From Conus ventricosus (lineage: Eukaryota > Mollusca > Gastropoda > Neogastropoda > Conidae), in contig CM031596.1 in the NCBI GenBank assembly GCA_018398815.1, positions 73,753,157-73,817,156 of the forward strand: 64,000 nt of DNA. Reading direction: 5' to 3'. Below are positions 1 to 64,000 of the stretch, one piece after another (the stretch's first letter is position 1; every line of letters begins with the position of its first letter). The notes below the pieces were generated by a model that was given only the letters and a program-made list of their open reading frames with translations, was not told where the DNA came from and ran no database searches. Both the position numbers and the translations under genes were made by a program.

Positions 1-3000
1 AACGGGGGGATCTTTGCATATAAATCCAAAGCCATGTTAAACGTTTTTATCAGGAAATCATCTAAAGCTTTTTCCCCCGCCGTGACAAGTGTATTAAAAG
101 CTTGTCAATGTTCAAACTGTGGGTTTTTAAACGGGTACCTCAAAAAACTTGTGTGAAAAAAAAAAATATACATTTTTTTAAAAAATATATTTAAAACGAA
201 TCAAAAAAATCATCAATACGTCAAAAGGTTGTCTGATTCTGAATACAGTAGGTACTTGTAATAATTTGGAATCTTTTTTCTTTTTAAAAAAGAACAATCG
301 AAAACCATAAAATATATCATGGGCAAAATGTTTTCTACAAAATAGGGGGGAAGTTTTAACGTATTTGGAATACTTTACATAAAAACAATAAAAAATCCCA
401 CAAACATATAAAAGGGGCGCTGTATTTTAAACAAATAGTGAATCCCCACATCCCTTATTTTCAATACGTTTATTTTGATGACTGAAAAAAAACCATTCCC
501 CGAGCACAAGAAGAGTAAAAAAAGAATCCCAGCTACATCGATTTTCCCACCCATAAGGGGCTAAAACTCTCACCACACACACACCACCTTCCTCTCTCCG
601 CTTGATCCCCTCACATGCTAAAATTATGGTCAAACCCGCAACCGCCGACATAATCACTTACAGGGGTTTTTTTACAAACACCATTGGGTCGCCCCAATAT
701 AAAATTCATACTGACTGTTGGGTTTGTTTTGCACTGGCGATAGTACCGGGTCACCAAAAGAAAAGCAACTTCCAAAAAAAAAAACTGCCCTTACTGCTTT
801 AATAAATCAGAGGGGCTCTTCCATTGGTGTTTGGTGGATGGTTTAGTTGTTCTTCCCTCAACAGGGAATGGAAGAGTACCCATCTCCATTGATAAGTTTT
901 TAAAGACCGATGTTTTGGGCTTTCCAAAAAAACATGAAATCTCGTTTTTTAAATGGTAAACTTTGAACAGACAGGGGAGGAGTGGGGGGGGGGGATGGGG
1001 GGGGGGAAGAACCTAACGCGACAAACCATTTGCAATAAAAAACGTTTTTTTACAAAGGGGATCCTCCTCCTCTTTATCACGTACTGCGCACCTTTGTCAA
1101 GCCGACAAAAACAACCGTACCACATGCCATTACATTTTCGTGAGTGAAAAACCCCCGGGGGGGGGGAATTGAAATATGAAAGGGGATCTTTTGTCAAGTT
1201 TTAAACTCATTTCATTCAAATTGGCTTTTGGTGTGGGTGTGTTGTGTGTGTGGTGGGGTGGGGGTTGTGTGTTGGTTGGGTGCGTGCGTGCTGTGTGCGG
1301 CGACGTGCGTGCGTGCTGTATGGTTTGGGGTACTATGGATACTACCGCATCTTCCTTCTCTTTGCCTGTGGCCAACTTTTTGGGAGCATATGAACATGTG
1401 AAAAAACTACCAAAGAAAAGCACCCCCATCAGTAAGAGGACAAAAATCAAAACCAAAGCACTTTTTACTGTTCCCCTCCAAGCACAAAACCCCCAGCCCC
1501 TCCCTGACCTGAAAGGAGGGGGGCCATCTGAAAGGCAGTTAACTCTTGGAGTGTTTGGGGAAAACACTATTCAAGACACTATACTCCATGGGTTTAAACG
1601 CCAAAGGGCGGGCCAAAAAAAACTTCGTGCACTATTTTCCCAAAAAAAACCACAATCTAAAAAAAAAAATCAATAAAATACGAGCTGCTTTTGGAAATTT
1701 TGAAGCAAAAAAAAAACAGCTTTAAAAAAAACCCAAACAAATTAAAACCCAGTTTAAATATCCAGTCAGGCAAAAAAAAATAAAAAAACACAACTGAAAA
1801 AATTTCAGTAGAAACTCAAAATGCTAAAAGCTCTCACCATGACCAAAAGTAATCGCATCACACAATGCCAGACTACACACAACCACAACTGAGACAGTAT
1901 GAAAAGAAGAGAAGGGAGAGAGAGAGAAGAAGAGAGAGAGAGAGAGAAGAGAGAGAAGAAGAGAGAGAGGTTTTCCACTGAAAGTTCTAAAGAACGGACA
2001 TGATAATGACTGTTGACGACCTTCTACCTAGGGGGTAATGATGGAAATCCCTTTTTAAGAACACGAATAGGCCTACGGAAAAAAACTACGAACCAACAAC
2101 ACAAACAAGCGATTCGTACGACTTCCAATGCCTTTCTGTCCTCTCAACAAAACACAAACGTGTTCCCCCCACTGTCAAAGCATTAGGGATGAGTTCACCA
2201 AATATAACAAAAAAAAACATCAACTACAACTTTCTAAAAACCCACCTAAAAAAACATTAAACCAAAATGTCCATCCCCGAAAACCCAATGTTGTTTAACG
2301 GGGACCTTCATTCGATTTATAAATCCCAAAAGGCTGGACCAAGAGTATACTAGGGTTTGATTTGTGTACCAGGCATGTCGATTAAAACCACACAGTTGGC
2401 TTCGTTTAGCTCCATTTTCTCCAACATAAAAATTAATTATCCATGTTGGGATCAATTTATGCCCCTCTGGACCTTCACACCAAAATGGAATACTTTCACC
2501 CCTTCTGAAAAATTTCCCCCCCGGGACGTTGGGGGTTTGCTCAATACTTCCCGCCGAGGCAACACCATTTTAATAATTTTATAAATTTCCCTCGGATACA
2601 AAATAAAAATTTTGAAAAAATAGGGTTATTTTTATTGATCATTTTCCCCATGTTTCTCGATACAAGTCTGTACAAAGATAAGCATCCAGCCCCCGGGTAC
2701 TGCTAAAATAGCGAAAATATTAAAACTCTGTGGCGTAAAAAAGGCCCAGAAAAGGGGCCCCAAACCCTAAGTCCAGTAAAATGTCCCCAAGGGACACCAG
2801 TCAAGCCATCCCAAACAATTTTCCTCCCCAAATTTTCAACTTCAATCCCCCCTTCCTGCATTTACCGCACCAACCAGGAAACACAATTCAGACCGACATC
2901 ACAAACCCCCCTTCTTTTAATCTTTTGGGCAAATACCCCCCCCCTTTGTCCCCCAAATTTACATCCAGAGTGGTACAATTCCCCTTTTTCCTCCTAACAC

Positions 3001-3300
3001 CCCCCGACTTTCTTTCCCAACTTCCCAAAAAGTAATTACGTGATTCTGTGTCAAATGACACAAACCAAAAGTCAATCCTTTTGTGGCTCAGTATCCAGAA
3101 ATCAGAAATCCCCACGCCCTTCAAACTACACCTGAACAACTTCACTCCTTTACAGAACGTCTTTTACAAATGGCGTCGCAAATACTGGCGAGCCAACGTT
3201 GGCCTGTTTATCAGCCTAATCATCCCCAGTTCAACCATTAAACTATTCCTGTTGTTGTATGAGGTTGCATGTGTCAATACGCATTTGTGATTAGTATGGA
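1..3300. other. Unassigned low-complexity, probably error-rich segment
   Basis: No coding region, RNA gene or transposon could be recognised on either strand. The stretch is dense in short homopolymer runs (A, C and G runs of 5-10 bases, e.g. around 980-1010, 1155-1167, 2930-2960), much denser than the sequence after about 3.3 kb. The short open frames here show no family motif. The texture resembles unpolished read sequence rather than a biological feature, but this cannot be settled from sequence alone. Confidence 0.5.
1901..1972. repeat. (GA)n microsatellite
   Basis: Interrupted GA/GAA dinucleotide tract of about 70 bp inside the unassigned first segment. Confidence 0.85.
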
Positions 3301-3390
3301 TATATTGGAATAGTTATAATGCGTATCAAATGGTGCACTCAACTTCACTGTGAGAGTAAGATTTTCTATATAAACTGAAATTTTAAAAAG

Positions 3391-3525
3391 TGTGCAGTGC
3401 GTGCGTGCATGCATGTGTGCGTGCATGCGGGTGCACGCGCGCGCGGGCGTGTGTGTGTGTGTGCATGAGTGTGTGTGTGTGTGGTGTGTGTGTGTGTGCG
3501 CGCGCTTATTTGTGCGCGTGTTTGC
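3391..3525. repeat. Alternating purine-pyrimidine (GT/GC)n tract
   Basis: About 130 bp of almost uninterrupted alternating purine-pyrimidine sequence (GTGCGTGC, GCGCGC and GTGTGT blocks). Such sequence can adopt Z-DNA. Open frames crossing it are Cys/Val or His/Thr repeats and are artefacts. Confidence 0.85.
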
Positions 3526-4466
3526 AGGGCAGTATCAAAGAACCAGGAGTGGAAGAATTTGTATTCCACCAGATTACATTTGTACTTCCTCGAAAGTGCG
3601 CATATAGGCCTATCTATGTATGTCAGACACTGTAATGTGTTTGTATGATCTTAATCATTATGGTGAGTCACAGTTTTTGCCCGGCCAATATCATTTCACC
3701 TGGTACTTAGTGCAAAAAGAGTTTTTGAATTTGACATTGATTCATTTGTGCCTTTTGATCAAGAGTTCCGTTTTTTTTCTCTCTCTCTTTTCTCCTTCTT
3801 CTTCTTCTTCTTGTCTTACATGAATATAGTCTTTGGGGGAAAAAAAAGTTGTTGCGTACAAATAGTTCGGGTTTCCCTTCCCTTTCTATATTTCATTGTT
3901 TATTATTGCGTATTATATTTGTACTTGGCTGCTATTTCTTTGTTTTCCTCTTTTGTTTTGTTACTGTACCATGCAAGTAACACGTAACGAGTGGCCATCT
4001 GCTGATAGTAGTAGTAGTAGTAATGTAGGGACGTAATCAATTACATAGGCCGTTAAGCCTTTCAATGTCCCCTCGTGTTATTATACTTTTATGACAGGGT
4101 TGAAAATGCATGCAATATAAATTTTCCTTCTTATACATCAAAGCTTCTAAACTGTACTTTAAATTTCAAGTCTTCATCCAGCAAATTCTTAAAAACATTA
4201 GTATTTTTAGCAAATTTAAGTGCAGTTGGCAAACTGTTCCAGTTAGTAATAAACTCTGTTACTGAACTTGAATCTCCCCATATTAGTATGAAACTGCTTA
4301 ACAAATATTTTGCCTTCCGAATTTCTTGTTCTATCTGTTTTAACAGCCTCAAAAAAATAGTCCCACTGTATGTCCGTTTGCTTGTGAAATATTTTGTACA
4401 CTTCAATCAAATCCCCTCTAATACGTCTACCTTTTAAAGAGTACAAATTTAAGTAATTTAATCTAT

Positions 4467-5336
4467 CTATATAAGACATCTTTGTACATTCTTGCAATAT
4501 TTAGTAGCTCTTCTCTGTACTCTTTCGATTGCTATTGACTGTCTTTTCAAGTGTGGGTACCAGATTATATTTCCATATTCAAGATGCGGTCTAACCATAG
4601 CTTTATATAACTTTAAAAACGTTTCTTTATTTAGGTAAATAAAAGTTCTTTTGATTAATCCAATCATTTGGTTTGCTTTATTTATACACTTATGAATGTG
4701 AGTATCAAAAAGTAAATCTTTATCAAAGATTACACCCAGATCCTTTTCTTCCTTACATTTCTGTACCAGCCTATTTCCACCATCTATTTTCATGCTGTAT
4801 TCATGTTCTGGATTGTTTTTGCCAACATGCAAAACTTTACATTTTTCAACATTAAAATATAGATTCCACTTGTCTGACCAGTTTTGGAGGCAATTTAAAT
4901 TTTCTTGCAGACTATTATAGTTATCTGATTTGTCATATATTTTTGTGTCATCAGCAAAAATTTTACAAAAACTATTTACCTCATCTGGAAGGTCATTTAT
5001 AAAAATAGTAAACAGTACAGGTCCTAAAATACTCCCTTGGGGAATACCACTCATAACATCTTTCTCTGTCGACATACAGTTACCCACTCTTACTCTTTGT
5101 TTTCTATTTGACAAAAAATCTCTAATCCAGTTTAGCAACTTACCTACTATTCCGTATGCTTCCATTTTTTTCAATAATCTCTCATGCGGAACCGTATCAA
5201 AAGCTTTACGGAAATCAAGGTAAATTATATCAACAGAGTACTTATTTTCTAGCATGTTAACTAAATCTTCCATAACTTCAAGTAGTTGTGATATGCAAGA
5301 CCTTTTTTTTACGAAAGCCATGCTGGCATACTGCAA
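4467..5336 (-). pseudogene. Reverse transcriptase fragment of the CR1/L2-type LINE
   Basis: A 289-codon open frame carries RT motifs in order: YLDFRKAFDT (first catalytic Asp), GIPQGSILGPVLF, FADDTKIY (catalytic Asp pair) and the thumb motif KEEKDLGVIFD. The catalytic residues are intact. Continuity with the upstream linker and downstream tail is lost through frameshifts, so it is a fossil domain, not a complete ORF2. Confidence 0.9.
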
Positions 5337-5895
5337 ACAAATTATTATCAGTGAAGTGAGATACTATGACATCTCTTATAATGGATTCTAGCACTTTGCA
5401 TGCAATGCAAGTTAAGCTTACCGGACGATAGTTGCCTGGCTCAGATTTTGACCCTTTTTTAAAAATAGCAGTAACTTCTGCCGATTTCCAGTCGAGGGGT
5501 AATTTCCTGTCTCTAATGATTTATTATAAATCTTACTGAGCGGTACAGCTAACTCCTTACTTAATTCTTTTAGAACTTTAGGTGGTATTAAATCAGGTCC
5601 CTGCGCTTTAGACTGATTCAATTAAAACAACTTCTTCTCTACTGCAGCTGAAGTAATTATTTATATCTGTAACTGAAATTCCATTAGATTTACTACATTC
5701 AATAAGATCAGGTATGTTATTTGTATCTTCATTAGCAAAGACACTGCGAAGAACTCATTTAAAACTTCAGCTTTCTCCATATCTGACTCGGCCAACCCTC
5801 CTTTACCATCATTTAGAGTATTTACCCCTGTGTTTACTTTTGTACGTTCTTGCACGTATTTCCAAAAACATTTGGGATTTTTTTACATTGTTCTG

Positions 5896-6561
5896 CTATT
5901 TTACGTTCATAAGCTTTTCTTGTTGATTTGATTTCATTTTGCTCTTATTTCGCATTCTTGCATATTTGCTGTATTCTTTCCCATCTTTCGTCAATAAATA
6001 CCTTTGAAAAAGATTATATTTTTTCTTAATCATTTTAAGTACTTTATCATTCATCCAAAGTGGTTTAAGCATTTTATTTTGGCTACAAATAGTCTTTGGA
6101 ATACATTCGTCCATACTTCTTAAAACTTCGCATTTTAAGACATTCCACATTTCCTCGACATCCTGATCATTTGTAAGCAAGGAGTTGACACTCTCTGAAA
6201 GCATTTTCCTCATTTTATTATAGTCTCCTTTCTGTAAATCAAATTTATACTTAGGGTTTTCTTTAGTCTTTTCTTTGGGAACATATAGTTCAAATGTTAA
6301 AATCAAGTGATCACTTTTACCCAAAGGGTCACTATATTCAATATCAGAGATCAAGAATTCTTCATTAACTAAAACTAAGTCATCAATTGTTGGCTTCTGT
6401 CCTTCTCGAACACGAGTTGGGCTAGTCACTTTCTGTATTAAAAAGGCATCTCTAAAGTTTTCAATAACATCATTACTTTTATCACCATTCCAAGTTCCAT
6501 CCCATTTTACATCAGGAAAATTAAAATCACCAAATATACATATTTTACTATATCTACTCAT
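5896..6561 (-). pseudogene. Endonuclease C-terminal half of the CR1/L2-type LINE
   Basis: A 221-codon frame begins just before ICIFGDFNFPDVKW (endonuclease Asp/Asn motif) and includes the TIDDLVL and GKSDHLIL motifs (catalytic Asp-His near the domain end), followed by a basic, helical linker. The N-terminal endonuclease strands are absent because the copy is 5'-truncated at about 6583. Confidence 0.85.
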
Positions 6562-6737
6562 TTTTTCTGCTTTTAGCCTACGAGTAGGTTTTTTGAATGT
6601 TTGTCATTTACAAAATAAGCTTAATGATGTATCTGATATTCTTTTCAATCATGGTAAAAGCTTCCACATATTCGGCTTTTCGGAAACAAGGTTATCTCAC
6701 CAAGTGTCCGACTCAGAACTAACAATACCAGGCTATA

Positions 6738-7463
6738 ATGGTAGTGCGCAAAGACCCATCCAAATTTAGAGAAACGGGTCTTATTATATATATTCATCAC
6801 AGTTTAAACTTTAAGCAAATCTCTTCTCTAGAAAAATACCAAGTAGAATCGTTATGGATCGCATTACAGCTGAAAAAATCGAAACCTATTCTTATAAGCT
6901 TTATATATAGAAACCCGGCGGAGCGAACTGATTGGATAGATGAATTCTCTTTAATGATGGAGGAAGCATCCTTATTCTCTTATGAAAATATACTACTAGG
7001 TGATTTCAATATTGATTTACTAAAATCGAACAAATCTTGGACAGAAACTTACAAATCATTTAACCTCGACCAACTAATAGACAAACCAACAAGAGTCAGC
7101 GCTACCTCCCAAACACTTATTGACCATATATATACTTCTTCAGTTAACACCATGATAGAAATATGCTCACCGACGTTCGGTTGTAGCGACCATTCTCCAG
7201 TGTGTTTTACGTGGTCCAAGCGAGGAATTAAAGTTAAAAAAAAATTCCACAAGATAATTACCTACAGAAACTTTTCAAAATTTGACAATGACTCCTTTCA
7301 GCGGGATTTAATGAACTCATTCCTTTACACGGTCTATCAATTCACAGACCCCAACGAGGCTTTAGAAGTCTGGTATCATAGTTTCCTTAATGTTTATAAT
7401 AAGCATGCCCCATTTAAAACAATGCGTGTTAGTAACAATCCTAAAAAAAACCTGGATAACTAA
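6738..7463 (+). pseudogene. Endonuclease domain of the plus-strand LINE
   Basis: A 241-codon frame with RNPAERTDW, LLGDFNIDLL, QTLIDHIY and CSDHSPVCF: the conserved AP-endonuclease blocks with catalytic Asp/Asn/His. The true N-terminus lies upstream in another frame (about 6590-6735, ending ELTIPGYNG), separated by one frameshift. Confidence 0.85.
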
Positions 7464-8823
7464 AGATATAGACACTGCTACCGACTTAAGAGAGTCGTTG
7501 TTAGTGTCAGGGAGTCGAGATTCCTATAAACAACAAAGAAACTTAGTCAATTACCTAAAACGATCGTCAAAGAAAAAGTATTTTCAAAATCTTATTTCTT
7601 CCAAAGCAGATAGCAGATCTATTTGGAAAGCGATAAACGAGCTTACTAATAAAAATGTTAAAGGTCATTCTACCTCGCCAAAAGATTTATCATCTGATGT
7701 CTTGAATTCACATTTTGTGACATTGCTAACTCAACAATACAAATAAACAGAACGTCAGAAAGTAAACTGGACATTCTTCAGGACTTTTGCAATTCTAGAA
7801 ATATATCCTCTCTTTCAAATATACCATTTATGGTGTGCATGAAGTGTACAAATCTCTTAGTAGCCTAAAACAAAGTAACACAAGTGGTCTTGATGCCATT
7901 GATGGGAAAATCTGAAATTGTCATCCCCAGTAATCGCCGAAACGCTTACCTACATCTACAACCTATGCCTTGCAAAATATTATATTCCAAAAGCTTTTAA
8001 AGTTGCTAAAGTTATACCCATTTATAAATCAGGTGACTATGCTGATCCCTCAAATCATAGACCCATCTCCATCTTGTCTATACTCTCTAAACCTTTGGAA
8101 GATCACATAAACAAACACATTCTTAATCATTTCAACTCCTTCGATCTGTTTCATCCAAACCAGTCCGGATTCAGGGCCAACCATTCTTGTCACACAGCAT
8201 TAACTAGTCTTGTTGACCAGTGGCTTACTAACATAAACAATAATAAAATCACAGGTGTTCTAGTAATAGGCTTTATGAAAGCATTTGATGTCGTCGACCA
8301 GTCTTCTACTTGAGAAATTAAAGATTTATGGCCTAAAATGACAACGCTTTGGAACTTCTATCTTCATTTCTCTCTGACAGGGAACAGTGTGTTTCGGTAA
8401 TAGATCAAATTCTTCCAGTCTACGGCGTCCCTCAAGGCTCAGTCCATGGGCCAATACTTTTTTCTATATAATTATATATAAATGATCTACCTCTGTTTTT
8501 TACAACTTTATGTGAGATGTTTGCCAATGATACCACTATCCACACCTGTCACGATAGATTAGATAGCATTTTTATCTCCTTACAAGAAAGTATCAACAAG
8601 TTATCTGAATGGTCTGAACTTAATCATATGCGACTCCACCCCAAAAAACCCTAAATACTTATAAATTACTACCAGGCAAAAACGTCAAATTCTTTCTTGT
8701 AGCAATCATTACCTTTGTATTAATGGCGAAAATCTCGAGGAAGTTGATCACCATAAGATCCTAGGTGTTATTACTGATAACAATCTGTTATGGTCGAATC
8801 ATATTGCGTTAGTATGTAAAAAT

Positions 8824-9351
8824 GTGTCCAGAAAGATTTACCAGCTTTCCAGAATGAAACACTTTTTAGATCAACATAGCCGTAAGTTGTTCTTTCATGC
8901 CTATGTTGAATCTTACATAAACTATGCCTCAACAATATGGGATTCCGCTAGTGATAATATTTTAAAACCTTTATTCAGTTTACATAGACGTGCCATTAAA
9001 CTGATCCTCCAGAAGTCCTCCTCCCTTACTTTCTCAGAATATAAACATTTAGGAATTCTGCCTCTAAAATGGAAGCTACTTTACAACAAAGCTATCTTTA
9101 TGTTTAATATAATGTCCGACCGTGTCCCTATGGCTTTGAAAAATAGATTCGAAATGAAGAAGATTCGTCATGTTTACAAGATAAAAGTACCTCTTCCGAG
9201 AATCGATCTGTTTAAATCAAGCTTGTTGTACTCTGGTGGCTGCTTATGGAATTCTGTTATAACTTCATTTGATGTTTATACAAGCCTCCGAGTCTTTAAA
9301 AACAAATATCAAACACACCTTATGATGCAATACATGAACAGCATCTCCTGA
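8824..9351 (+). pseudogene. C-terminal ORF2 segment of the plus-strand LINE
   Basis: A 175-codon frame follows the RT palm without recognisable catalytic motifs. The patterns YQLSRMKHFLD, LFFHAYVESYINYAS and IWDSASD match the helical thumb and C-terminal region typical of L2/CR1-like elements (the '..Y..YAS.IW...' block). It ends at a TGA, after which the 3' UTR begins. Confidence 0.8.
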
Positions 9352-9951
9352 TCCTTACGGTTAGTGAATATTTACTTTTATACCCGGCCTCTCTCTCTCT
9401 CTCTCTCTGTTTGAGTATGGTTGGTCGTGAACTGAGGGGTAGATGGGGTGAGGTGGGGTGTTTGTTACAAGGGGCGAGGATGGAATTGTTTGCAGAGAAC
9501 ACGGGATAGAGAGGAAAGGGGAATTGCGTGTGCATCTGGTGGGCGCAAAAATGTGTGTTGTACGCCCCCTTCCGGAACAGATTCTTGGTTTTAATATTGA
9601 TTTACTATCATGTTGATTTATATTTGTGATTATTATGTGTTCTGTATTTCTATCTTTTTCAGATCATGCTATTCGATAGATACAATGTTTGACAATGCAT
9701 ATGTATATATATGCGCATGGTATTATATTTGAATTGTAATGTTATCATTTTTAATCATTATCATTCATTACTATTGTTATTGCTATTATTATTGCTTGGA
9801 AAGGATTGTGCGACAGGTGGATGTTTGGTTAATGGTTGGGGTGTGGAGGGTGGCTTTTGTGTTTGAAATGTTTCTTTTTCATTTTTGAGGGCAAGATGCA
9901 AACAAGCCTGCCATGTGCTTATTCTTTTCCCTCATTAAACAAATTTCGTTC

Positions 9952-10010
9952 GTTCGTTCGTTTGTTCGTTCGAGCGCGCGCACGCGTGTGCGTGCGTGTG
10001 TGTGTCCCCT
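9952..10010. repeat. (TTCG)n and (GC/GT)n simple repeats at the LINE 3' end
   Basis: TTCG units (9950-9975) run into GCGCGCAC/GTGTGT alternation. The TTCG part is likely the 3' tail of the plus-strand LINE. From here to 10979 no gene is seen, only (GT)n tracts. Confidence 0.7.
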
Positions 10011-10381
10011 TTTTTTTCATTTTGTTTTTGTTTGTTTAGTTGGTAGACATTCACACAGGGAGGTCTTAGAAAGTGGAAAAATATCCTGAATGATTAGATT
10101 TCTGCAAATGACTTCCGTGCAACATTTATCTTCATAAGAACAACACAAGCAGCATATATTTCAAGAAACAACCATTACGTACACCACACAGATTTATAGG
10201 GGCTTTATACATTTGTGAAATCTCACTTTTGTTATCATAAAATGCTTTATTAAAGTGAAGTAAAAATCTGTTTGATTTTAGTGTCTTCCAGCCCAGGTTT
10301 AAATTGTTTCTTTTATTATGCACTTTTTCACTATTGCATAGAAATTGCTGTATCAGAAAGGAAAACAATCCTCTTTCTTTG

Positions 10382-10383
<2 letters not shown>

Positions 10384-10438
<55 letters not shown>
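10384..10438. repeat. (GT)n microsatellite
   Basis: About 27 perfect GT units. Frames through it give Cys-Val runs and are not genes. Confidence 0.95.
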
Positions 10439-10889
10439 GTGTTCAGGCCCAAGTTCAAACTATTTTCTTTTAATACATACTTGTACCTTTACTATTTTTG
10501 GACGCCTTGAATGTTTCAATCGTAAGACATACTGTATTGTACATCATGCTGGTACCAAAATATCTGAACTGTTCATTGTTGAAGTGATACCAATGGATCA
10601 TCTTTCCTTATGTCTGTGGCATAACACAGACTTGTATAAGACGTTCTGTCAAATCTGTAAGGTGCAGGGTCCTAGGTCCAGTCATATTTTCACAGCTTTG
10701 TTACATCTGAAAGTTCTAGGTAAAATACATCACAGCTGTAAGAAATCTTGAATTTGATTATAGCCATTTTGGTAAATACAGTGAAATGTAGTTTATTTCA
10801 TGTTTCCATTTAAGTAAAAACTTTTTTTTCCCATTCACATGACAAAAGACTTCGAAATTATGCATAAAGTAGAAATGTTGTCATTTTGT

Positions 10890-10978
<89 letters not shown>
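10890..10978. repeat. (GT)n microsatellite, left half of a SINE-split tract
   Basis: A GT tract of about 90 bp ends exactly at the SINE start (10981). A second GT tract resumes just after the SINE (11425), so the SINE probably inserted into a single original GT array. Confidence 0.9.
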
Positions 10979-10980
<2 letters not shown>

Positions 10981-11420
10981 GGGCCAGAATAACTCAGTGG
11001 TAGAGTGCCAGATTCATAATCTTGGTGATCCTGAGGTTGCAGGTTGAGGTTGCGGTTGCGAGACTATAAACCGAGGTTCCATGTGTGAATGCATGCATAA
11101 TATCTTGCACACACATAAAATCCCATCACCATCTTTCGGAAGAGAAGGCCAGTTTGGCTGTTGGTATGGATGACAGGTTACATACACATAGCATGCACCC
11201 TGCGTGAGAAATTGAAAGAATGAAGGAAGTTAAGAAAATTGAGTGAACGATATTGACTGAATGACACAGGAAGTGACTGAATGAAGTCCCAGCTGGCAGC
11301 TCTTCAGTCAGCACTACCCAGGTAGGCAGCCCGTTATGTAAATGAGTGTGTATTGTGAAGCGCTTAGAGATTGGTCTTAAGCCGAGGATAAGCGCAATAT
11401 AAGTATTCATAATAATAATA
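10981..11420 (+). mobile_element. tRNA-derived SINE with (AAT)n tail
   Basis: The head resembles a tRNA, with a box-A-like AACTCAGTGGTAGAGTG at about 10991; box B is degraded. The body (ACTATAAACCGAGGTTCC, AAAATCCCATCACC, CTTTCGGAAGAGAAGG) is shared with copies at 36180-36604 and 61345-61751. The 3' module differs from those copies: GCGCTTAGAGATTGG, then ATAAGCGCAATATAAG and an (AAT)n tail. A different 3' end on a shared body indicates module exchange. Confidence 0.85.
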
Positions 11421-11451
11421 TGTATGTGTGTGTGTGTGTGTGTGTGAGAGA

Positions 11452-11513
<62 letters not shown>
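11421..11513. repeat. (GT)n-(GA)n compound microsatellite
   Basis: About 12 GT units followed by a long GA tract directly after the SINE tail. Confidence 0.95.
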
Positions 11514-11518
<5 letters not shown>

Positions 11519-11750
11519 GTGTGTGGAATGTCCTGGATGTCTTGCGATGAAACAGAAACTGAATATAAACAGCAGTTGAGATCAAAAGTTGCAAACATTC
11601 AGACATGCTAAGTGGCTGGCAGTGCTAGGAGACGGTAACCCTCTGATTGAACTGTTAAGCTGACTAATGGGTCAAAATAGACCTGTTCCCGAATTTAAAA
11701 GAAGAAAAAAAAATCTAGTTGCAAAGTGAGACGACTGCAGGTGGAAATCT

Positions 11751-12090
11751 AAACAAATCTTAAATAAATGTTAGCGAACTGCCCACAGAAACGTGGACAA
11801 ACGAGTCATAAGACAAAATCACTACGCGCTTCCACCGCTTAGGTCTTCTTCAGGCAAGATACAAACAGAATAGGACAACGAAAATTCACTTAGCTTTGAT
11901 CGCTTGAGAGTTCTGCGCCTTCCTTGTGCTGAACTCTGAAGTGATCAAAGCAAGTGAATTTTCGTTGTCCTATTTGTTTGTATCTTGCCTTTAGAAGACC
12001 TAAGAGGTCGAAACACGTAGTGTTTTATCTTGTGACTCGTTTGTCCACGTTTCTCTGGGCAGTTCGCTAACATTCATTTAAGATTTGTTT
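11751..12090. repeat. 340-bp near-perfect inverted repeat (foldback element)
   Basis: Left arm 11751-11913 and right arm 11931-12090 are reverse complements over about 160 bp with few mismatches, separated by a 17-base loop (11914-11930). For example GGACAAACGAGTCATAAGAC on the left answers CTTGTGACTCGTTTGTCC on the right. Each arm contains a motif of the form CTGAAGA / GACC-loop-GGTC / GAAA / CACGTAGTG, resembling part of a hammerhead ribozyme core, with different core positions degraded in each arm. It could be a foldback MITE or paired inverted terminal repeats of a Penelope-like retroelement. Confidence 0.85.
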
Positions 12091-13072
12091 TTAAAAAAAA
12101 GGTCTGGAATGTAAGGACTGCTTTTCTGTTTAAATTGCAAATAGAGTTACCTTTTGCAGTTTATGGATCCAGAATATTTATCTTAACATGCCAGGATAAG
12201 GATCGGATATTGTCTGTCTGGACTACGACACCCTGTTTCACACCACTGAATGCTTTGGTATTCTCTCTCTGGCTGAACTGTTTTTGGCCGACTGATATGG
12301 TGTGATTGCTTTGGGCACACTCACCTAGATGCCATTTGTCCTATGAAGACGGCGGGGTCACTGTCGCTGAACGCGAGCTGTAACACGGATTACCTCCCTT
12401 GGAGATTTCCGCGGTTCGGGTTGGGGCTCTTGGGACCCCCTAAGTGCCATACCCGTGGATAGCACAGTGGCAGGGTACAGTTTTAAAAGCTTCATTGAAA
12501 GATACCCTCTCTTGGGGAAAAAAATGAAGAAAAAAATTGCAGGTCAGCCGATGATAGTGACTGATTCTGGAAAATTCGAGTATATTTCCTGATTAAAGCT
12601 CATCTTAACAAACTTGACTTTTCCAGTCTTGAAAATCGGTTTCCAATTTTCCCATGACTTTTCTAGAGCTCTTGAACTTTGCAAGAACCCTGCAAAAATT
12701 TAAACTGTCTGTGGTAACAGCGGCAATATAATGTATTCCACAAACCAAACGTTGGGTTGACATGTATCCAGTATAACGGAAGTGGCTGACATGTTGTTAC
12801 CGAACACCATTATGCAGACGACCCACAGAAACCGACTGGGAGAAAAACAATAATCGAAAACGGTGTACACAACTATCTTTCTAACATTATTAAAAAACTG
12901 ATTTTCGTTGTGTCATAATAATCCGTAATACTGATGTTAAACAGAATTTTTTTTTCTGTTTGAACAAAAATACAGCATAAATAACACTTTGAACCCCTTA
13001 GACGTGGTTTGCTTCTGCGCACAGAGACAATCATCATCCGGGACATTTGGCTGAACAGAATCCACATTTAAT
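12091..13072. other. Upstream flank of the MASK gene, unassigned
   Basis: No coding frame or complete transposon was recognised. Around 12590-12692 a short stretch with GACTTTTCCAGTCTTG and ending GCAAGAACCCTGC resembles the decayed right end of a CAGGGTT-type DNA transposon like that at 42497-43147; this is weak. The last few hundred bases presumably include the MASK promoter, but I see no defined core element. Confidence 0.4.
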
Positions 13073-13111
13073 ATGGCGGTCAAGGTGGTGGCAACTACTG
13101 CCATAAAATAA
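13073..13111 (+). promoter_or_regulatory. Candidate upstream ORF in the MASK 5' leader
   Basis: An ATG in an AATATGG context opens a 12-codon frame (starting MAVKVV) that ends at TAA, 69 bases before the exon 1 start codon. If it lies in the mRNA leader it could lower initiation at the main ATG. The transcription start is unknown, so this remains a candidate. Confidence 0.35.
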
Positions 13112-13180
13112 GAATTATCGTGAAAGCTTGAAGTTGTTTGACAAACACAGACATTAACATTTGCGTTTACCAGTGACAAG

Positions 13181-13354
13181 ATGATGCAGGATGCTCCACG
13201 AGAAAACGCGAAAGAAACAAACGAAGTAAGAACTGTTGAAATTAACGAAGGCAACCTTTCGCCATTACAGAGTGTCGAGAAAGCGCATGTGATACCAACA
13301 CAGTCTAATTTTGGTCCGGATATGTCTGGAAGTGATGACGATGAAGCTTCTGAG
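13181..13354 (+). CDS. ANKHD1: MASK coding exon 1 (acidic N-terminus)
   Basis: Fifty-eight codons from ATG to GAG, closing in phase 0 at donor GTTAGC. The N-terminal part is not family-specific. The last residues, SGSDDDEASE, match the conserved acidic motif that in ANKHD1 precedes VESFILD, here supplied by exon 2. The first ATG (13181) is directly followed by a second (13184). The frame stays open across the donor into intronic sequence until 13387, so the donor assignment rests on the join to exon 2. Intron 1 is about 11.3 kb. Confidence 0.85.
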
Positions 13355-14343
13355 GTTAGCCATGAAAATGTTGTTTCTTTAGTATAGCATTCACTTCGTT
13401 TTAACCATATGTTGCCATCTATGTTCGTCATTCTACGATCATCATTCATTTTGCAGCAAAATCGCCCCCATTCGCCACGAAGCAATCATGCTTTAGCAGT
13501 TAAGTTGCAGCAACGTACAGACCACAGGGGTGCTTTTTTTCTTTCATTCTTTAATTTCATAAAGAAAAAAGGAAATTAAATCAGACCACGTTGGCATGTG
13601 CCAATGCGTCAGTCTAAGCTTAAAGGGTTTGTGTTAACTGAATTAAACCCCATATTCTTGAGGATCTGTGTGGTTGTCAGTCAGTGCTAATATATTGCAA
13701 AATCTTTCCATAAAATTGTTAGATAATTTTTACCTTGACTTTAAGATTTGAATTTACGTTCTTCGCTATATGAACTAAGTAAGAGTTCATGTCTTTGTAA
13801 AACTGTATGAAGTTGATAAAGCGGTTAGAGCTCACAAATCTTAGCTCAGGTAATTCACACATGGTGTCAGGTGAGACTGATTCCATTTTCATTCATTGCT
13901 GTGACACCTGTGAATTAAGGGTACAGTGATCAAATGTTAAATCAGAAGTAGAACTTGAGACTGAATTTTTTAAAGCATCTATCAAAGCGTTGTGTGTGTG
14001 TGTGTGTAAATGTCAGTTATCCCATTCCTTAACACCATCAGTGATGTTGCCAATCCCTCAGTGATGATTCTGCGTGAGCTGTCTCTGTGTCTGCCGCGCG
14101 CGCATGGGTGGGTGTATGTGGGCACACGCGCATACTTGGAGGGCTTGCAATGTCACTAAAGCCAATTTTCAAGATTTTTTCAATTTTTTTTCCAATTTTT
14201 TTCAATTTCAAGACACTTTATTTTCTTTCATAAGAACTTTGTGTTGTGGTGGGAGCACATAAACACATGACATATGAGTACACAACATTGAATAATATAA
14301 AATGTGCAAATGCACTCACACCTGCACATGCCCACAAATTTAA

Positions 14344-15763
14344 CCCTAATTATGGCATTGGCCGATTAAATCGGCCCTTTTACTGCAGCCAGCTTGCTAG
14401 GGCCGATCTCATCGGCCAATTCGTAAGAGGTTAGTTCTGACACAGTAACTTCCCTTTACTCTTTGAAACGTTGCCTATCATTGGTTGGAGGGTTAGTCTT
14501 TCACTGTGTACTTTTAGTTTGGGGGTCCAATGAAAAAAATCGTTCTGAAAATTGTTTGTTCAGGTGACTGAGTCGTTGGCAAAGATGGCGGCAGGTGGTG
14601 TTCGTCCTGGGTTGTTCGATGTTTTTGGAGCTAATAATGAAGAAGAAATTGCTGTTAGACAGGAAGAGGTAGATGCAAATGATCAAGAAACATCAGGTAG
14701 TGATAGTGACTTTGATGTGGGAGCTGAAGCGGATTCAGAGAATAGTCAGGGAAGTGACGATGATAGCAGTGTGTCGGAGGGGGTGGGTGAGGAGAGGAGC
14801 ACGATGATTTTCGTGATAGGAACAATGCAGGCCCTGCTAACCCTGTAGTTGATGGATGGAACGTTATAGAACCACCCGAAATCCAAGATAGGGACGTTCC
14901 AGAGTTTAGAGTTCGAAATACAGGACCTAGAAATGCCCCAGAGAACGCAGACCCCATAGACTACTTTAGTTTGTTTTTTGACGAGGCAATGTTTTTGCAC
15001 TTAGGCAAACAAACGAGTATGCACGTTCATTCCTTGCCACTCCTGAACTTGTTCAGTGGCTAGAACAACATCCAAATTCCAGATTTAGGCATTGGCCTCA
15101 AAATGGTGTTACTGTGGCCAATATGAAAAAATTCATTGGCCTGAGTCTCAATATGGGACTGATAAGAAAGAAGGAGCTTGCGAGCTACTGGTCGAACAAA
15201 GCGTCACAACAAACGATCGAGGTGATGCACACTAAGACCAGTCACATGGGAGACATGTGTCCATCAGTGGAATACAGGTATAGCAAGAATGAGTGGTGTA
15301 ATGCAGTGTGGTATGATAGAAAGGATGAAAATGAGTCATACAGCTAATGAATGAAACGTAAAATTTCACGGGTATTTCTTTTATTTTTTTATTTATGACA
15401 AAACCAATGCAATTTCAAACTCAAATTTTCTCCCTCTGAAAGATGACATATTATTCTAAGTTTAGGCACATTTACTTTGTCTGTAATCAGTTTCGTCTAT
15501 CGGGAAATGAGGTGGTCTCCACATACTTTGTGATTTTTTTTTTCGTAATCGGTGGCCATTTTGGATCACATGACCACCACATTAGCATAAACCATCCGGT
15601 AATATATAACATCCGATAGTTCTTCCACTAAGCTTCAAGAAAATATATAACACTCATAGGTTTTGACCATTGCTTATGTGAAAACAAACACCATTTCTGA
15701 ACACACCCATTATTCTAAAAATTAGTCTGCCAATTAGGTCATTTACACATGCCATAAATAGGG
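14344..15763 (+). mobile_element. piggyBac-like transposon with TTAA target sites, internally deleted
   Basis: Both ends are flanked by TTAA (14340-14343 and 15764-15767). The termini are inverted repeats: CCCTAATTATGGCA on the left and TGCCATAAATAGGG on the right, 13 of 14 bases matching. A palindrome (GGCCGATTAAATCGGCC) and the related GGCCGATCTCATCGGCC lie just inside the left end. The element is 1,420 bp, too short for a complete transposase (usually 550-600 codons). It lies in MASK intron 1 in the sense orientation. Confidence 0.92.
14585..15347 (+). pseudogene. piggyBac transposase, N-terminal part, two frameshifts
   Basis: The frame starts at ATG 14585 (MAAGGVRPGLFDVFG), passes an acidic stretch (SGSDSDFDVG), then after a frameshift near 14800 reads FRVRNTGPRNAPENADPIDY and FSLFFDEAMFLH. 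After a second frameshift near 15000 it reads QTNEYARSFLATPEL, FRHWPQNGVTVANMKKF and GLSLNMGLIRKKELASYWS. These are the opening blocks of the DDE_Tnp_1_7 fold (the 'YF.LFF...N.YA' and 'F.GL.LNMG...YWS' motifs). The three catalytic Asp blocks are absent, so the copy cannot catalyse transposition. Confidence 0.9.
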
Positions 15764-15767
15764 TTAA

Positions 15768-16149
15768 AAACAATATAAATAAAGTAAGGCTTTTTTTCAC
15801 ATAAAACTAATCAATAACTCTACCCAACATACACTCCATTTTACATCCAGTCAATTTAATAAAAACAGCTGTACGCTAAAATAAAACCGTTAGAAAAGGG
15901 CACACAAAACACACACACACACACACACACGCACACACACACATACACACACAAACTACACGGGATGAGAACTGAGGTAATTTTAAAATCATTGTCACTT
16001 GATTATCATCCCCCTCCCCAAAACCTGTACACTCTCATTCTTCTCCCCCCCCCCCCCCCCCCCATCCCCACCCCTCTCTCTCTATCCAAGTCTCGCCCTC
16101 ACCCTCTCCTCTATCTTTATAATGACAACATTAAACATTTACTCAGGAT
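15768..16149. other. Intron 1 spacer with (CA)n and a C-run
   Basis: Contains a (CA)n microsatellite (15905-15953), a 19-base C run (about 16047-16065) and pyrimidine-rich sequence. Part of it may be the 3' UTR of the LINE fragment that follows on the minus strand. Confidence 0.6.
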
Positions 16150-16402
16150 GGTCAGGTCAGTGATTATTCAATGAATGGATTGAAATGGGCAAGAAACTAC
16201 GATTCAGTCTGTTGGTTTCACATTTCAATTGCCGGAATCGTCTATCTGAAGGCATCTTTTCATAAAAGGGGAACAGAGGATGGGTTTCATCACATACAAT
16301 CTTCTGAGCTTTCTTAGGCACTCTTATTTCAAACATTTCTCCTAAACTTTGTTGCTTAACACCAATAATCTTACCACACCGTTTCACGATCTTTTCCAGC
16401 AA
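16150..16402 (-). mobile_element. C-terminal fragment of a minus-strand LINE
   Basis: An 81-codon minus frame carries LEKIVKRCGKIIGVKQQSL, a KAQKIVCDETHPLF block, SDRRFRQLKCETNRL and NRSFLPISIHSLN. This is the conserved extreme C-terminus found downstream of the RT in several fish and invertebrate LINEs ('..K.TNR...SF.P..I..LN', ending at a stop). Its upstream part is cut off at 16402, where the plus-strand I-type LINE starts. Confidence 0.75.
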
Positions 16403-17827
16403 GCCAAGTGGTTAAAGACTGGTTTCCGCAAACATCGGTCTACAGTTGACCATTTGATTCGTCTGGAATCTACACTTCGGAACGCTTTTTTGAACAGACA
16501 GCATGCAGTGGCAATTTTTTTCGACTTAGAGAAGGCCTACGATACCACCTGGAAGTCGGGGATACTTCATGATCTCCACGATCTGGGTTTTCGAGGTCAT
16601 CTTCCGCTTTTTATTCAAAATTTTTTGGTAGAACGACAGTTTCAGGTCCGGGTTGGCACCACTCTCTCTGATGTCCACGAGCAGGAGTTGGGTGTTCCAC
16701 AGGGGAGCATACTGTCTCCTGCCCTCTTTAGTATTAAAATCAACAACATTGTTCAATCAGTTCAGCAGGGTTCAGACTGCTCATTGTTTGTGGATGATTT
16801 TGCTGTCTACGCAACTGGAAGCCTGTACCCGAGTGTCCAGCGCAGGCTCCAGCTTTGCGTAGATAAAATCCATCGGTGGGCAGATAAAAACGGTTTCACC
16901 TTTTCTGCTTCAAAGACACAGTGTATTCACTTCCATAATTTCCGTCAGTTTTTTCCAGATCCTGAAATTCAAGTCGGGAAATCTCCTATTCCAGCTGTTA
17001 AAGAGGCCAAATTTCTGGGAGTTATTTTTGACCAGAAACTTAACTTTCTCAGCCATATTAAAAACCTGAAAACTGCTTGCCAGAAAGCACTGAATATTCT
17101 GCGGGTCGTAGCGCACACCGACTGGGGCGCTGATAAGAAAACTTTGTTGCACCTCTACAGAGCCCTGGTCCGTTCCAAACTGGACTACGGTTGTGTTGTC
17201 TATGGCTCCGCAAGATCGTCTTACCTCAAACTCTTGGACCCTATCCACCATCAAGGGCTTCGTCTCTGTCTTGGAGCGTTCCGCACCACCCCTGTGTACA
17301 GCCTGTACGCAGAGGCAGGTGAACCTTCACTGTCCAACCGCAGGCTGAAACTGTCTTTGAATTATTATATCCGACTGTTCTCCGAACCGCAGAATCCTGC
17401 CTATGACTGTGTCTTTGACCCTCCGTTCCAAAGTAAGTTTGAAAATAACCCGAAATGTATTCCGCCGTTTGGTCTTCGTATGCGGCTTCACGTGCGGAAT
17501 GCAGGTCTAGACCTAGGAGTTGTGTCCGATTTTTCCAAGTTTCCGGATCAACCTCCGTGGACCTTTTTCACACCAGAGATTCGTTTCGATCTTGCAGCTT
17601 TTCGCAAAGAGTCTACCAGCTCTCTGGCGTACAAGGCATTGTATGCTGAGCTCTGTTCGAAATTCCCATCCTGTCAAAAAGTTTTCACTGACGGTTCCAA
17701 GTCTGATAAGATGGAGTGGCCTGTGCAGCCTATTGCCCTGGGGCTCCTTCTCAGATACTGTTGGAACATATCCATTCAGATGCTTCTGTCTATTCTGCTG
17801 AACTTACCGCTCTGGTTCTGGCTTTGA
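16403..17827 (+). pseudogene. Reverse transcriptase of the I-type LINE
   Basis: About 470 codons in one frame. Catalytic Asps are in FFDLEKAYD and FVDDF; GVPQGSILSP is the fourth RT block, and the thumb reads AKFLGVIFDQKLNFLSHI. The frame enters RNase H (VFTDGSKSDK, first catalytic Asp) before a frameshift near 17700 diverts it to a stop. Codons upstream of about 16403 belong to the antisense LINE fragment. Confidence 0.9.
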
Positions 17828-18487
17828 AGATAATCTCACATTCTTCGAAGAAGGACTTTCTGGTTCTGTCGGATTCGCTGTCAGCTTTGGAGGCCATAGC
17901 TGGCCGCAACCTTCAGCATCCAGAACTTTTAATTTTTTGTGAACTTTTTAGCAAGTTGAAGGCGGACGGTTACAACATTACTCTTGCTTGGGTTCCTGGT
18001 CATGTTGGCATCGGCAGGAACGAAATGGTTGATCGTTTAGCCAAGAACGCCACAAGAGAGAAACTGTCCAACACTTATATCCCCATGCTCAGATGTGAAA
18101 CCCAAAATTAACGATTATGTGAGAGACCTCTGGCAGGAGGATTGGAACACACAGACGAGTAACAAACTCTTTCAGATCCGTCCAATCCTTAAGGACTTCC
18201 TCCCATCTACGTCAGGGGGTCGTAAAGAGGAAACGGTTCTGTGCCGGCTGCACACCGGCCATTCGTATTTTACCCATTCTTACCTTTTAAAGAGTGAAGA
18301 AGCTCCGTGGTGCATTCCATGTCATGCGCCACTCACAATGAAACATGATCTTTTAGAGTGTTGGGACTTGCATGATGTGAGACACAAACATTTTACAGCG
18401 GAGTCCATGAAGATCCTGTTCAGGGATGTCCCGCCTGACGTGATCCTTGAGTTTTTGAGAGAGATTAACATTTTTCATCTGATTTAA
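17716..18487 (+). pseudogene. RNase H domain and C-terminal tail of the I-type LINE
   Basis: Two overlapping frames continue the RT frame: 17716-18111 carries SVYSAELTALVLAL (catalytic Glu), FLVLSDSLSALEAI (catalytic Asp) and WVPGHVGIGRNEMVDRLAK (His and Asp), and 18095-18487 carries the tail with CRLHTGHSYFTH and CIPCHAPLTMKHDLLECW. The order and spacing are those of a type I RNase H plus a CCHC-like end region. Single-base shifts separate the frames. Confidence 0.88.
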
Positions 18488-18693
18488 GATTTTACGGCAG
18501 AAAGATTTTTAACAAAGTTTCTGGTGCGTTTGTAGACGATGTCATTTAACGAGATGTGTGAAAGTTGTTTTTTTTTTATTTTTTATTTTTATTTTTTAAT
18601 GACTGGTGAGTTGATTTTAACGTGGTGACAGCCCTGATGTGGCCCTCTGCGGTCAGCTGGGCTATAAGCAACATTATCTTATCTTATCCCCCC

Positions 18694-18699
<6 letters not shown>

Positions 18700-18727
<28 letters not shown>

Positions 18728-18935
18728 TGCAGAGAGCGAGTGCACAACACATGTGCATACACACTCGCATGCACACACGCACAGAGGGAAGGGAGGTAAA
18801 ACGAAAGAGAGAGCTCTCCCTAATTAGCATCTTTTTGTCCACTTATTGTGTGTGAGCGCACACACACACACACAAAGCACACACACAAACGCACACACAT
18901 GTATACGCGCGCGCGCGCACACACAACACACACAC
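18700..18935. repeat. (CA)n tracts downstream of the I-type LINE
   Basis: Two CA-rich blocks (18703-18728 and 18858-18935, the second with a CGCGCG core). Open frames here give His-Thr repeats only. Confidence 0.85.
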
Positions 18936-19170
18936 TCCAGTGTTTCTCATAGCGTTAAAAATTTAAGATCCGTTGAATCCTTTGTTGGAAAACCAGAGTC
19001 CTTCCATAAAATCAGAGGGTCTCGGCTATAAAATCTACATTTGAAGAAATTCTTAATTGTACAGTAACAAACCTTCCCCGCTGTATTTCCATGGAGGAAA
19101 GTCTCTGTTTGGTGAATGGAGACTTATTGTCACAAAGAGAATGAATGGTTAAAAAAAAAAGGTGAAGGAG

Positions 19171-19235
19171 ATAAGATAAGATAAGATAATGTTGCTTATA
19201 GCCCAGCCACCGCAAAGGGCCACATCAGGGCTGTT
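19171..19235 (-). mobile_element. 65-bp 3'-end insertion of the I-type LINE
   Basis: The minus strand reads CAACAGCCCTGATGTGG, then GGCTATAAGCAACATTATC and (TTATC)n, the same 3' terminus as the LINE at 16403-18690. It is flanked by a 10-bp direct repeat GGTGAAGGAG (19161-19170 and 19236-19245), which fits a target-site duplication. It is an extremely 5'-truncated retrotransposition product. Confidence 0.85.
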
Positions 19236-19241
19236 GGTGAA

Positions 19242-19244
<3 letters not shown>

Positions 19245-19281
<37 letters not shown>
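19245..19281. repeat. 37-base G homopolymer
   Basis: An uninterrupted G run. Its length is probably unreliable in the assembly; on RNA or single-stranded DNA it could form a G-quadruplex. Confidence 0.9.
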
Positions 19282-19282
<1 letters not shown>

Positions 19283-22200
19283 ATAGAAGGGCCTCTTAAA
19301 ATTAAATGGAATTTTTCCTCCAGATCATGCTGGTAAATTATAACTGTGCCAAATCTTCTCGTGGATGTTTATAACACTCTTTTTCTCTGGCATTGTTTCA
19401 CATGTGGAATTATTACTTTTCAAGTGTAGTGATTCACTATCACTGGCATTCTCAGGAATCAGCAGTCGTAGCTGTTTCATTTAGCTCTCACTATGTCAGG
19501 CATTTAAAAGTCCTATTGTTATATGTTATTTGTGAAGAAAGGTCTTTGGTAATAACTAATAAGCTTACGGTTTAATGATGCTTATTCGTCATACATGCCC
19601 TTTGTGTCATTAAATCATTTCATTCATCAAGATACAGAAGGTGTTGATATTTTGAGCTCTTTTGATGTTGTTAATGTATTCCATACAGTATTACAGGTGC
19701 AGTTCTCTCGGTGAATGAAAAATGTATCCGATTAGTATGGCTCTATAAGTCTATTCAGTAAGTATTTTGTCAGCACTGTCTTGTCACATCATTACTTTCA
19801 CATCATTACTTGATAATTTAATGAAGTCAAGTACATTCAAACCATCAGCATTTTTGAAAATCTTGAAGGTTTGATTAAGATCAATCCTTCAATTCATTCT
19901 ACTTCTATTGTATTTTAGGCTTCTTCAGTCCTTGTTTAAGACAGCCAGCATCAAAACTTTAAAAAATCAGCAACGCCAGAGGCAGGGCATCACTGTATGT
20001 ATTTACATTCCTGTCATAATCCATTTCAGCTGGCCACATGATGGTTCACTTGTCCATAAAAAATGGAATAGATCAAGGCCTAATGTGCTTGAAAGGTTAT
20101 TTAAAAAAAACTTTGTTAATAAACCAGCAGCCTCAGCTAGTCAGTGGTTATAATGTGCATTGTTGCTGTTTTTGTTGATCTTTCGACAAAATTGAAGACA
20201 AGATTGATAGAATAGTGGCTCTGGCACTGTCAGCGCTATTAGTTATGATATGTTCAGGAAGAGGAAGAAGTTTATCTCTTCGTTGAAATGGGAGTTGGGA
20301 GGCCAACTCTTCTTTTCAGAAATTTTTTTTTTTTGTGGACAAGAGCTACTGAATGTGAATCGGTACTATGTACACATGCATGCAAACACACATGTCACAC
20401 AATAGTTGATCAAGAGAAAGACATAAAAGAAAATTCAGTTTTCACAAAAGCAAGGTAAACAAACAAAAACAATCCCCCTCCCCCTTCTCCCCTTCCCTAA
20501 CATATTCCCAGGCTCGTTGGACATTTAAAAAAAAATCTTGCTTCTTATTAAAAACAGAAACTTAAACAAACAAAAGCCCTCTAAAAGGATTGTGAATTGA
20601 CTGGAAAATCAGGATCCTTTTAAAACAGAAAATGAGACTGATGACCCTGTAGAAAATTCTATTCTGAGAATCGGTTTACTGCTTTAAAATGAAGCCCTGT
20701 TTGTGCGTGTGTTTTGAAGTTTCATGAGAAGGCCCAGAGCATGAAACGGGTGTCCATAGCCGAAATCGGTGTGCACACTATCTTGATTCTTACTGCATTA
20801 TTGAGAGGAGTTGAAGTCTAAATTGAAAAAAAAATGGCATGTGTAGTGAGCTTTAGTTGCCTAATCGAGTTGGGGAGAAAATTACTTGTATATGCAGTCA
20901 AGTGAGCCAACTTTTTTTATGCAGTTGGACTTTTTTGTGTGAATTATAATTAAAAGATGCATGTTTTAAAAATTATAACATCTTGGAGCAAAATTCTGCC
21001 AAAATGTTTCAAATTGTAAACTATTTAAACATTATTCATCTTTCTCATGAACAGTCATTGTTATGTTGAAAATTGGTCAGATACTGAACCCAAAGATTTC
21101 CAGTATCTATCGGTCAGGTAACTTTTTGTGTGCATTGTGTAAATAGTACATATAAAATTATGCGTGGAAATAAAATAAATTAGTAGACAGTGAAAGATTA
21201 TCCAGTTTGATTACAAATGTACTTATTGGTTCTGACAAAGATGCAGATTTTGATCTTTTTACTGGAACATTGCGACAATATTTGAAATGTGTCTATCTTG
21301 TGAACTCTTGTCATAAACAGATTTTTCATTCATGAAAAACCTTGTAAGCCAGCCCACTGACATTAGTTTGGATAAATGGTACACTTTCATACTTGCTTCG
21401 TTTGAACATCTATTGTTGAAATGTAGTCTAAAGAGAAGAAAGGAGAGACTCAGAGAGTATTATTGTAATTGTTGATTCAGTGAGAGTTAACATGCTGTAA
21501 GTTTTCAATGATATTTGCTTTTGAACATGATCAAGTATATCATTCCATGATTTGAAGTCTTCAAAGTACTGAGTCTGAATTTCAGAATAGCTTCACTACA
21601 GAATTTGAAATTGTTCTTTGATATCTTTAGATTCTCTCACTCTCCCTCCCTCTCTCCCACCCTCTCTCACTCTCTCTCAAGATTTGATGTCCTCTCATCT
21701 TTATCTGTTTATGTGCTTTGTGATTTATTGTGTACTGTTAATCAAGAATGATTCAGATTATCATTAAATGAGATTTGAAGATAATTTTTGTTTCAGCTAT
21801 TTCTAAAGCCTTTTATACAGGCCTGTAAATGCCTGGGAATGTAACGATGTTCATGTAGGTTTACAAGAAGTGGGGGTGGGTGGGGGGGGGGGGGTGTTTG
21901 CAGACCCCACCCCCTTACTCCACCCCTCCAGTCCCCCTATATTTCTTCTTGTTTGCATCAGTTCCCACCCCTTACAATGTATTAATAGATCTAAAGGGTG
22001 GACACACTTGGCTTGAAGCGAGATTGGGATAGGCAGATTTAAACAATCATGTATACATGACCTGAGGTACAGTACCTGGAGGAAAGAGCTGATGTGTCTT
22101 GCTAATGTATCTTTGTTCTTTATATCATATATGTGGACATTATTCTTTATATGTGGGCATTATTAAGATTTTACTTAATTTGATTTTGTTTAAATTGTTG

Positions 22201-22420
22201 CATTTGTAATAAGGAATTGCTTTCTTTTGCTTAGTTATTTTGCTTTTTTTATTTTGCAATTTTTGGTCTGTTTCTTTAGTGTGTGTGAGTGTTTGTGTGT
22301 GTGTTTGTGCACGCTGCGCGCTCTTCTTCTGTACATGTGTTCGTTTGTTGTTGTCATTGCCATCTGAAGGAATTTTAGGCTGAGTATTTGCGCAACAAAA
22401 TTTGCTATGCCCATCACCAG

Positions 22421-22421
<1 letters not shown>

Positions 22422-22491
<70 letters not shown>
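22422..22491. repeat. (CA)n microsatellite
   Basis: About 35 perfect CA units within intron 1. Confidence 0.95.
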
Positions 22492-22494
<3 letters not shown>

Positions 22495-24050
22495 ATGGGA
22501 TGTTAGAGGCTTTGCCATCCTTGTTGGAAGATGACCGATTCTACAGTGATATGCATCTGGGTCCAGTGTTTCTATTTAATTGTAGTTCAGTCATTTTTAG
22601 TAAATAAGTACATGGGGAATTTTTGTAACATGTTTGTGAAATGACAGCGTGTGTTTGTGTGCAGTAAAGTATATATGATCTTTGTTACCCAGTTTATGTC
22701 AGACTGATAGTGATACTTTCAAGCTTGTACTGTTCTAAATAGAGTGCTACTTTTAGCGTAGGCAGGGGCAGGTGGCTTTGTTTTTTGAAGTGATTGCTTT
22801 ACCCACAGAATAGAAAATTTCCTAAAGGGTCATCAGGCTGCTGTTTTCTCTGTGCGTGCGTGTGTGTGTGTGCTTTTTAAAGATCTTGGTTAACTTCAAA
22901 TTTGTGATATAGGGGAAAAGATTTTACTTTTTCAGTAGATCAGTATGCATATGTGGTCACCGATATTGATATGTTCATGATTTGTGAACTTCACAAATTT
23001 ATTTTTATGTGAATAAATTGATGTGTGTGTGTGCGCTTGCATGTGTGTGTGTGCGCTTGCATGTGTGTGTGTATGAGAGAGACTCAGAGAGAGAGAGAAA
23101 GAGAATATGCATAAATATGGGAAAGTGTTTCATTATCACAGCTTGTGTGTGTTACTGTTAGAGACTGGAAAAAAAGGAAGTAGGCATTTATTTGTCCCAA
23201 AAGCAACATGGACTAGAATCCTGAGATGCAGTTTGCAAGTCTATGTTTGACTATGTTAAGAAATAGTCGGCAACCCTTTCGACTTAATGATATGAGGGTC
23301 ATGCAGCAAACCTTGATCAGCTTTGTTTAAGGTCACTTCAGAAATGTGAAGGGTCAAGCAACTGGTGTTTTTCAACAGTAAAGGGTTGACTGATGCTTGG
23401 AGCATATTTTGAAAGCCATTTTATATGTCATGATGTGAATGCGAACAAGGGCAGGGGTGGGGAGTGGAACGGAGAGATGATAGTATAGCTCAGGCCTAAC
23501 AGGGGGATGCAATAAAGGGGTATTGCACAAGTTGGCACAGGAATATGTCAATCATAATGAAGAAAATTGGACTTGGTTTTATTGTCTTAGTGTATGTAAG
23601 AGGGGCTTATGGTACTAATAGCCTACCTAAGATGTTCATTCTAGTAACGGACAACTCTCCTCCCCCTGCTCCCTCCTTCCGTCTGCCCTCTTCCTGAAGT
23701 GGAGAGGGGTAGGGTTGCAAAGACCAGGTAAAACGGGTCAAAATGCTGGCACACAACCATACCCATCTTTATAGTTAGTATTAACCAGATGCAGTGGTTA
23801 CTGTTGTGAGCAGCCGACTAAGAGTTTATGAATTCAAGTTCTGTCAGAAACCCAAGTTTTGTAAGATTTGTTTGGCCCCAGCAGGCTTCTGTCTGTTGTT
23901 GATTTTCCATTTTAGAATGTAATATTTGAGAGTGGTGGTTTCTTGATTGAAATAACAGATGTGTATCACTCTGGCCTGGTTGATGACAAGCTGTCTTGAA
24001 AGGAAGAGTCACATGCATGTCAGTCAAGCAGTCTGTTCCCAGAACCAAAC

Positions 24051-24168
24051 ACCATAACATTGTCTTTGTTGTTGTGATCACTGTTTTAAACACAAAAGTC
24101 TCAAATCACACCATAACATTGTCTTTGTTGTTCTGATCATTGTTTTAAACAGAAAAGTCTCAAATTTT
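24051..24168. repeat. 59-bp tandem duplication
   Basis: Two adjacent copies beginning ACCATAACATTGTC and ending near AAAGTCTCAAAT, with a few substitutions between copies. Confidence 0.85.
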
Positions 24169-24673
24169 GTTGTCTTTATTTCCTGCTGTTGTGATATCCT
24201 CAGTTAAGATTTCTTGTTTATGTCTGTGCCTATGGTAAATTCATATTTAAGTTGTCAATATTGGCAAGTTCTTTGGGACTATAGTTTGATGGACATGATG
24301 GTGCTCTCTGGAGGTAGTCGCTAACTCATTTTAGCTCTGCAACTAGGCAGTTATTGTTTGTTAGGAGTTTAGTATGTTCGGCATATTTTACATCAGTACT
24401 GCTGAACATCACCGAGGTGACTTGGCATTAATGTTGTGTCACCTGGTAGGTTGCATCTTAATGATCCAGTATCTGTTGCTCTCTGTGGACTGCCTGTGCT
24501 GCTACAGCTATAGACTAATAGAGAATTAGAATTTTGCCAGGTGTGGCTATGTTTGGAAACTGCAAATGTATAGCATTGGAAAAATGCTGTTTAGGGGGAC
24601 ATGTTTACGGGAAAAAAATCCTTTCTGTATTATCAATAAATATGTATCTGTTTGTGTGTGTGTGTGTGCATAG

Positions 24674-24836
24674 GTCGACTCATTTATTTTGGATGAAAAT
24701 GACATGGATGGTAATGAGGAGGTTTTAGAGACGTCCAAGTTCCTTCTTGCTGCCGAAACTGAAGAAGGGCAGCAACAACTTCAGACTGTTGACCCTGAAA
24801 CTCATGCACGTTTAGAGGCTCTCCTTGAAGCTGCTG
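24674..24836 (+). CDS. ANKHD1: MASK coding exon 2
   Basis: The acceptor is TGCATAG and the donor GTGAGTG. The exon reads in phase 0 as VDSFILDENDMDGNEEV, then FLLAAETEEG, ending TVDPETHARLEALLEAAG with the last Gly split (phase 1). The final segment matches ANKHD1 almost residue for residue (DPETQARLEALLEAAG in vertebrates). The acceptor has no normal pyrimidine tract: a (TG)n run lies immediately upstream. Skipping this 163-base exon would shift the frame. Confidence 0.93.
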
Positions 24837-25581
24837 GTGAGTGAATCTAATTTTTTTTTTTTTTTTTGGATTCAAATCTTCATTCCTCCTCTTACTGTTT
24901 CTCACACACCTATGCCCTCTGCATCTATTCACATAAATGAGAGAGCAAGGACAAGTTCGTTAGCAATTAAGATGTGCAGTTTCATGAAATTAGCGAAAGG
25001 GAAAGTGATCCCTTGATGATTTGGTTGAACTAATTACCAAGATCACAAAACATGGCATTACTGGTTTGCTTAGACAGCAATTTCTTTTGCATGTTTAGAA
25101 TAGTTTTTAATTAAGAAATTAAGATCGGTTTTCACTGGTAATTATGTTTTTTTTTTTAGGTTAATGGTGGAAGTGATGCGGTTTGAGTGTGGGCTTCATG
25201 TGCATCTCTTTGACTTATTTAGATAGTATATAATAATAAGTGTCTTTCAATATTTATAGAATGTGAACTTGGACCTTAAGCACATATGTTTTGATGCTGT
25301 AGCAGTGTCTGTTTTGGGGGCACTGATTTTTAGTTGTAGAATTTAGCATTTGCTTCAGTATCTTGGCAACTGTATTGAAATATGACTATTGTTATTTTTG
25401 GTATGAACTCGCTCACAATAGGCACAGAAAAATGGAACCATTTCATAGATATATTATTGGTCTCTTTAAACTGACCACCTCTCAAGATGAGGACCTTTTT
25501 GACACTAATTATTCATAAGAATGAAAGAGAGAGAGAGAGAAAGGGTGGGGAAAGCTTGACAGATAATATTTCTATCTGCAG

Positions 25582-25738
25582 GAATCAGCAAACTCTCTTC
25601 AAAGGACGGAAAAGCCCTCACTGACCCTGAGGTCCTTCGCACGCTGACTTCGTCTGTTAGTAGTGCTTTGGATGAAGCTACTCAGGCCATAAATTGTATG
25701 CGATCTGAGCAACAGGGTCAGGCACAGGGAGCAGAGGG
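25582..25738 (+). CDS. ANKHD1: MASK coding exon 3
   Basis: Acceptor CTGCAG, donor GTAAGAA. It continues the split Gly and reads GISKLSSKDGKALTDPEVL, then RTLTSSVSSALDEATQAI, corresponding to the ANKHD1 segment between the N-terminus and the first ankyrin repeat (IGKLSTADGKAFADPEVLRR in vertebrates). It ends in phase 2. A hAT-like element starts 61 bases after the donor. Confidence 0.93.
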
Positions 25739-26054
25739 GTAAGAAACATTTTTCTTTATAAAAAGAACCTTTTTTATGATTTTGTTCATATATTGTTTAC
25801 ATGGGTGAAACTTTTCCGTCTATGGACGGAAATCCGTCAAAATGATTTTCAGTCTGGACGGAACTTCCGTCAATTAAAAAAAAAAAAAAAAAAAAAAACC
25901 AACCGATTTATCGGTTCCGATTTTGTGTTCGATCCAAGTTTTCCATCTCATACTGGAAGTAGCTGTTTCTGTGTTTCCGGCATCTTCACAGGCTGACATT
26001 GGCGCGTCTGACTGACAACGAAAGTTTGCACGGTGCTCCAGAAATTAAGTAGTC

Positions 26055-26300
26055 ATGGCTTTTTTGAAAGAAGGAGATCCAGTAGCATGCATCGAGGGCA
26101 AGATTAGAAACAAATGGAGATGGCAATGGCAAAACGAAACTGATGACGACGGCAATGAATATCGCAAGTGGTGCAAGAAAATAAATGTGGCCGGCATGTG
26201 TTTCTGTATCGTTTGTTCAAAAACGATCAGTTACGGAGCGAACGGAAAAAAAGAAACTTCGAAGCCATGCTGATCACCCAGAGCATAAGAAAAACGGATA
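26055..26300 (+). pseudogene. BED-like zinc-finger N-terminal exon of the hAT-like element
   Basis: ATG 26055 opens MAFLKEGDPVACIEGKIRNK, then a segment ending NEYRKWCKKINVAG and the finger start FCIVCSKTISYGANGKK. After a one-base shift near 26260 the other frame continues LRSHADHPEHKK, completing C-x2-C-x(about 14)-H-x4-H. The reading is cut at 26300 by a nested MITE. Similar single-exon frames occur in the related elements at 31016, 43165 and 62706. Function is inferred as the DNA-binding head of a transposase. Confidence 0.7.
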
Positions 26301-26569
26301 AATCCTATTTTAGCGGCGCAAAACATTATTTAGGGTTAGGGTTAGGGGGTGATCGGAAAGAAAGTCAACGGGAAAGAAAGTCAACGGGAAAAAAGTCACG
26401 GAGGGACCCAGTCTACTCCAAAGCAGAATCGATGGTCTTTAGATTAGAGTAGGGCGAAGCCCGAGAGAGGACGAAGGACGAATGAACGAAGGCCGTTAGG
26501 CCAAGTCGTGCTCACACATTTCTGAGTCGCGCATCGGGGCTCAAATGTTTGCGCCGCTAAAATAGGATT
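26301..26569. mobile_element. 269-bp MITE with TA target duplication, carries (TTAGGG)n
   Basis: The termini are perfect 22-bp inverted repeats (start AATCCTATTTTAGCGGCG; the complement ends at 26569). TA dinucleotides flank both sides (26299-26300, 26570-26571), as for Tc1/mariner-type elements. Inside, 26329-26347 reads TTAGGGTTAGGGTTAGGG, identical to the animal telomere repeat, and GAAAGAAAGTCAACGG units follow in tandem. It is inserted in the zinc-finger ORF of the surrounding hAT-like element. Confidence 0.9.
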
Positions 26570-28754
26570 TAACCAGAAAAACACGAAGGCGAGTTAACAT
26601 TTTTGTATTCTTTGCTAAAGTAATTAGAATCAAATAAAAAAAGTTGATTGGGGGGGGGGAGGGGGGGATTGGATCTGGATCTGGATCTGGAACAATACGT
26701 TCGCAGAAGCCGATCAACGGCTATAAACGCGACGGAATGGGGAGAGCGCAAAAATAGTTTAAAAAGGGGGGGCTAATTATACTTATAGTTCATATTTTTG
26801 GTGGGGTGGAAGTAATTTAATGTATATCGGGGGGGGAGGGGGGGGGGGGGGGGGGGGAATTTTCCAATTTTTTATTGTTTGGATTTTTTAAAGAGTAAAT
26901 TTCCTTTTTTTTTTTTTTATATTACTTTCAGGTGGTGATGGGATTCTTAGACTTTTATTATTGTGAGTGGGGGTTTTGTTGTTGTCAGTTTTCATTTTGT
27001 TTGTTTATTTATTTTTTTTAGTTCCTTTCCTTTAAAAAAATCATGTTTATTTATTTTTTTTTTTTTTAGTTCCTTTCCTTTAAAAAAATCATGTTTGTTA
27101 TCATACTTTTTTGGGAAAAGAAAAGGTGGGAAAAACAGAAATGACCTGAATCCTCCCTACACTTTACCAATTCCCACCTCGGAATATTTATCACAAGCAG
27201 CCAAAAAAATGTAGCTACTGTCTCCTCCACGTCTAGCCTATTTCCAGCTGCAGCCCCACCTGTCAACATTTCTACATCTGTATGTCCATCTGTGCCCTGT
27301 CATGTTCAGTCTGCTTCTTCAGCTGCTCCATTGTCTCCAGTACCTGGCTCCAGTAGAAAACGAAAAGCTGGTGCTGCAGACATCGGGCAGTTTTTCAAGT
27401 GCCCACTACTGGACTGAAAGACTTTTTTTTTCTTCATCTTTCCTTTTTACCACTCATTGTTTGACAGGGCAAGAGAATTTCATTAATATATGACTGCTTA
27501 ATTAAAATCAACAGGAATCATAATGACTCGTCCTTGCTTTTGTTTGACACCATGGAAAATGATAGAAATGTGGATGACAGCTTTGCACTTTATTGATGGA
27601 CAATTCTGAAAATGATTGAAAGGATGAATTATACTTCATGTATATGGTGGCTTTTTGACAGTGAGGACAAGAGGAACTGACAAGATAAGAAGGCCACCTT
27701 TGTTCATCCATTTTCTATATGTGGTGTGGTTGCTAGGAAAGACAAAATGTGCTGACAACATGTCAACTTTGATTTCTCCTTATTTAAAATGGTGTGATTC
27801 TTTGGACTTAAAAGACAAATGGTGCCGGCAAGAATAAGGCTACTTTGGTTCCTCATTGTGCATCTCAAATGTGTGAGCATGTATGTTCTTTTTACACACA
27901 GTCTTGATTCAAATAGTAAAGTGACCATTTTAAACAATTTGTGGGGGAAATTTTGTTGATTTTTGGAATGTTTTGATCAGTTCAGATTGGGTGAGAAAAA
28001 TTTCCCTTTTTGAGTTTTTATATTCTGGTTTATTTCTACACTTAAGACTAACTTTCCTGAGTTTGTACAATAAGCCATGAATATTATTTTTATTCATTTA
28101 AATGAATTAATGGAACATAAAGTCTTAACGGTAACTCACAAAAGCATGTTACAGTTAAGCTTTTTACTGCAAAAATCATGTTACAATTAAGCTTTTTCTG
28201 GTGCAGGAGAGCCAACGAAATTGGCCTAAAAAATTAAAAAAATCAATTTCGCCCAGGGGGGACCCCCCAACGGGGCGCTGCCCCTGTACCCCGCCGGGGC
28301 CTAGGCGGCCCCTGGACCCCGGCCTAATTTCAGTCAAATCAAGTTTTGTAGGTTTCACCCATGTGTTTATTTGGTGTGCATTCTTGAGTAAATTGATCAT
28401 AGGTTAATAATATATTGAAATATAAAAAAAATTCTTTTCATTTGAAACCAGTGGAAAGCCTAGAATTTGCCGTTTGGTTGAAATGAAGTGCTGAAAAAGG
28501 AAACGTGAGTACGATCATGCATGGGATGTTTTGTTGTACTTTCATCTGATACTGACAGATGACAAATTAAATGTATTTTATGAAAATTACCTTTATGTTG
28601 CTTTGTGTGTGTATGTATGCATGCATGTGTGTACATGTGTGTGTAAGAGAGAGAGAGAGAAAGACAGGGGTTGGGTCAGGGAGGGGGGCATGGAAGAAGA
28701 AGACAGACTTGCTAATAGCTTGACTAAATGTTATGCAGAGTTATGCAATATTGT

Positions 28755-28846
28755 ACTGGTGAGTTGATTTTAACGTGGTGACAGCCCTGATATGGCCCTT
28801 TGCGGTCGGCTGGGCTATAAGCAACATTATCTTATCTTATCTTATC
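28755..28846 (+). mobile_element. 92-bp 3'-end insertion of the I-type LINE
   Basis: Begins CTGGTGAGTTGATTTTAACG and ends with (TTATC)n, the 3' terminus of the LINE at 16403-18690 (about 95% identical by eye). The 12-bp direct repeat ATGCAATATTGT flanks it (28743-28754 and 28847-28858), a clear target-site duplication. Confidence 0.93.
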
Positions 28847-29085
28847 ATGCAATATTGTTCGGGGCTTCTGATTTACATGCAGATGTGTGAGTTTCATGTT
28901 TTACGGCTCGACGTACCTCTCGAATTATTTGGACTACTGGACCTTCACCCTTTATTATAAGTTGCTTGCACTTCTGTTCACTTTTAATCATTATCAAAGC
29001 ATGAATGAACGACTGTGTTTTTGTGTAAGCAGACATTGGAAGTTTGAAAGTCTCTTGGGTTTCTTTTCATCATCATCATCGCCTA

Positions 29086-29970
29086 TTACCCTTCCTGGGG
29101 TACAGGCCGCCAACCAAGGACCTCCAGGCATCTCTGTCCTGGGTTCTTTTCTCTAGCTGGTTCCAAGTCATCCCCATGTTCCTGATGTCTGCTTCCAGGT
29201 CCCTGCACCAGGTGTTCCTTGGCCGACCTCTTTTTCATTTTCCTTGGCGGTTCCATGTTAGGGCTTGTCTGGTGGTGTTGCTTGCAGGTTTCCACAGCGT
29301 ATGTCCAATCCAGCCCCAACGTCGTTTCTGGATTTCCTGTTCTGCGGGCAGCTGGTTTGTTCTCTCCCAGAATTCGTTGTTGTTGACGGTGTCTGGCCAT
29401 CGGATGCGGAGAATTTGCACAGGCAGTTGTTGATGAACACCTGCACTTTCTTGGTGGTGGCAACTTAGTTCTTCCGGTTTCCGCTCCGTACAATAGAACT
29501 GCTTTGATGTTGGTGTTGAAAAGCCTGACTTTGGTGTTGACTGTTCCGTAGCTGTACGAACGCTGCCCTGGCCTTTCCGATCCTTGCTCTGACGTCGGCG
29601 TCTGTGCCCTCCTGCTTGTTGATGGCACTGCCCATGTAGGTAATGCTTCTACTTCCTCTAGCGTCTGGCTGTCCAGCATGATCGAGTTGGTGCTGACAGT
29701 GTTGGCCTTGAGAATCTTGCTCTTGCCTTTATGGATGTTGAGCCCTACTTGTGCTGATGTGGCTGCTATGTTGCTTGTCTTCTCTTGCATCTGATGTTGA
29801 GTGTGCGAAAGTAGTGCCAGGTCGTCGGGGAAGTCCAAATCGTCAAGCTGCGTCCAGGGTGTCCACTGGATCCCATGTCTTCTCTGAGCTGTGGAGGTCT
29901 TGATCCAGTCAATTGCCAGTAAAAATAGAAATGGTGAAAGCAGGCAACCATTTCTGACACCAGTCCTCAC
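29086..29970 (-). pseudogene. RT palm to C-terminus of the RTE LINE
   Basis: A 294-codon frame starts MRTGVRNGCLLSPFLFLLAI (RT block 4) and contains DLDFPDDLALLSHTQHQMQE (block 5, Pro replacing the usual Ala before Asp-Asp) and GLNIHKGKSKILK. A frameshift then scrambles it; the correct C-terminal reading ([29 protein letters not shown]) is in other frames at 29235-29446. The WPDT...LWERTNQLP...RRW.WIGH pattern is typical of RTE elements in molluscs and flatworms. Confidence 0.88.
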
Positions 29971-30540
29971 TTCGAATGCCTTTGTTAGCTGCCCTCCATG
30001 GATGACTCTTCAGGTCAGAGCCTCGTATGAGTTTCTGATGATGGTGGTGATTTTGGCTGGCACACCGTAATGTCGGAGAAGCTTCCACAGGTTGTCTCTG
30101 TCTACACTGTTGAAGGCTTTCTCGTAGTCGATAAAGTTGACATACAGGGATGAGTTTCACTTGTTCGATTGCTCAACAGTGATGCGAAGCATGCTATCTG
30201 GTCTGTGCAGGATCGATCCTTGCGAAAGCCAGCCTGCTGGTCGCGGAGTTGAGCATCAATGGGATCCTTTAACCTGTTCAAAATGAATCTGTTGAAAACC
30301 TTTCCTGGCACTGACAGCAGTGTGATTCCTCTGTAGTTCACGCAGTTGCTAAGGTCACCTTTCTTGGGAATCTTGATAAGGTATCCACCTTCCAGTCTGC
30401 TGACACTTGCTCTCTTCCCAGATCTTCTTGAAGGAGGCCAAGCATCTCTACTGTGTCTCTATGTCTGTCTTCAGCGCCTCTGCGGGATGTTGTCAGATCC
30501 TGCCACCTTTCCGTTCTTCAGTTGTCTGATGGCCCTCCAA

Positions 30541-30543
<3 letters not shown>

Positions 30544-30571
<28 letters not shown>

Positions 30572-30661
30572 CCCACGTCGGAGGCAGTGCACCTACGCCG
30601 CTCATTCCGACACCCTGTCCACAGCCACAGCCTGGTCGGCCCCGCCGCAGCCCCGGCACTC
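30544..30661 (-). mobile_element. Short poly(A)-tailed retroposon in the RTE LINE (copy 1)
   Basis: A run of 23-26 T followed by about 95 bases (containing CGGAGGCAGTGCACCTACGC and CCACAGCCACAGCCTGGTC) interrupts the RTE coding sequence and is flanked by CCAATTT (30537-30543 and 30662-30668). In antisense it is a short RNA copy with a poly(A) tail. A diverged relative lies at 36681-36800. The source RNA was not recognised. Confidence 0.7.
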
Positions 30662-31015
30662 CCAATTTCTTCTTTGGTTGGTGCCCCGCAGTCTATTGAC
30701 AGTACTGAGTCGGCCTCTTCGATGTCTGGAGGGTTCTCTGGCGGTGGTCTGTTCAAGAGCTCCTCGAAGTGCTCAACCCATCTGTTCTTCTGCTGCTCTT
30801 CTCGTGCCTTCCCTCTGCCTTTTATTGGTCGTTCTGGCCTCCTGTACTTTCCTGCCAGCTCCTGTGGTGTCGTACAGTCCTTTCATGTTTCCCTGTTTTG
30901 CTGCTTGTTCGGCTTCTGTTGCTAGGTCATCTACACATTTCCTCTTGTCTGTTCTGATGCTCTTCTTTGCTTGTTTGTTTGCTTCAGTGAGTTCTGCTTG
31001 TGCTTTGGCCTTCTC

Positions 31016-31809
31016 CAGACCTGTTTACCCCTACGGATTCACCGTAGTTTCTACGAAAATAGGTCCTCAGCTACGGTGCTACGATTACACAGGCTCAAAC
31101 TACGGAGAAAAACAAACAAAATCAGCCACTAAAGCTGTCAGCGACGATCATAAACGAAAGTATGTGAAGGGAGATAATTCTGATATTTTCCAATTTGCTT
31201 GCGCATGCGTGCTAGTTTCTTTCGTCTGCTCCAGTCTGCTCAGTCGATTCGCGCGAAAATGTCAACAAAAAGGGAAAAAGAAAAGGCCAGTGAATCAACT
31301 GACCCTTGCACATCTCCACCAAAGAAAAAAGCCCGGCCGCCTCCTGCACAGCGTTTTGGAAAGGAGTATACACAGGAGTGGTCTTGTTTACAGGCATCGA
31401 AAAAGGGAGAAGCGTATGTGCGGTGCACTGTTTGTGACACGGACTTCAGCAGTGCGCATGGCGGAAAGAATGACTGTTTCAGACATGTTAAAAGTGCCAG
31501 AAACGAACAATTCAAGAGAGCCAAGGGAAAACAATCCACTCTGCAAGGCTTCTTTACACAGCAGCGTGATGAGCTAGAGGTGACACGGTCAGAGGCTCTG
31601 ATATGCGAATTCTTGGTGGAACATAATTTGCCATTCGCAGCAGATCTCACAAAGGCAATCAAACGCATATGCCCAGACTCAAAAATTGCCAAGTGATCAA
31701 ATGCTGCAGAAGTAGTGGTGACTACTGACAGTTGCTCAAATTTGAGCCCAAACTACTGACACAGGTCATCATGACTACTGAAAGGTCATGTTGGGGGTAA
31801 ACAGGTCTG
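31016..31809 (+). mobile_element. hAT-like 794-bp deletion derivative
   Basis: Perfect 16-bp terminal repeats (CAGACCTGTTTACCCC, and its complement ending 31809) and the 6-bp direct repeat CTTCTC (31010-31015, 31810-31815) delimit an insertion that splits the RTE LINE. Subterminal CTACGG/CCGTAG motifs recur in both orientations at 31031-31110. It carries only one N-terminal zinc-finger ORF; no transposase core is present between the ORF stop and the right end. Confidence 0.92.
31259..31696 (+). CDS. BED-like zinc-finger protein from the hAT-like derivative
   Basis: A 145-codon intact frame from ATG 31259: a basic start (MSTKREKEKASESTDPC), PPKKKARPPP (possible nuclear localisation signal), FGKEYTQEWSCLQASKKGEA, then RCTVCDTDFSSAHGGKNDCF and RHVKSARNEQF, a C-x2-C-x16-H finger whose last His appears lost. 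It then reads KQSTLQGFFTQ, which fits the PCNA-interaction (PIP) consensus Q-x-x-[ILM]-x-x-F-F, and a hydrophobic segment (ALICEFLVEHNLPF) found at the start of larger hAT/DUF4371-like proteins. It ends PDSKIAK-stop. It looks like the first exon of a transposase retained alone; if expressed it would be a DNA-binding fragment without catalysis. Function is inferred. Confidence 0.6.
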   Translation: MSTKREKEKASESTDPCTSPPKKKARPPPAQRFGKEYTQEWSCLQASKKGEAYVRCTVCDTDFSSAHGGKNDCFRHVKSARNEQFKRAKGKQSTLQGFFTQQRDELEVTRSEALICEFLVEHNLPFAADLTKAIKRICPDSKIAK

Positions 31810-33140
31810 CTTCTCTGCTCTTGTTCGGCTGATGTTGATTGCCGCTTTCTTCTCTTTCCTCTGTTGGGTCTTGCATAGGCTGTCTGCGGAGATCCATTCT
31901 TTGTGTTGGTGCTTATTGTGGCCAAGCACTTCTGGCAAGTTGATGTTACTGCCTCCTTGATCTCCTTCCACTTGTCCTCTAGTGTACTGTCTTCCTCTTC
32001 CAGTAGTTCTTGCAGTACTTAAAACTTGTTGCCTAGAGTTGTTCTATATTCTTGGATCTTGTTAGTACCTCTCAGGAGAGCTGTGTTGTACTTGTGTCAT
32101 ATTGCATGTGCTGTCATCAAATTCTTCTTTAACTTCAGCTTAAGCCTGGTCACAACGAGGTGGTGGTCTGAAGCCACGTCTGCTCCTCTCTTTGCCCTCA
32201 CATCCTGCATGGATCTTCTGAATTTCTTATTGATGCAGATGTGGTCAGTCTGGTTTTCTGTTGTATGGTCCGGTGAAACCCAGGTGGCCTTGTGGATGTT
32301 CTTGTGGGGGGAAAAACGCTGCCACCGATGACTAAGTAGTTGAGTGCACATAGGTCTGCCAGTCGTTTACTGTTCTCGTTCATGTCCCCCAGTCCATGGC
32401 TTCCCATGATGGTCTCGTACCCAGGGTTGCCCTCTCCAATCTTGGCGTTAAAGTCCCCCATCAGGATTGTGATCTCGCTCTCTGGGTACATTTCTATGAT
32501 GGACTGCAGTCTGTTGTAGAACTGGTCCTTGTCAGTTTCCTCACTGTCATTTGTAGGAGCATAGCACTGTATAACATTCATGTTGATCTTCTTCTTGGTT
32601 CTGAAGGATGCCGTGATGAATCTTGGGCCATGAGCTTCCCACCCAATAAGCGCTCTCTGAGCTGTTGTAGACAACATCAGTGTGACTCCTTGAGTATGGG
32701 GGGCATTGTCCTCTTCATGTCCTGAGCACAGCAGCATCTCTCCTGAGGTCAGTCGTTTCTTTCTGGACTATGTCCAGCAGGTTTCACCGACTCCAAGCAG
32801 GGTTAGGTTGTAGTTCATCTTTGATGCTACTTGGATTGTCTTTCCTGTCTCGTACATGGTCCTGATGTTCCATGTTCCGTTGTTGGCTGCCTTGGTTGAA
32901 AGAAAGGCGGTCGACTGTGTGGCTTCCTGAGATTCGAGGCTTTCACCATATCTTCTTGACGAAGACCGATCCCTTCCAGGGCTGAGGTGTCGATTTGATC
33001 TTTGGCTGGCGTTCTTGTAGCTGTGGTTTGTTTTACGGGGGGGGTAGCTGGCCCCACGCCCAACCCCCCTCACTTTATCCGGGCTTGGGATTGGCATGAT
33101 TCCCAAAAAGGGTCTCCTGGCAGAGTTTTGGGTTTCTTTT

Positions 33141-33726
33141 GCCCCAAGATTTCACTTGTCATGATGCAAGCAGGTGACATGCAACAGATCTGCTGCCAGT
33201 GTTTCACGAAGCCAAAGAACATTTATACTTGTATATTTGATGGACCCATTGAAGTATTGTTGGACTGCTCACAATCAATAAGACCACTTCAATAAATAGT
33301 GTTTCGTGCCTTTTCAAAATATGCGACTTGATTTGGTCTTTGACTTGGACTCTTTACCACAAGTTGAAGGAAAACAAGCATAGGGATCAGATTCTTCTGC
33401 AGAAAAAAAAAGTAAATCTGAGATACAGCATTTTCACTCTGTGTAGATTTCTGAAAATCTTTGCCTCTACTTTGACAGCTAGAGCCAGGCTGTGATCAGG
33501 GTATTAGAATGAGGTGCCGATTGTGCTCTGACATCAGTTTGAATTCTGTGTCAGCAAGTAAGATGAGGAATCTTTTTGCCTACAAAGGGTTCTGAAACTT
33601 CAGAAAATCAGTCATATCTCATCATAAGTAAACTGGTAAATCACAATGCTATCAAAACATTACCTTTTCTCTTCTTAACTTACTACTGGCAGCAAACTTA
33701 TTGAGTCAGTCAGAATGCTGTATTCA
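33141..33726. other. MASK intron 3 spacer, nothing recognised
   Basis: About 590 bp of ordinary AT-rich intron between the RTE LINE and a piggyBac-like MITE. No coding or structural feature was found. Confidence 0.6.
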
Positions 33727-33730
33727 TTAA

Positions 33731-34313
33731 CCCTTTGCCCCTTGGACCGTCTGAGTGCTTACTAGTATCAAAATCTTAAGGGAAGGTATAAAAAATGGTG
33801 TAAAAAAATTATGCTAAGTTCAACACTACTGACCGAACTGCATGAAACGCCATCCGCGGCCATCGTAATCGGCATAGTTGATGTTAAGATTTTCGCTGAG
33901 ATCGCCTCCATCAGCCACCAAAATCGACATCGGACTCCTCTCCTTTCACTATTCTTCTAATTTAAAGCCAGTAAATAGCTCCTCATCACTGTCACTGCCA
34001 CCAAAAATGTTCGCCAACATCTCCACAGTTTCGTCGATTATCTTGCCGAAGCGAAAATCTCGATCACAAACTTGCTCTCAACTTCAAAAAATCACTGCGA
34101 CCGAAGTCCTCCATGAAAAAATGCGCTGTTTGGACTGGAAGGAATTTGGAAACCGGAACTACGTCACTGTATAACGCCGCAAAGCATTGTGGGAAAAATT
34201 CGTCTGCTAGGGGCAGCCAAACGGCATCAGTGTATTTCGGGCCACAGCGGGCGTTACAAGGATACGAAAGGCATCGCGTTTCGGGCCACAGCGGGCGTTA
34301 CAAGGGCAGAGGG
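33731..34313 (-). mobile_element. piggyBac-like 583-bp derivative with N-terminal remnant
   Basis: TTAA flanks both ends (33727-33730, 34314-34317). The termini are imperfect inverted repeats: CCCTTTGCCCCTTG against CCCTCTGCCCTTG (right end complemented). The minus strand retains a piggyBac-type N-terminal piece, MLANIFGGSDSDEELFTGF, ending at a stop, with an ATG-rich leader toward the right end. A 27-bp subterminal direct repeat (TTTCGGGCCACAGCGGGCG...) occurs twice at 34235-34261 and 34279-34305. No catalytic region remains. Confidence 0.85.
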
Positions 34314-34691
34314 TTAAAACAGTCCTTTTTGTAACAGCTGGTTCCAAACATTCTCTTTCCTCAGCAAGAGAGAGAGAGAGAGAGAATATGTATGTGTGTG
34401 TGTGAGAGAGAGAGGAGACAGAGAGAGAGAGAGAGAGAGAAAGCTGGATGTGTACTTGAAAAATCTTCCTTGTATTGAATGGTCAACCTGGAATTAAAAT
34501 GAATGGAAAGAAAAGCTTTAATATCTGTGGAAGGGTGAGCTCACCTCACACACCAACATTGAATTGGGACCCTTGTTGTTGCTTGTTGTGTAGACATATA
34601 GGCACATTTGCTGACGTATGCTGTTTTTTTGCTTGATTTCAACTGTCGCTTAATAATTATTTTTTTATGTTAGCGTATTTTGCTTTGGCAG

Positions 34692-34827
34692 TGCTCAAGC
34701 ACTCAACGAGCGTGACGCAGGTACTGTGCGCAAACTGTACGAAAGTGGTAGTGTTCCTGATACTACTGAAGAAGGAGAAAGTCTCCTGTCCCTGGCATGT
34801 TCTGCTGGCTACTACGAACTAGCTCAG
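34692..34827 (+). CDS. ANKHD1: MASK coding exon 4 (start of the first ankyrin block)
   Basis: Acceptor TTTGGCAG, donor GTATTG. After completing a Gly codon it reads AQALNERDAGTVRKLYES, then TTEEGESLLSLACSAGYY and ELAQ, ending in phase 0. This is the opening ankyrin repeat of MASK (EEGESLLCLACSAGYYELAQ in vertebrates); both the variant ankyrin turn and the exon boundary after Ala-Gln are conserved. Confidence 0.95.
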
Positions 34828-34955
34828 GTATTGTCTGACTATTCAGTGTTGTGAATAATTTTTAACAACATGCACCAGGTGATGAAACTGGAGAAAATTT
34901 TTTGTGTGTTTTCGTTGGTGTAGAATTAAGTGTGAAAAAAATCAATCTCACTTAA

Positions 34956-35501
34956 TACCGGAGATTTAGAACATCACAGTCACGCTTATATGACACAGTG
35001 AAAACTGCTTACTTTTGGGAGGGGGGGGGGGGAGGGCGGGGGGGAGTACATGAATATATATGTATGTGTGTAGTTCCAACCCATCTGGTTTGATTTTTGT
35101 GATGCAGCTGAAACTGTGCTGGGAGGCACTTCTTGACGTCCGAATCGTCTTGCTTCAAATCTTCAAGAGTGTAGCCCTCATATACGCTTTCTTCATCACT
35201 ATCACATCAGAAAATAAATTCTACAAGTTGCATAGTTTACTTGCCGCCATTTTCCGAAAATCTTTGCGAAAAAAAGCAGCTGAACTTTGAAAATTCACAG
35301 CAGCAAAACTACTCCAAAAGTTTTGCAACAAAAACCAAAATGGCGTCCAGAAACTTCCGGACTGGAAGACTCTTCTGTCGCGATTGCATTCTGGGATATG
35401 TGATGGTGAAAGTGAAAGTAGTTGACCTATTATTCAGCGGTCGATCCGGTATTCAGGAGGAAATCTCGCGGTTGATCTCGGGTGATCCGGTAGGCATTGG
35501 G
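34956..35501 (-). mobile_element. piggyBac-like remnant, minus strand
   Basis: The right end reads CCGGTAGGCATTGGG followed by TTAA (35502-35505). The minus strand contains DSDEESVYEGYTLEDLKQDD (about 35130-35200), an acidic piggyBac N-terminal pattern. The left end is uncertain: TTAATACCGGAG at 34952 shares TACCGG with the right end but lacks the CCC terminus. A polyG/GA tract lies inside at 35017-35044. Confidence 0.6.
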
Positions 35502-36008
35502 TTAATGTTTTGTTATCCTGCTTCATTTAATCTTTTTCTTTTGTTGTTAATATCAGAACTCTTAAATGTTGGTAATTGAAATTTCTCACTCTCTCTCCCT
35601 CTCTCCCTCCCTCCCGCTTTCTCTTGGTCTCTCCTTTTAAAAAAAAAAAAATTCAGGATTGGTGGGAGAATGGGATGGTGATTGTCCAAATTTCAGGTTT
35701 GATAGTATTGTACCAGGTTAGTTTCAGGAATAGGAACATTTTTCCTCTTGCCTTCCTGCTGACATGGTATTACAGAAATGATATGAAGTATGACAGCAAT
35801 GCACATTCAGAGACTAGGTCTGAAGAAGACTCGTTTTGTGTGTGAATTACCGTGATCTTTTTTTTTTTAATGAGTAATGCCACTGTTGTCTTCTTACAGA
35901 AACTTGTGTCCCTGAAACATAGCTGAACAAAATTATGAAACAAGACAGACTAGCTGATTAGTTGTCATATATTGGAAATGTACTAAGATAGGTTTGCTTG
36001 CTTTTCAG

Positions 36009-36156
36009 GTTCTGTTAGCAATGAATGCCAATGTTGAAGATAGAGGTATCAAGGGAGACTGTACACCATTGATGGAGGCTGCCAGTGGAGGGTTTGTGGA
36101 CATTGTCCGCTTACTCTTGTTGCATGGAGCTGATGTCAATGCCCAGTCATCTGCTG
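36009..36156 (+). CDS. ANKHD1: MASK coding exon 5 (ankyrin repeats)
   Basis: Acceptor CTTTTCAG, donor GTAGTA. It reads VLLAMNANVEDRGIKGDCT, PLMEAASGGFVDIVRLLLL and HGADVNAQSSA, ending phase 1. The residues match the MASK repeat NVEDRG.KGD.TPLM.A.SGG. A SINE target duplication begins only 11 bases into the intron. Confidence 0.95.
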
Positions 36157-36179
36157 GTAGTATTTTGTCTACAAGGCAG

Positions 36180-36604
36180 GGGGCCGGAATAGCTTAGTTG
36201 GTAGAGTGCCGGACTCGTAATCTAAGGGTTGTGGGTTCGAATCTCCGCCGGGTCGTTTCGGTACAGAAGGATTTTTTCCCTCGGAGTTAACATTGGTTCT
36301 GACTCCATTCCCCATGCAGTCCTTCGAATGAGACTATAAACCGAGGTTCCGTGTGTGAACGCACGCACAACGTCTTGCACACACGTAAAATCCCATCACC
36401 AACTTTCGGAAGAGAAGGTCAGTTTGGCCGTTGCTATGGATGACACATAGTCATTACACACAGCATGTATCTTCCCGAAGATGGAGTATGGCTGCTTTAA
36501 TGGCGGGATAAAAAACGGTCATACACACAGAACCACTCCCATTGTTGGGCAGATTTCTATACAGGGAGGGTCAGCTTGAGTATCATCCTGCGTACGCAGA
36601 AGAA
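36180..36604 (+). mobile_element. Full-length tRNA-derived SINE with 13-bp target duplication
   Basis: GTCTACAAGGCAG flanks the element (36167-36179 and 36605-36617). The head is tRNA-like, with box A (TAGCTTAGTTGGTAGAGTG) and box B (GGTTCGAATC), giving an internal Pol III promoter. The body is shared with 10981-11420 and 61345-61751. The 3' end is the 12-bp palindrome CTGCGTACGCAG plus an (AAG)n stub, the same as in the copy at 61345-61751. It lies in MASK intron 5, sense, close to the donor. Confidence 0.95.
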
Positions 36605-36680
36605 GTCTACAAGGCAGTGAAACATGCCGGTGAATTCTCATTTAACAACGAAACAAAAGTTTTTGAAAATTAATTTTGTA

Positions 36681-36800
36681 TTTTTTTTGTTTTGTGCCAT
36701 CCCTTCTGTTCCACTTCAGTGGCACTGTACCCATGCCACTCATTCTGGCTCCATAGCCATAACCTGGCTTGTTCTGACACCGCCTTGGCACTGGCACTCA
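36681..36800 (-). mobile_element. Short poly(A)-tailed retroposon (copy 2)
   Basis: A T-run with TTTTGTGCCATCCC leads into CAGTGGCACTGTACCCATGC, CATAGCCATAACCTGG and GGCACTGGCACTC. The order of matching blocks follows copy 1 (30544-30661), at perhaps 60-70% identity by eye. Flanking duplication was not identified. Confidence 0.55.
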
Positions 36801-36947
36801 ACAGGGAGCAGTCGAAGTCAAATCATGAGACATCCCACTAGAGGAGACATTGCACTGCTGGTGAGTCACTTTGGTGGTAGTTAGTTGTGCCTGTTCTGAT
36901 CTGGTATACGCAGGACACCACCTATTAAGCCCCGTATTGAGGAGAAT

Positions 36948-37388
36948 AATACGATAGCTGTGTTGAGACTTGCTGATCAGTGAAGAAGAGGAGGATGCGG
37001 CGGCTGCTGCTGCAGGTTTCATTTTGGTCTAAGACTGTGCAACAGGGTTGTAGTTTGTGTTTACTTTTATCATATATCTCAAAGTCGGCTAGGCCAGGGA
37101 GATCCTGTGCTGGTCAGGAAATTTGAGTAACACTTGCAGAGATGTATCTGTTAGGTGGATGAAACTGAACTGTAATACGATAGCTATGTTGAGACTTGCT
37201 GATCAGTGAAGCTGCTGCTGCTGCTGCTGCAGCAGGTTTCATTTTGGTCTAAGACTGTGCAACAGGGTTGTAGTTTGTGTTTACTTTTATAATATATCTC
37301 AAAGTCAGCGGCCAGGGAGATCCTGTGCTGGTCAGGAAATTTGAGTAACACTTGCAGAGATGTATCTGTTAGGTGGATGAAACTGAAC
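36948..37388. repeat. Tandem duplication of about 220 bp with CTG triplet run
   Basis: Two adjacent units (36948-37173, 37174-37388) share AATACGATAGCT, AGACTTGCTGATCAGTGAAG, GGTTTCATTTTGGTC and GGGAGATCCTGTGCTGGTC. They differ mainly at a triplet tract: the first has GAAGAGGAGGATGCGGCGGC before CTGCTGCTGCAG, the second a pure CTG run. Confidence 0.9.
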
Positions 37389-38051
37389 TTTGTGGTCCAA
37401 ACCTGCCCAGTTGGGCCACAATGAACTCATGCCTAGAAAGAAGTAGGTTGGCAGAAAAAAAAAATCCCTCAAATAAATGGTTATGATGAAAATTGAATCC
37501 GTAATTTTCCAGCTGGGATTCTGTAACTCGAACCACATCGCTAATTTGACTTTGTTCTGTATAATTTTGGAGTTGTTACAGGGTTGACCAAAATGAGAAC
37601 AGACAGCGAAGCAGAGTATAAAGTAACATTTATTTAACACACAATACAAAACAAAATAAACAGTACTCAATCATTGTGTGTTGTATTATGTAGATTGTCA
37701 ACTCCACAATTTTTTTTGTTGTAAGTGTTTATTTGTATATTGGCATGTTTTCAGTTAGGCTGCTGTCTGTGTCATTTCTCTTTGATATAGGGTTGTTTTC
37801 TTTTTTCTTTCAAAATTATTTCCTAGTGACTTGTGATAAGGCTTTCATTAGTGTGAAGGGGAACACTGTCAGTTAATTTTTTTATGAAGCTTCTGTACTT
37901 TATTTCTTCAAAATGCAGATCTGATCAGAAATGTTTCCTTTATGTTTTGCAGATTGTCACTCTGGTTTCTGTTTTTCTTGTTCACTTTGCTTCTAAAGAA
38001 GTGAAAGTAAAATGGTGTTTGAAATTTACTTTGAAGATGGTGATGTCACAG
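37389..38051. other. MASK intron 5 tail, nothing recognised
   Basis: About 660 bp of AT-rich intron up to the exon 6 acceptor, without a coding or mobile feature that I can support. Confidence 0.6.
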
Positions 38052-38285
38052 GTAACACTCCTTTGCATTCTGCTGCCTGTGCTGGTCACACACCTGTTGT
38101 GAAGGAGTTGATTACCAACGGTGCACTGGTGGAGGTGCACAATGAAAATGGCCACACGCCCCTAATGGAAGCAGCCAGTGCGGGGCATGTGGATATTGCT
38201 CAGCAGTTGTTGGCAGCAGGAGCAGGAATCAACACCCATTCCAATGAGTTCAAGGAGAGTGCACTGACATTGGCATGTTACAAAG
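38052..38285 (+). CDS. ANKHD1: MASK coding exon 6 (ankyrin repeats)
   Basis: Acceptor GTCACAG, donor GTATAAG. After a split Gly it reads NTPLHSAACAGHTPVVKELI, a variable segment, then NENGHTPLMEAASAGHVDIA, INTHSNEFKESALTLACYK, ending phase 1. The second half is nearly invariant in MASK proteins. The first repeat is more divergent (vertebrates have NTALTYACAGGFVDIVKVLL) but keeps the ankyrin TPLH/AA.GH core. Confidence 0.95.
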
Positions 38286-38935
38286 GTATAAGTTTGATGC
38301 CTGTTTAGCCCATAACAGGTAGACTAGTGCTGTTACATTCAGACCATGTGATTTGCATCCTTATCTCTCCCAACAAAATGGATTGTTTTCTCTCATTACT
38401 GTTTGCAGGTTGGTTTGTCTGTCAGCAGGCTTATGCAAAAATACAATGCAAGCAGTGCAGGACACTGTATGTTTGACAAACTGGGTTTTAGAAATCAGTG
38501 TTTCAACCCAAACAGAACATCAAAGCTTTTGGATTTCAGCTGGATTCTGTATCTTTGAGTTCCATTTTTGAAAGGAAAGCTGAAAGAGTTACTGAAGCTT
38601 GTACATTGTGATGCAGAAAGACGAAATGACCATCAGATTCGTTTGCAAGATGGTTGATTGCGGCACAGCTGGGGGTGTTACTGCTTCCATTTTTAGAAAG
38701 GTCTTGAAATCATGAAAAGTCAAGCTCATGTTGAACACGAGGAAACTTTGAAGGCTTTATCTGTCTGTCTCACAGTATATTTACAGAGGCCTTTGCATAG
38801 AGGATTCAGAATGTTTCCTAATAATTTGGAATGAACCATCTGTGATTGTACATTCAGATACCTCAGGGTCTGATTGGAAAAGAGTAAGAAATGATGTGTG
38901 GAGAAGTATGGATAATTCAGGGACAGAGAGAACTT
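38286..38935. other. MASK intron 6 start, nothing recognised
   Basis: About 650 bp without a supported feature. Confidence 0.55.
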
Positions 38936-39472
38936 GTTAATTGCCTTGGAGTCGAAGCAGCTGTCTTCAGTCTCATATCCCTGTGCAGGTAAACCCAGAG
39001 TTCTCACATGAAAGTGCACTCTGACGGTAACACATCTGTTGCATGCAATAATAAGGTGGGCAGCACAAAGCCAGAGGGTAGCAGTATTACCAGAGAAGTT
39101 TTGCTATGCTGCAAAACAAGCACTCGCGCACATGCGCATACGCACACACACACGTGCACACACACACACACGCACACAGAACAACAAAAGTGGAACTTAG
39201 ACTTATTTAGAAAAGATAACAATAATGGCTTTGTGATAATTGTAGTGACTTTGTGCTGCACACTTTATTAGTGCATGCGACACAACTAGACTTATTTAGG
39301 AAAGATATCTGTAGTGGTTTTGTGATCATTGTAGAGGCTTTGTGCTGTCCACTTTATGAATGCATGCAACAGATGTGTTTCTGTCAGGGTGCACTTTCAT
39401 GTGAGAATTCTGGGTTTCACTGCTCAGGGATGTAAGGGTGAAGACATCTGCGTTGAGTCCAAGGCAATTAAC
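38936..39472. repeat. Long inverted repeat, about 540 bp, probable foldback MITE
   Basis: The outer arms are reverse complements: GTTAATTGCCTTGGAGTCGA on the left answers GAGTCCAAGGCAATTAAC on the right, and GTTCTCACATGAAAGTGCAC answers GTGCACTTTCATGTGAGAA. The arms reach inward to about 39080 and 39335 (GCAGCACAAAGCC / GGCTTTGTGCTG). The middle holds a (CA)n tract and an internal duplication (TTAGACTTATTTAG... at 39196 and 39287). Part of the right arm is repeated once more outside (39440-39524 against 39525-39600). Confidence 0.85.
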
Positions 39473-39600
39473 AACTTTGTTTTTAATCTTGTTTAACTTG
39501 TTCTGAAAATAATGATCGGTGAGTGAAGACGTGCTTTGAGTCCAAGACAATTAACGACTTTGTTTTTAATCTTGTTTAACCTGTACTGAAAGTAATCATC

Positions 39601-40195
39601 CGCACTATGAAGTTTTATTAATTTTGAACTAATACAGTATGTTCAGTAAACTGTTGTTGTAGGAAAGAAATAGTTACATACAGTTTGTAACATATGAAAA
39701 TTACGGATGTGAAATTGATTTTTACGCTGGCCTGTATGTAGTGTATTTTAAGCAAAATAAAGAGGTTCGAACGACAGGTTTGTGAGATTAATCACATATT
39801 TACCACATGGTAAAGTGTTGATCATGTCAGAGGAATAATCTGTTGAAACAAAGGTAATTTTAGTCACAACAAAATCTGTTGAGGGATCTTTGCGTGACTG
39901 TCAACATTTTTCTTAAAACTATTAGCTGGCTATATGTTGTCTGGAAATGTTGATGACCTTGAAATGCTGTTTGTTAACCATGTTGCTGCTATTTGTTAAA
40001 GGAAAAAGACAGTTCAAAAATAAAGGCTGTGTACTTCAAAACTGTCTCACAGGCTGTATATCACTTACTTAGTTCGTATATCATATTGGTTTATACCATT
40101 CTTGAGTTCAAGTTTTCTACAAAATAATGCAGGTTTTAGATTTCCGGGGCTGAAATGTGTACATTGAAAAACAAACGAACTTGCTCATTGAGCAG
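39601..40195. other. MASK intron 6 end, nothing recognised
   Basis: About 600 bp of AT-rich intron. The exon 7 acceptor region (ACTTGCTCATTGAGCAG) has only a weak pyrimidine tract. Confidence 0.55.
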
Positions 40196-40338
40196 GGCAT
40201 CTGGAGATGGTGAAATTCCTGCTTGATGCTGGGGCTGACCAAGAGCACAAAACTGATGAGATGCACACTGCTCTCATGGAGGCCTCCATGGATGGACACG
40301 TGGAAGTGGCTCGTCTGTTGCTGGATAGTGGTGCTCAG
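40196..40338 (+). CDS. ANKHD1: MASK coding exon 7 (ankyrin repeat)
   Basis: Acceptor TTGAGCAG, donor GTGAGG. Completing a Gly, it reads HLEMVKFLLDAGADQEHK, TDEMHTALMEASMDGHVEVA and RLLLDSGAQ, phase 0. TDEMHTALMEA.MDGHVEVARLLLDSGAQ is a MASK signature, so identity is very secure. Confidence 0.96.
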
Positions 40339-40908
40339 GTGAGGTTTCGTTTATTCACTTTTTTTTTTTTAAAATTAATAGTTAATGAAGTGTCCTGCAC
40401 CATTCCAGTGCTGAAAAAATGCTTGGCAGACCTATTTTCGGCTGTATTCAGTGCATATTGTTGTCTGTTCATAATTCACTGTTACTTAAGTTAAGAAAAG
40501 AAAGCTGAAGTCTTTCATGTCCATTTTGTGCCTTGGTAGTCCATGCATTTTAGTGTTTTATGTTTGAATCTCTTTTTAATTATTACTGAACTGTAAATCT
40601 GGTGTCATGTCAGTGTTGGTTCTGGGAGAAGGCTCATTAGCAGAAAGTTGTGGCTATTGGTGTATTAAGACATTTGGAAAGTCTTCGACCTCTCTCACAT
40701 GAAATGCAGTCACTTCGTTTCCTCATAGTTTTGGGCCAACATTTCTCCTGTATGTACATTCCAGGTTTCTTGCTCTTAATCGCTCTCATCTTAATTGCAG
40801 GGGAGATTACACTAATTTTTTCGTCTTTTTTGTGATTTTTACCAACCCCCTTTTAATAATTTTACTTGTGGAAGACTGATCTATCGTTGAGTATCTTTTC
40901 TTTCTTAA

Positions 40909-41624
40909 CCCTCTTCAGTATGCGCTTAGCTTAGTTACGCCGAAAACCATGGCAAGATAAGTAACTCCGTAATTCGAACATGGTTACCCAGTTTAAAAAA
41001 TTAATTTAAAAGGGAGAAAGGAAATAAAGGAAATAGTGAAATGAAAATAATTTTTAAAATTCCTACGAATATATATGTTGCTATATCATAAGTTTGAAGA
41101 ATATCACATGAGCCATTTACTCGGGGGGGGGGGGGGGGGGGAAATCTTTATCATATGTGGAACCTCATCCCAGTCGAAATCTAGGTCACTGTAAGCTTCA
41201 TTACCAGAACTTTCACAAAGTCTTATGCCGTAAATCCTACAAATCACAGTGTCTTCATCACTAAATCTCATTATAGGACGGCAGAAATCAAGGTTAGCCA
41301 TGGTGAAAAACAGCATTTCGACCACAAAACTTTAAAAATTAGTAACTCGAGAACTACGGCACGTACCGACTCGCATTTTTTTGCAAAAGGAAGTGAATGG
41401 CTACAGGAAGAAGGAAGTCACGTTCTCGCGAGACTTCCTTTTCTACGAGAAACATGGCAGCACCCATTGTTGCCAAATGTTTTACCGGGCGAGACTTCCT
41501 TTTCTACGAGAAACATGGCAGCACCCATTGTTGCCAAATGTTTTACCGGGCGCTGGCAGGTGGTCAGCCTTTTGGCTGTGTGATATCCGGTTGGGCGCTA
41601 GCGGGCGTGCGCTTGTCAAGAGAG
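40909..41624 (-). mobile_element. piggyBac-like 716-bp derivative
   Basis: TTAA flanks the element (40905-40908, 41625-41628). The termini are imperfect inverted repeats (CCCTCTTCAGTATGCGC against CTCTCTTGACAAGCGC on the complemented right end). A minus frame (41104-41301) reads MANLDFCRPIMRFSDED, then SSGNEAYSDLDFDWDEVP, an acidic N-terminal piece consistent with a piggyBac transposase start but without catalytic blocks. It contains a polyG run and a 61-bp tandem duplication. Confidence 0.75.
41428..41549. repeat. 61-bp tandem duplication near the piggyBac right end
   Basis: Two perfect or near-perfect units starting GCGAGACTTCCTTTTCTACG and ending TGTTTTACCGG (41428-41488, 41489-41549). 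Confidence 0.93.
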
Positions 41625-41628
41625 TTAA

Positions 41629-42496
41629 TGCTGTTGATATTTTTCTAGTACATTTTTTTTTGTACACCTCACTTGTCTTGCTGCTTGTGTCATGAACTTT
41701 CCACAGAGGGATGATTTCCAGGGTCAGGTGGGTGGGGGTCTGGTTCACTTTCTTATCCATTCCCACCCCTGGGGAACCTATTTGTAGATTCCGGGGTGCA
41801 AGAAATTCAGGACCTCAGGGATGAGTGTGAAGATAGGTCATGATATACATTGGACATAGACGAGTCCAACATAAGATTCTTCCATTATATCCTACCTTTT
41901 TGCACTTGGTAACGCAAGCAAGAATTAGAGTTGGGAGGGAGGGGTGATGATTTCTCCGACAATTGTCAGAGGAGGAGTTTAGGTTCTGCTTCCCAGAGAT
42001 GATATTCCCACCATATAGCACAGTCAGCACTCTCCATGGCCTCTCTCCTTTTAATGGGTAAGTGGGCATGCTTACATCTTCATGTGTGCCCTATCATACA
42101 TAGCCTGATATGGTGTTACTTGTTACATCAGGTAGCTACCCTCCCATTATGTTTGGGCTTGCAAGTGTTCTGACAGTGACCAGTCACTGCTTGTGATTAG
42201 TGCTGGTATGTGACTGTACAGTTGTTGGTTACTGAGCTAGCCAACCCCTTTCTCCGCTGACAATTATAGTTTTATAAATTAAGTTTAGATTGACTAAATA
42301 TGAGATTTTTTTTTCTCAATAGCTGAATGCTGGTTTCAACGTGTAACAAGACAAAATATTTACAGGTTCACTAATCACCTACTGTAATTATGAATCGGCC
42401 AATATCATTTGAATCTGTCAGTTGGTTTGTCATCACTGAAGTATCAGCATTAGTCCAGATGTCAAAATAATTTGTGTGGAATTTGCAAAGGTCAAG
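41629..42496. other. MASK intron 7 spacer, nothing recognised
   Basis: About 870 bp without supported coding or mobile features. Confidence 0.55.
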
Positions 42497-43147
42497 CAGG
42501 GTTTGCACAGTCCTTTAAAGTCCTTTTTGGGGGGCCCGTTTTCAAGGCCTTGAAAGTCCTTAAAAATCGGTCTTTTGCTTACAGGTCCTTAAAAAGTTCT
42601 TGAATTTTGTATCTGCCAATATTTTGAATAAAGTCCATGTAAAATCTCAGTCTATGTAAGAGAAATGCATGAAATTGAATTTGTAAAAAAATATGAAAGT
42701 AAAAGGAGGTGGAGTTGACCGACGATCTTGCTATTACGTTGTCTGCTATAGGTCAAAACACCAGTTACTGGCCTTCATGGCGCATGCGTGTATGCCATAG
42801 AATGAGCCGTTTTCCTGAAATTAAGAGGCCAACATGGGACATGCAGCAGCAACTGACATTTGCGACTGTCTTTAGTCATTTGTTGAAGAGCTGGGTTACA
42901 TACAACAAATTGGTGCAGCTGTCCATGAATGGACTGATTGTGAATAGGAAGGTTTTCAACCATCTTCAGGATCAAGTGGAAAAACTCTCAGCCAGTATTA
43001 AACAATAACGATGGATAATTTAATTTGAGTCTGTATTTCATTATTGTTTTTCTTAAGATTATCCTTGAAGTAAGTCCTTGAATTTTTTTTAAAAAAGGGC
43101 CAGAAAAGTCCTGGAATTTTTTAGTCTAGAAATCTGTATGAACCCTG
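42497..43147. mobile_element. hAT-like non-autonomous element, CAGGGTT termini
   Basis: The left end is CAGGGTTTGCACAGTCC; the right end complements to CAGGGTTCATACAGA. Subterminal AAGTCCTT and CCTTGAA motifs recur at both ends (42513-42608 and 43068-43120). The flanks GTCAAG and TCGAAG could be a mutated 6-bp duplication. A 99-codon plus frame (42709-43008, ending LQDQVEKLSASIKQ) has no recognised family. The element ends only 17 bases before the next hAT-like element. Confidence 0.65.
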
Positions 43148-43164
43148 TCGAAGAATTGCTTAAA

Positions 43165-44383
43165 CAGACCTGCCTACCCTTCCGTAATCGTCCGTAATCT
43201 TACGGAAATTAACCCCCCATTACGGAGGTACGATTTTCCGTGCGAAATTACGGAAAAGAAAATTGAAAAACTACGCAAATTCCAGACTCGAAAAATTGTC
43301 GACTGCTAGACCTTTCCGAGACCACAGAGTAACTTCCCTTGACTCAAGCCGAAACCACAGATGGTTCGGAACTTGCGATTGGTCAATGTGGTGCTGTGGG
43401 CCAACACGACGCGCCATCACATCTGTGCGCGCCATTCGAAGCCTTTTGTTCAGCCATTGTAAGACAAAGTTTCAACCGATGTTTTGCCGGCGATTGTGAA
43501 AATGGCGGAGGAAATCTTCTAAACGTTTGCATGAAACCGACGACGAGGGTTCGAAAACCACTGTGCCACAACGGAAGAAGGCGAAGAAGCAAGTGTTCCG
43601 AAGTAAATACACACGGACTTGGCCTTGTCTTTTGCAATCCAAAAAACATGGACCTGGATTTGTATATTGCTCGGTGTGCAATTCAGACTTCTCCATCGGA
43701 CATGGGGGAGCAAATGACTGCAAGCGCCATATCTCGGGGAAAATGCACAAAGAGACAGCTGTCAGTGCTCCAGTCAGAAGATCACATCGTTGTTCACGAA
43801 ATCCAGCGAGAGCAGCCGTCGGACCCACACACGGAAGATCACCAACGCAGAAAGACTGTTGTGTGAGCTGATCTGCGGAAACAACTTGTCCCTGAGCTGT
43901 GCTGACAAGATAGTGGCGAAAATGAAAAGGATGTTTCCAGACTCAGCAATCTCTCAGGCACAATACAAGGCTTAGTGCAACACACACACACACACACACA
44001 CACACACATTTTTGTTTTTTTTTTGGGGGGGGAGGGGGGGGTTGTACATTAGGTTCTTCATCAGTGGTGTCATCTGTGGTGACTGCTGTGTAAGTTACAA
44101 ACTGTCAAGTATATCACCTTTGAATTGACCTGAAACTCCTGTCCTGAGTCTGTCATCAGCCATCATCCCAAGGTATTTTAATTCTGCTTTGTTGTTTTTG
44201 TTCCTTTTTTACTGTTTATATATTTTTGTTAAAATGTTAAAAATGTAGTTGGAGTTTTGTACACATTATTTGTTCAAAAACGCCATGTATTACGCGTCCG
44301 TGGAATTACTGAAGGAAAATGCAAAATTACTGAAAATCTCTGTGGTTATTACTGATGAGCATAACATGAGGTAGGCAGGTCTG
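43165..44383 (+). mobile_element. hAT-like 1.2-kb deletion derivative
   Basis: The terminal repeats CAGACCTGCCTACCC and its complement (ending 44383) are flanked by CTTAAA (43159-43164, 44384-44389). Subterminal TTACGGA/TCCGTAAT motifs recur in both orientations at 43182-43256. The interior carries one N-terminal zinc-finger ORF and then a (CA)n tract, polyG and AT-rich filler. No catalytic transposase sequence follows. The TIR is a close relative of the one at 31016-31809. Confidence 0.9.
43502..43975 (+). pseudogene. BED-like zinc-finger N-terminal exon, frameshifted
   Basis: Possible start ATG 43502 (MAEEIF), then after a shift HETDDEGSKTTVPQRKKAK, FRSKYTRTWPCLLQSKKHG and the finger YCSVCNSDFSIGHGGANDC, KRHISGKMHKE (C-x2-C...H-x5-H, complete). 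After a second shift near 43770 the frame reads SQKITSLFTKSSESS (weak PIP-like), AERLLCELICGNNLSLSCAD and MKRMFPDSAISQAQYKA-stop. The order of blocks is the same as in the intact ORF at 31259-31696. It is the DNA-binding head of a hAT-like transposase without the rest. Confidence 0.75.
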
Positions 44384-44389
44384 CTTAAA

Positions 44390-45302
44390 GAATTGTTTAT
44401 GGTCATATGCATGAATGTTTTAAACACTGTAAAACAACAAAGTTTATCACCTCTGCCATGCTTGCTAAACAGTTCCAAGCTATTTCTGTGGCATAGCTGC
44501 TCAGGCAGAGTTAAGGGATTATTTCTCTTTTCTGTTACTGAATGTTGACCCACCTGTTGAAACTGATATCGGAATACAATTTTTAATCCAGTTATTCCCT
44601 CCCGCCCACTCTCCCTCTTCTTGTTGAACTATGTGGATGTTTATATAAAGAAAGGGCATTGCTGTTCCTCAAAATCCATCGGTGTGGGGTTTACTTATGC
44701 AGTGACCAAGAAGAGCCATGTCTGGATATTTTTTTTTAGTTGTGCACGAGATGGCTGATAAGCAGGTGAACCAGCCTGCTCAGGATTTGCGACTTTCTGG
44801 TATAATGAATGGTGGATTAATCTAGTAGTCCACGATTTCCAAATACTGGATTAAACCCAGCTGCCTGTGTATTCTTTTAGTCGTCACCTGCAATTATATC
44901 CATAGGAAGCAATGAAAAATGGGTCTGAATTAAATTCACAGGCATTTTTATGCATGTGTGTGTGCAATTTTTGTGTCTGCATATGTGTCTGACGCAGCAT
45001 ATGTGTGCATTGTGAACATTCATGACTGTTTCAAATGTTGAGGAAGCCACACTGACATTTAAAATACCTGGGTTACGAAATGAAGTTTGGTGTATACGTG
45101 CATAGTATATGCACACATTTAATACATGGGTGCAGTGTATTGTGTGTTTTTTCCTGATTAATAAAAAGAAGTTTGTAGCCGGCTGTGGCTTACAAAATGG
45201 TGCAGTTTTAATAGCCTGGAAATAATGGTAGTTTGTTTGATACGTTAGCTTCACTGTAGTTTTGAGTTTAATAGTTACCCTACGCATAAACGTACGTGCA
45301 TG

Positions 45303-45337
<35 letters not shown>

Positions 45338-47880
45338 TGAGTGAATTCAAACTATTATGCAAGCTTTCATGTTATTAAACTGATCAGATAAGAAGCTCAT
45401 TACCGTCCTTTGTCTCAATAACTGGATCACAGATGTGCCCAAGTTCTCCACAATTAGTTCACAGTTGCAAAGAAATCTTTAGATACGCTATGATTTACAG
45501 CAATCAAATATTTCAATGAATTCTTATCTCTATCCAAAAGGTTTCTGATGACTGAGAGCTAGTGTGCATGAGAACTACCAATGCTTGCAATTATTTATTA
45601 CATTTTGCTCTCTATCAGTATCATCCATTCATCACAATAATATACAAATCTTAAGACAGATCACTGTAAATATCCATCATAGTGATAAGAAAGGGACAAC
45701 ATATTTAGTTTTATACATTTTACAAGAGAATTTGAGATTGTTTTCCCAAACACATACTGAATGGACCTGACATTGCAGCATGCAGACTGTTGAATAAAAT
45801 CTAATACGCTAGTCTCCATTTTGCAGCAAATTAGTGCTTACTGTGTTGGAGCTTTCCTTTTGGAAGGATGATTCATGTCTTTCATGTGAACTGACTTTTT
45901 AACACTCTTCAGGGAGTTTGCTCAGGTCAGTCAAAATCAGGGACATGTTCTGACTGAGGTTGCTGTGACTTTCATTGATAAAACAGTTTTGATTGTAGAA
46001 GGGATGAACATATTACTTACGTATCAAGTTTATGTGTGCTTGATTTCTATTTCATTTTTTAGGGGAGGGGGGCGCTTTCAGAGGAAGGAGTTGAATTTTG
46101 TAGTAAATGCACTTTGTTTCGTTTTGTTCTGTATTGTAAATAAAAAAGTCTATATGAGAAATTACTTCACCTAACTTCGATCACAAGGAGATATGTAAGC
46201 TCACTACTCATGGAATGTATTATTTATTGTAGAAACCTTTTAACCAATGTGCTGCCATCTTATGCCCATCCACTATTAATTGTTAATAAATTAACTGCCA
46301 TTCAGTCATATTCTAGCCTTTTGAGGTTGACCTTACATTTTGTTCTCATACAGATTATAAAAGAAAGTAAGACAGTTAAGGTACTGCATTTGCTTCAACC
46401 TTCAGTGGCAGTGTGCGAGATGACTAAGAAGTGGCAAGTTGGTCTTTATGTTATGGACAAAATTTCAGCTTTTTCAAATATTAGTAAGGGACCACAATGG
46501 TCGATTATAAACCTCAGCATCACAGAAAGACTAGTGCACAGCAAACTACAACCACTACTAGATTCTTTAATACAAATTTGGTGTGCTCATGACCTGAAGG
46601 ATTTTGTTGTTGTTTCTTTTGTTTTTGTTATTTCTTAAAAAGTACCCAATTGTAAGTGTCTGGTGCTCTTAAAATAGAAATTGTTGGTAGGATAATGTTG
46701 CATACAGAAATTGGCCTTAAAGGATTAAGTAAAGATTATTACAAGTATTAAGCTATGTTGTATAGGACTTGAAAAATCCACCTGTCCAATTACCGTGACA
46801 AATAAGCCGTGTAGTGGACAAGTTCATATGCTCATTTCACTCTTTTTGGGTGACCAGTTTCTGTGAGTGAAAGGTGACGGAGCTTTTGCTTTCAGTGCAG
46901 ACCAATTACTTTTCTTTCCCCCCTTTTTCATTTTCACACCTCTAACGTTTCCCCATTGCCTCCCCCCCCCCCCCCCCCCCCCCCTCATGCCCCCTCCCCT
47001 TCCCCCCTCCTGAATTTTCTCAGAATATAACTCGGCCGAACACTTGTAACCTGAAACAAGACAGGTAATACTTACAAAAAGTTGGCAGTATGCAGGTATT
47101 GTACATGGTCGTTGAGAAAAACAGTAGATCTACTCCCCGAAATGTATAAGAAGTGAATTTAATTTAGAATGTGTGTGTGCTGAAGAGAGAGAGAGTCCGG
47201 TTTTGATTCAGTCCATGGGTATGTTAATGGGAAGCATCACAATTTTAATCATGTATTTTCATTTTATTTACACTTTTATACATGGTGGATAACATCTTTT
47301 TTATCCCAGAACTCTGTATGTATGATGGTAAAAGAAATCTTCATAGGTCTTATGCCTTCTTCCTCATGCCAAGCTCTTCATCATTCCTATGGAAAGCATG
47401 CCATCTTTGAATTATGTTTGCCGACTTCTTTTTGCACAGTCTGTAGTTGGTTTTATTAATCATCTGGCCCTGTTGTATTCCGTCTCCATTCCTTTTTAAT
47501 AGGTGTCATAGTACTTTGCATACCCCTCCTTTTCATGCCACATAGGCAGTGTGTTAGACAACCAGGAAATCAGAAGTCCGAGTTGGGATTACAAAGGGAT
47601 TTCGGTTTAATGGAATGAAAATGAATGACTACAGAAGTTAACTTTAATCATCATTACCACCATGCACAAATAACACACACAGCAAAGTGCATCCACTATA
47701 GATTGTTATATGAAATTTGATGTGAAAAACCCTCCCCAAAATTTTCAATAGTTCAGTTTGAGTATGTTCATGTTCTGAAAAAAATCAGTTTTGTTGCTGT
47801 GGGTATGTCATTTAAAAAGAAATGGTTCAGGTTGTTAAAAGAGTAAATAGGTGGTTGACTGTTTCTTCTTTTCTCTGTAG
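44390..47880. other. Rest of MASK intron 7, no gene seen
   Basis: About 3.5 kb of intron. It includes (CA)n at 45304-45336 and a long C run at 46962-46985. A 142-codon plus frame (46210-46638) shows no family motif and no transposon context, and is treated as chance. Confidence 0.55.
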
Positions 47881-48068
47881 GTGAACATGCCAGTAGACAG
47901 CTTTGAGTCTCCCCTGACATTGGCAGCTTGTGGCGGCCATGTGGAGTTGGCCAACCTCCTGATGAGCGAGGGGCCAATATTGAGGAAGTCAATGATGAGG
48001 GGTACACGCCACTCATGGAGGCAGCTCGTGAGGGTCATGGGAAATGGTTGCCCTGCTTCTTTCTCATG
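47881..48068 (+). CDS. ANKHD1: MASK coding exon 8, with two single-base deletions
   Basis: Acceptor TCTCTGTAG, donor GTAGGTG. Frame 1 reads VNMPVDSFESPLTLAACGG, HVELANLL. After a base missing at about 47962-47964, another frame gives ERGANIEEVNDEGYTPLMEA and AREGH. After a second missing base at about 48039-48040 a third frame gives EMVALLLSHG. All pieces match MASK in order. With both bases restored the exon is 190 nt and its phases (0 in, 1 out) fit its neighbours. The segments are otherwise highly conserved, so assembly error is more likely than true pseudogenisation. Confidence 0.93.
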
Positions 48069-49469
48069 GTAGGTGTTTCAATCAAAGAAATGAAATCATG
48101 ACATTTACTTTTAAAGAAAAGTCTTAATATTTAACATGGGTTTATTTGGGTACATACACATTTTAAGTTCCAGTATCGGTCTGTCAGAAAAAAATAATGT
48201 GCTGCTAGTTTTTTGTATATTTGGTTTTTTTTGTGAGAGGACTTTGAGCAAGACATCACAGAGAATAAATTGTATTGTTCACTCCAAGAAATGGCATATA
48301 AGCTATTTATATTTAGACGTAAACTATATGACTTGCAAAATGAGTGGAGCAGAACAAAAATTTCCGATGGACAATAAAGTTGATTGAACTGAAAATTGAA
48401 TGAAGGTAACCACAAAGCCAAAATAAGACAGAGTTACTTACCTTGCATACCTTATGCGTACAGTGCGTTTGTTCCATTCAGCTTTACATAATAGCATGAT
48501 TATCTCAATGTAGCTTTGTGGTTTTACCAGACAGTGCATCTGCAAAGGGACAGAAAAATAGCTGGCATATCATGTGAAGTATGAATTGCTTGCTTTCCAG
48601 TGATTAAATTAAGTGTGCAGAGTATTCCTGGTTAAGATTGTTTGCTTTGTTGCTTGCTTTGTTATTGACACAAGGATATACCTCGCCAGCATGACTCTGC
48701 TTCGTGCCAGTATCTCGTGTGAGTGGTAGGGGAGGCTGAAGGGGCAAAAACAGATGTAATGTAAATTGGCTGTCATATTGAAGCAAATTTGATTTTCTTT
48801 GTAGGTCCTTCACTTGTCATCTGAGTTTCTTTTTTTTCTTTTTCTTTTTTAGTTAAATTTTTTAATGTCAAACTTTCATGAGATTAGTCATGATCATCAC
48901 CCTACCACATCACTGACATGTGATTTTGTGCACCTCTAGGCATGCTTCATGTCAAGCGCCTTGATTGCAAAAGAAGAGCCAGTTTTCTGAATTATCCACT
49001 TTGCAAACTTAATTTATGCTTTGCATTTTTATTCCATTTTGTTAGCCATCCAGAAACTAACCAGGGCAGTAATCAAGCTTGGAGTTTTTATAAGGCAACA
49101 GTCATCAGGCTAAAAAATTGGATGAAAAGAATCCTACTGGATAAAACGATGGTGCTGAGAATATTGCTGTGAGCAAGTTTGAAAGGTTTCTGGATATTGA
49201 CATTCCGTTCTCATTGAAAATGAAATTGCAAATCAGAATGTGAAGATGATAATTTTTGAAAGCCCAACGCCTTCTGAGCTCAAACAGGACAAGAAATTGA
49301 TTGCAGAAACATGTTTCTGGGAAAAATATAACTTTGTTATTTTTTAATTATGAACTGTGCATTTTGGAGATCCCAGCAAGAGCATGTGGTCAGTGTGAAA
49401 CAAATGCAGTTGAAAAACATATTGCTGTTAAGATATGACATGTAAATGAAGAAATCAAGCAACACAAAG
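48069..49469. other. MASK intron 8, first part, nothing recognised
   Basis: About 1.4 kb without a supported feature. Confidence 0.55.
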
Positions 49470-49481
49470 AGAAAGAATTTG

Positions 49482-49649
49482 TTGTTGTTGTTGTTGTCGT
49501 ACCCTGGCTAAAAGACTCCAGGGATCATCCGAACAGCCGAAGTATTTGAACACTATGGCACAAATGCATCAGCTGGGGATGAGAACATTACGTGTGTGAC
49601 CGTTTTTGATTACCCCGCCACATGGGCGGCCACACTCCGACTTCGGGGA
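49482..49649 (-). mobile_element. 5'-truncated SINE with (CAA)n tail and 12-bp target duplication
   Basis: Flanked by AGAAAGAATTTG (49470-49481, 49650-49661). The minus strand begins in the common SINE body (CTTCCCCGAAGTCGGAGTG, GGCGGGGTAATCAAAAACGG) and ends in a third kind of 3' module with a (CAA)n tail, different from the (AAT)n and (AAG)n copies. Confidence 0.88.
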
Positions 49650-50047
49650 AGAAAGAATTTGAATCTCCCACCAGCTCAGAAAACTATATGAAACCTGTTT
49701 GTTATGAAATTGCTGTGGCTGGGGGGGGGGTGCTTGTTCGAAGACAAAAGTTATTGTTTCTCAGATAGGGGGTGAGGATCTTGCCATGTGAAGAAAGAGA
49801 AATTGGAGACTTACAGGACTGAAGTCACAAATAAGTGGTTTATAAAGGTTGATTAAAAGTATAAATAGATCATGAACCTGATAATGTTCATTTGGTTTAA
49901 CAACTGAACAAATTTGACTTCATTACAGTTACGATACTACTGCATTACAGTTACGATACTGCTGTCTGATCAGTGATGAACTACGAGATAGAGACAGTGC
50001 TTTAGGTTTCAGTAAATTGTAATTAATGAAAAAAGTCATTCGTTTAG

Positions 50048-50239
50048 GTGCCGACATCAATGCCCAGACGGAAGAGACACAGGAAACGGCTTTGACATTG
50101 GCCTGTTGTGGAGGGTTCAAAGAGGTTGCTGAATTCCTGATCAAGGCTGGAGCAGACATGGAACTGGGATGCTCCACTCCTCTCATGGAGGCCGCTCAGG
50201 AAGGCCACCTCGATCTTGTGGACTATTTGCTGCAGGAAA
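50048..50239 (+). CDS. ANKHD1: MASK coding exon 9 (ankyrin repeats)
   Basis: Acceptor CGTTTAG, donor GTAAGTC. Completing a Gly, it reads ADINAQTEETQETALTLACC, GGFKEVAEFLIKAGADMEL, GCSTPLMEAAQEGHLDLVD, YLLQE, phase 1. These are the MASK repeats with the TEETQETALTLACCGGF signature. The end of the exon together with its donor is duplicated in tandem (50211-50284), so a second identical donor lies 37 bases downstream. Confidence 0.96.
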
Positions 50240-50284
50240 GTAAGTCTCGATCTTGTGGATTATTTGCTGCAGGAAAGTAAGTCT
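50211..50284 (+). repeat. 37-bp tandem duplication covering exon 9 end and splice donor
   Basis: Units 50211-50247 and 50248-50284 begin CGATCTTGTGGA, include GAAAGTAAGTCT and differ by a single base (GAC/GAT). Each contains the same GTAAGT donor. The shift of 37 bases is not a multiple of three. Confidence 0.97.
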
Positions 50285-50632
50285 GGTTAATATCTGCTAT
50301 CAGGAGTTCAGTGGTTTGTCTCATTATCTGTCTGTTCTTTCTTTATGAAACAGGGATAACACTACTGAACATGACATTTCGTAGAGGTAAAAAAAGCAGT
50401 CAGGTCTTTTTTACACCATCAAAAATGTAGAATTCTCAGACACAAACAAATGGCAGGTAGCTAGCGTGCTTTGGATTCAGAAAGTTACAAAAACGGCAAC
50501 CAATCTGTTCCCTTTTCCAAACTTGGAGCCACCCATACAAAATGTTTAGATGTCATCTTGATGTGGGTTTTCTAGCTGCTAAGCACCATTTTTGTCTGTA
50601 TGGTTCAAGGACCTTGGCTTTGATTGTTTCAG

Positions 50633-50742
50633 ATGCAAATGTCCACGCGCAGACTGGCACCAATGACACAGCCTTGACCTATGCTTGCGAGAATGGTCAT
50701 ACTGATGTGGCAATGCGACTTCTGAGTCATGGGGCATTCCTT
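50633..50742 (+). CDS. ANKHD1: MASK coding exon 10 (ankyrin repeat)
   Basis: Acceptor TGTTTCAG, donor GTAAGTAG. It completes an Asn and reads ANVHAQTGTNDTALTYACEN, GHTDVAMRLLSHGAFL, phase 0. It matches the MASK repeat ANVHA.T.TGDTALTYACENGHTDVA. The target duplication of a hAT-like element covers donor positions +4 to +9. Confidence 0.95.
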
Positions 50743-50751
50743 GTAAGTAGA

Positions 50752-51811
50752 CAGAGGTGATTCTAGAGCGCGAATTAGCGGAATACCGCTTAAAAAAATC
50801 GAAAGACGCAAAACCGTAAGCCCAGCGCGGCCGCTGCTCCGCACACAAACAAGAAATGCCGCGCTCGCCAGTCGTGACTGCGCTAATTTTTTTCACTCCC
50901 TTGCCTTTTTAATCTCGCGTCCGCTTGGCCTAGTAATCTACCGAGCGAACCAAGCGAAGCTGTCATCGAGCTATCAGCTATGTCAAGGTCAGCCTTGTGC
51001 GCATGAGCAGTAGGAACTGAATGTAAACGCATGTCTGTATAGTCAACTGCGATTAGTTGGAAAGTTTGCTTTCAGCCAATCACAGCTCGCGGTACGGCAG
51101 CCCTGCGTTTCTGCCTGAGGTTCCATCATGGCGAAACGAGGCACGTTGTTGGATTTTTCTTTTACCCGAGGGGCGAAGAAATCGAAGAGAGGAGGAGAGG
51201 CAGATGATTCTTTGGATGTACAAAGCGAGTGTTCGACCGTCACTGAGCAGCCGCCTAGTTATCCTTCAACGAGTGCCAGTGCCGACAGTGGAGATGTAGA
51301 TACGCGATCGCAATCAGACTGTCAGTCCGACCGGGTTAGTTCTGTTTCGTCATGCGAGCGGGAATCGGAGCCTGTGTCAAGTTTCTGTGATCATGATGGT
51401 GGTTCGGGATTTTCGTCATCAAAACCAGACAGTGTTGTGTCTGCAAGCGACATGCCTGAGACTGAGTCAGGGACCGCTTCAGAGACGCTTGTGGACAGTA
51501 GTACAGCGAAGCCAGACACAGAGGAGACAAACACTGCAGTCACAAAGAAAAAATTTAATAGAGAACTTTGTTGCCTTCAACTGGATCTGGGATTTTCTGT
51601 GTGGTGCTTTGCTGGATGGAGTGGATTACTTCAAGTAAATCCTCTGAATGATTACTAATACTATGAGTTAACAATTTATAACACTAGTAGTACCTGCCGT
51701 TGAAAAATATAGAAATTATATAGTTAAAATTTAGGCCCCCCTGGGGGGCCCCCTTTTTTACACTGAGGGGGCCCTTGGGCCCCCTTTTTTGGAATCCTAG
51801 AATCACCTCTG
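50752..51811 (+). mobile_element. hAT-like 1.06-kb derivative abutting the exon 10 donor
   Basis: Perfect 15-bp terminal repeats CAGAGGTGATTCTAG and CTAGAATCACCTCTG are flanked by AGTAGA (50746-50751, 51812-51817). Near the right end there is a GGGGGCCC/CCCCCTTTTT block, shared in style with the element at 59943-60535. It carries an N-terminal ORF only (51128-51658). No transposase core is present. Confidence 0.93.
51128..51658 (+). CDS. ZMYM/TTF-like N-terminal ORF of the hAT-like derivative
   Basis: A 176-codon open frame: MAKRGTLLDFSFTRGAKKS is a start typical of ZMYM/TTF-type hAT proteins (basic residues then TLLDF). Then comes a long Ser/Asp/Glu-rich low-complexity region (about residues 30-140) and KKKFNRE near residue 140, where such proteins begin the TTF zinc-finger domain. 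The remaining residues read out of frame (another frame gives FNWIWDFLCGALLDG), and the ORF stops before any finger. A related start, MKRAPTLFDFDF, occurs in the element at 59943-60535. Function is not established; it looks like the isolated first exon of a transposase. Confidence 0.5.
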   Translation: MAKRGTLLDFSFTRGAKKSKRGGEADDSLDVQSECSTVTEQPPSYPSTSASADSGDVDTRSQSDCQSDRVSSVSSCERESEPVSSFCDHDGGSGFSSSKPDSVVSASDMPETESGTASETLVDSSTAKPDTEETNTAVTKKKFNRELCCLQLDLGFSVWCFAGWSGLLQVNPLNDY

Positions 51812-51889
51812 AGTAGATGTGGTTTCGAGGGGGGGGGGGGGGGTGTCTCATTTTCGTACTTCTATGTGCCGGAGCAAAATTTGACTTTC

Positions 51890-52560
51890 TGCAGTAGGTT
51901 CACTAATTTGATCAGTGCTCATTTATTTGTAGAGATATCTCTTAGAATTTTCGCATGTTTTCTTCTTATACCCAGGGCTATAATACCTGCAAATAATATT
52001 TGATTTTGTTCATTCCGAGTATCATAAATCTTATAATTCAACTTAAAAATAAAAAAAATTTGCAGGCATATGAAACCCACAGCAGCAAAACAAAAAACAT
52101 ACAAACCAGCAAAAAGTGGTTTTAGTGTTCACTGAACACCTGTGTAAATATTTGGTAGTGAATTTACAACCCACAATTGTTGTTTTATATGATAAATTTA
52201 TGCATTTCTGGGGTACAGTACAATCCAGGTATCAAGGGACACAATTTTGTTTTCTTAGGTAGGTTCACTGATATGCCCACTGCTCTTTCAATTTTTGAAA
52301 TATCTCTTAGATACTTGGGAAATTTTCTGTTATATCCTTGGCTACAACCAGATATCACAATAGTTTGATTTTGCGTGTAATGAGTTGACCAAACATATGT
52401 ATAATGATGAATGTTTTGTTTGAAAAACAGACACTTTCAGAACATAAACAAAACTATAGCACTAAAATCACAATGAAATACCACAAAAACTGGTGTTAGC
52501 ATCCTTTGAACTTCAGGACAAACATCTGTATTCACAATAAAGCTTGACAATGCATAAAAT
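51890..52560. repeat. Diverged tandem repeat, unit about 365 bp
   Basis: Two blocks align in order: GTAGGTTCACTAATTTGATC with GTAGGTTCACTGATATGCCC, ATATCTCTTAGAATT with ATATCTCTTAGATAC, and later AAAAAGTGGTTTTAG with AAAAACTGGTGTTAG. Identity is perhaps 65-70% by eye. The origin is unknown. Confidence 0.6.
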
Positions 52561-53036
52561 GTTTAGCAACCCATATCATAGGGGGCACTCCCGCCCAGGT
52601 AATGCGGGAAAGAAGGTGGGAATTGCACATTATCCACAGCATCGGTCTGCACATCTTGCAAGCCTCTTGGGAGTTGGTCTTGTTTAGCAGAGATGAACTA
52701 ACAACAACACTAAGTGTAACTTCCAATTATTCTGTCAGTTTTCTTTCACACGTATGGTTTGGTTCACTCATGAACAAAGTGCGATTGATAAAAGGCCATC
52801 ACCACAGAAGGTAATGAACAAAACATTGCAAAACCAGCCACACAAAAAAAAAAGACTGCTAAAGATAGGACTGAGCTACAAAAGGCCACACCATAGATGA
52901 TGAAAGCACACTAACAACTGAAAAGTACACTGGTGTCGCAGAGAATACACCACACCACAGAACATATAGACAGAAGGATCAGGATCCCACACTACTGCCA
53001 GTAAATGCCAGATATAGTTGACTGGCACACACTTGG

Positions 53037-53040
<4 letters not shown>

Positions 53041-53096
<56 letters not shown>

Positions 53097-53172
53097 AGCA
53101 CCATATTCAAAAGAGACACACACACACACACACAGAGCACCACATGCAAAAGCCCCACACATACACATACGC

Positions 53173-53209
<37 letters not shown>

Positions 53210-53235
53210 GTATACCCACACCATGCACAAGCACT

Positions 53236-53288
<53 letters not shown>

Positions 53289-53337
53289 ACACACACACAC
53301 ACACACCCTGCACAAAACACACACACACACACAAGCA

Positions 53338-53377
<40 letters not shown>

Positions 53378-53395
53378 ACACCACAAAAACAACTC
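53041..53395. repeat. Large (CA)n/(CT)n microsatellite array
   Basis: About 355 bp of CA blocks, with a (CT)n block at 53238-53285. All open frames through it (Thr-His, Cys-Val, Ser-Leu repeats) are artefacts. Confidence 0.95.
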
Positions 53396-53396
53396 C

Positions 53397-54186
53397 ATGA
53401 AATCCATAGGCTTGAAATTGTCAATGTTCACCTTGATACCTGGATCACCCGTGAAAGAAAGGTCGAGATTTGAGCGATCAGCACTGGCCTCTGTCCATTC
53501 TGAAACAAGTTCAGACTGACGAGTGCCACACCCTCTTCCTCTGCCACGCCCCCTCACACTGGACCCTCGCCGTTGTCCTTAACCCCCTCCCCTTCCTCGA
53601 CTCTCCTCCCGACCTCTCACGAAAGGAGGCAGGGGGCAGTCGACATAGACAGAATCGGCTCGTCACTCTCTGATTCGGGCCCACTTGCGTCGGTATCGCT
53701 CGGTTTGAAGTCGGGGATCAGCTTCGTCATCAACACCAATCTCCGATAGCAAAGGGTGGTGTTGATTGTGATCGCTTTATTCCTCCTCCTCCGAATCGCT
53801 TCGTTCCACTTCTCTGAAGTCTTCGTCATCGCTTTCACAGTCATGGTTAACTTCTTGAAGCACTTCAAGAGCATTAGATCGCTTGAAAACGGCACGCGCC
53901 TGATCGAACTGCCTGCTCGACTTGCCATCTTGAACCGAGAATGACTCAGCTGAACCTTGCCGAAGTTATCGCCCGAATGGACGCGAGCCGGTCAGTCAGC
54001 GACCCGTGGAAGGGAAGAAACCGTCCTTTAGGCTCCCTACAACCGTTTAAACCATTTTTTCTCCTTGCCTCCCTTCTTTGAATCGCCAAATTTTGATGAT
54101 GAAATTACCTCGAACACCGTTCGTGCAAGGGCACACAGCTTTCCAGAAACGGTCATGAACGCGTTCATGCAAGGGCAGTCAACGGG
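53397..54186 (-). mobile_element. piggyBac-like element, N-terminal part, minus strand
   Basis: The right end reads CATGCAAGGGCAGTCAACGGG followed by TTAA (54187-54190). The minus strand holds MASRAGSSIR, then after a frameshift NALEVLQEVNHDCESDDEDF, an acidic stretch (TDASGPESESDEP), and at 53399-53560 SELVSEWTEASADRSNLDLS and [19 protein letters not shown], the conserved piggyBac blocks ahead of the DDE core. The reading then runs into the CA/CT array and no catalytic region is found. The left end was not located; TTAACCCC at 53579 lies inside the coding order and is therefore not the terminus. Confidence 0.78.
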
Positions 54187-54248
54187 TTAAAATGTGGCTT
54201 TTGTAATATGCTTGATTGTTGTTGATTAACATGAAATTGATTTTTCAT

Positions 54249-54358
54249 CTGTATGATTATTTCTTCTACATAATTAGAATTGAAAGAGGAAAACAAATGT
54301 GGTCTGTACGATTATTACTTCTGCACAATTAGAATCGAAATAGCAAAACAAATGGCTC
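54249..54358. repeat. 55-bp tandem duplication
   Basis: Two units starting CTGTATGATTATTTCTTC and CTGTACGATTATTACTTC, each ending near AAACAAATG, diverged at several bases. Confidence 0.85.
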
Positions 54359-54411
54359 CATGTAGATATGTTTTGAAATTCACACTCACTTTTTCTCTCT
54401 TGTAAACACAG

Positions 54412-54499
54412 GAGCACGAAAGTGAAGGAGGACGCACCCCATTGATGAAGGCAGCTCGGGCTGGTCATCTGTGTACGGTGAAGTATCTGATCAAACAAG
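54412..54499 (+). CDS. ANKHD1: MASK coding exon 11 (ankyrin repeat)
   Basis: Acceptor AAACACAG, donor GTGAGTT. It reads EHESEGGRTPLMKAARAGHL, CTVKYLIKQ, phase 1. The match to ANKHD1 (EHESEGGRTPLMKAARAGHLCTVQFLISKG) is almost complete. Confidence 0.96.
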
Positions 54500-55235
54500 G
54501 TGAGTTAGGATATTTTGCTATGGATACTTTTTTCCTGCTCACCTGTCTTTACTATATGCTCAGTGTGGAACTAGAAAGAGGAAGATGTATGCTAATCAGT
54601 TCTGCTTCCAAGCTTATGGAGGAGCAAATTTTTTTTTATAGACGTCACAATGAACAGTTTACTTTTCTCAAGAAGGAAATCTCACAACACTCTCAGAACT
54701 ACAGTACTATCAGTCTAACTCTACTTTGCTAGCGATAGAAAGCTGAAAATCATTTTGAGTAGATTAGGGTCTCAAGCAGATGCCATTACTGCTGAAGAAC
54801 TGGCTAGTTCCTGCATAGACAAAAGTACCATTGAGCATATCTGTAAAACCTGAGTACCCTGTAGGAGAAATATTTCCAGCACTTGAATGAGTTCGACTTG
54901 GTCTTCAAGTAGGTATTTAACAGTCTGACAGAGGCATTGTGGGCAATGAAATAGAAATTTAACTTTGCTGGCAAAAGCTGATTAAGACCATCTAGCTGTT
55001 GTACTCTGAAGAGGCCAGTACTGTGCTCATATAGCTTGCTGTTAGAGAGTGGTTCCATACTTTAGGTGAGTTTGGGTTGGCTTTTATTTCTTACATGTTT
55101 CAACATAACCTGGGAATGCATGATGAATGCAATTGAAGATTGTGTCAGCACGGTCAGCATTTGAAGAAAAATCATCTGAAACCTTACTTCTATGGCAAAA
55201 TCTATGGGTCAGGCAGATAGTGGAAAAGATTTGTC
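54500..55235. other. MASK intron 11 spacer, nothing recognised
   Basis: About 730 bp without a supported feature. Confidence 0.5.
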
Positions 55236-55950
55236 AAGCTTGTGAAAACGGTGGGTGAAACATCAGTGAGATATAGCACGAAAATTGTGTTGAGAATTGT
55301 ATGGCTAGCCCCCCACTGTCAGTACTGGTTTAATTGTCAGTGGACAGAATTAAAGCTGTTTAGCAGTTCGTTTGCCTGGAACTGGTCATTAGCAATTGGT
55401 GATCCAAACCAGAAACCATCTTGGGCAGCAAAGACAACATCAGCTCTGTCAAAAGCAGAAGCTTGTGGAGAGACTGTTACATCCCCATAAAACACAAGAT
55501 CAGGCTCCTGTGTGCACTGGTATACTCCACCTTCCTGTATGCATGTGAGACATGGGTCCTCGCAGCAGGTCTAGAAAGAAAATTCCAAGCCATGGAAATG
55601 GTGTGCTACTGCAAAAAAAGTAACCATCAGATACACTGATTATCTTATCAATGAACACGAGGGTCAGATCATCAGTCGGCACACCAGATCATATGGAGAT
55701 CTGCTGCCATTCAGTTAGAAAAAGCATTGGTATGGTCATGTCACATGGCTTGGTAAAACCATCTTTGTGGAACTGTTTGAGGAGGGAGACAGAAGGGAAG
55801 ACAGAACAAAGCATGGACTGAGAACATTACAAAATGGACTGGGAAAACATTTGCAGAGACTGAAGCCTTGGCATACAACAGATGAATATGGAAAACCTGA
55901 TGAATATTGTTCGTCAGTGTGATTCCCCAGCGACTACCCATGTAGTAAAT
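55236..55950 (+). mobile_element. C-terminal fragment of a degraded LINE reverse transcriptase
   Basis: Across several frames the plus strand gives LGSKDNISSVKSR-like sequence, RDCYIPIKHKIRLLCALVYS, TFLYACETWVLAAGLERKFQ, YTDYLINEHE-like residues, then WYGHV and RKGRQNKAWT. This is the RT thumb/C-terminal pattern common in invertebrate endonuclease-RT LINEs (the 'LLCALV.STFLYACETW' and 'RKGRQ...W..N..EWTG' blocks). It has many frameshifts and no RT catalytic motif. Confidence 0.7.
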
Positions 55951-56757
55951 GCGGACAAGTTTGTGATTTTGATGGTGTCACATATAGCCTTCAAGTAGGT
56001 GGGTCAATTTCAGGACACTCAAAATAATTTTTTTGGCTGCTGTGTAACCTGATTCCACCACTGTGCTTTCTGAAGGCAGGCATAAGGATAGGAAGGTCCA
56101 AAGAATCTAACCTCTTTGTGCTGCTATAGAATGGGAATGGTTTGATTAGAACCATTACTTTGTTCCTCTATAATGCCAAAAATGATATCATTACTTTGTT
56201 CCTCTGTGATGCCAAAAACACTAGAATTTAACCTACTTCAATCAGTCGAACACAATAATGTCACCTTCTGTGAAGGTTTTAGATACATTTTCCTAGGTCT
56301 GCATTATCACATTTGAATCGGAGTTTCATTACAACTTTGACGGACGACAGATGAGCTAGATTTTCAATTCAAGCTTGTCAGCTTTATTGATGTTGATCTC
56401 CTAACTTTCTTTAACAGTTTGAATGTATTACTGTATGGAAGTCATGATTAAACACAAATTTTCAGATAAATCTATTTTTATGAAAATCATGCCGATACTG
56501 GTGTAGTCAGTGGTCATTGAAACTTTGGCATCCAGCTTTTTGCAATAATCAGTCTGATCTTTCCGCCCGTGTTTGTATTTGAGAGGAAGAAAGGTGAAAA
56601 CTGACTTGAGGTGAGTCACATGTTGAGTTGTGAAAGTCATTGTACCCATTTTGAGTTGGTAGGAGGAGAGCGGAGGCTGCCAGAGACAGTTGAGATGGGT
56701 GGAAAAGTTGAAGGACCGCCACTGTATAACTTAACTGCACCTGTTTGTAGAGTTGTT

Positions 56758-56806
<49 letters not shown>

Positions 56807-57105
56807 CCCATCTTTTTCATTTCTTTCACCATTTTGAAGTTAGCATTTCAATGTTGTTCATGGAGATATTTGTTTCTTTTTATAGGTCTAGATTAATATC
56901 ACAAGGAATTTTAGTTCTATCTTTTGTTTTGAGATATTGGTTTCTTTTCATAGGTCTGGATTGATATGACAAGGAATTTTAGTTCTGTCTTTTGTTTTTT
57001 ATGTTGTGATTGATTCCTTCCCACATTGGGCATTTGTTGAAGAGGCTTTAGGAGAGGCAGGTTAACTCTTGAATCTTTGAAAAGCAAGATTGTCTTGTGT
57101 TGCAG
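55951..57105. other. MASK intron 11 end, with (CT)n tract
   Basis: About 1.15 kb. It contains a (CT)n microsatellite (56763-56807) and a diverged direct repeat of about 65 bp (TTTATAGGTCTAGATTAATA at 56878, TTCATAGGTCTGGATTGATA at 56947). Nothing coding was seen. Confidence 0.6.
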
Positions 57106-57232
57106 GAGCCAATGTAAACCGCAGTACGTCGACTAATGACCACACTGTACTGTCGTTGGCTTGTGCTGAGGCCATCATCAAGTGGTGGAGGAGCTCTTGA
57201 ACAATGGAGCAGATCCTAACCATAAGCTGAAG
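57106..57232 (+). CDS. ANKHD1: MASK coding exon 12, with one single-base deletion
   Basis: Acceptor GTTGCAG, donor GTGTTT. It reads GANVNRSTSTNDHTVLSLAC, then a base is missing at about 57168 (GCTGAGGC where GCTGGAGGC is expected), and the other frame gives GHHQVVEELLNNGADPNHK, LK, phase 0. The restored exon is 128 nt and its phases fit. It corresponds to the last repeats of the first MASK ankyrin block (NDHTVVSLACAGGH in vertebrates). The following exon (DGSTMLIEAAKGGH in ANKHD1) was not found before the window end. Confidence 0.92.
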
Positions 57233-58638
57233 GTGTTTGCTTTATCACTGCTTGCATCTTTTCTTTACGCTCTATTCCAGATGTGCCTTTTCTGCCATGT
57301 ACGACTTCTTTAGTTTCGAAGATTTTTGTTTGTTTTTAATGTTTTACAAACATGGTTTATGTACATACATACCAAAACTACACACTGTAACATTTCATAG
57401 AAATATCAGTAAAAAGTGACAAAATCAAAATGGAACAGAAACAGTGTTGTGACTATTGGCTAAATAACTGAAGTGCTATCTCTGTTGTGACTATTGGCAA
57501 AACAATATTTTACTTGTAATTAGTGCTATCTCAGAAGTAGATATCACTCACCCTGTAGTAGTTTGCACATAGTCATGAAGAAAAATTTTTTTCATCGTCG
57601 TCATCATGAAAAATAATGGTGCTGATGTTGGAAGAGTGAATCAAAGTAATCCAAAGAAGTGTGAGAAGTCACTAATTACAGTCACCAAAGCTCTTGAGGT
57701 AGGGAAGACATAGGTTCAAAATACAGGATTGGTTTCATCCAGATGGGAGAGGGGGAACAAGACGGTTGTCTCATATTTGAAAAAAAAAAAAAAAAAAAGG
57801 ATTTTGTGAAGTGGTTAGTGAGCCCAGATGAAACTATTCTTATATTGCTGTAACAGCACAAAACTTTGTTGAGAGTTTTATGTTGTACATTAGTAGTCTT
57901 AAACATCTGGACAGTTATGCACTGTGTGGGTGTTTTGTATGGTCGATTATGAATATCAGTGCAGTTGTATGATTTTTTTCCTATTATGACCACGCCCAAT
58001 TAAGACCTGATTTTAGCTGTGTTTGTGCTCATGGTAAGAGGTTTGACTATCATTTCACATGCTGAGAAATTCATGTGTCGCCTAGGAAAAAAAAACACAA
58101 CCCAAAATATACTCTGCACCGAACTGTTTTCACAAAAGGCATGAAATCGTGCACGGGAGAAGCCAAGAAGCCAGGGCTTTCTGCATTTCAGGTTGACCAG
58201 ATTTAGTGTTTTCCACTTGGCATTTAAATAGTCTCATGGAATCTAGGGGCAGTTCTCACGAGTCATCTGAATACAGTCAAATTTCACTGGAGGACAGTGG
58301 AACAAGAAAATGCTTTCATGCCAGAATGACAGCTACATGGTTGCATAAGAACATTATTCTCTCTCTCTCTCTCCTCTCTCTTCTCTCTTCTCTCTCTCTC
58401 TCTTCTCTCTCGTTTCATGATGATTATAACCAGTGCTTGTATAGCGCAACATCTCCAACAGTAAATGGACCTCTTGATTAATGTTGGAAAAATGAATATC
58501 TTGAAGAACAAAATTTCCCAACCAATTCACAAAATAAAGAGTTTAAAAATCTTATTCATGGCATATTAAATGAATACTTTGACAAACATTCAGTATCGGT
58601 AAACACACCTCTCTCCGATAGGAATTGTAATGCAAATA
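57233..58638. other. MASK intron 12, first part, nothing coding
   Basis: About 1.4 kb of AT-rich intron with an 18-base A run (57781-57798) and a (CT)n tract (58361-58410). Confidence 0.55.
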
Positions 58639-58649
58639 CATCATCATCA

Positions 58650-59654
58650 TCAGTCCTCTCCGTGCCTGCTGGCGCTTGAGGCTATGGCAAGAGATCTCCA
58701 TCTGGCTCTGTCTGCGGCTGCTCTGGGGGCTGTGTTGAGAGTCAGTCCTTTGCCTTTCAGCTCTCTTTCTATTGTCCTGCGCCAGGTTTCCTTCGGTCGC
58801 CCCCGTTTTCTTTTACCTTGGGGGGTCCAGCGCAGGGCTGTTCTGGGGAGTGAGCTGGGTGGCATGCGACAGACATGCCCTAGCCATCTCCATCGACGCG
58901 CCTGGATGGTGTCCTGTATTGTGGAGACTCCTGTTCTAGTCCTCAGTTCTTCGTTTGAGATGATGTTCGGCCAGAAGATCCTGAGGATACGTCGCAGACA
59001 TTTGTTCTGGAACACTTCCAGCTTTTTCTCAATGGCGACGGTCGTCTTCCAGCACTCTGAGCCATACAGGAGGACGCTGAGGACATTGCTCTTGAAGAGT
59101 CGAATCTTCGTTTGGATGCTGAGGACGGTGGATCTCCAGATGGGCCTAAGCACTGCGAAAGCTTGGTTGGCTTTGCTGATTCTGGGGTTGATCTCCTGGT
59201 TGCAGTCGTCGTCTGTGGTCATCTTGCTGCCCAGGTATACAAATTCCTGAACATCATCAAGTGGTTTGCCGTTAGCGGTGATGGGGTTGTTGTTTGTGGC
59301 ATTTTTCCTCATGACCTGCGTCTTCCTCTCGTTGACCTTCAGCCCAATGGTGCTGGCTATCTCGCTGAGGCTTTCTGTCTTCTGCTGGGCGTCTTGATGC
59401 TTGTGTGACAGCAGTCCCAGGTCATCTGCGTAGTCAATGTCCTCCAAGACTGAGGTCAACGTCCACCGGATTCCCCGTTGCTTTCCCTGGGTGACGTTTC
59501 GCATCAACCAGTCGATGGCCAAGGAGAAGAGGATTGGTGACAGTATGCAGCCTTGTTTCACTCTGGTGTCCACCTTGAATGGTTCCGTCAGCTGGTTGTT
59601 GTGGATGATGTGACACTCAAAGCTCTCATACAGGGACTGGATGATGTTGACCAT
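58650..59654 (-). pseudogene. RT C-terminal two-thirds of the RTE LINE
   Basis: A 334-codon open frame includes VKQGCILSPILFSLAIDW, DIDYADDLGLLSHKHQDAQQ (catalytic Asp-Asp), GLKVNERKTQVM, VQEFVYLGSKMTTDD, the thumb (SVLLYGSECWKTT) and the RTE C-terminus (RRWRWLGHVCRMP, GKRKRGRPKETWRR). Upstream RT blocks (QEQAGFRAGRSCIDHIFVLR) are in another frame because of one missing base. The preserved length suggests a recent insertion. Confidence 0.9.
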
Positions 59655-59942
59655 TTTCTGGGGAATGCCGTATGTCGTAGGATCTTCCAGAGAGAAGCGC
59701 GGTGCAAACTGTCAAAGGCTTTCTCGAAATCAATGAAAACCACGTAAAGTGTGCTGTTCCATTCATGGGACTGCTCGAGGATCTGGCGTAAGACGAAAAT
59801 GTGATCAATGCATGATCTCCCCGCTCTAAAGCCTGCCTGCTCTTGACGAAGTAGGTCATCTACCGCTTTCTTTATACGCTGGAGTAAGATGCGACTGAAG
59901 ACTTTGCTGGTGATTGATAGTAGGGTGATGCCTCTCCAATTG

Positions 59943-60535
59943 CAGAGCTTAATCTAGAGCGCGGGATTGGTACAATCCCCCGAACATCTGTTCCTTCCCG
60001 CAATTATGGAGTCTGAACGCGGGCAGACTCCCGCACAGTTGCAGGACTGCCCGCCCTGTTCACAGATTGTTGCGGGCGCTCGTTTGTCGTCTGCTTGAAA
60101 AACTGAAACTAGGACTGAGCAGGAGCGAACGATTTCTTGATATTTCATTGGCTGTTAGTGTAAATCAACCAATCGGCGGCGTTCATCTCCTCCATCTCGA
60201 TCACCGACGAGAAGTTGCGAGAGTTTAAAGGCGCCATATTGGATATTTTCCAAAATGAAGCGTGCACCCACTCTATTCGACTTCGACTTTCGTTGAGGAA
60301 AAGTGAAAAAAAAAAAAAAATTCTCTGCCATGCGAGGGTGGAGAAGATCATGAAGAAACCGCGACTACATCCAAAAGCTCGGAGAAGCAGCCCGAAAATA
60401 GTGCAAGGGAACACCGGTTTCAAAACGATTGGCTGAAGAAGTGGCCCGGGGAGAGGGGGAGTGCCCCCCTTTTTTTTATGGGGGGGGGGGGGGGGGGACT
60501 GCCCCCCTTTTTCAAAAATCCTAGATTAAGCTCTG
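59943..60535 (+). mobile_element. hAT-like 593-bp derivative in the RTE LINE
   Basis: Perfect 15-bp terminal repeats CAGAGCTTAATCTAG and CTAGATTAAGCTCTG are flanked by AATTG (59938-59942, 60536-60540). The pre-insertion site is known from the interrupted RT reading (NNWRGITLLS). Inside, ATG 60255 opens MKRAPTLFDFDFR, then a frameshift/stop, and later FQNDWLKKWPGER, the start of a ZMYM/TTF-type hAT protein. A polyG/CCCCCC block precedes the right end, as in 50752-51811. No catalytic region is present. Confidence 0.93.
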
Positions 60536-61344
60536 AATTGTTGCATTCTCCTAGATCTCCTTTCTTTGGTAATTTGATGATGGTACCAGTTCTCCAGTCA
60601 GCTGGGGTTGTCTCCTGGTTCCATATGTCCTGCAGGATGCGTTGGAGGATAAGAGGTGTGTCCTGTTCTTCTGCCTTCAGCATCTCGGGGCATACACCAT
60701 CTTCTCCTGGAGCTTTGCCATTCTTCAGCTTGCGGATGGCTTCCTTGACCTCATCTACTGTGATGTCTCCCATGTTGACGTCCAGGTCCTCCTCTGCCAT
60801 AGGAATGTCAGCTGGTGTTGGTGGATCAGGGCGGTTTAGGATCCTCTGGAAGTGCTCTCTCCACCTCTCGAGCTTGGCACATTCTTCTGTGATAGGTGTT
60901 CCGTCCTCTGCCTTAACTGGTATGTCTTGGTTCTGTCCTCTGTCTCCCCGCAGCCTCTTGGTGGTTCTATACACTGTCTTCATATCCTTCATCTCTGCTG
61001 CTGCCTCGGCTTCTTCAGCAAGCCTCTCCGCATAGAGACGTTTATCTTTCCTTGCAGACAACTTCACTTCTTTGTCTTTCTCTCTGTGCTGGGTTGCTAT
61101 TCTTTCCTTTAGCCTGGGTGACTTGGCATCTAGCAGTTTCTTCTTGATCTGTTTTCTTTCCTCAATGGTTTTCCATGTGTTGGCAGTTATCCACTCAGAT
61201 TTCACACTTTTCCTATAACCTATTGTCTCTTTTGCTGTTTCGGTTATAGCCTTGTTGAAACTGTCCATGGTCAGTGCTGTTTCATCTTGGAGGACGCTGA
61301 AGCGATTCTTCAAGGTGACGCAGAATTCTTTCTTTTTGTTATTT

Positions 61345-61751
61345 CTTTCTTTCTTTCTGCGTACGCAGACTGATACTCCTGCGGACACTCCCTGTATAGC
61401 CAGGCAGTGGAGTTTTGTGTGTATGACTGTTTTTTTTTAATCCCGCCATTAAGGCAGCCATACTCCATCTTCGGGGAAGGTGCATGCTATGTGTCACGTG
61501 TCATCCATACCAACGGCCAAACTGGCCTTCTCTTCCGAAAGTTGGTGATGGGATTTTACGTGTGTGCAAGATGTTATGCGTGCGTTCACACACGGAACCT
61601 CGGTTTATAGTCTCATTCGAAGGACTATATGGGGAATGGAGTCAGAACCAATGTTAACTCCGAGGGAAAAATCCCCCTATACCGAAATTCGAACCCGCAA
61701 CCCCAGGATCACGAGTCCGGCGCTCTACCAACTGAGCTATCCGGCCCCCCC
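61345..61751 (-). mobile_element. tRNA-derived SINE inserted in the RTE LINE
   Basis: On the minus strand the head has box A (TAGCTCAGTTGGTAGAGCG) and box B (GGTTCGAATTT), followed by the common body and the 3' palindrome CTGCGTACGCAG plus an (AAAG)n tail. Imperfect flanking repeats (TTTTTGTTATTTCTTT and TTTGTTGTTATATCTTT) are consistent with a target duplication. The LINE reading resumes on each side. Confidence 0.92.
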
Positions 61752-61768
61752 TTTGTTGTTATATCTTT

Positions 61769-62705
61769 TAGCTTGGCAACATCAAAGCGCAGGTTCGACT
61801 GTCCCCAACTTTTGCCTTCCTCAGTTTGAGGGTCAGTTTCACTACCAGTAGTTCATGGTCACTACCAACATCTGCGTGTCGCATCACACGTACATCTTGT
61901 AGGGAGCGCCTCCATTTTCCGTTGATAATGATGTGGTCAATTTGGTTCTTTGTCTTTCCGTCGGGGGATGTCCATGTTAGCTTGTGGATGGTTTTGTGAG
62001 CGAAAAGAGTACCGCCGATGACCAAATCATTTTCTTCACAGAGGTCGATGAGTCGTTCGCCGTTGTCGGTCATGTCTCCTATTCCATGTTTCCACATGAC
62101 TCTTTCCCTGTTCTCATTGTTGCTACCAACTCTTGCGTTGAAGTCCCCTATCAGGAGGAGAACATCGTGTCTTGGTATGTCATCCAATGTTGCTTGGAGC
62201 GCACTGTAGAACTGATCCTTGTCCTCTTCGTCAGTGTTGTCTATTGGTGCATAGGCCACTATAACTGATAGCTTGGCACACTTGGAGTTCATTCTTACAT
62301 ACAGCAGGCGTTCATTGATTGGTTTCCATTTCAGTACGGCATTGGCATGTTTCTTGGCAATAATGAGGGCAACTCCTTCCTGATGGATGTCATCTTGCCT
62401 TCCTGACCAGATGATGGTTTCTCCAGTACTCAGTCTCTGTTTTCCTGTTTTTGTCCATCTTGCCTCTGTGACCCCTACTAGGTTCAGGTTGTAGTTCTTC
62501 ATCTCATTTACAGTTTGTGCTAATCTTCCAGCTTGGTACAAGGTCAGCACGTTCCAAAATCCAACTTGCATGTGACGTTTTGGCGTTAGGAGATCCGCTA
62601 TCGGGCTGGAGACGTCCTTTCGGCTTTGGTCCCCCTCCTTTATAAGTCCAATTGCTTGGTCTGCTTCATTCCCTCTGCCAGATGGAGTAGTTTCTCTTGC
62701 TGTCG
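61769..62705 (-). pseudogene. Endonuclease domain of the RTE LINE
   Basis: About 310 codons uninterrupted: MQVGFWNVLTLYQAGRLAQT (N-terminal strand), GVTEARWTKTGKQRL (catalytic Glu), VIVAYAPIDNTDEEDKDQFY, LLLIGDFNARVG (Asp/Asn), GTLFAHKTIHKLTW, KNQIDHIIING and DVGSDHELLVVKL (Asp-His). All endonuclease catalytic blocks are present. The ATG-proximal residues (MHRSA) lie in the adjacent hAT-like terminus and are not native. Confidence 0.9.
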
Positions 62706-64000
62706 CAGACCTGTGCACTTTACGATTTTTGCGTATAATCTCACGAAATTTAATACAGCTATACGATTGTACGTTTCAAAACCAAATTGTACGAAATTTT
62801 GATGAACGAGCTTACGAAAATGCGCTGAACACGTAATCCGGCCGAGTCCAAGAGTCTGGTCCAACTTTTAAAAGTTCCGATGGCGCATGCGTACTTCCTG
62901 CCACTATGAATGCATCAACATTGCTTCTCACTCAGCTTCAACTCGCGCGCATGAAACAGACAACGAAAATTCAGATTCATTGGTAGAAGCTGTGATCCAA
63001 AAGAAAAAGAAATATGAACAGAAGTACAAACCAGCGTATCATACTATTTTCAAGTTCATTACTGCGTCAAAGAAGGGCGATACGTTCGCACACAGCACCA
63101 CGTGTTACTGTCAAATCGCGATTGCTACAGTGGTCGCTTTGACATTCAGCGGCACATCGGTAGCAAAAGCCACAAGGGAAACAGTGATTCTGGAAAACGG
63201 TAGGCAATGAACATTCAAAGCTTTTTCGTGAAGTCGAGTTCTGCAGGCACTTCTGATGAGAGACTGGAACATCAGACTACTCGCGGAGAGGGACAAAAAG
63301 CTCCAAAATCCCCCCCTCCCACCCCACCCCCGCCCCAAAGGAGCACACTGTCCAGTGAAATTCTTGAAAGTCTTCTCATCCTGAAGAAGGCTGACTGTTC
63401 TTTAAATTAATAGATGCAGTTCATAAGAAGGAGGCTTGAAAACGGAACCGATACATCTTCCACAACCCAAACCGTACTTTTGCAAGTTGCAGAGTTGACA
63501 GATGCCGACACGATCGTCTGAAACGCGGTAGGCAGGCCTATAACGCTAGGCCTATCAGTGGGCTTTCTGTTTAGTTAAGCTTAGCTAGCAGACGACGCAA
63601 AGCTGCAATCCAGCATTTTTGACGTCACGGGTTCCACAGTGCAGACGCGGTGCTAATGTTCGCGGCATATAGCTGACTTAACATTTTCGCTCATGCTATC
63701 TATGTTAAAATGTTCCCTTTATAGAAATTCATTTGAAGATTGGGGCAATAATGATGAAAATATTATTACCCAAATAAATATAGGTACATAACATGACGGA
63801 TTGCGAACATGCGAACATAACAAACAGCTTGGGGAACAGCTGTATGCTGAGTTCTTGAGTAACATTTACAGGATAGATTCCTTTTCCCGCCTTGTCTACC
63901 CCCCCCCCTTCCTCCATGTTGGCAAAGTAAGGTCCTTTTTTGGCCTCATGCCCATCACCTGGGAACCCTGAAGGAGCTGGAATCACCAAAGTCTGAAATA
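62706..64000 (+). mobile_element. hAT-like element, left end and 5' part, runs off the window
   Basis: It starts CAGACCTGTGCACTTTACG, sharing CAGACCTG with the termini at 31016 and 43165, and splits the RTE LINE. Subterminal TACGA/TCGTA-type motifs recur at 62717-62820. A zinc-finger N-terminal exon lies at 62887-63410. No matching right end is seen; sequence to the window edge, including an AGGTAGGCAGGCC-like stretch near 63530, is not assigned. It may be longer than its relatives. Confidence 0.75.
62940..63410 (+). pseudogene. BED-like zinc-finger N-terminal exon, frameshifted
   Basis: The frame reads RAHETDNENSDSLVEAVIQ, KKKKYEQKYKPAYHTIFKF, ITASKKGDTFAH, then after a shift near 63095 NRDCYSGRFDIQRHIGSKSH, KGN. 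The H-x4-H pair is clear; the Cys pair is damaged at the shift. After a stop it continues AMNIQSFFVKSSS, which matches the hydrophobic-x-x-F-F core of the PIP-like motif at the same place as in 31259-31696. The block order is identical to the two related elements. Confidence 0.7.

What the first reader, a model, noticed from the sequence alone, without database searches (positions are those of the whole stretch)
25800..63410. A set of hAT-like elements that each keep only the 5' zinc-finger exon
Six elements (25800-28363, 31016-31809, 43165-44383, 50752-51811, 59943-60535, 62706 onward) have CAG/CAT-starting inverted termini. Five have both ends and 5-6-bp target duplications visible. In every case what survives is the promoter-side end plus one N-terminal exon (BED-like finger, or ZMYM-like start), never the catalytic core. 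Random internal deletion would be expected to break the ORF anywhere. Repeated retention of the DNA-binding head suggests either a common abortive gap-repair breakpoint or selection for a titrating or repressing fragment, as known for P-element KP-type repressors. Presence of the elements is seen; the repressor idea is inference.
Basis: partly seen in the sequence, partly recalled or inferred. Interest (0 to 1): 0.75.

Follow-up and report, generated by a model that had tools for sequence, protein, structure and literature searches.

The report
Shrunken hAT transposons keeping front ends
These are ordinary shortened copies of "jumping genes" that have lost the cutting enzyme; the bit of DNA-binding protein that they still spell out is decaying freely in the one family where this could be measured, so it does not look like an evolved repressor, although several families seem to have been cut at nearly the same spot.

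Summary
Five of the six elements are real: terminal repeats and 5-6-bp target duplications at the stated coordinates; the sixth has no 3' end in the window. They are internally deleted, non-autonomous elements of hAT5/hAT6 type. E2, E3 and E4 are single members of young amplified families in this 3.5-Gb genome. For the E2/E3 kind there is no "N-terminal exon": relatives in the same genome encode the transposase in one open ~700-codon frame, and a decayed longer relative shows E2 to be a plain 2-kb deletion with 2-bp microhomology inside that frame. E4 and E5 are cut at the start of their finger. "Never the core" holds in the window only: sister derivatives keep part of the catalytic domain or the C-terminal domain. 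The E4 family alone shows five mapped 5' breakpoints over ~115 codons. What stays odd: in four BED-headed families the cut lies within a few codons, just before the catalytic domain, leaving 157-158-aa frames. This is post hoc, and only two of the four have a sequenced parent. Verdict: ordinary deletion derivatives; one unexplained regularity.

The parts
25800..28363 (+). E1: TIR CATGGGTGAAAC, TSD TGTTTA; head with a WC..C..C pattern (by eye) from ATG 26055, apparently frameshifted at an A-run near 26246; family not assigned
   Evidence: no Pfam hit
26296..26574 (.). 279-bp inverted-repeat element (27-bp arms, flanks AGAAAAAC twice) nested in E1 just after the head
31016..31809 (+). E2: 794-bp deletion derivative, TIR CAGACCTGTTTACCCC, TSD CTTCTC; member of an amplified family
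31259..31696 (+). E2 head frame, 145 aa (family consensus 158 aa): C2H2 BED-like finger plus helical region, homologous to P0001 up to residue 165
43165..44383 (+). E3: 1219-bp derivative, TIR CAGACCTGCCTACC, TSD CTTAAA; member of an amplified family
43502..43976 (+). E3 head; frameshifted in this copy, open (157 aa) in the consensus of 9 copies
50752..51811 (+). E4: 1060-bp derivative, TIR CAGAGGTGATTCTAG, TSD AGTAGA; member of an amplified family with several different deletions
51128..51658 (+). E4 frame: N-terminus without finger, cut at KKKF, where the sister L095 goes on into a TTF/ZMYM-like finger (label recalled)
59943..60535 (+). E5: 593 bp, TIR CAGAGCTTAATCTAG, TSD AATTG, inserted in a LINE reverse-transcriptase frame; early stop in its frame; relative of E4 by eye (ends and RFQNDWLKKW), no blastn match to E4
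62706..63410 (+). E6: 5' end CAGACCTGTGCAC and frameshifted head of the E2/E3 kind; 3' end not found

Best explanation
E1-E5 are non-autonomous elements of hAT type (5-6-bp target duplications) made by internal deletion of longer elements and then copied in trans by the transposase of full-length relatives. A deletion starts somewhere in the reading frame and ends near the 3' tip, so the left end, with the leader and the first 130-270 codons, is kept as a passenger. Shown: ends and TSDs; amplified copies for E2, E3, E4; one-frame full-length relatives for the E2/E3 kind; parent and simple deletion junction for E2, E2b and one derivative of the L057 family. Inferred: that E1 and E5 arose in the same way; trans-mobilisation; abortive gap repair as the source of the deletions; that the left end is kept long because hAT left ends carry more cis-sites. 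After amplification the head frame of E2 drifts without detectable constraint.
For: TIR/TSD scan with null. E2 head aligns to a 705-aa protein with a hAT dimerisation domain, whose residues 615-666 match Hermes. E2: 40 of 40 scored places (232 candidates; the window copy included) are colinear with the whole element; of the 39 others 33 have identical 6-bp flanks, 3 differ at one base, 3 differ more. Full-length frames in the same genome, with TIRs and identical 6-bp flanks in L056, L057, L058. L073: E2 = deletion 845 to 2864 sharing GC; E2b = deletion 1222 to 2873. E3: 38 of 40 scored places (896 candidates) colinear end to end; 8 of 8 fetched copies have identical 6-bp flanks. E4: 24 of 40 scored places (470 candidates) colinear over 1060 bp, the other 16 partial; the 5 of these fetched are sister deletions. 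Neutral head in E2.
Against: Random deletion does not predict that four BED-headed families are cut within a few codons (simulated chance 1e-4 to 3e-4 for hand-entered positions, but post hoc; 0.05-0.09 with only the three events that have a sequenced parent). The head frame is open in the E2 and E3 consensus and in the F3, F4 and L055b copies read. L073 lacks the first 6 bases of the E2 left end and no TSD was found for it. E1, E5 and E6 were not traced in the genome (E1 search unanswered; E5 and E6 not searched).
Confidence: 0.85

Rival explanations
1. KP-type repressors: the shortened elements spread or survived because the head (finger plus the helical region that in Hermes would be the N-terminal dimerisation domain, recalled) binds element ends and poisons the transposase.
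For: Four families leave 157-158-aa frames ending just before the first catalytic strand. The isolated Hermes BED domain binds its left end (PMC10368747, passages); the 207-aa KP protein of P elements is called a repressor (PMC7776569, passages).
Against: Omega 1.0 in E2; shared changes are not enriched in synonymous ones (125 N to 36 S, against 2.9 to 1 expected); two nonsense changes and three frameshifts are each shared by two copies, though L030 and L047 have the same flanks and may be a local duplication. E4 and E5 keep no complete finger. E2b keeps part of the catalytic domain; F3 keeps C-terminal sequence.
Confidence: 0.07
2. A DNA-level hot spot or recurrent template switch makes deletions start at the same place in different families.
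For: 5' cuts at P0001 ~165-171 in E2, L055b, F3, E3 although the distance to the 5' tip differs (about 700, 970, 780 and at most 812 bp).
Against: The two parent-mapped junctions share only 1-2 bp and I saw no common motif by eye; E2b in the same family is cut ~115 codons later; E4 family cuts are scattered.
Confidence: 0.1
3. Real exon boundary: the head is a first exon and the breakpoints lie in intron 1.
Against: Full-length copies read through without a stop; L016, L074 and L073 carry coding sequence on across the E2 junction; L095 reads on in frame past the E4 junction. Not tested for E1, E5, and for E3 only through related families.
Confidence: 0.03

Closest known systems
hAT5/hAT6 groups of hAT transposons
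   Same: 5-6-bp TSDs, CA-starting short TIRs; for the E2/E3 kind a head plus hAT dimerisation domain in the full-length relative
   Different: Placed by TSD length and transposase similarity, not by a tree; TSD of E5 is 5, of the others 6
Non-autonomous hAT deletion derivatives (Ds-like, MITE precursors; recalled)
   Same: Internal deletion, both ends kept, many copies
   Different: Left remnant longer than the right one in each derivative whose two sides were mapped here; head frame still open in several founders
P-element KP repressor
   Same: Internally deleted element that still encodes the DNA-binding head
   Different: Other superfamily; no evidence of expression, binding or repression; head neutral in E2

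Membership tests
hAT superfamily, hAT5/hAT6 type | 5-6-bp target site duplication with short CA-starting TIRs | tested here: met
   hAT5/hAT6 definition from PMC12730594 passages
hAT superfamily, hAT5/hAT6 type | related full-length element encodes a hAT transposase (dimerisation domain) | tested here: met
   E2/E3/E6 only: P0001 has PF05699 E 5.2e-12; L073 covers P0001 38-668 between E2 ends. Not tested for E1, E4, E5
hAT superfamily, hAT5/hAT6 type | position in a hAT tree with hAT5/hAT6 | not tested
   no tree was built
BED zinc finger | BED profile or fold | tested here: inconclusive
KP-type repressor | truncated protein keeps DNA-binding head | tested here: inconclusive
   yes in the E2 and E3 consensus and in F3, F4, L055b copies; no complete finger in E4 and E5
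KP-type repressor | protein is made, binds element ends and lowers transposition | not testable with these tools
   no expression or assay data

The most novel reading that the evidence does not exclude
Independent hAT families in one genome have repeatedly founded amplified derivatives cut at the same protein boundary, leaving a ~157-aa DNA-binding plus dimerisation module. This would be a convergent, KP-like self-limiting step in hAT invasions, selected at founding and then left to decay.
Probability: 0.1. Interest if true: 0.7.

Novelty: new member of a known kind. Interest (0 to 1): 0.3.

Why it matters
It puts a speculative repressor story to a test: the head in the best-sampled family is neutral, and the 'exon' is a passenger of the long left end. 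The residual clustering of deletion points in four families is a precise, testable regularity about how hAT families die.

Tried and rejected
Rejected: exon boundary at the E2 junction. Rejected: selection inferred from open frames alone; a first sample of 19 copies (18 chosen by protein score, plus the window) gave 40 N, 19 S, 1 X singletons against 48.5, 16.9, 3.1 expected, about 0.73 by my arithmetic; the excess of synonymous changes vanished when copies were chosen by DNA score. Before that count I left out four loci held only through the protein search (L016, L020, L021, L028). Rejected: 18628-19234 as a sixth hAT element; by eye a pair of inverted retroelement-like tails. Withdrawn: my note that five copies lack the head; L058 has it, frameshifted; the other four were not checked. 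Rejected: the 1802-codon frame at C21, which is a run of N. No relatives among plasmids. Parents of E3 and F3 were not found among six further heads (L088-L093; three of these repeat families already held). The E2 head as query for short proteins gave 4 hits of 18 candidates, one of which (98 aa, 85% identical) ends at KDIKC, near the E2 cut; not followed up. ZBED2 and ZBED3 rank low in the fold comparison. The search with 400 residues of L057 and the E1 search did not complete; E5 and E6 were not searched in the genome.

Full report
What is there. TSDs are 6 bp in E1-E4 and 5 bp in E5, the lengths that define the hAT6 and hAT5 groups (PMC12730594, passages read). E6 has a 5' end and a head but no 3' end within the window. 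E5 lies in a LINE: joining its flanks gives an open reverse-transcriptase frame. E2 also lies between LINE-like frames, but these are offset by one base when joined. E6 borders an endonuclease-like LINE frame.

Which family. E2's head matches a 705-aa protein, P0001, the only hit of 108 candidates in the padded search, up to residue 165. P0001 has a hAT dimerisation domain and similarity to Hermes at residues 615-666. E3 and E6 carry the same kind of head. A longer sister of E4, L095, runs on into KKKFQDKWLKKWSWL (the label TTF/ZMYM-like is recalled), and E5 shows RFQNDWLKKW at its cut. E1 remains unassigned.

One frame, not a first exon. The window lies in a 3.52-Gb assembly of 12,740 contigs (about 35 chromosome-sized contigs make me guess a cone snail, from memory). 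A search with P0001 listed 74 matches (63 of 6736 candidates scored); 16 of them cover 600 or more residues in one stretch without a stop, in open frames of 703-761 codons. L056, L057 and L058 have TIRs and identical 6-bp flanks (2785, 3171, 2576 bp); L058's frame is shifted. L073 is a decayed longer relative of E2: its left part is 93% and its right 104 bp 98% identical to the E2 consensus, with P0001 residues 38-668 between; the first 6 bases of the left end are missing and no TSD was found. E2 lacks L073 845-2864; both sides share GC. So the E2 'exon end' is a deletion point inside the frame.

Each traced element is one of many. E2: 40 places scored of 232 candidates, the window copy included, all colinear with the whole element; the others 94-97% identical. 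I fetched the 39 others: 33 have identical 6-bp flanks, 3 differ at one base, 3 differ more; two (L030, L047) have the same flanks 1.8 kb apart and may be one insertion duplicated. E3: 40 scored of 896, 38 colinear end to end, two partial; 8 of 8 fetched have identical flanks. E4: 40 scored of 470, 24 colinear over 1060 bp, 16 partial. Repetition within a family is one deletion copied, not repeated retention.

Other deletions. In the E2 family a second derivative, E2b (L016, L074, L075, L076, L079; identical 6-bp flanks in L074, L075, L079), is cut ~115 codons later and keeps ATDGSND and GCDNANVM, which I take from memory for the first two catalytic Asp motifs; it ends 95 rather than 104 bp from the 3' tip, so it is independent of E2. 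F3 (8 loci; identical 6-bp flanks in 5) keeps the head and, out of frame, the C-terminal dimerisation region. F4 (7 loci; identical flanks in 4) is cut at ~180-188. The E4 family has 5' cuts at about 774, 805, 872, 895 and 1117 bp with 3' remnants of 76-256 bp (5 of the 16 partial places fetched; the junction of L094 was not mapped and L095 was fetched without its 3' tip). So 'never the core' and 'only the 5' part' fail genome-wide. Where both sides are mapped (E2, E2b, L055b, E4 and three E4 sisters) the left remnant is the longer one. Hermes has BED contacts at its left end and none at its right, and Tol2 needs 200 and 150 bp (PMC10368747, passages); this may be why, but I did not test it.

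Selection. In the 40 E2 copies, singletons are 95 N, 32 S, 4 X against 92.4, 32.0, 6.6 expected from the element's own mutation spectrum: omega 1.03. On distinct mutations omega is 0.99 with a non-coding spectrum and 1.02 with all (null 0.73-1.44). The seven Cys/His codons of the finger region carry 1-3 nonsynonymous changes each against a mean of 0.81 elsewhere. 21 of 40 copies keep a frame of 140 aa or more. Two nonsense changes and three frameshifts are shared by two copies each. Against this, the protein-chosen sample gave about 0.73, which I put down to the way it was chosen. E3 is too young to tell (4 N, 3 S, omega 0.59, null 0.22-3.11; 8 of 9 open). F3 and F4 were not tested.

What stays odd. 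The frames of the E2 and E3 consensus and of the F3a and L055b copies are 158, 157, 157 and 158 aa, and blastp similarity to full-length relatives ends at codon 147-156 in all four, depending on the relative, just before C.RTKTT and the first catalytic strand. E2 and L055b have different sequenced parents (L073, L057; L055b lacks L057 1205-2935), so at least these two events are independent; E3 and F3 have no parent here. A simulation gives 1e-4 to 3e-4 for four of six within five codons, from positions that I entered by hand and a window chosen after seeing the data; with the three parent-mapped events it is 0.05-0.09. The E4 family's five cuts, which are scattered, were not in that simulation. 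I leave this as a lead for a KP-like founding advantage or a hot spot.

Verdict. Real elements of an ordinary kind; the exon claim fails where it could be tested and selection is not seen in E2; one regularity is worth a census.

Noticed in passing
window 26296-26574: A 279-bp element with 27-bp inverted arms and 8-bp flanks AGAAAAAC sits inside E1 directly after its head.
   Followed up: partly
window 50743-50751: E4 is inserted 9 bases past what looks like the splice donor of an ankyrin-repeat exon: exon end, then GTAAGTAGA, then the element; the gene model is by eye.
   Followed up: partly
window 38931-39477: Fold-back element with 142-bp arms, 86% complementary; a 5-bp flank repeat AACTT at 38936-39472.
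   Followed up: no
window 18628-19234: 607-bp inverted pair of retroelement-like tails (GATAAGATAAG) with a 5-bp flank repeat.
   Followed up: no
L055 (reverse strand) 579-3173: An element with a 715-codon frame is nested in a head-only derivative of the L057 family.
   Followed up: yes
L062, L070: F3c derivatives join head codon ~171 (P0001 count) almost directly to the C-terminal dimerisation region, out of frame.
   Followed up: partly
E2 and E3 left ends (window 31016-31110, 43165-43260): Several TACGG/TACGA repeats within the first ~90 bp of the left end, and CAGTAG (E2) repeats near the right end, as expected of subterminal repeats; CAGTAAT in E3 by eye.
   Followed up: no
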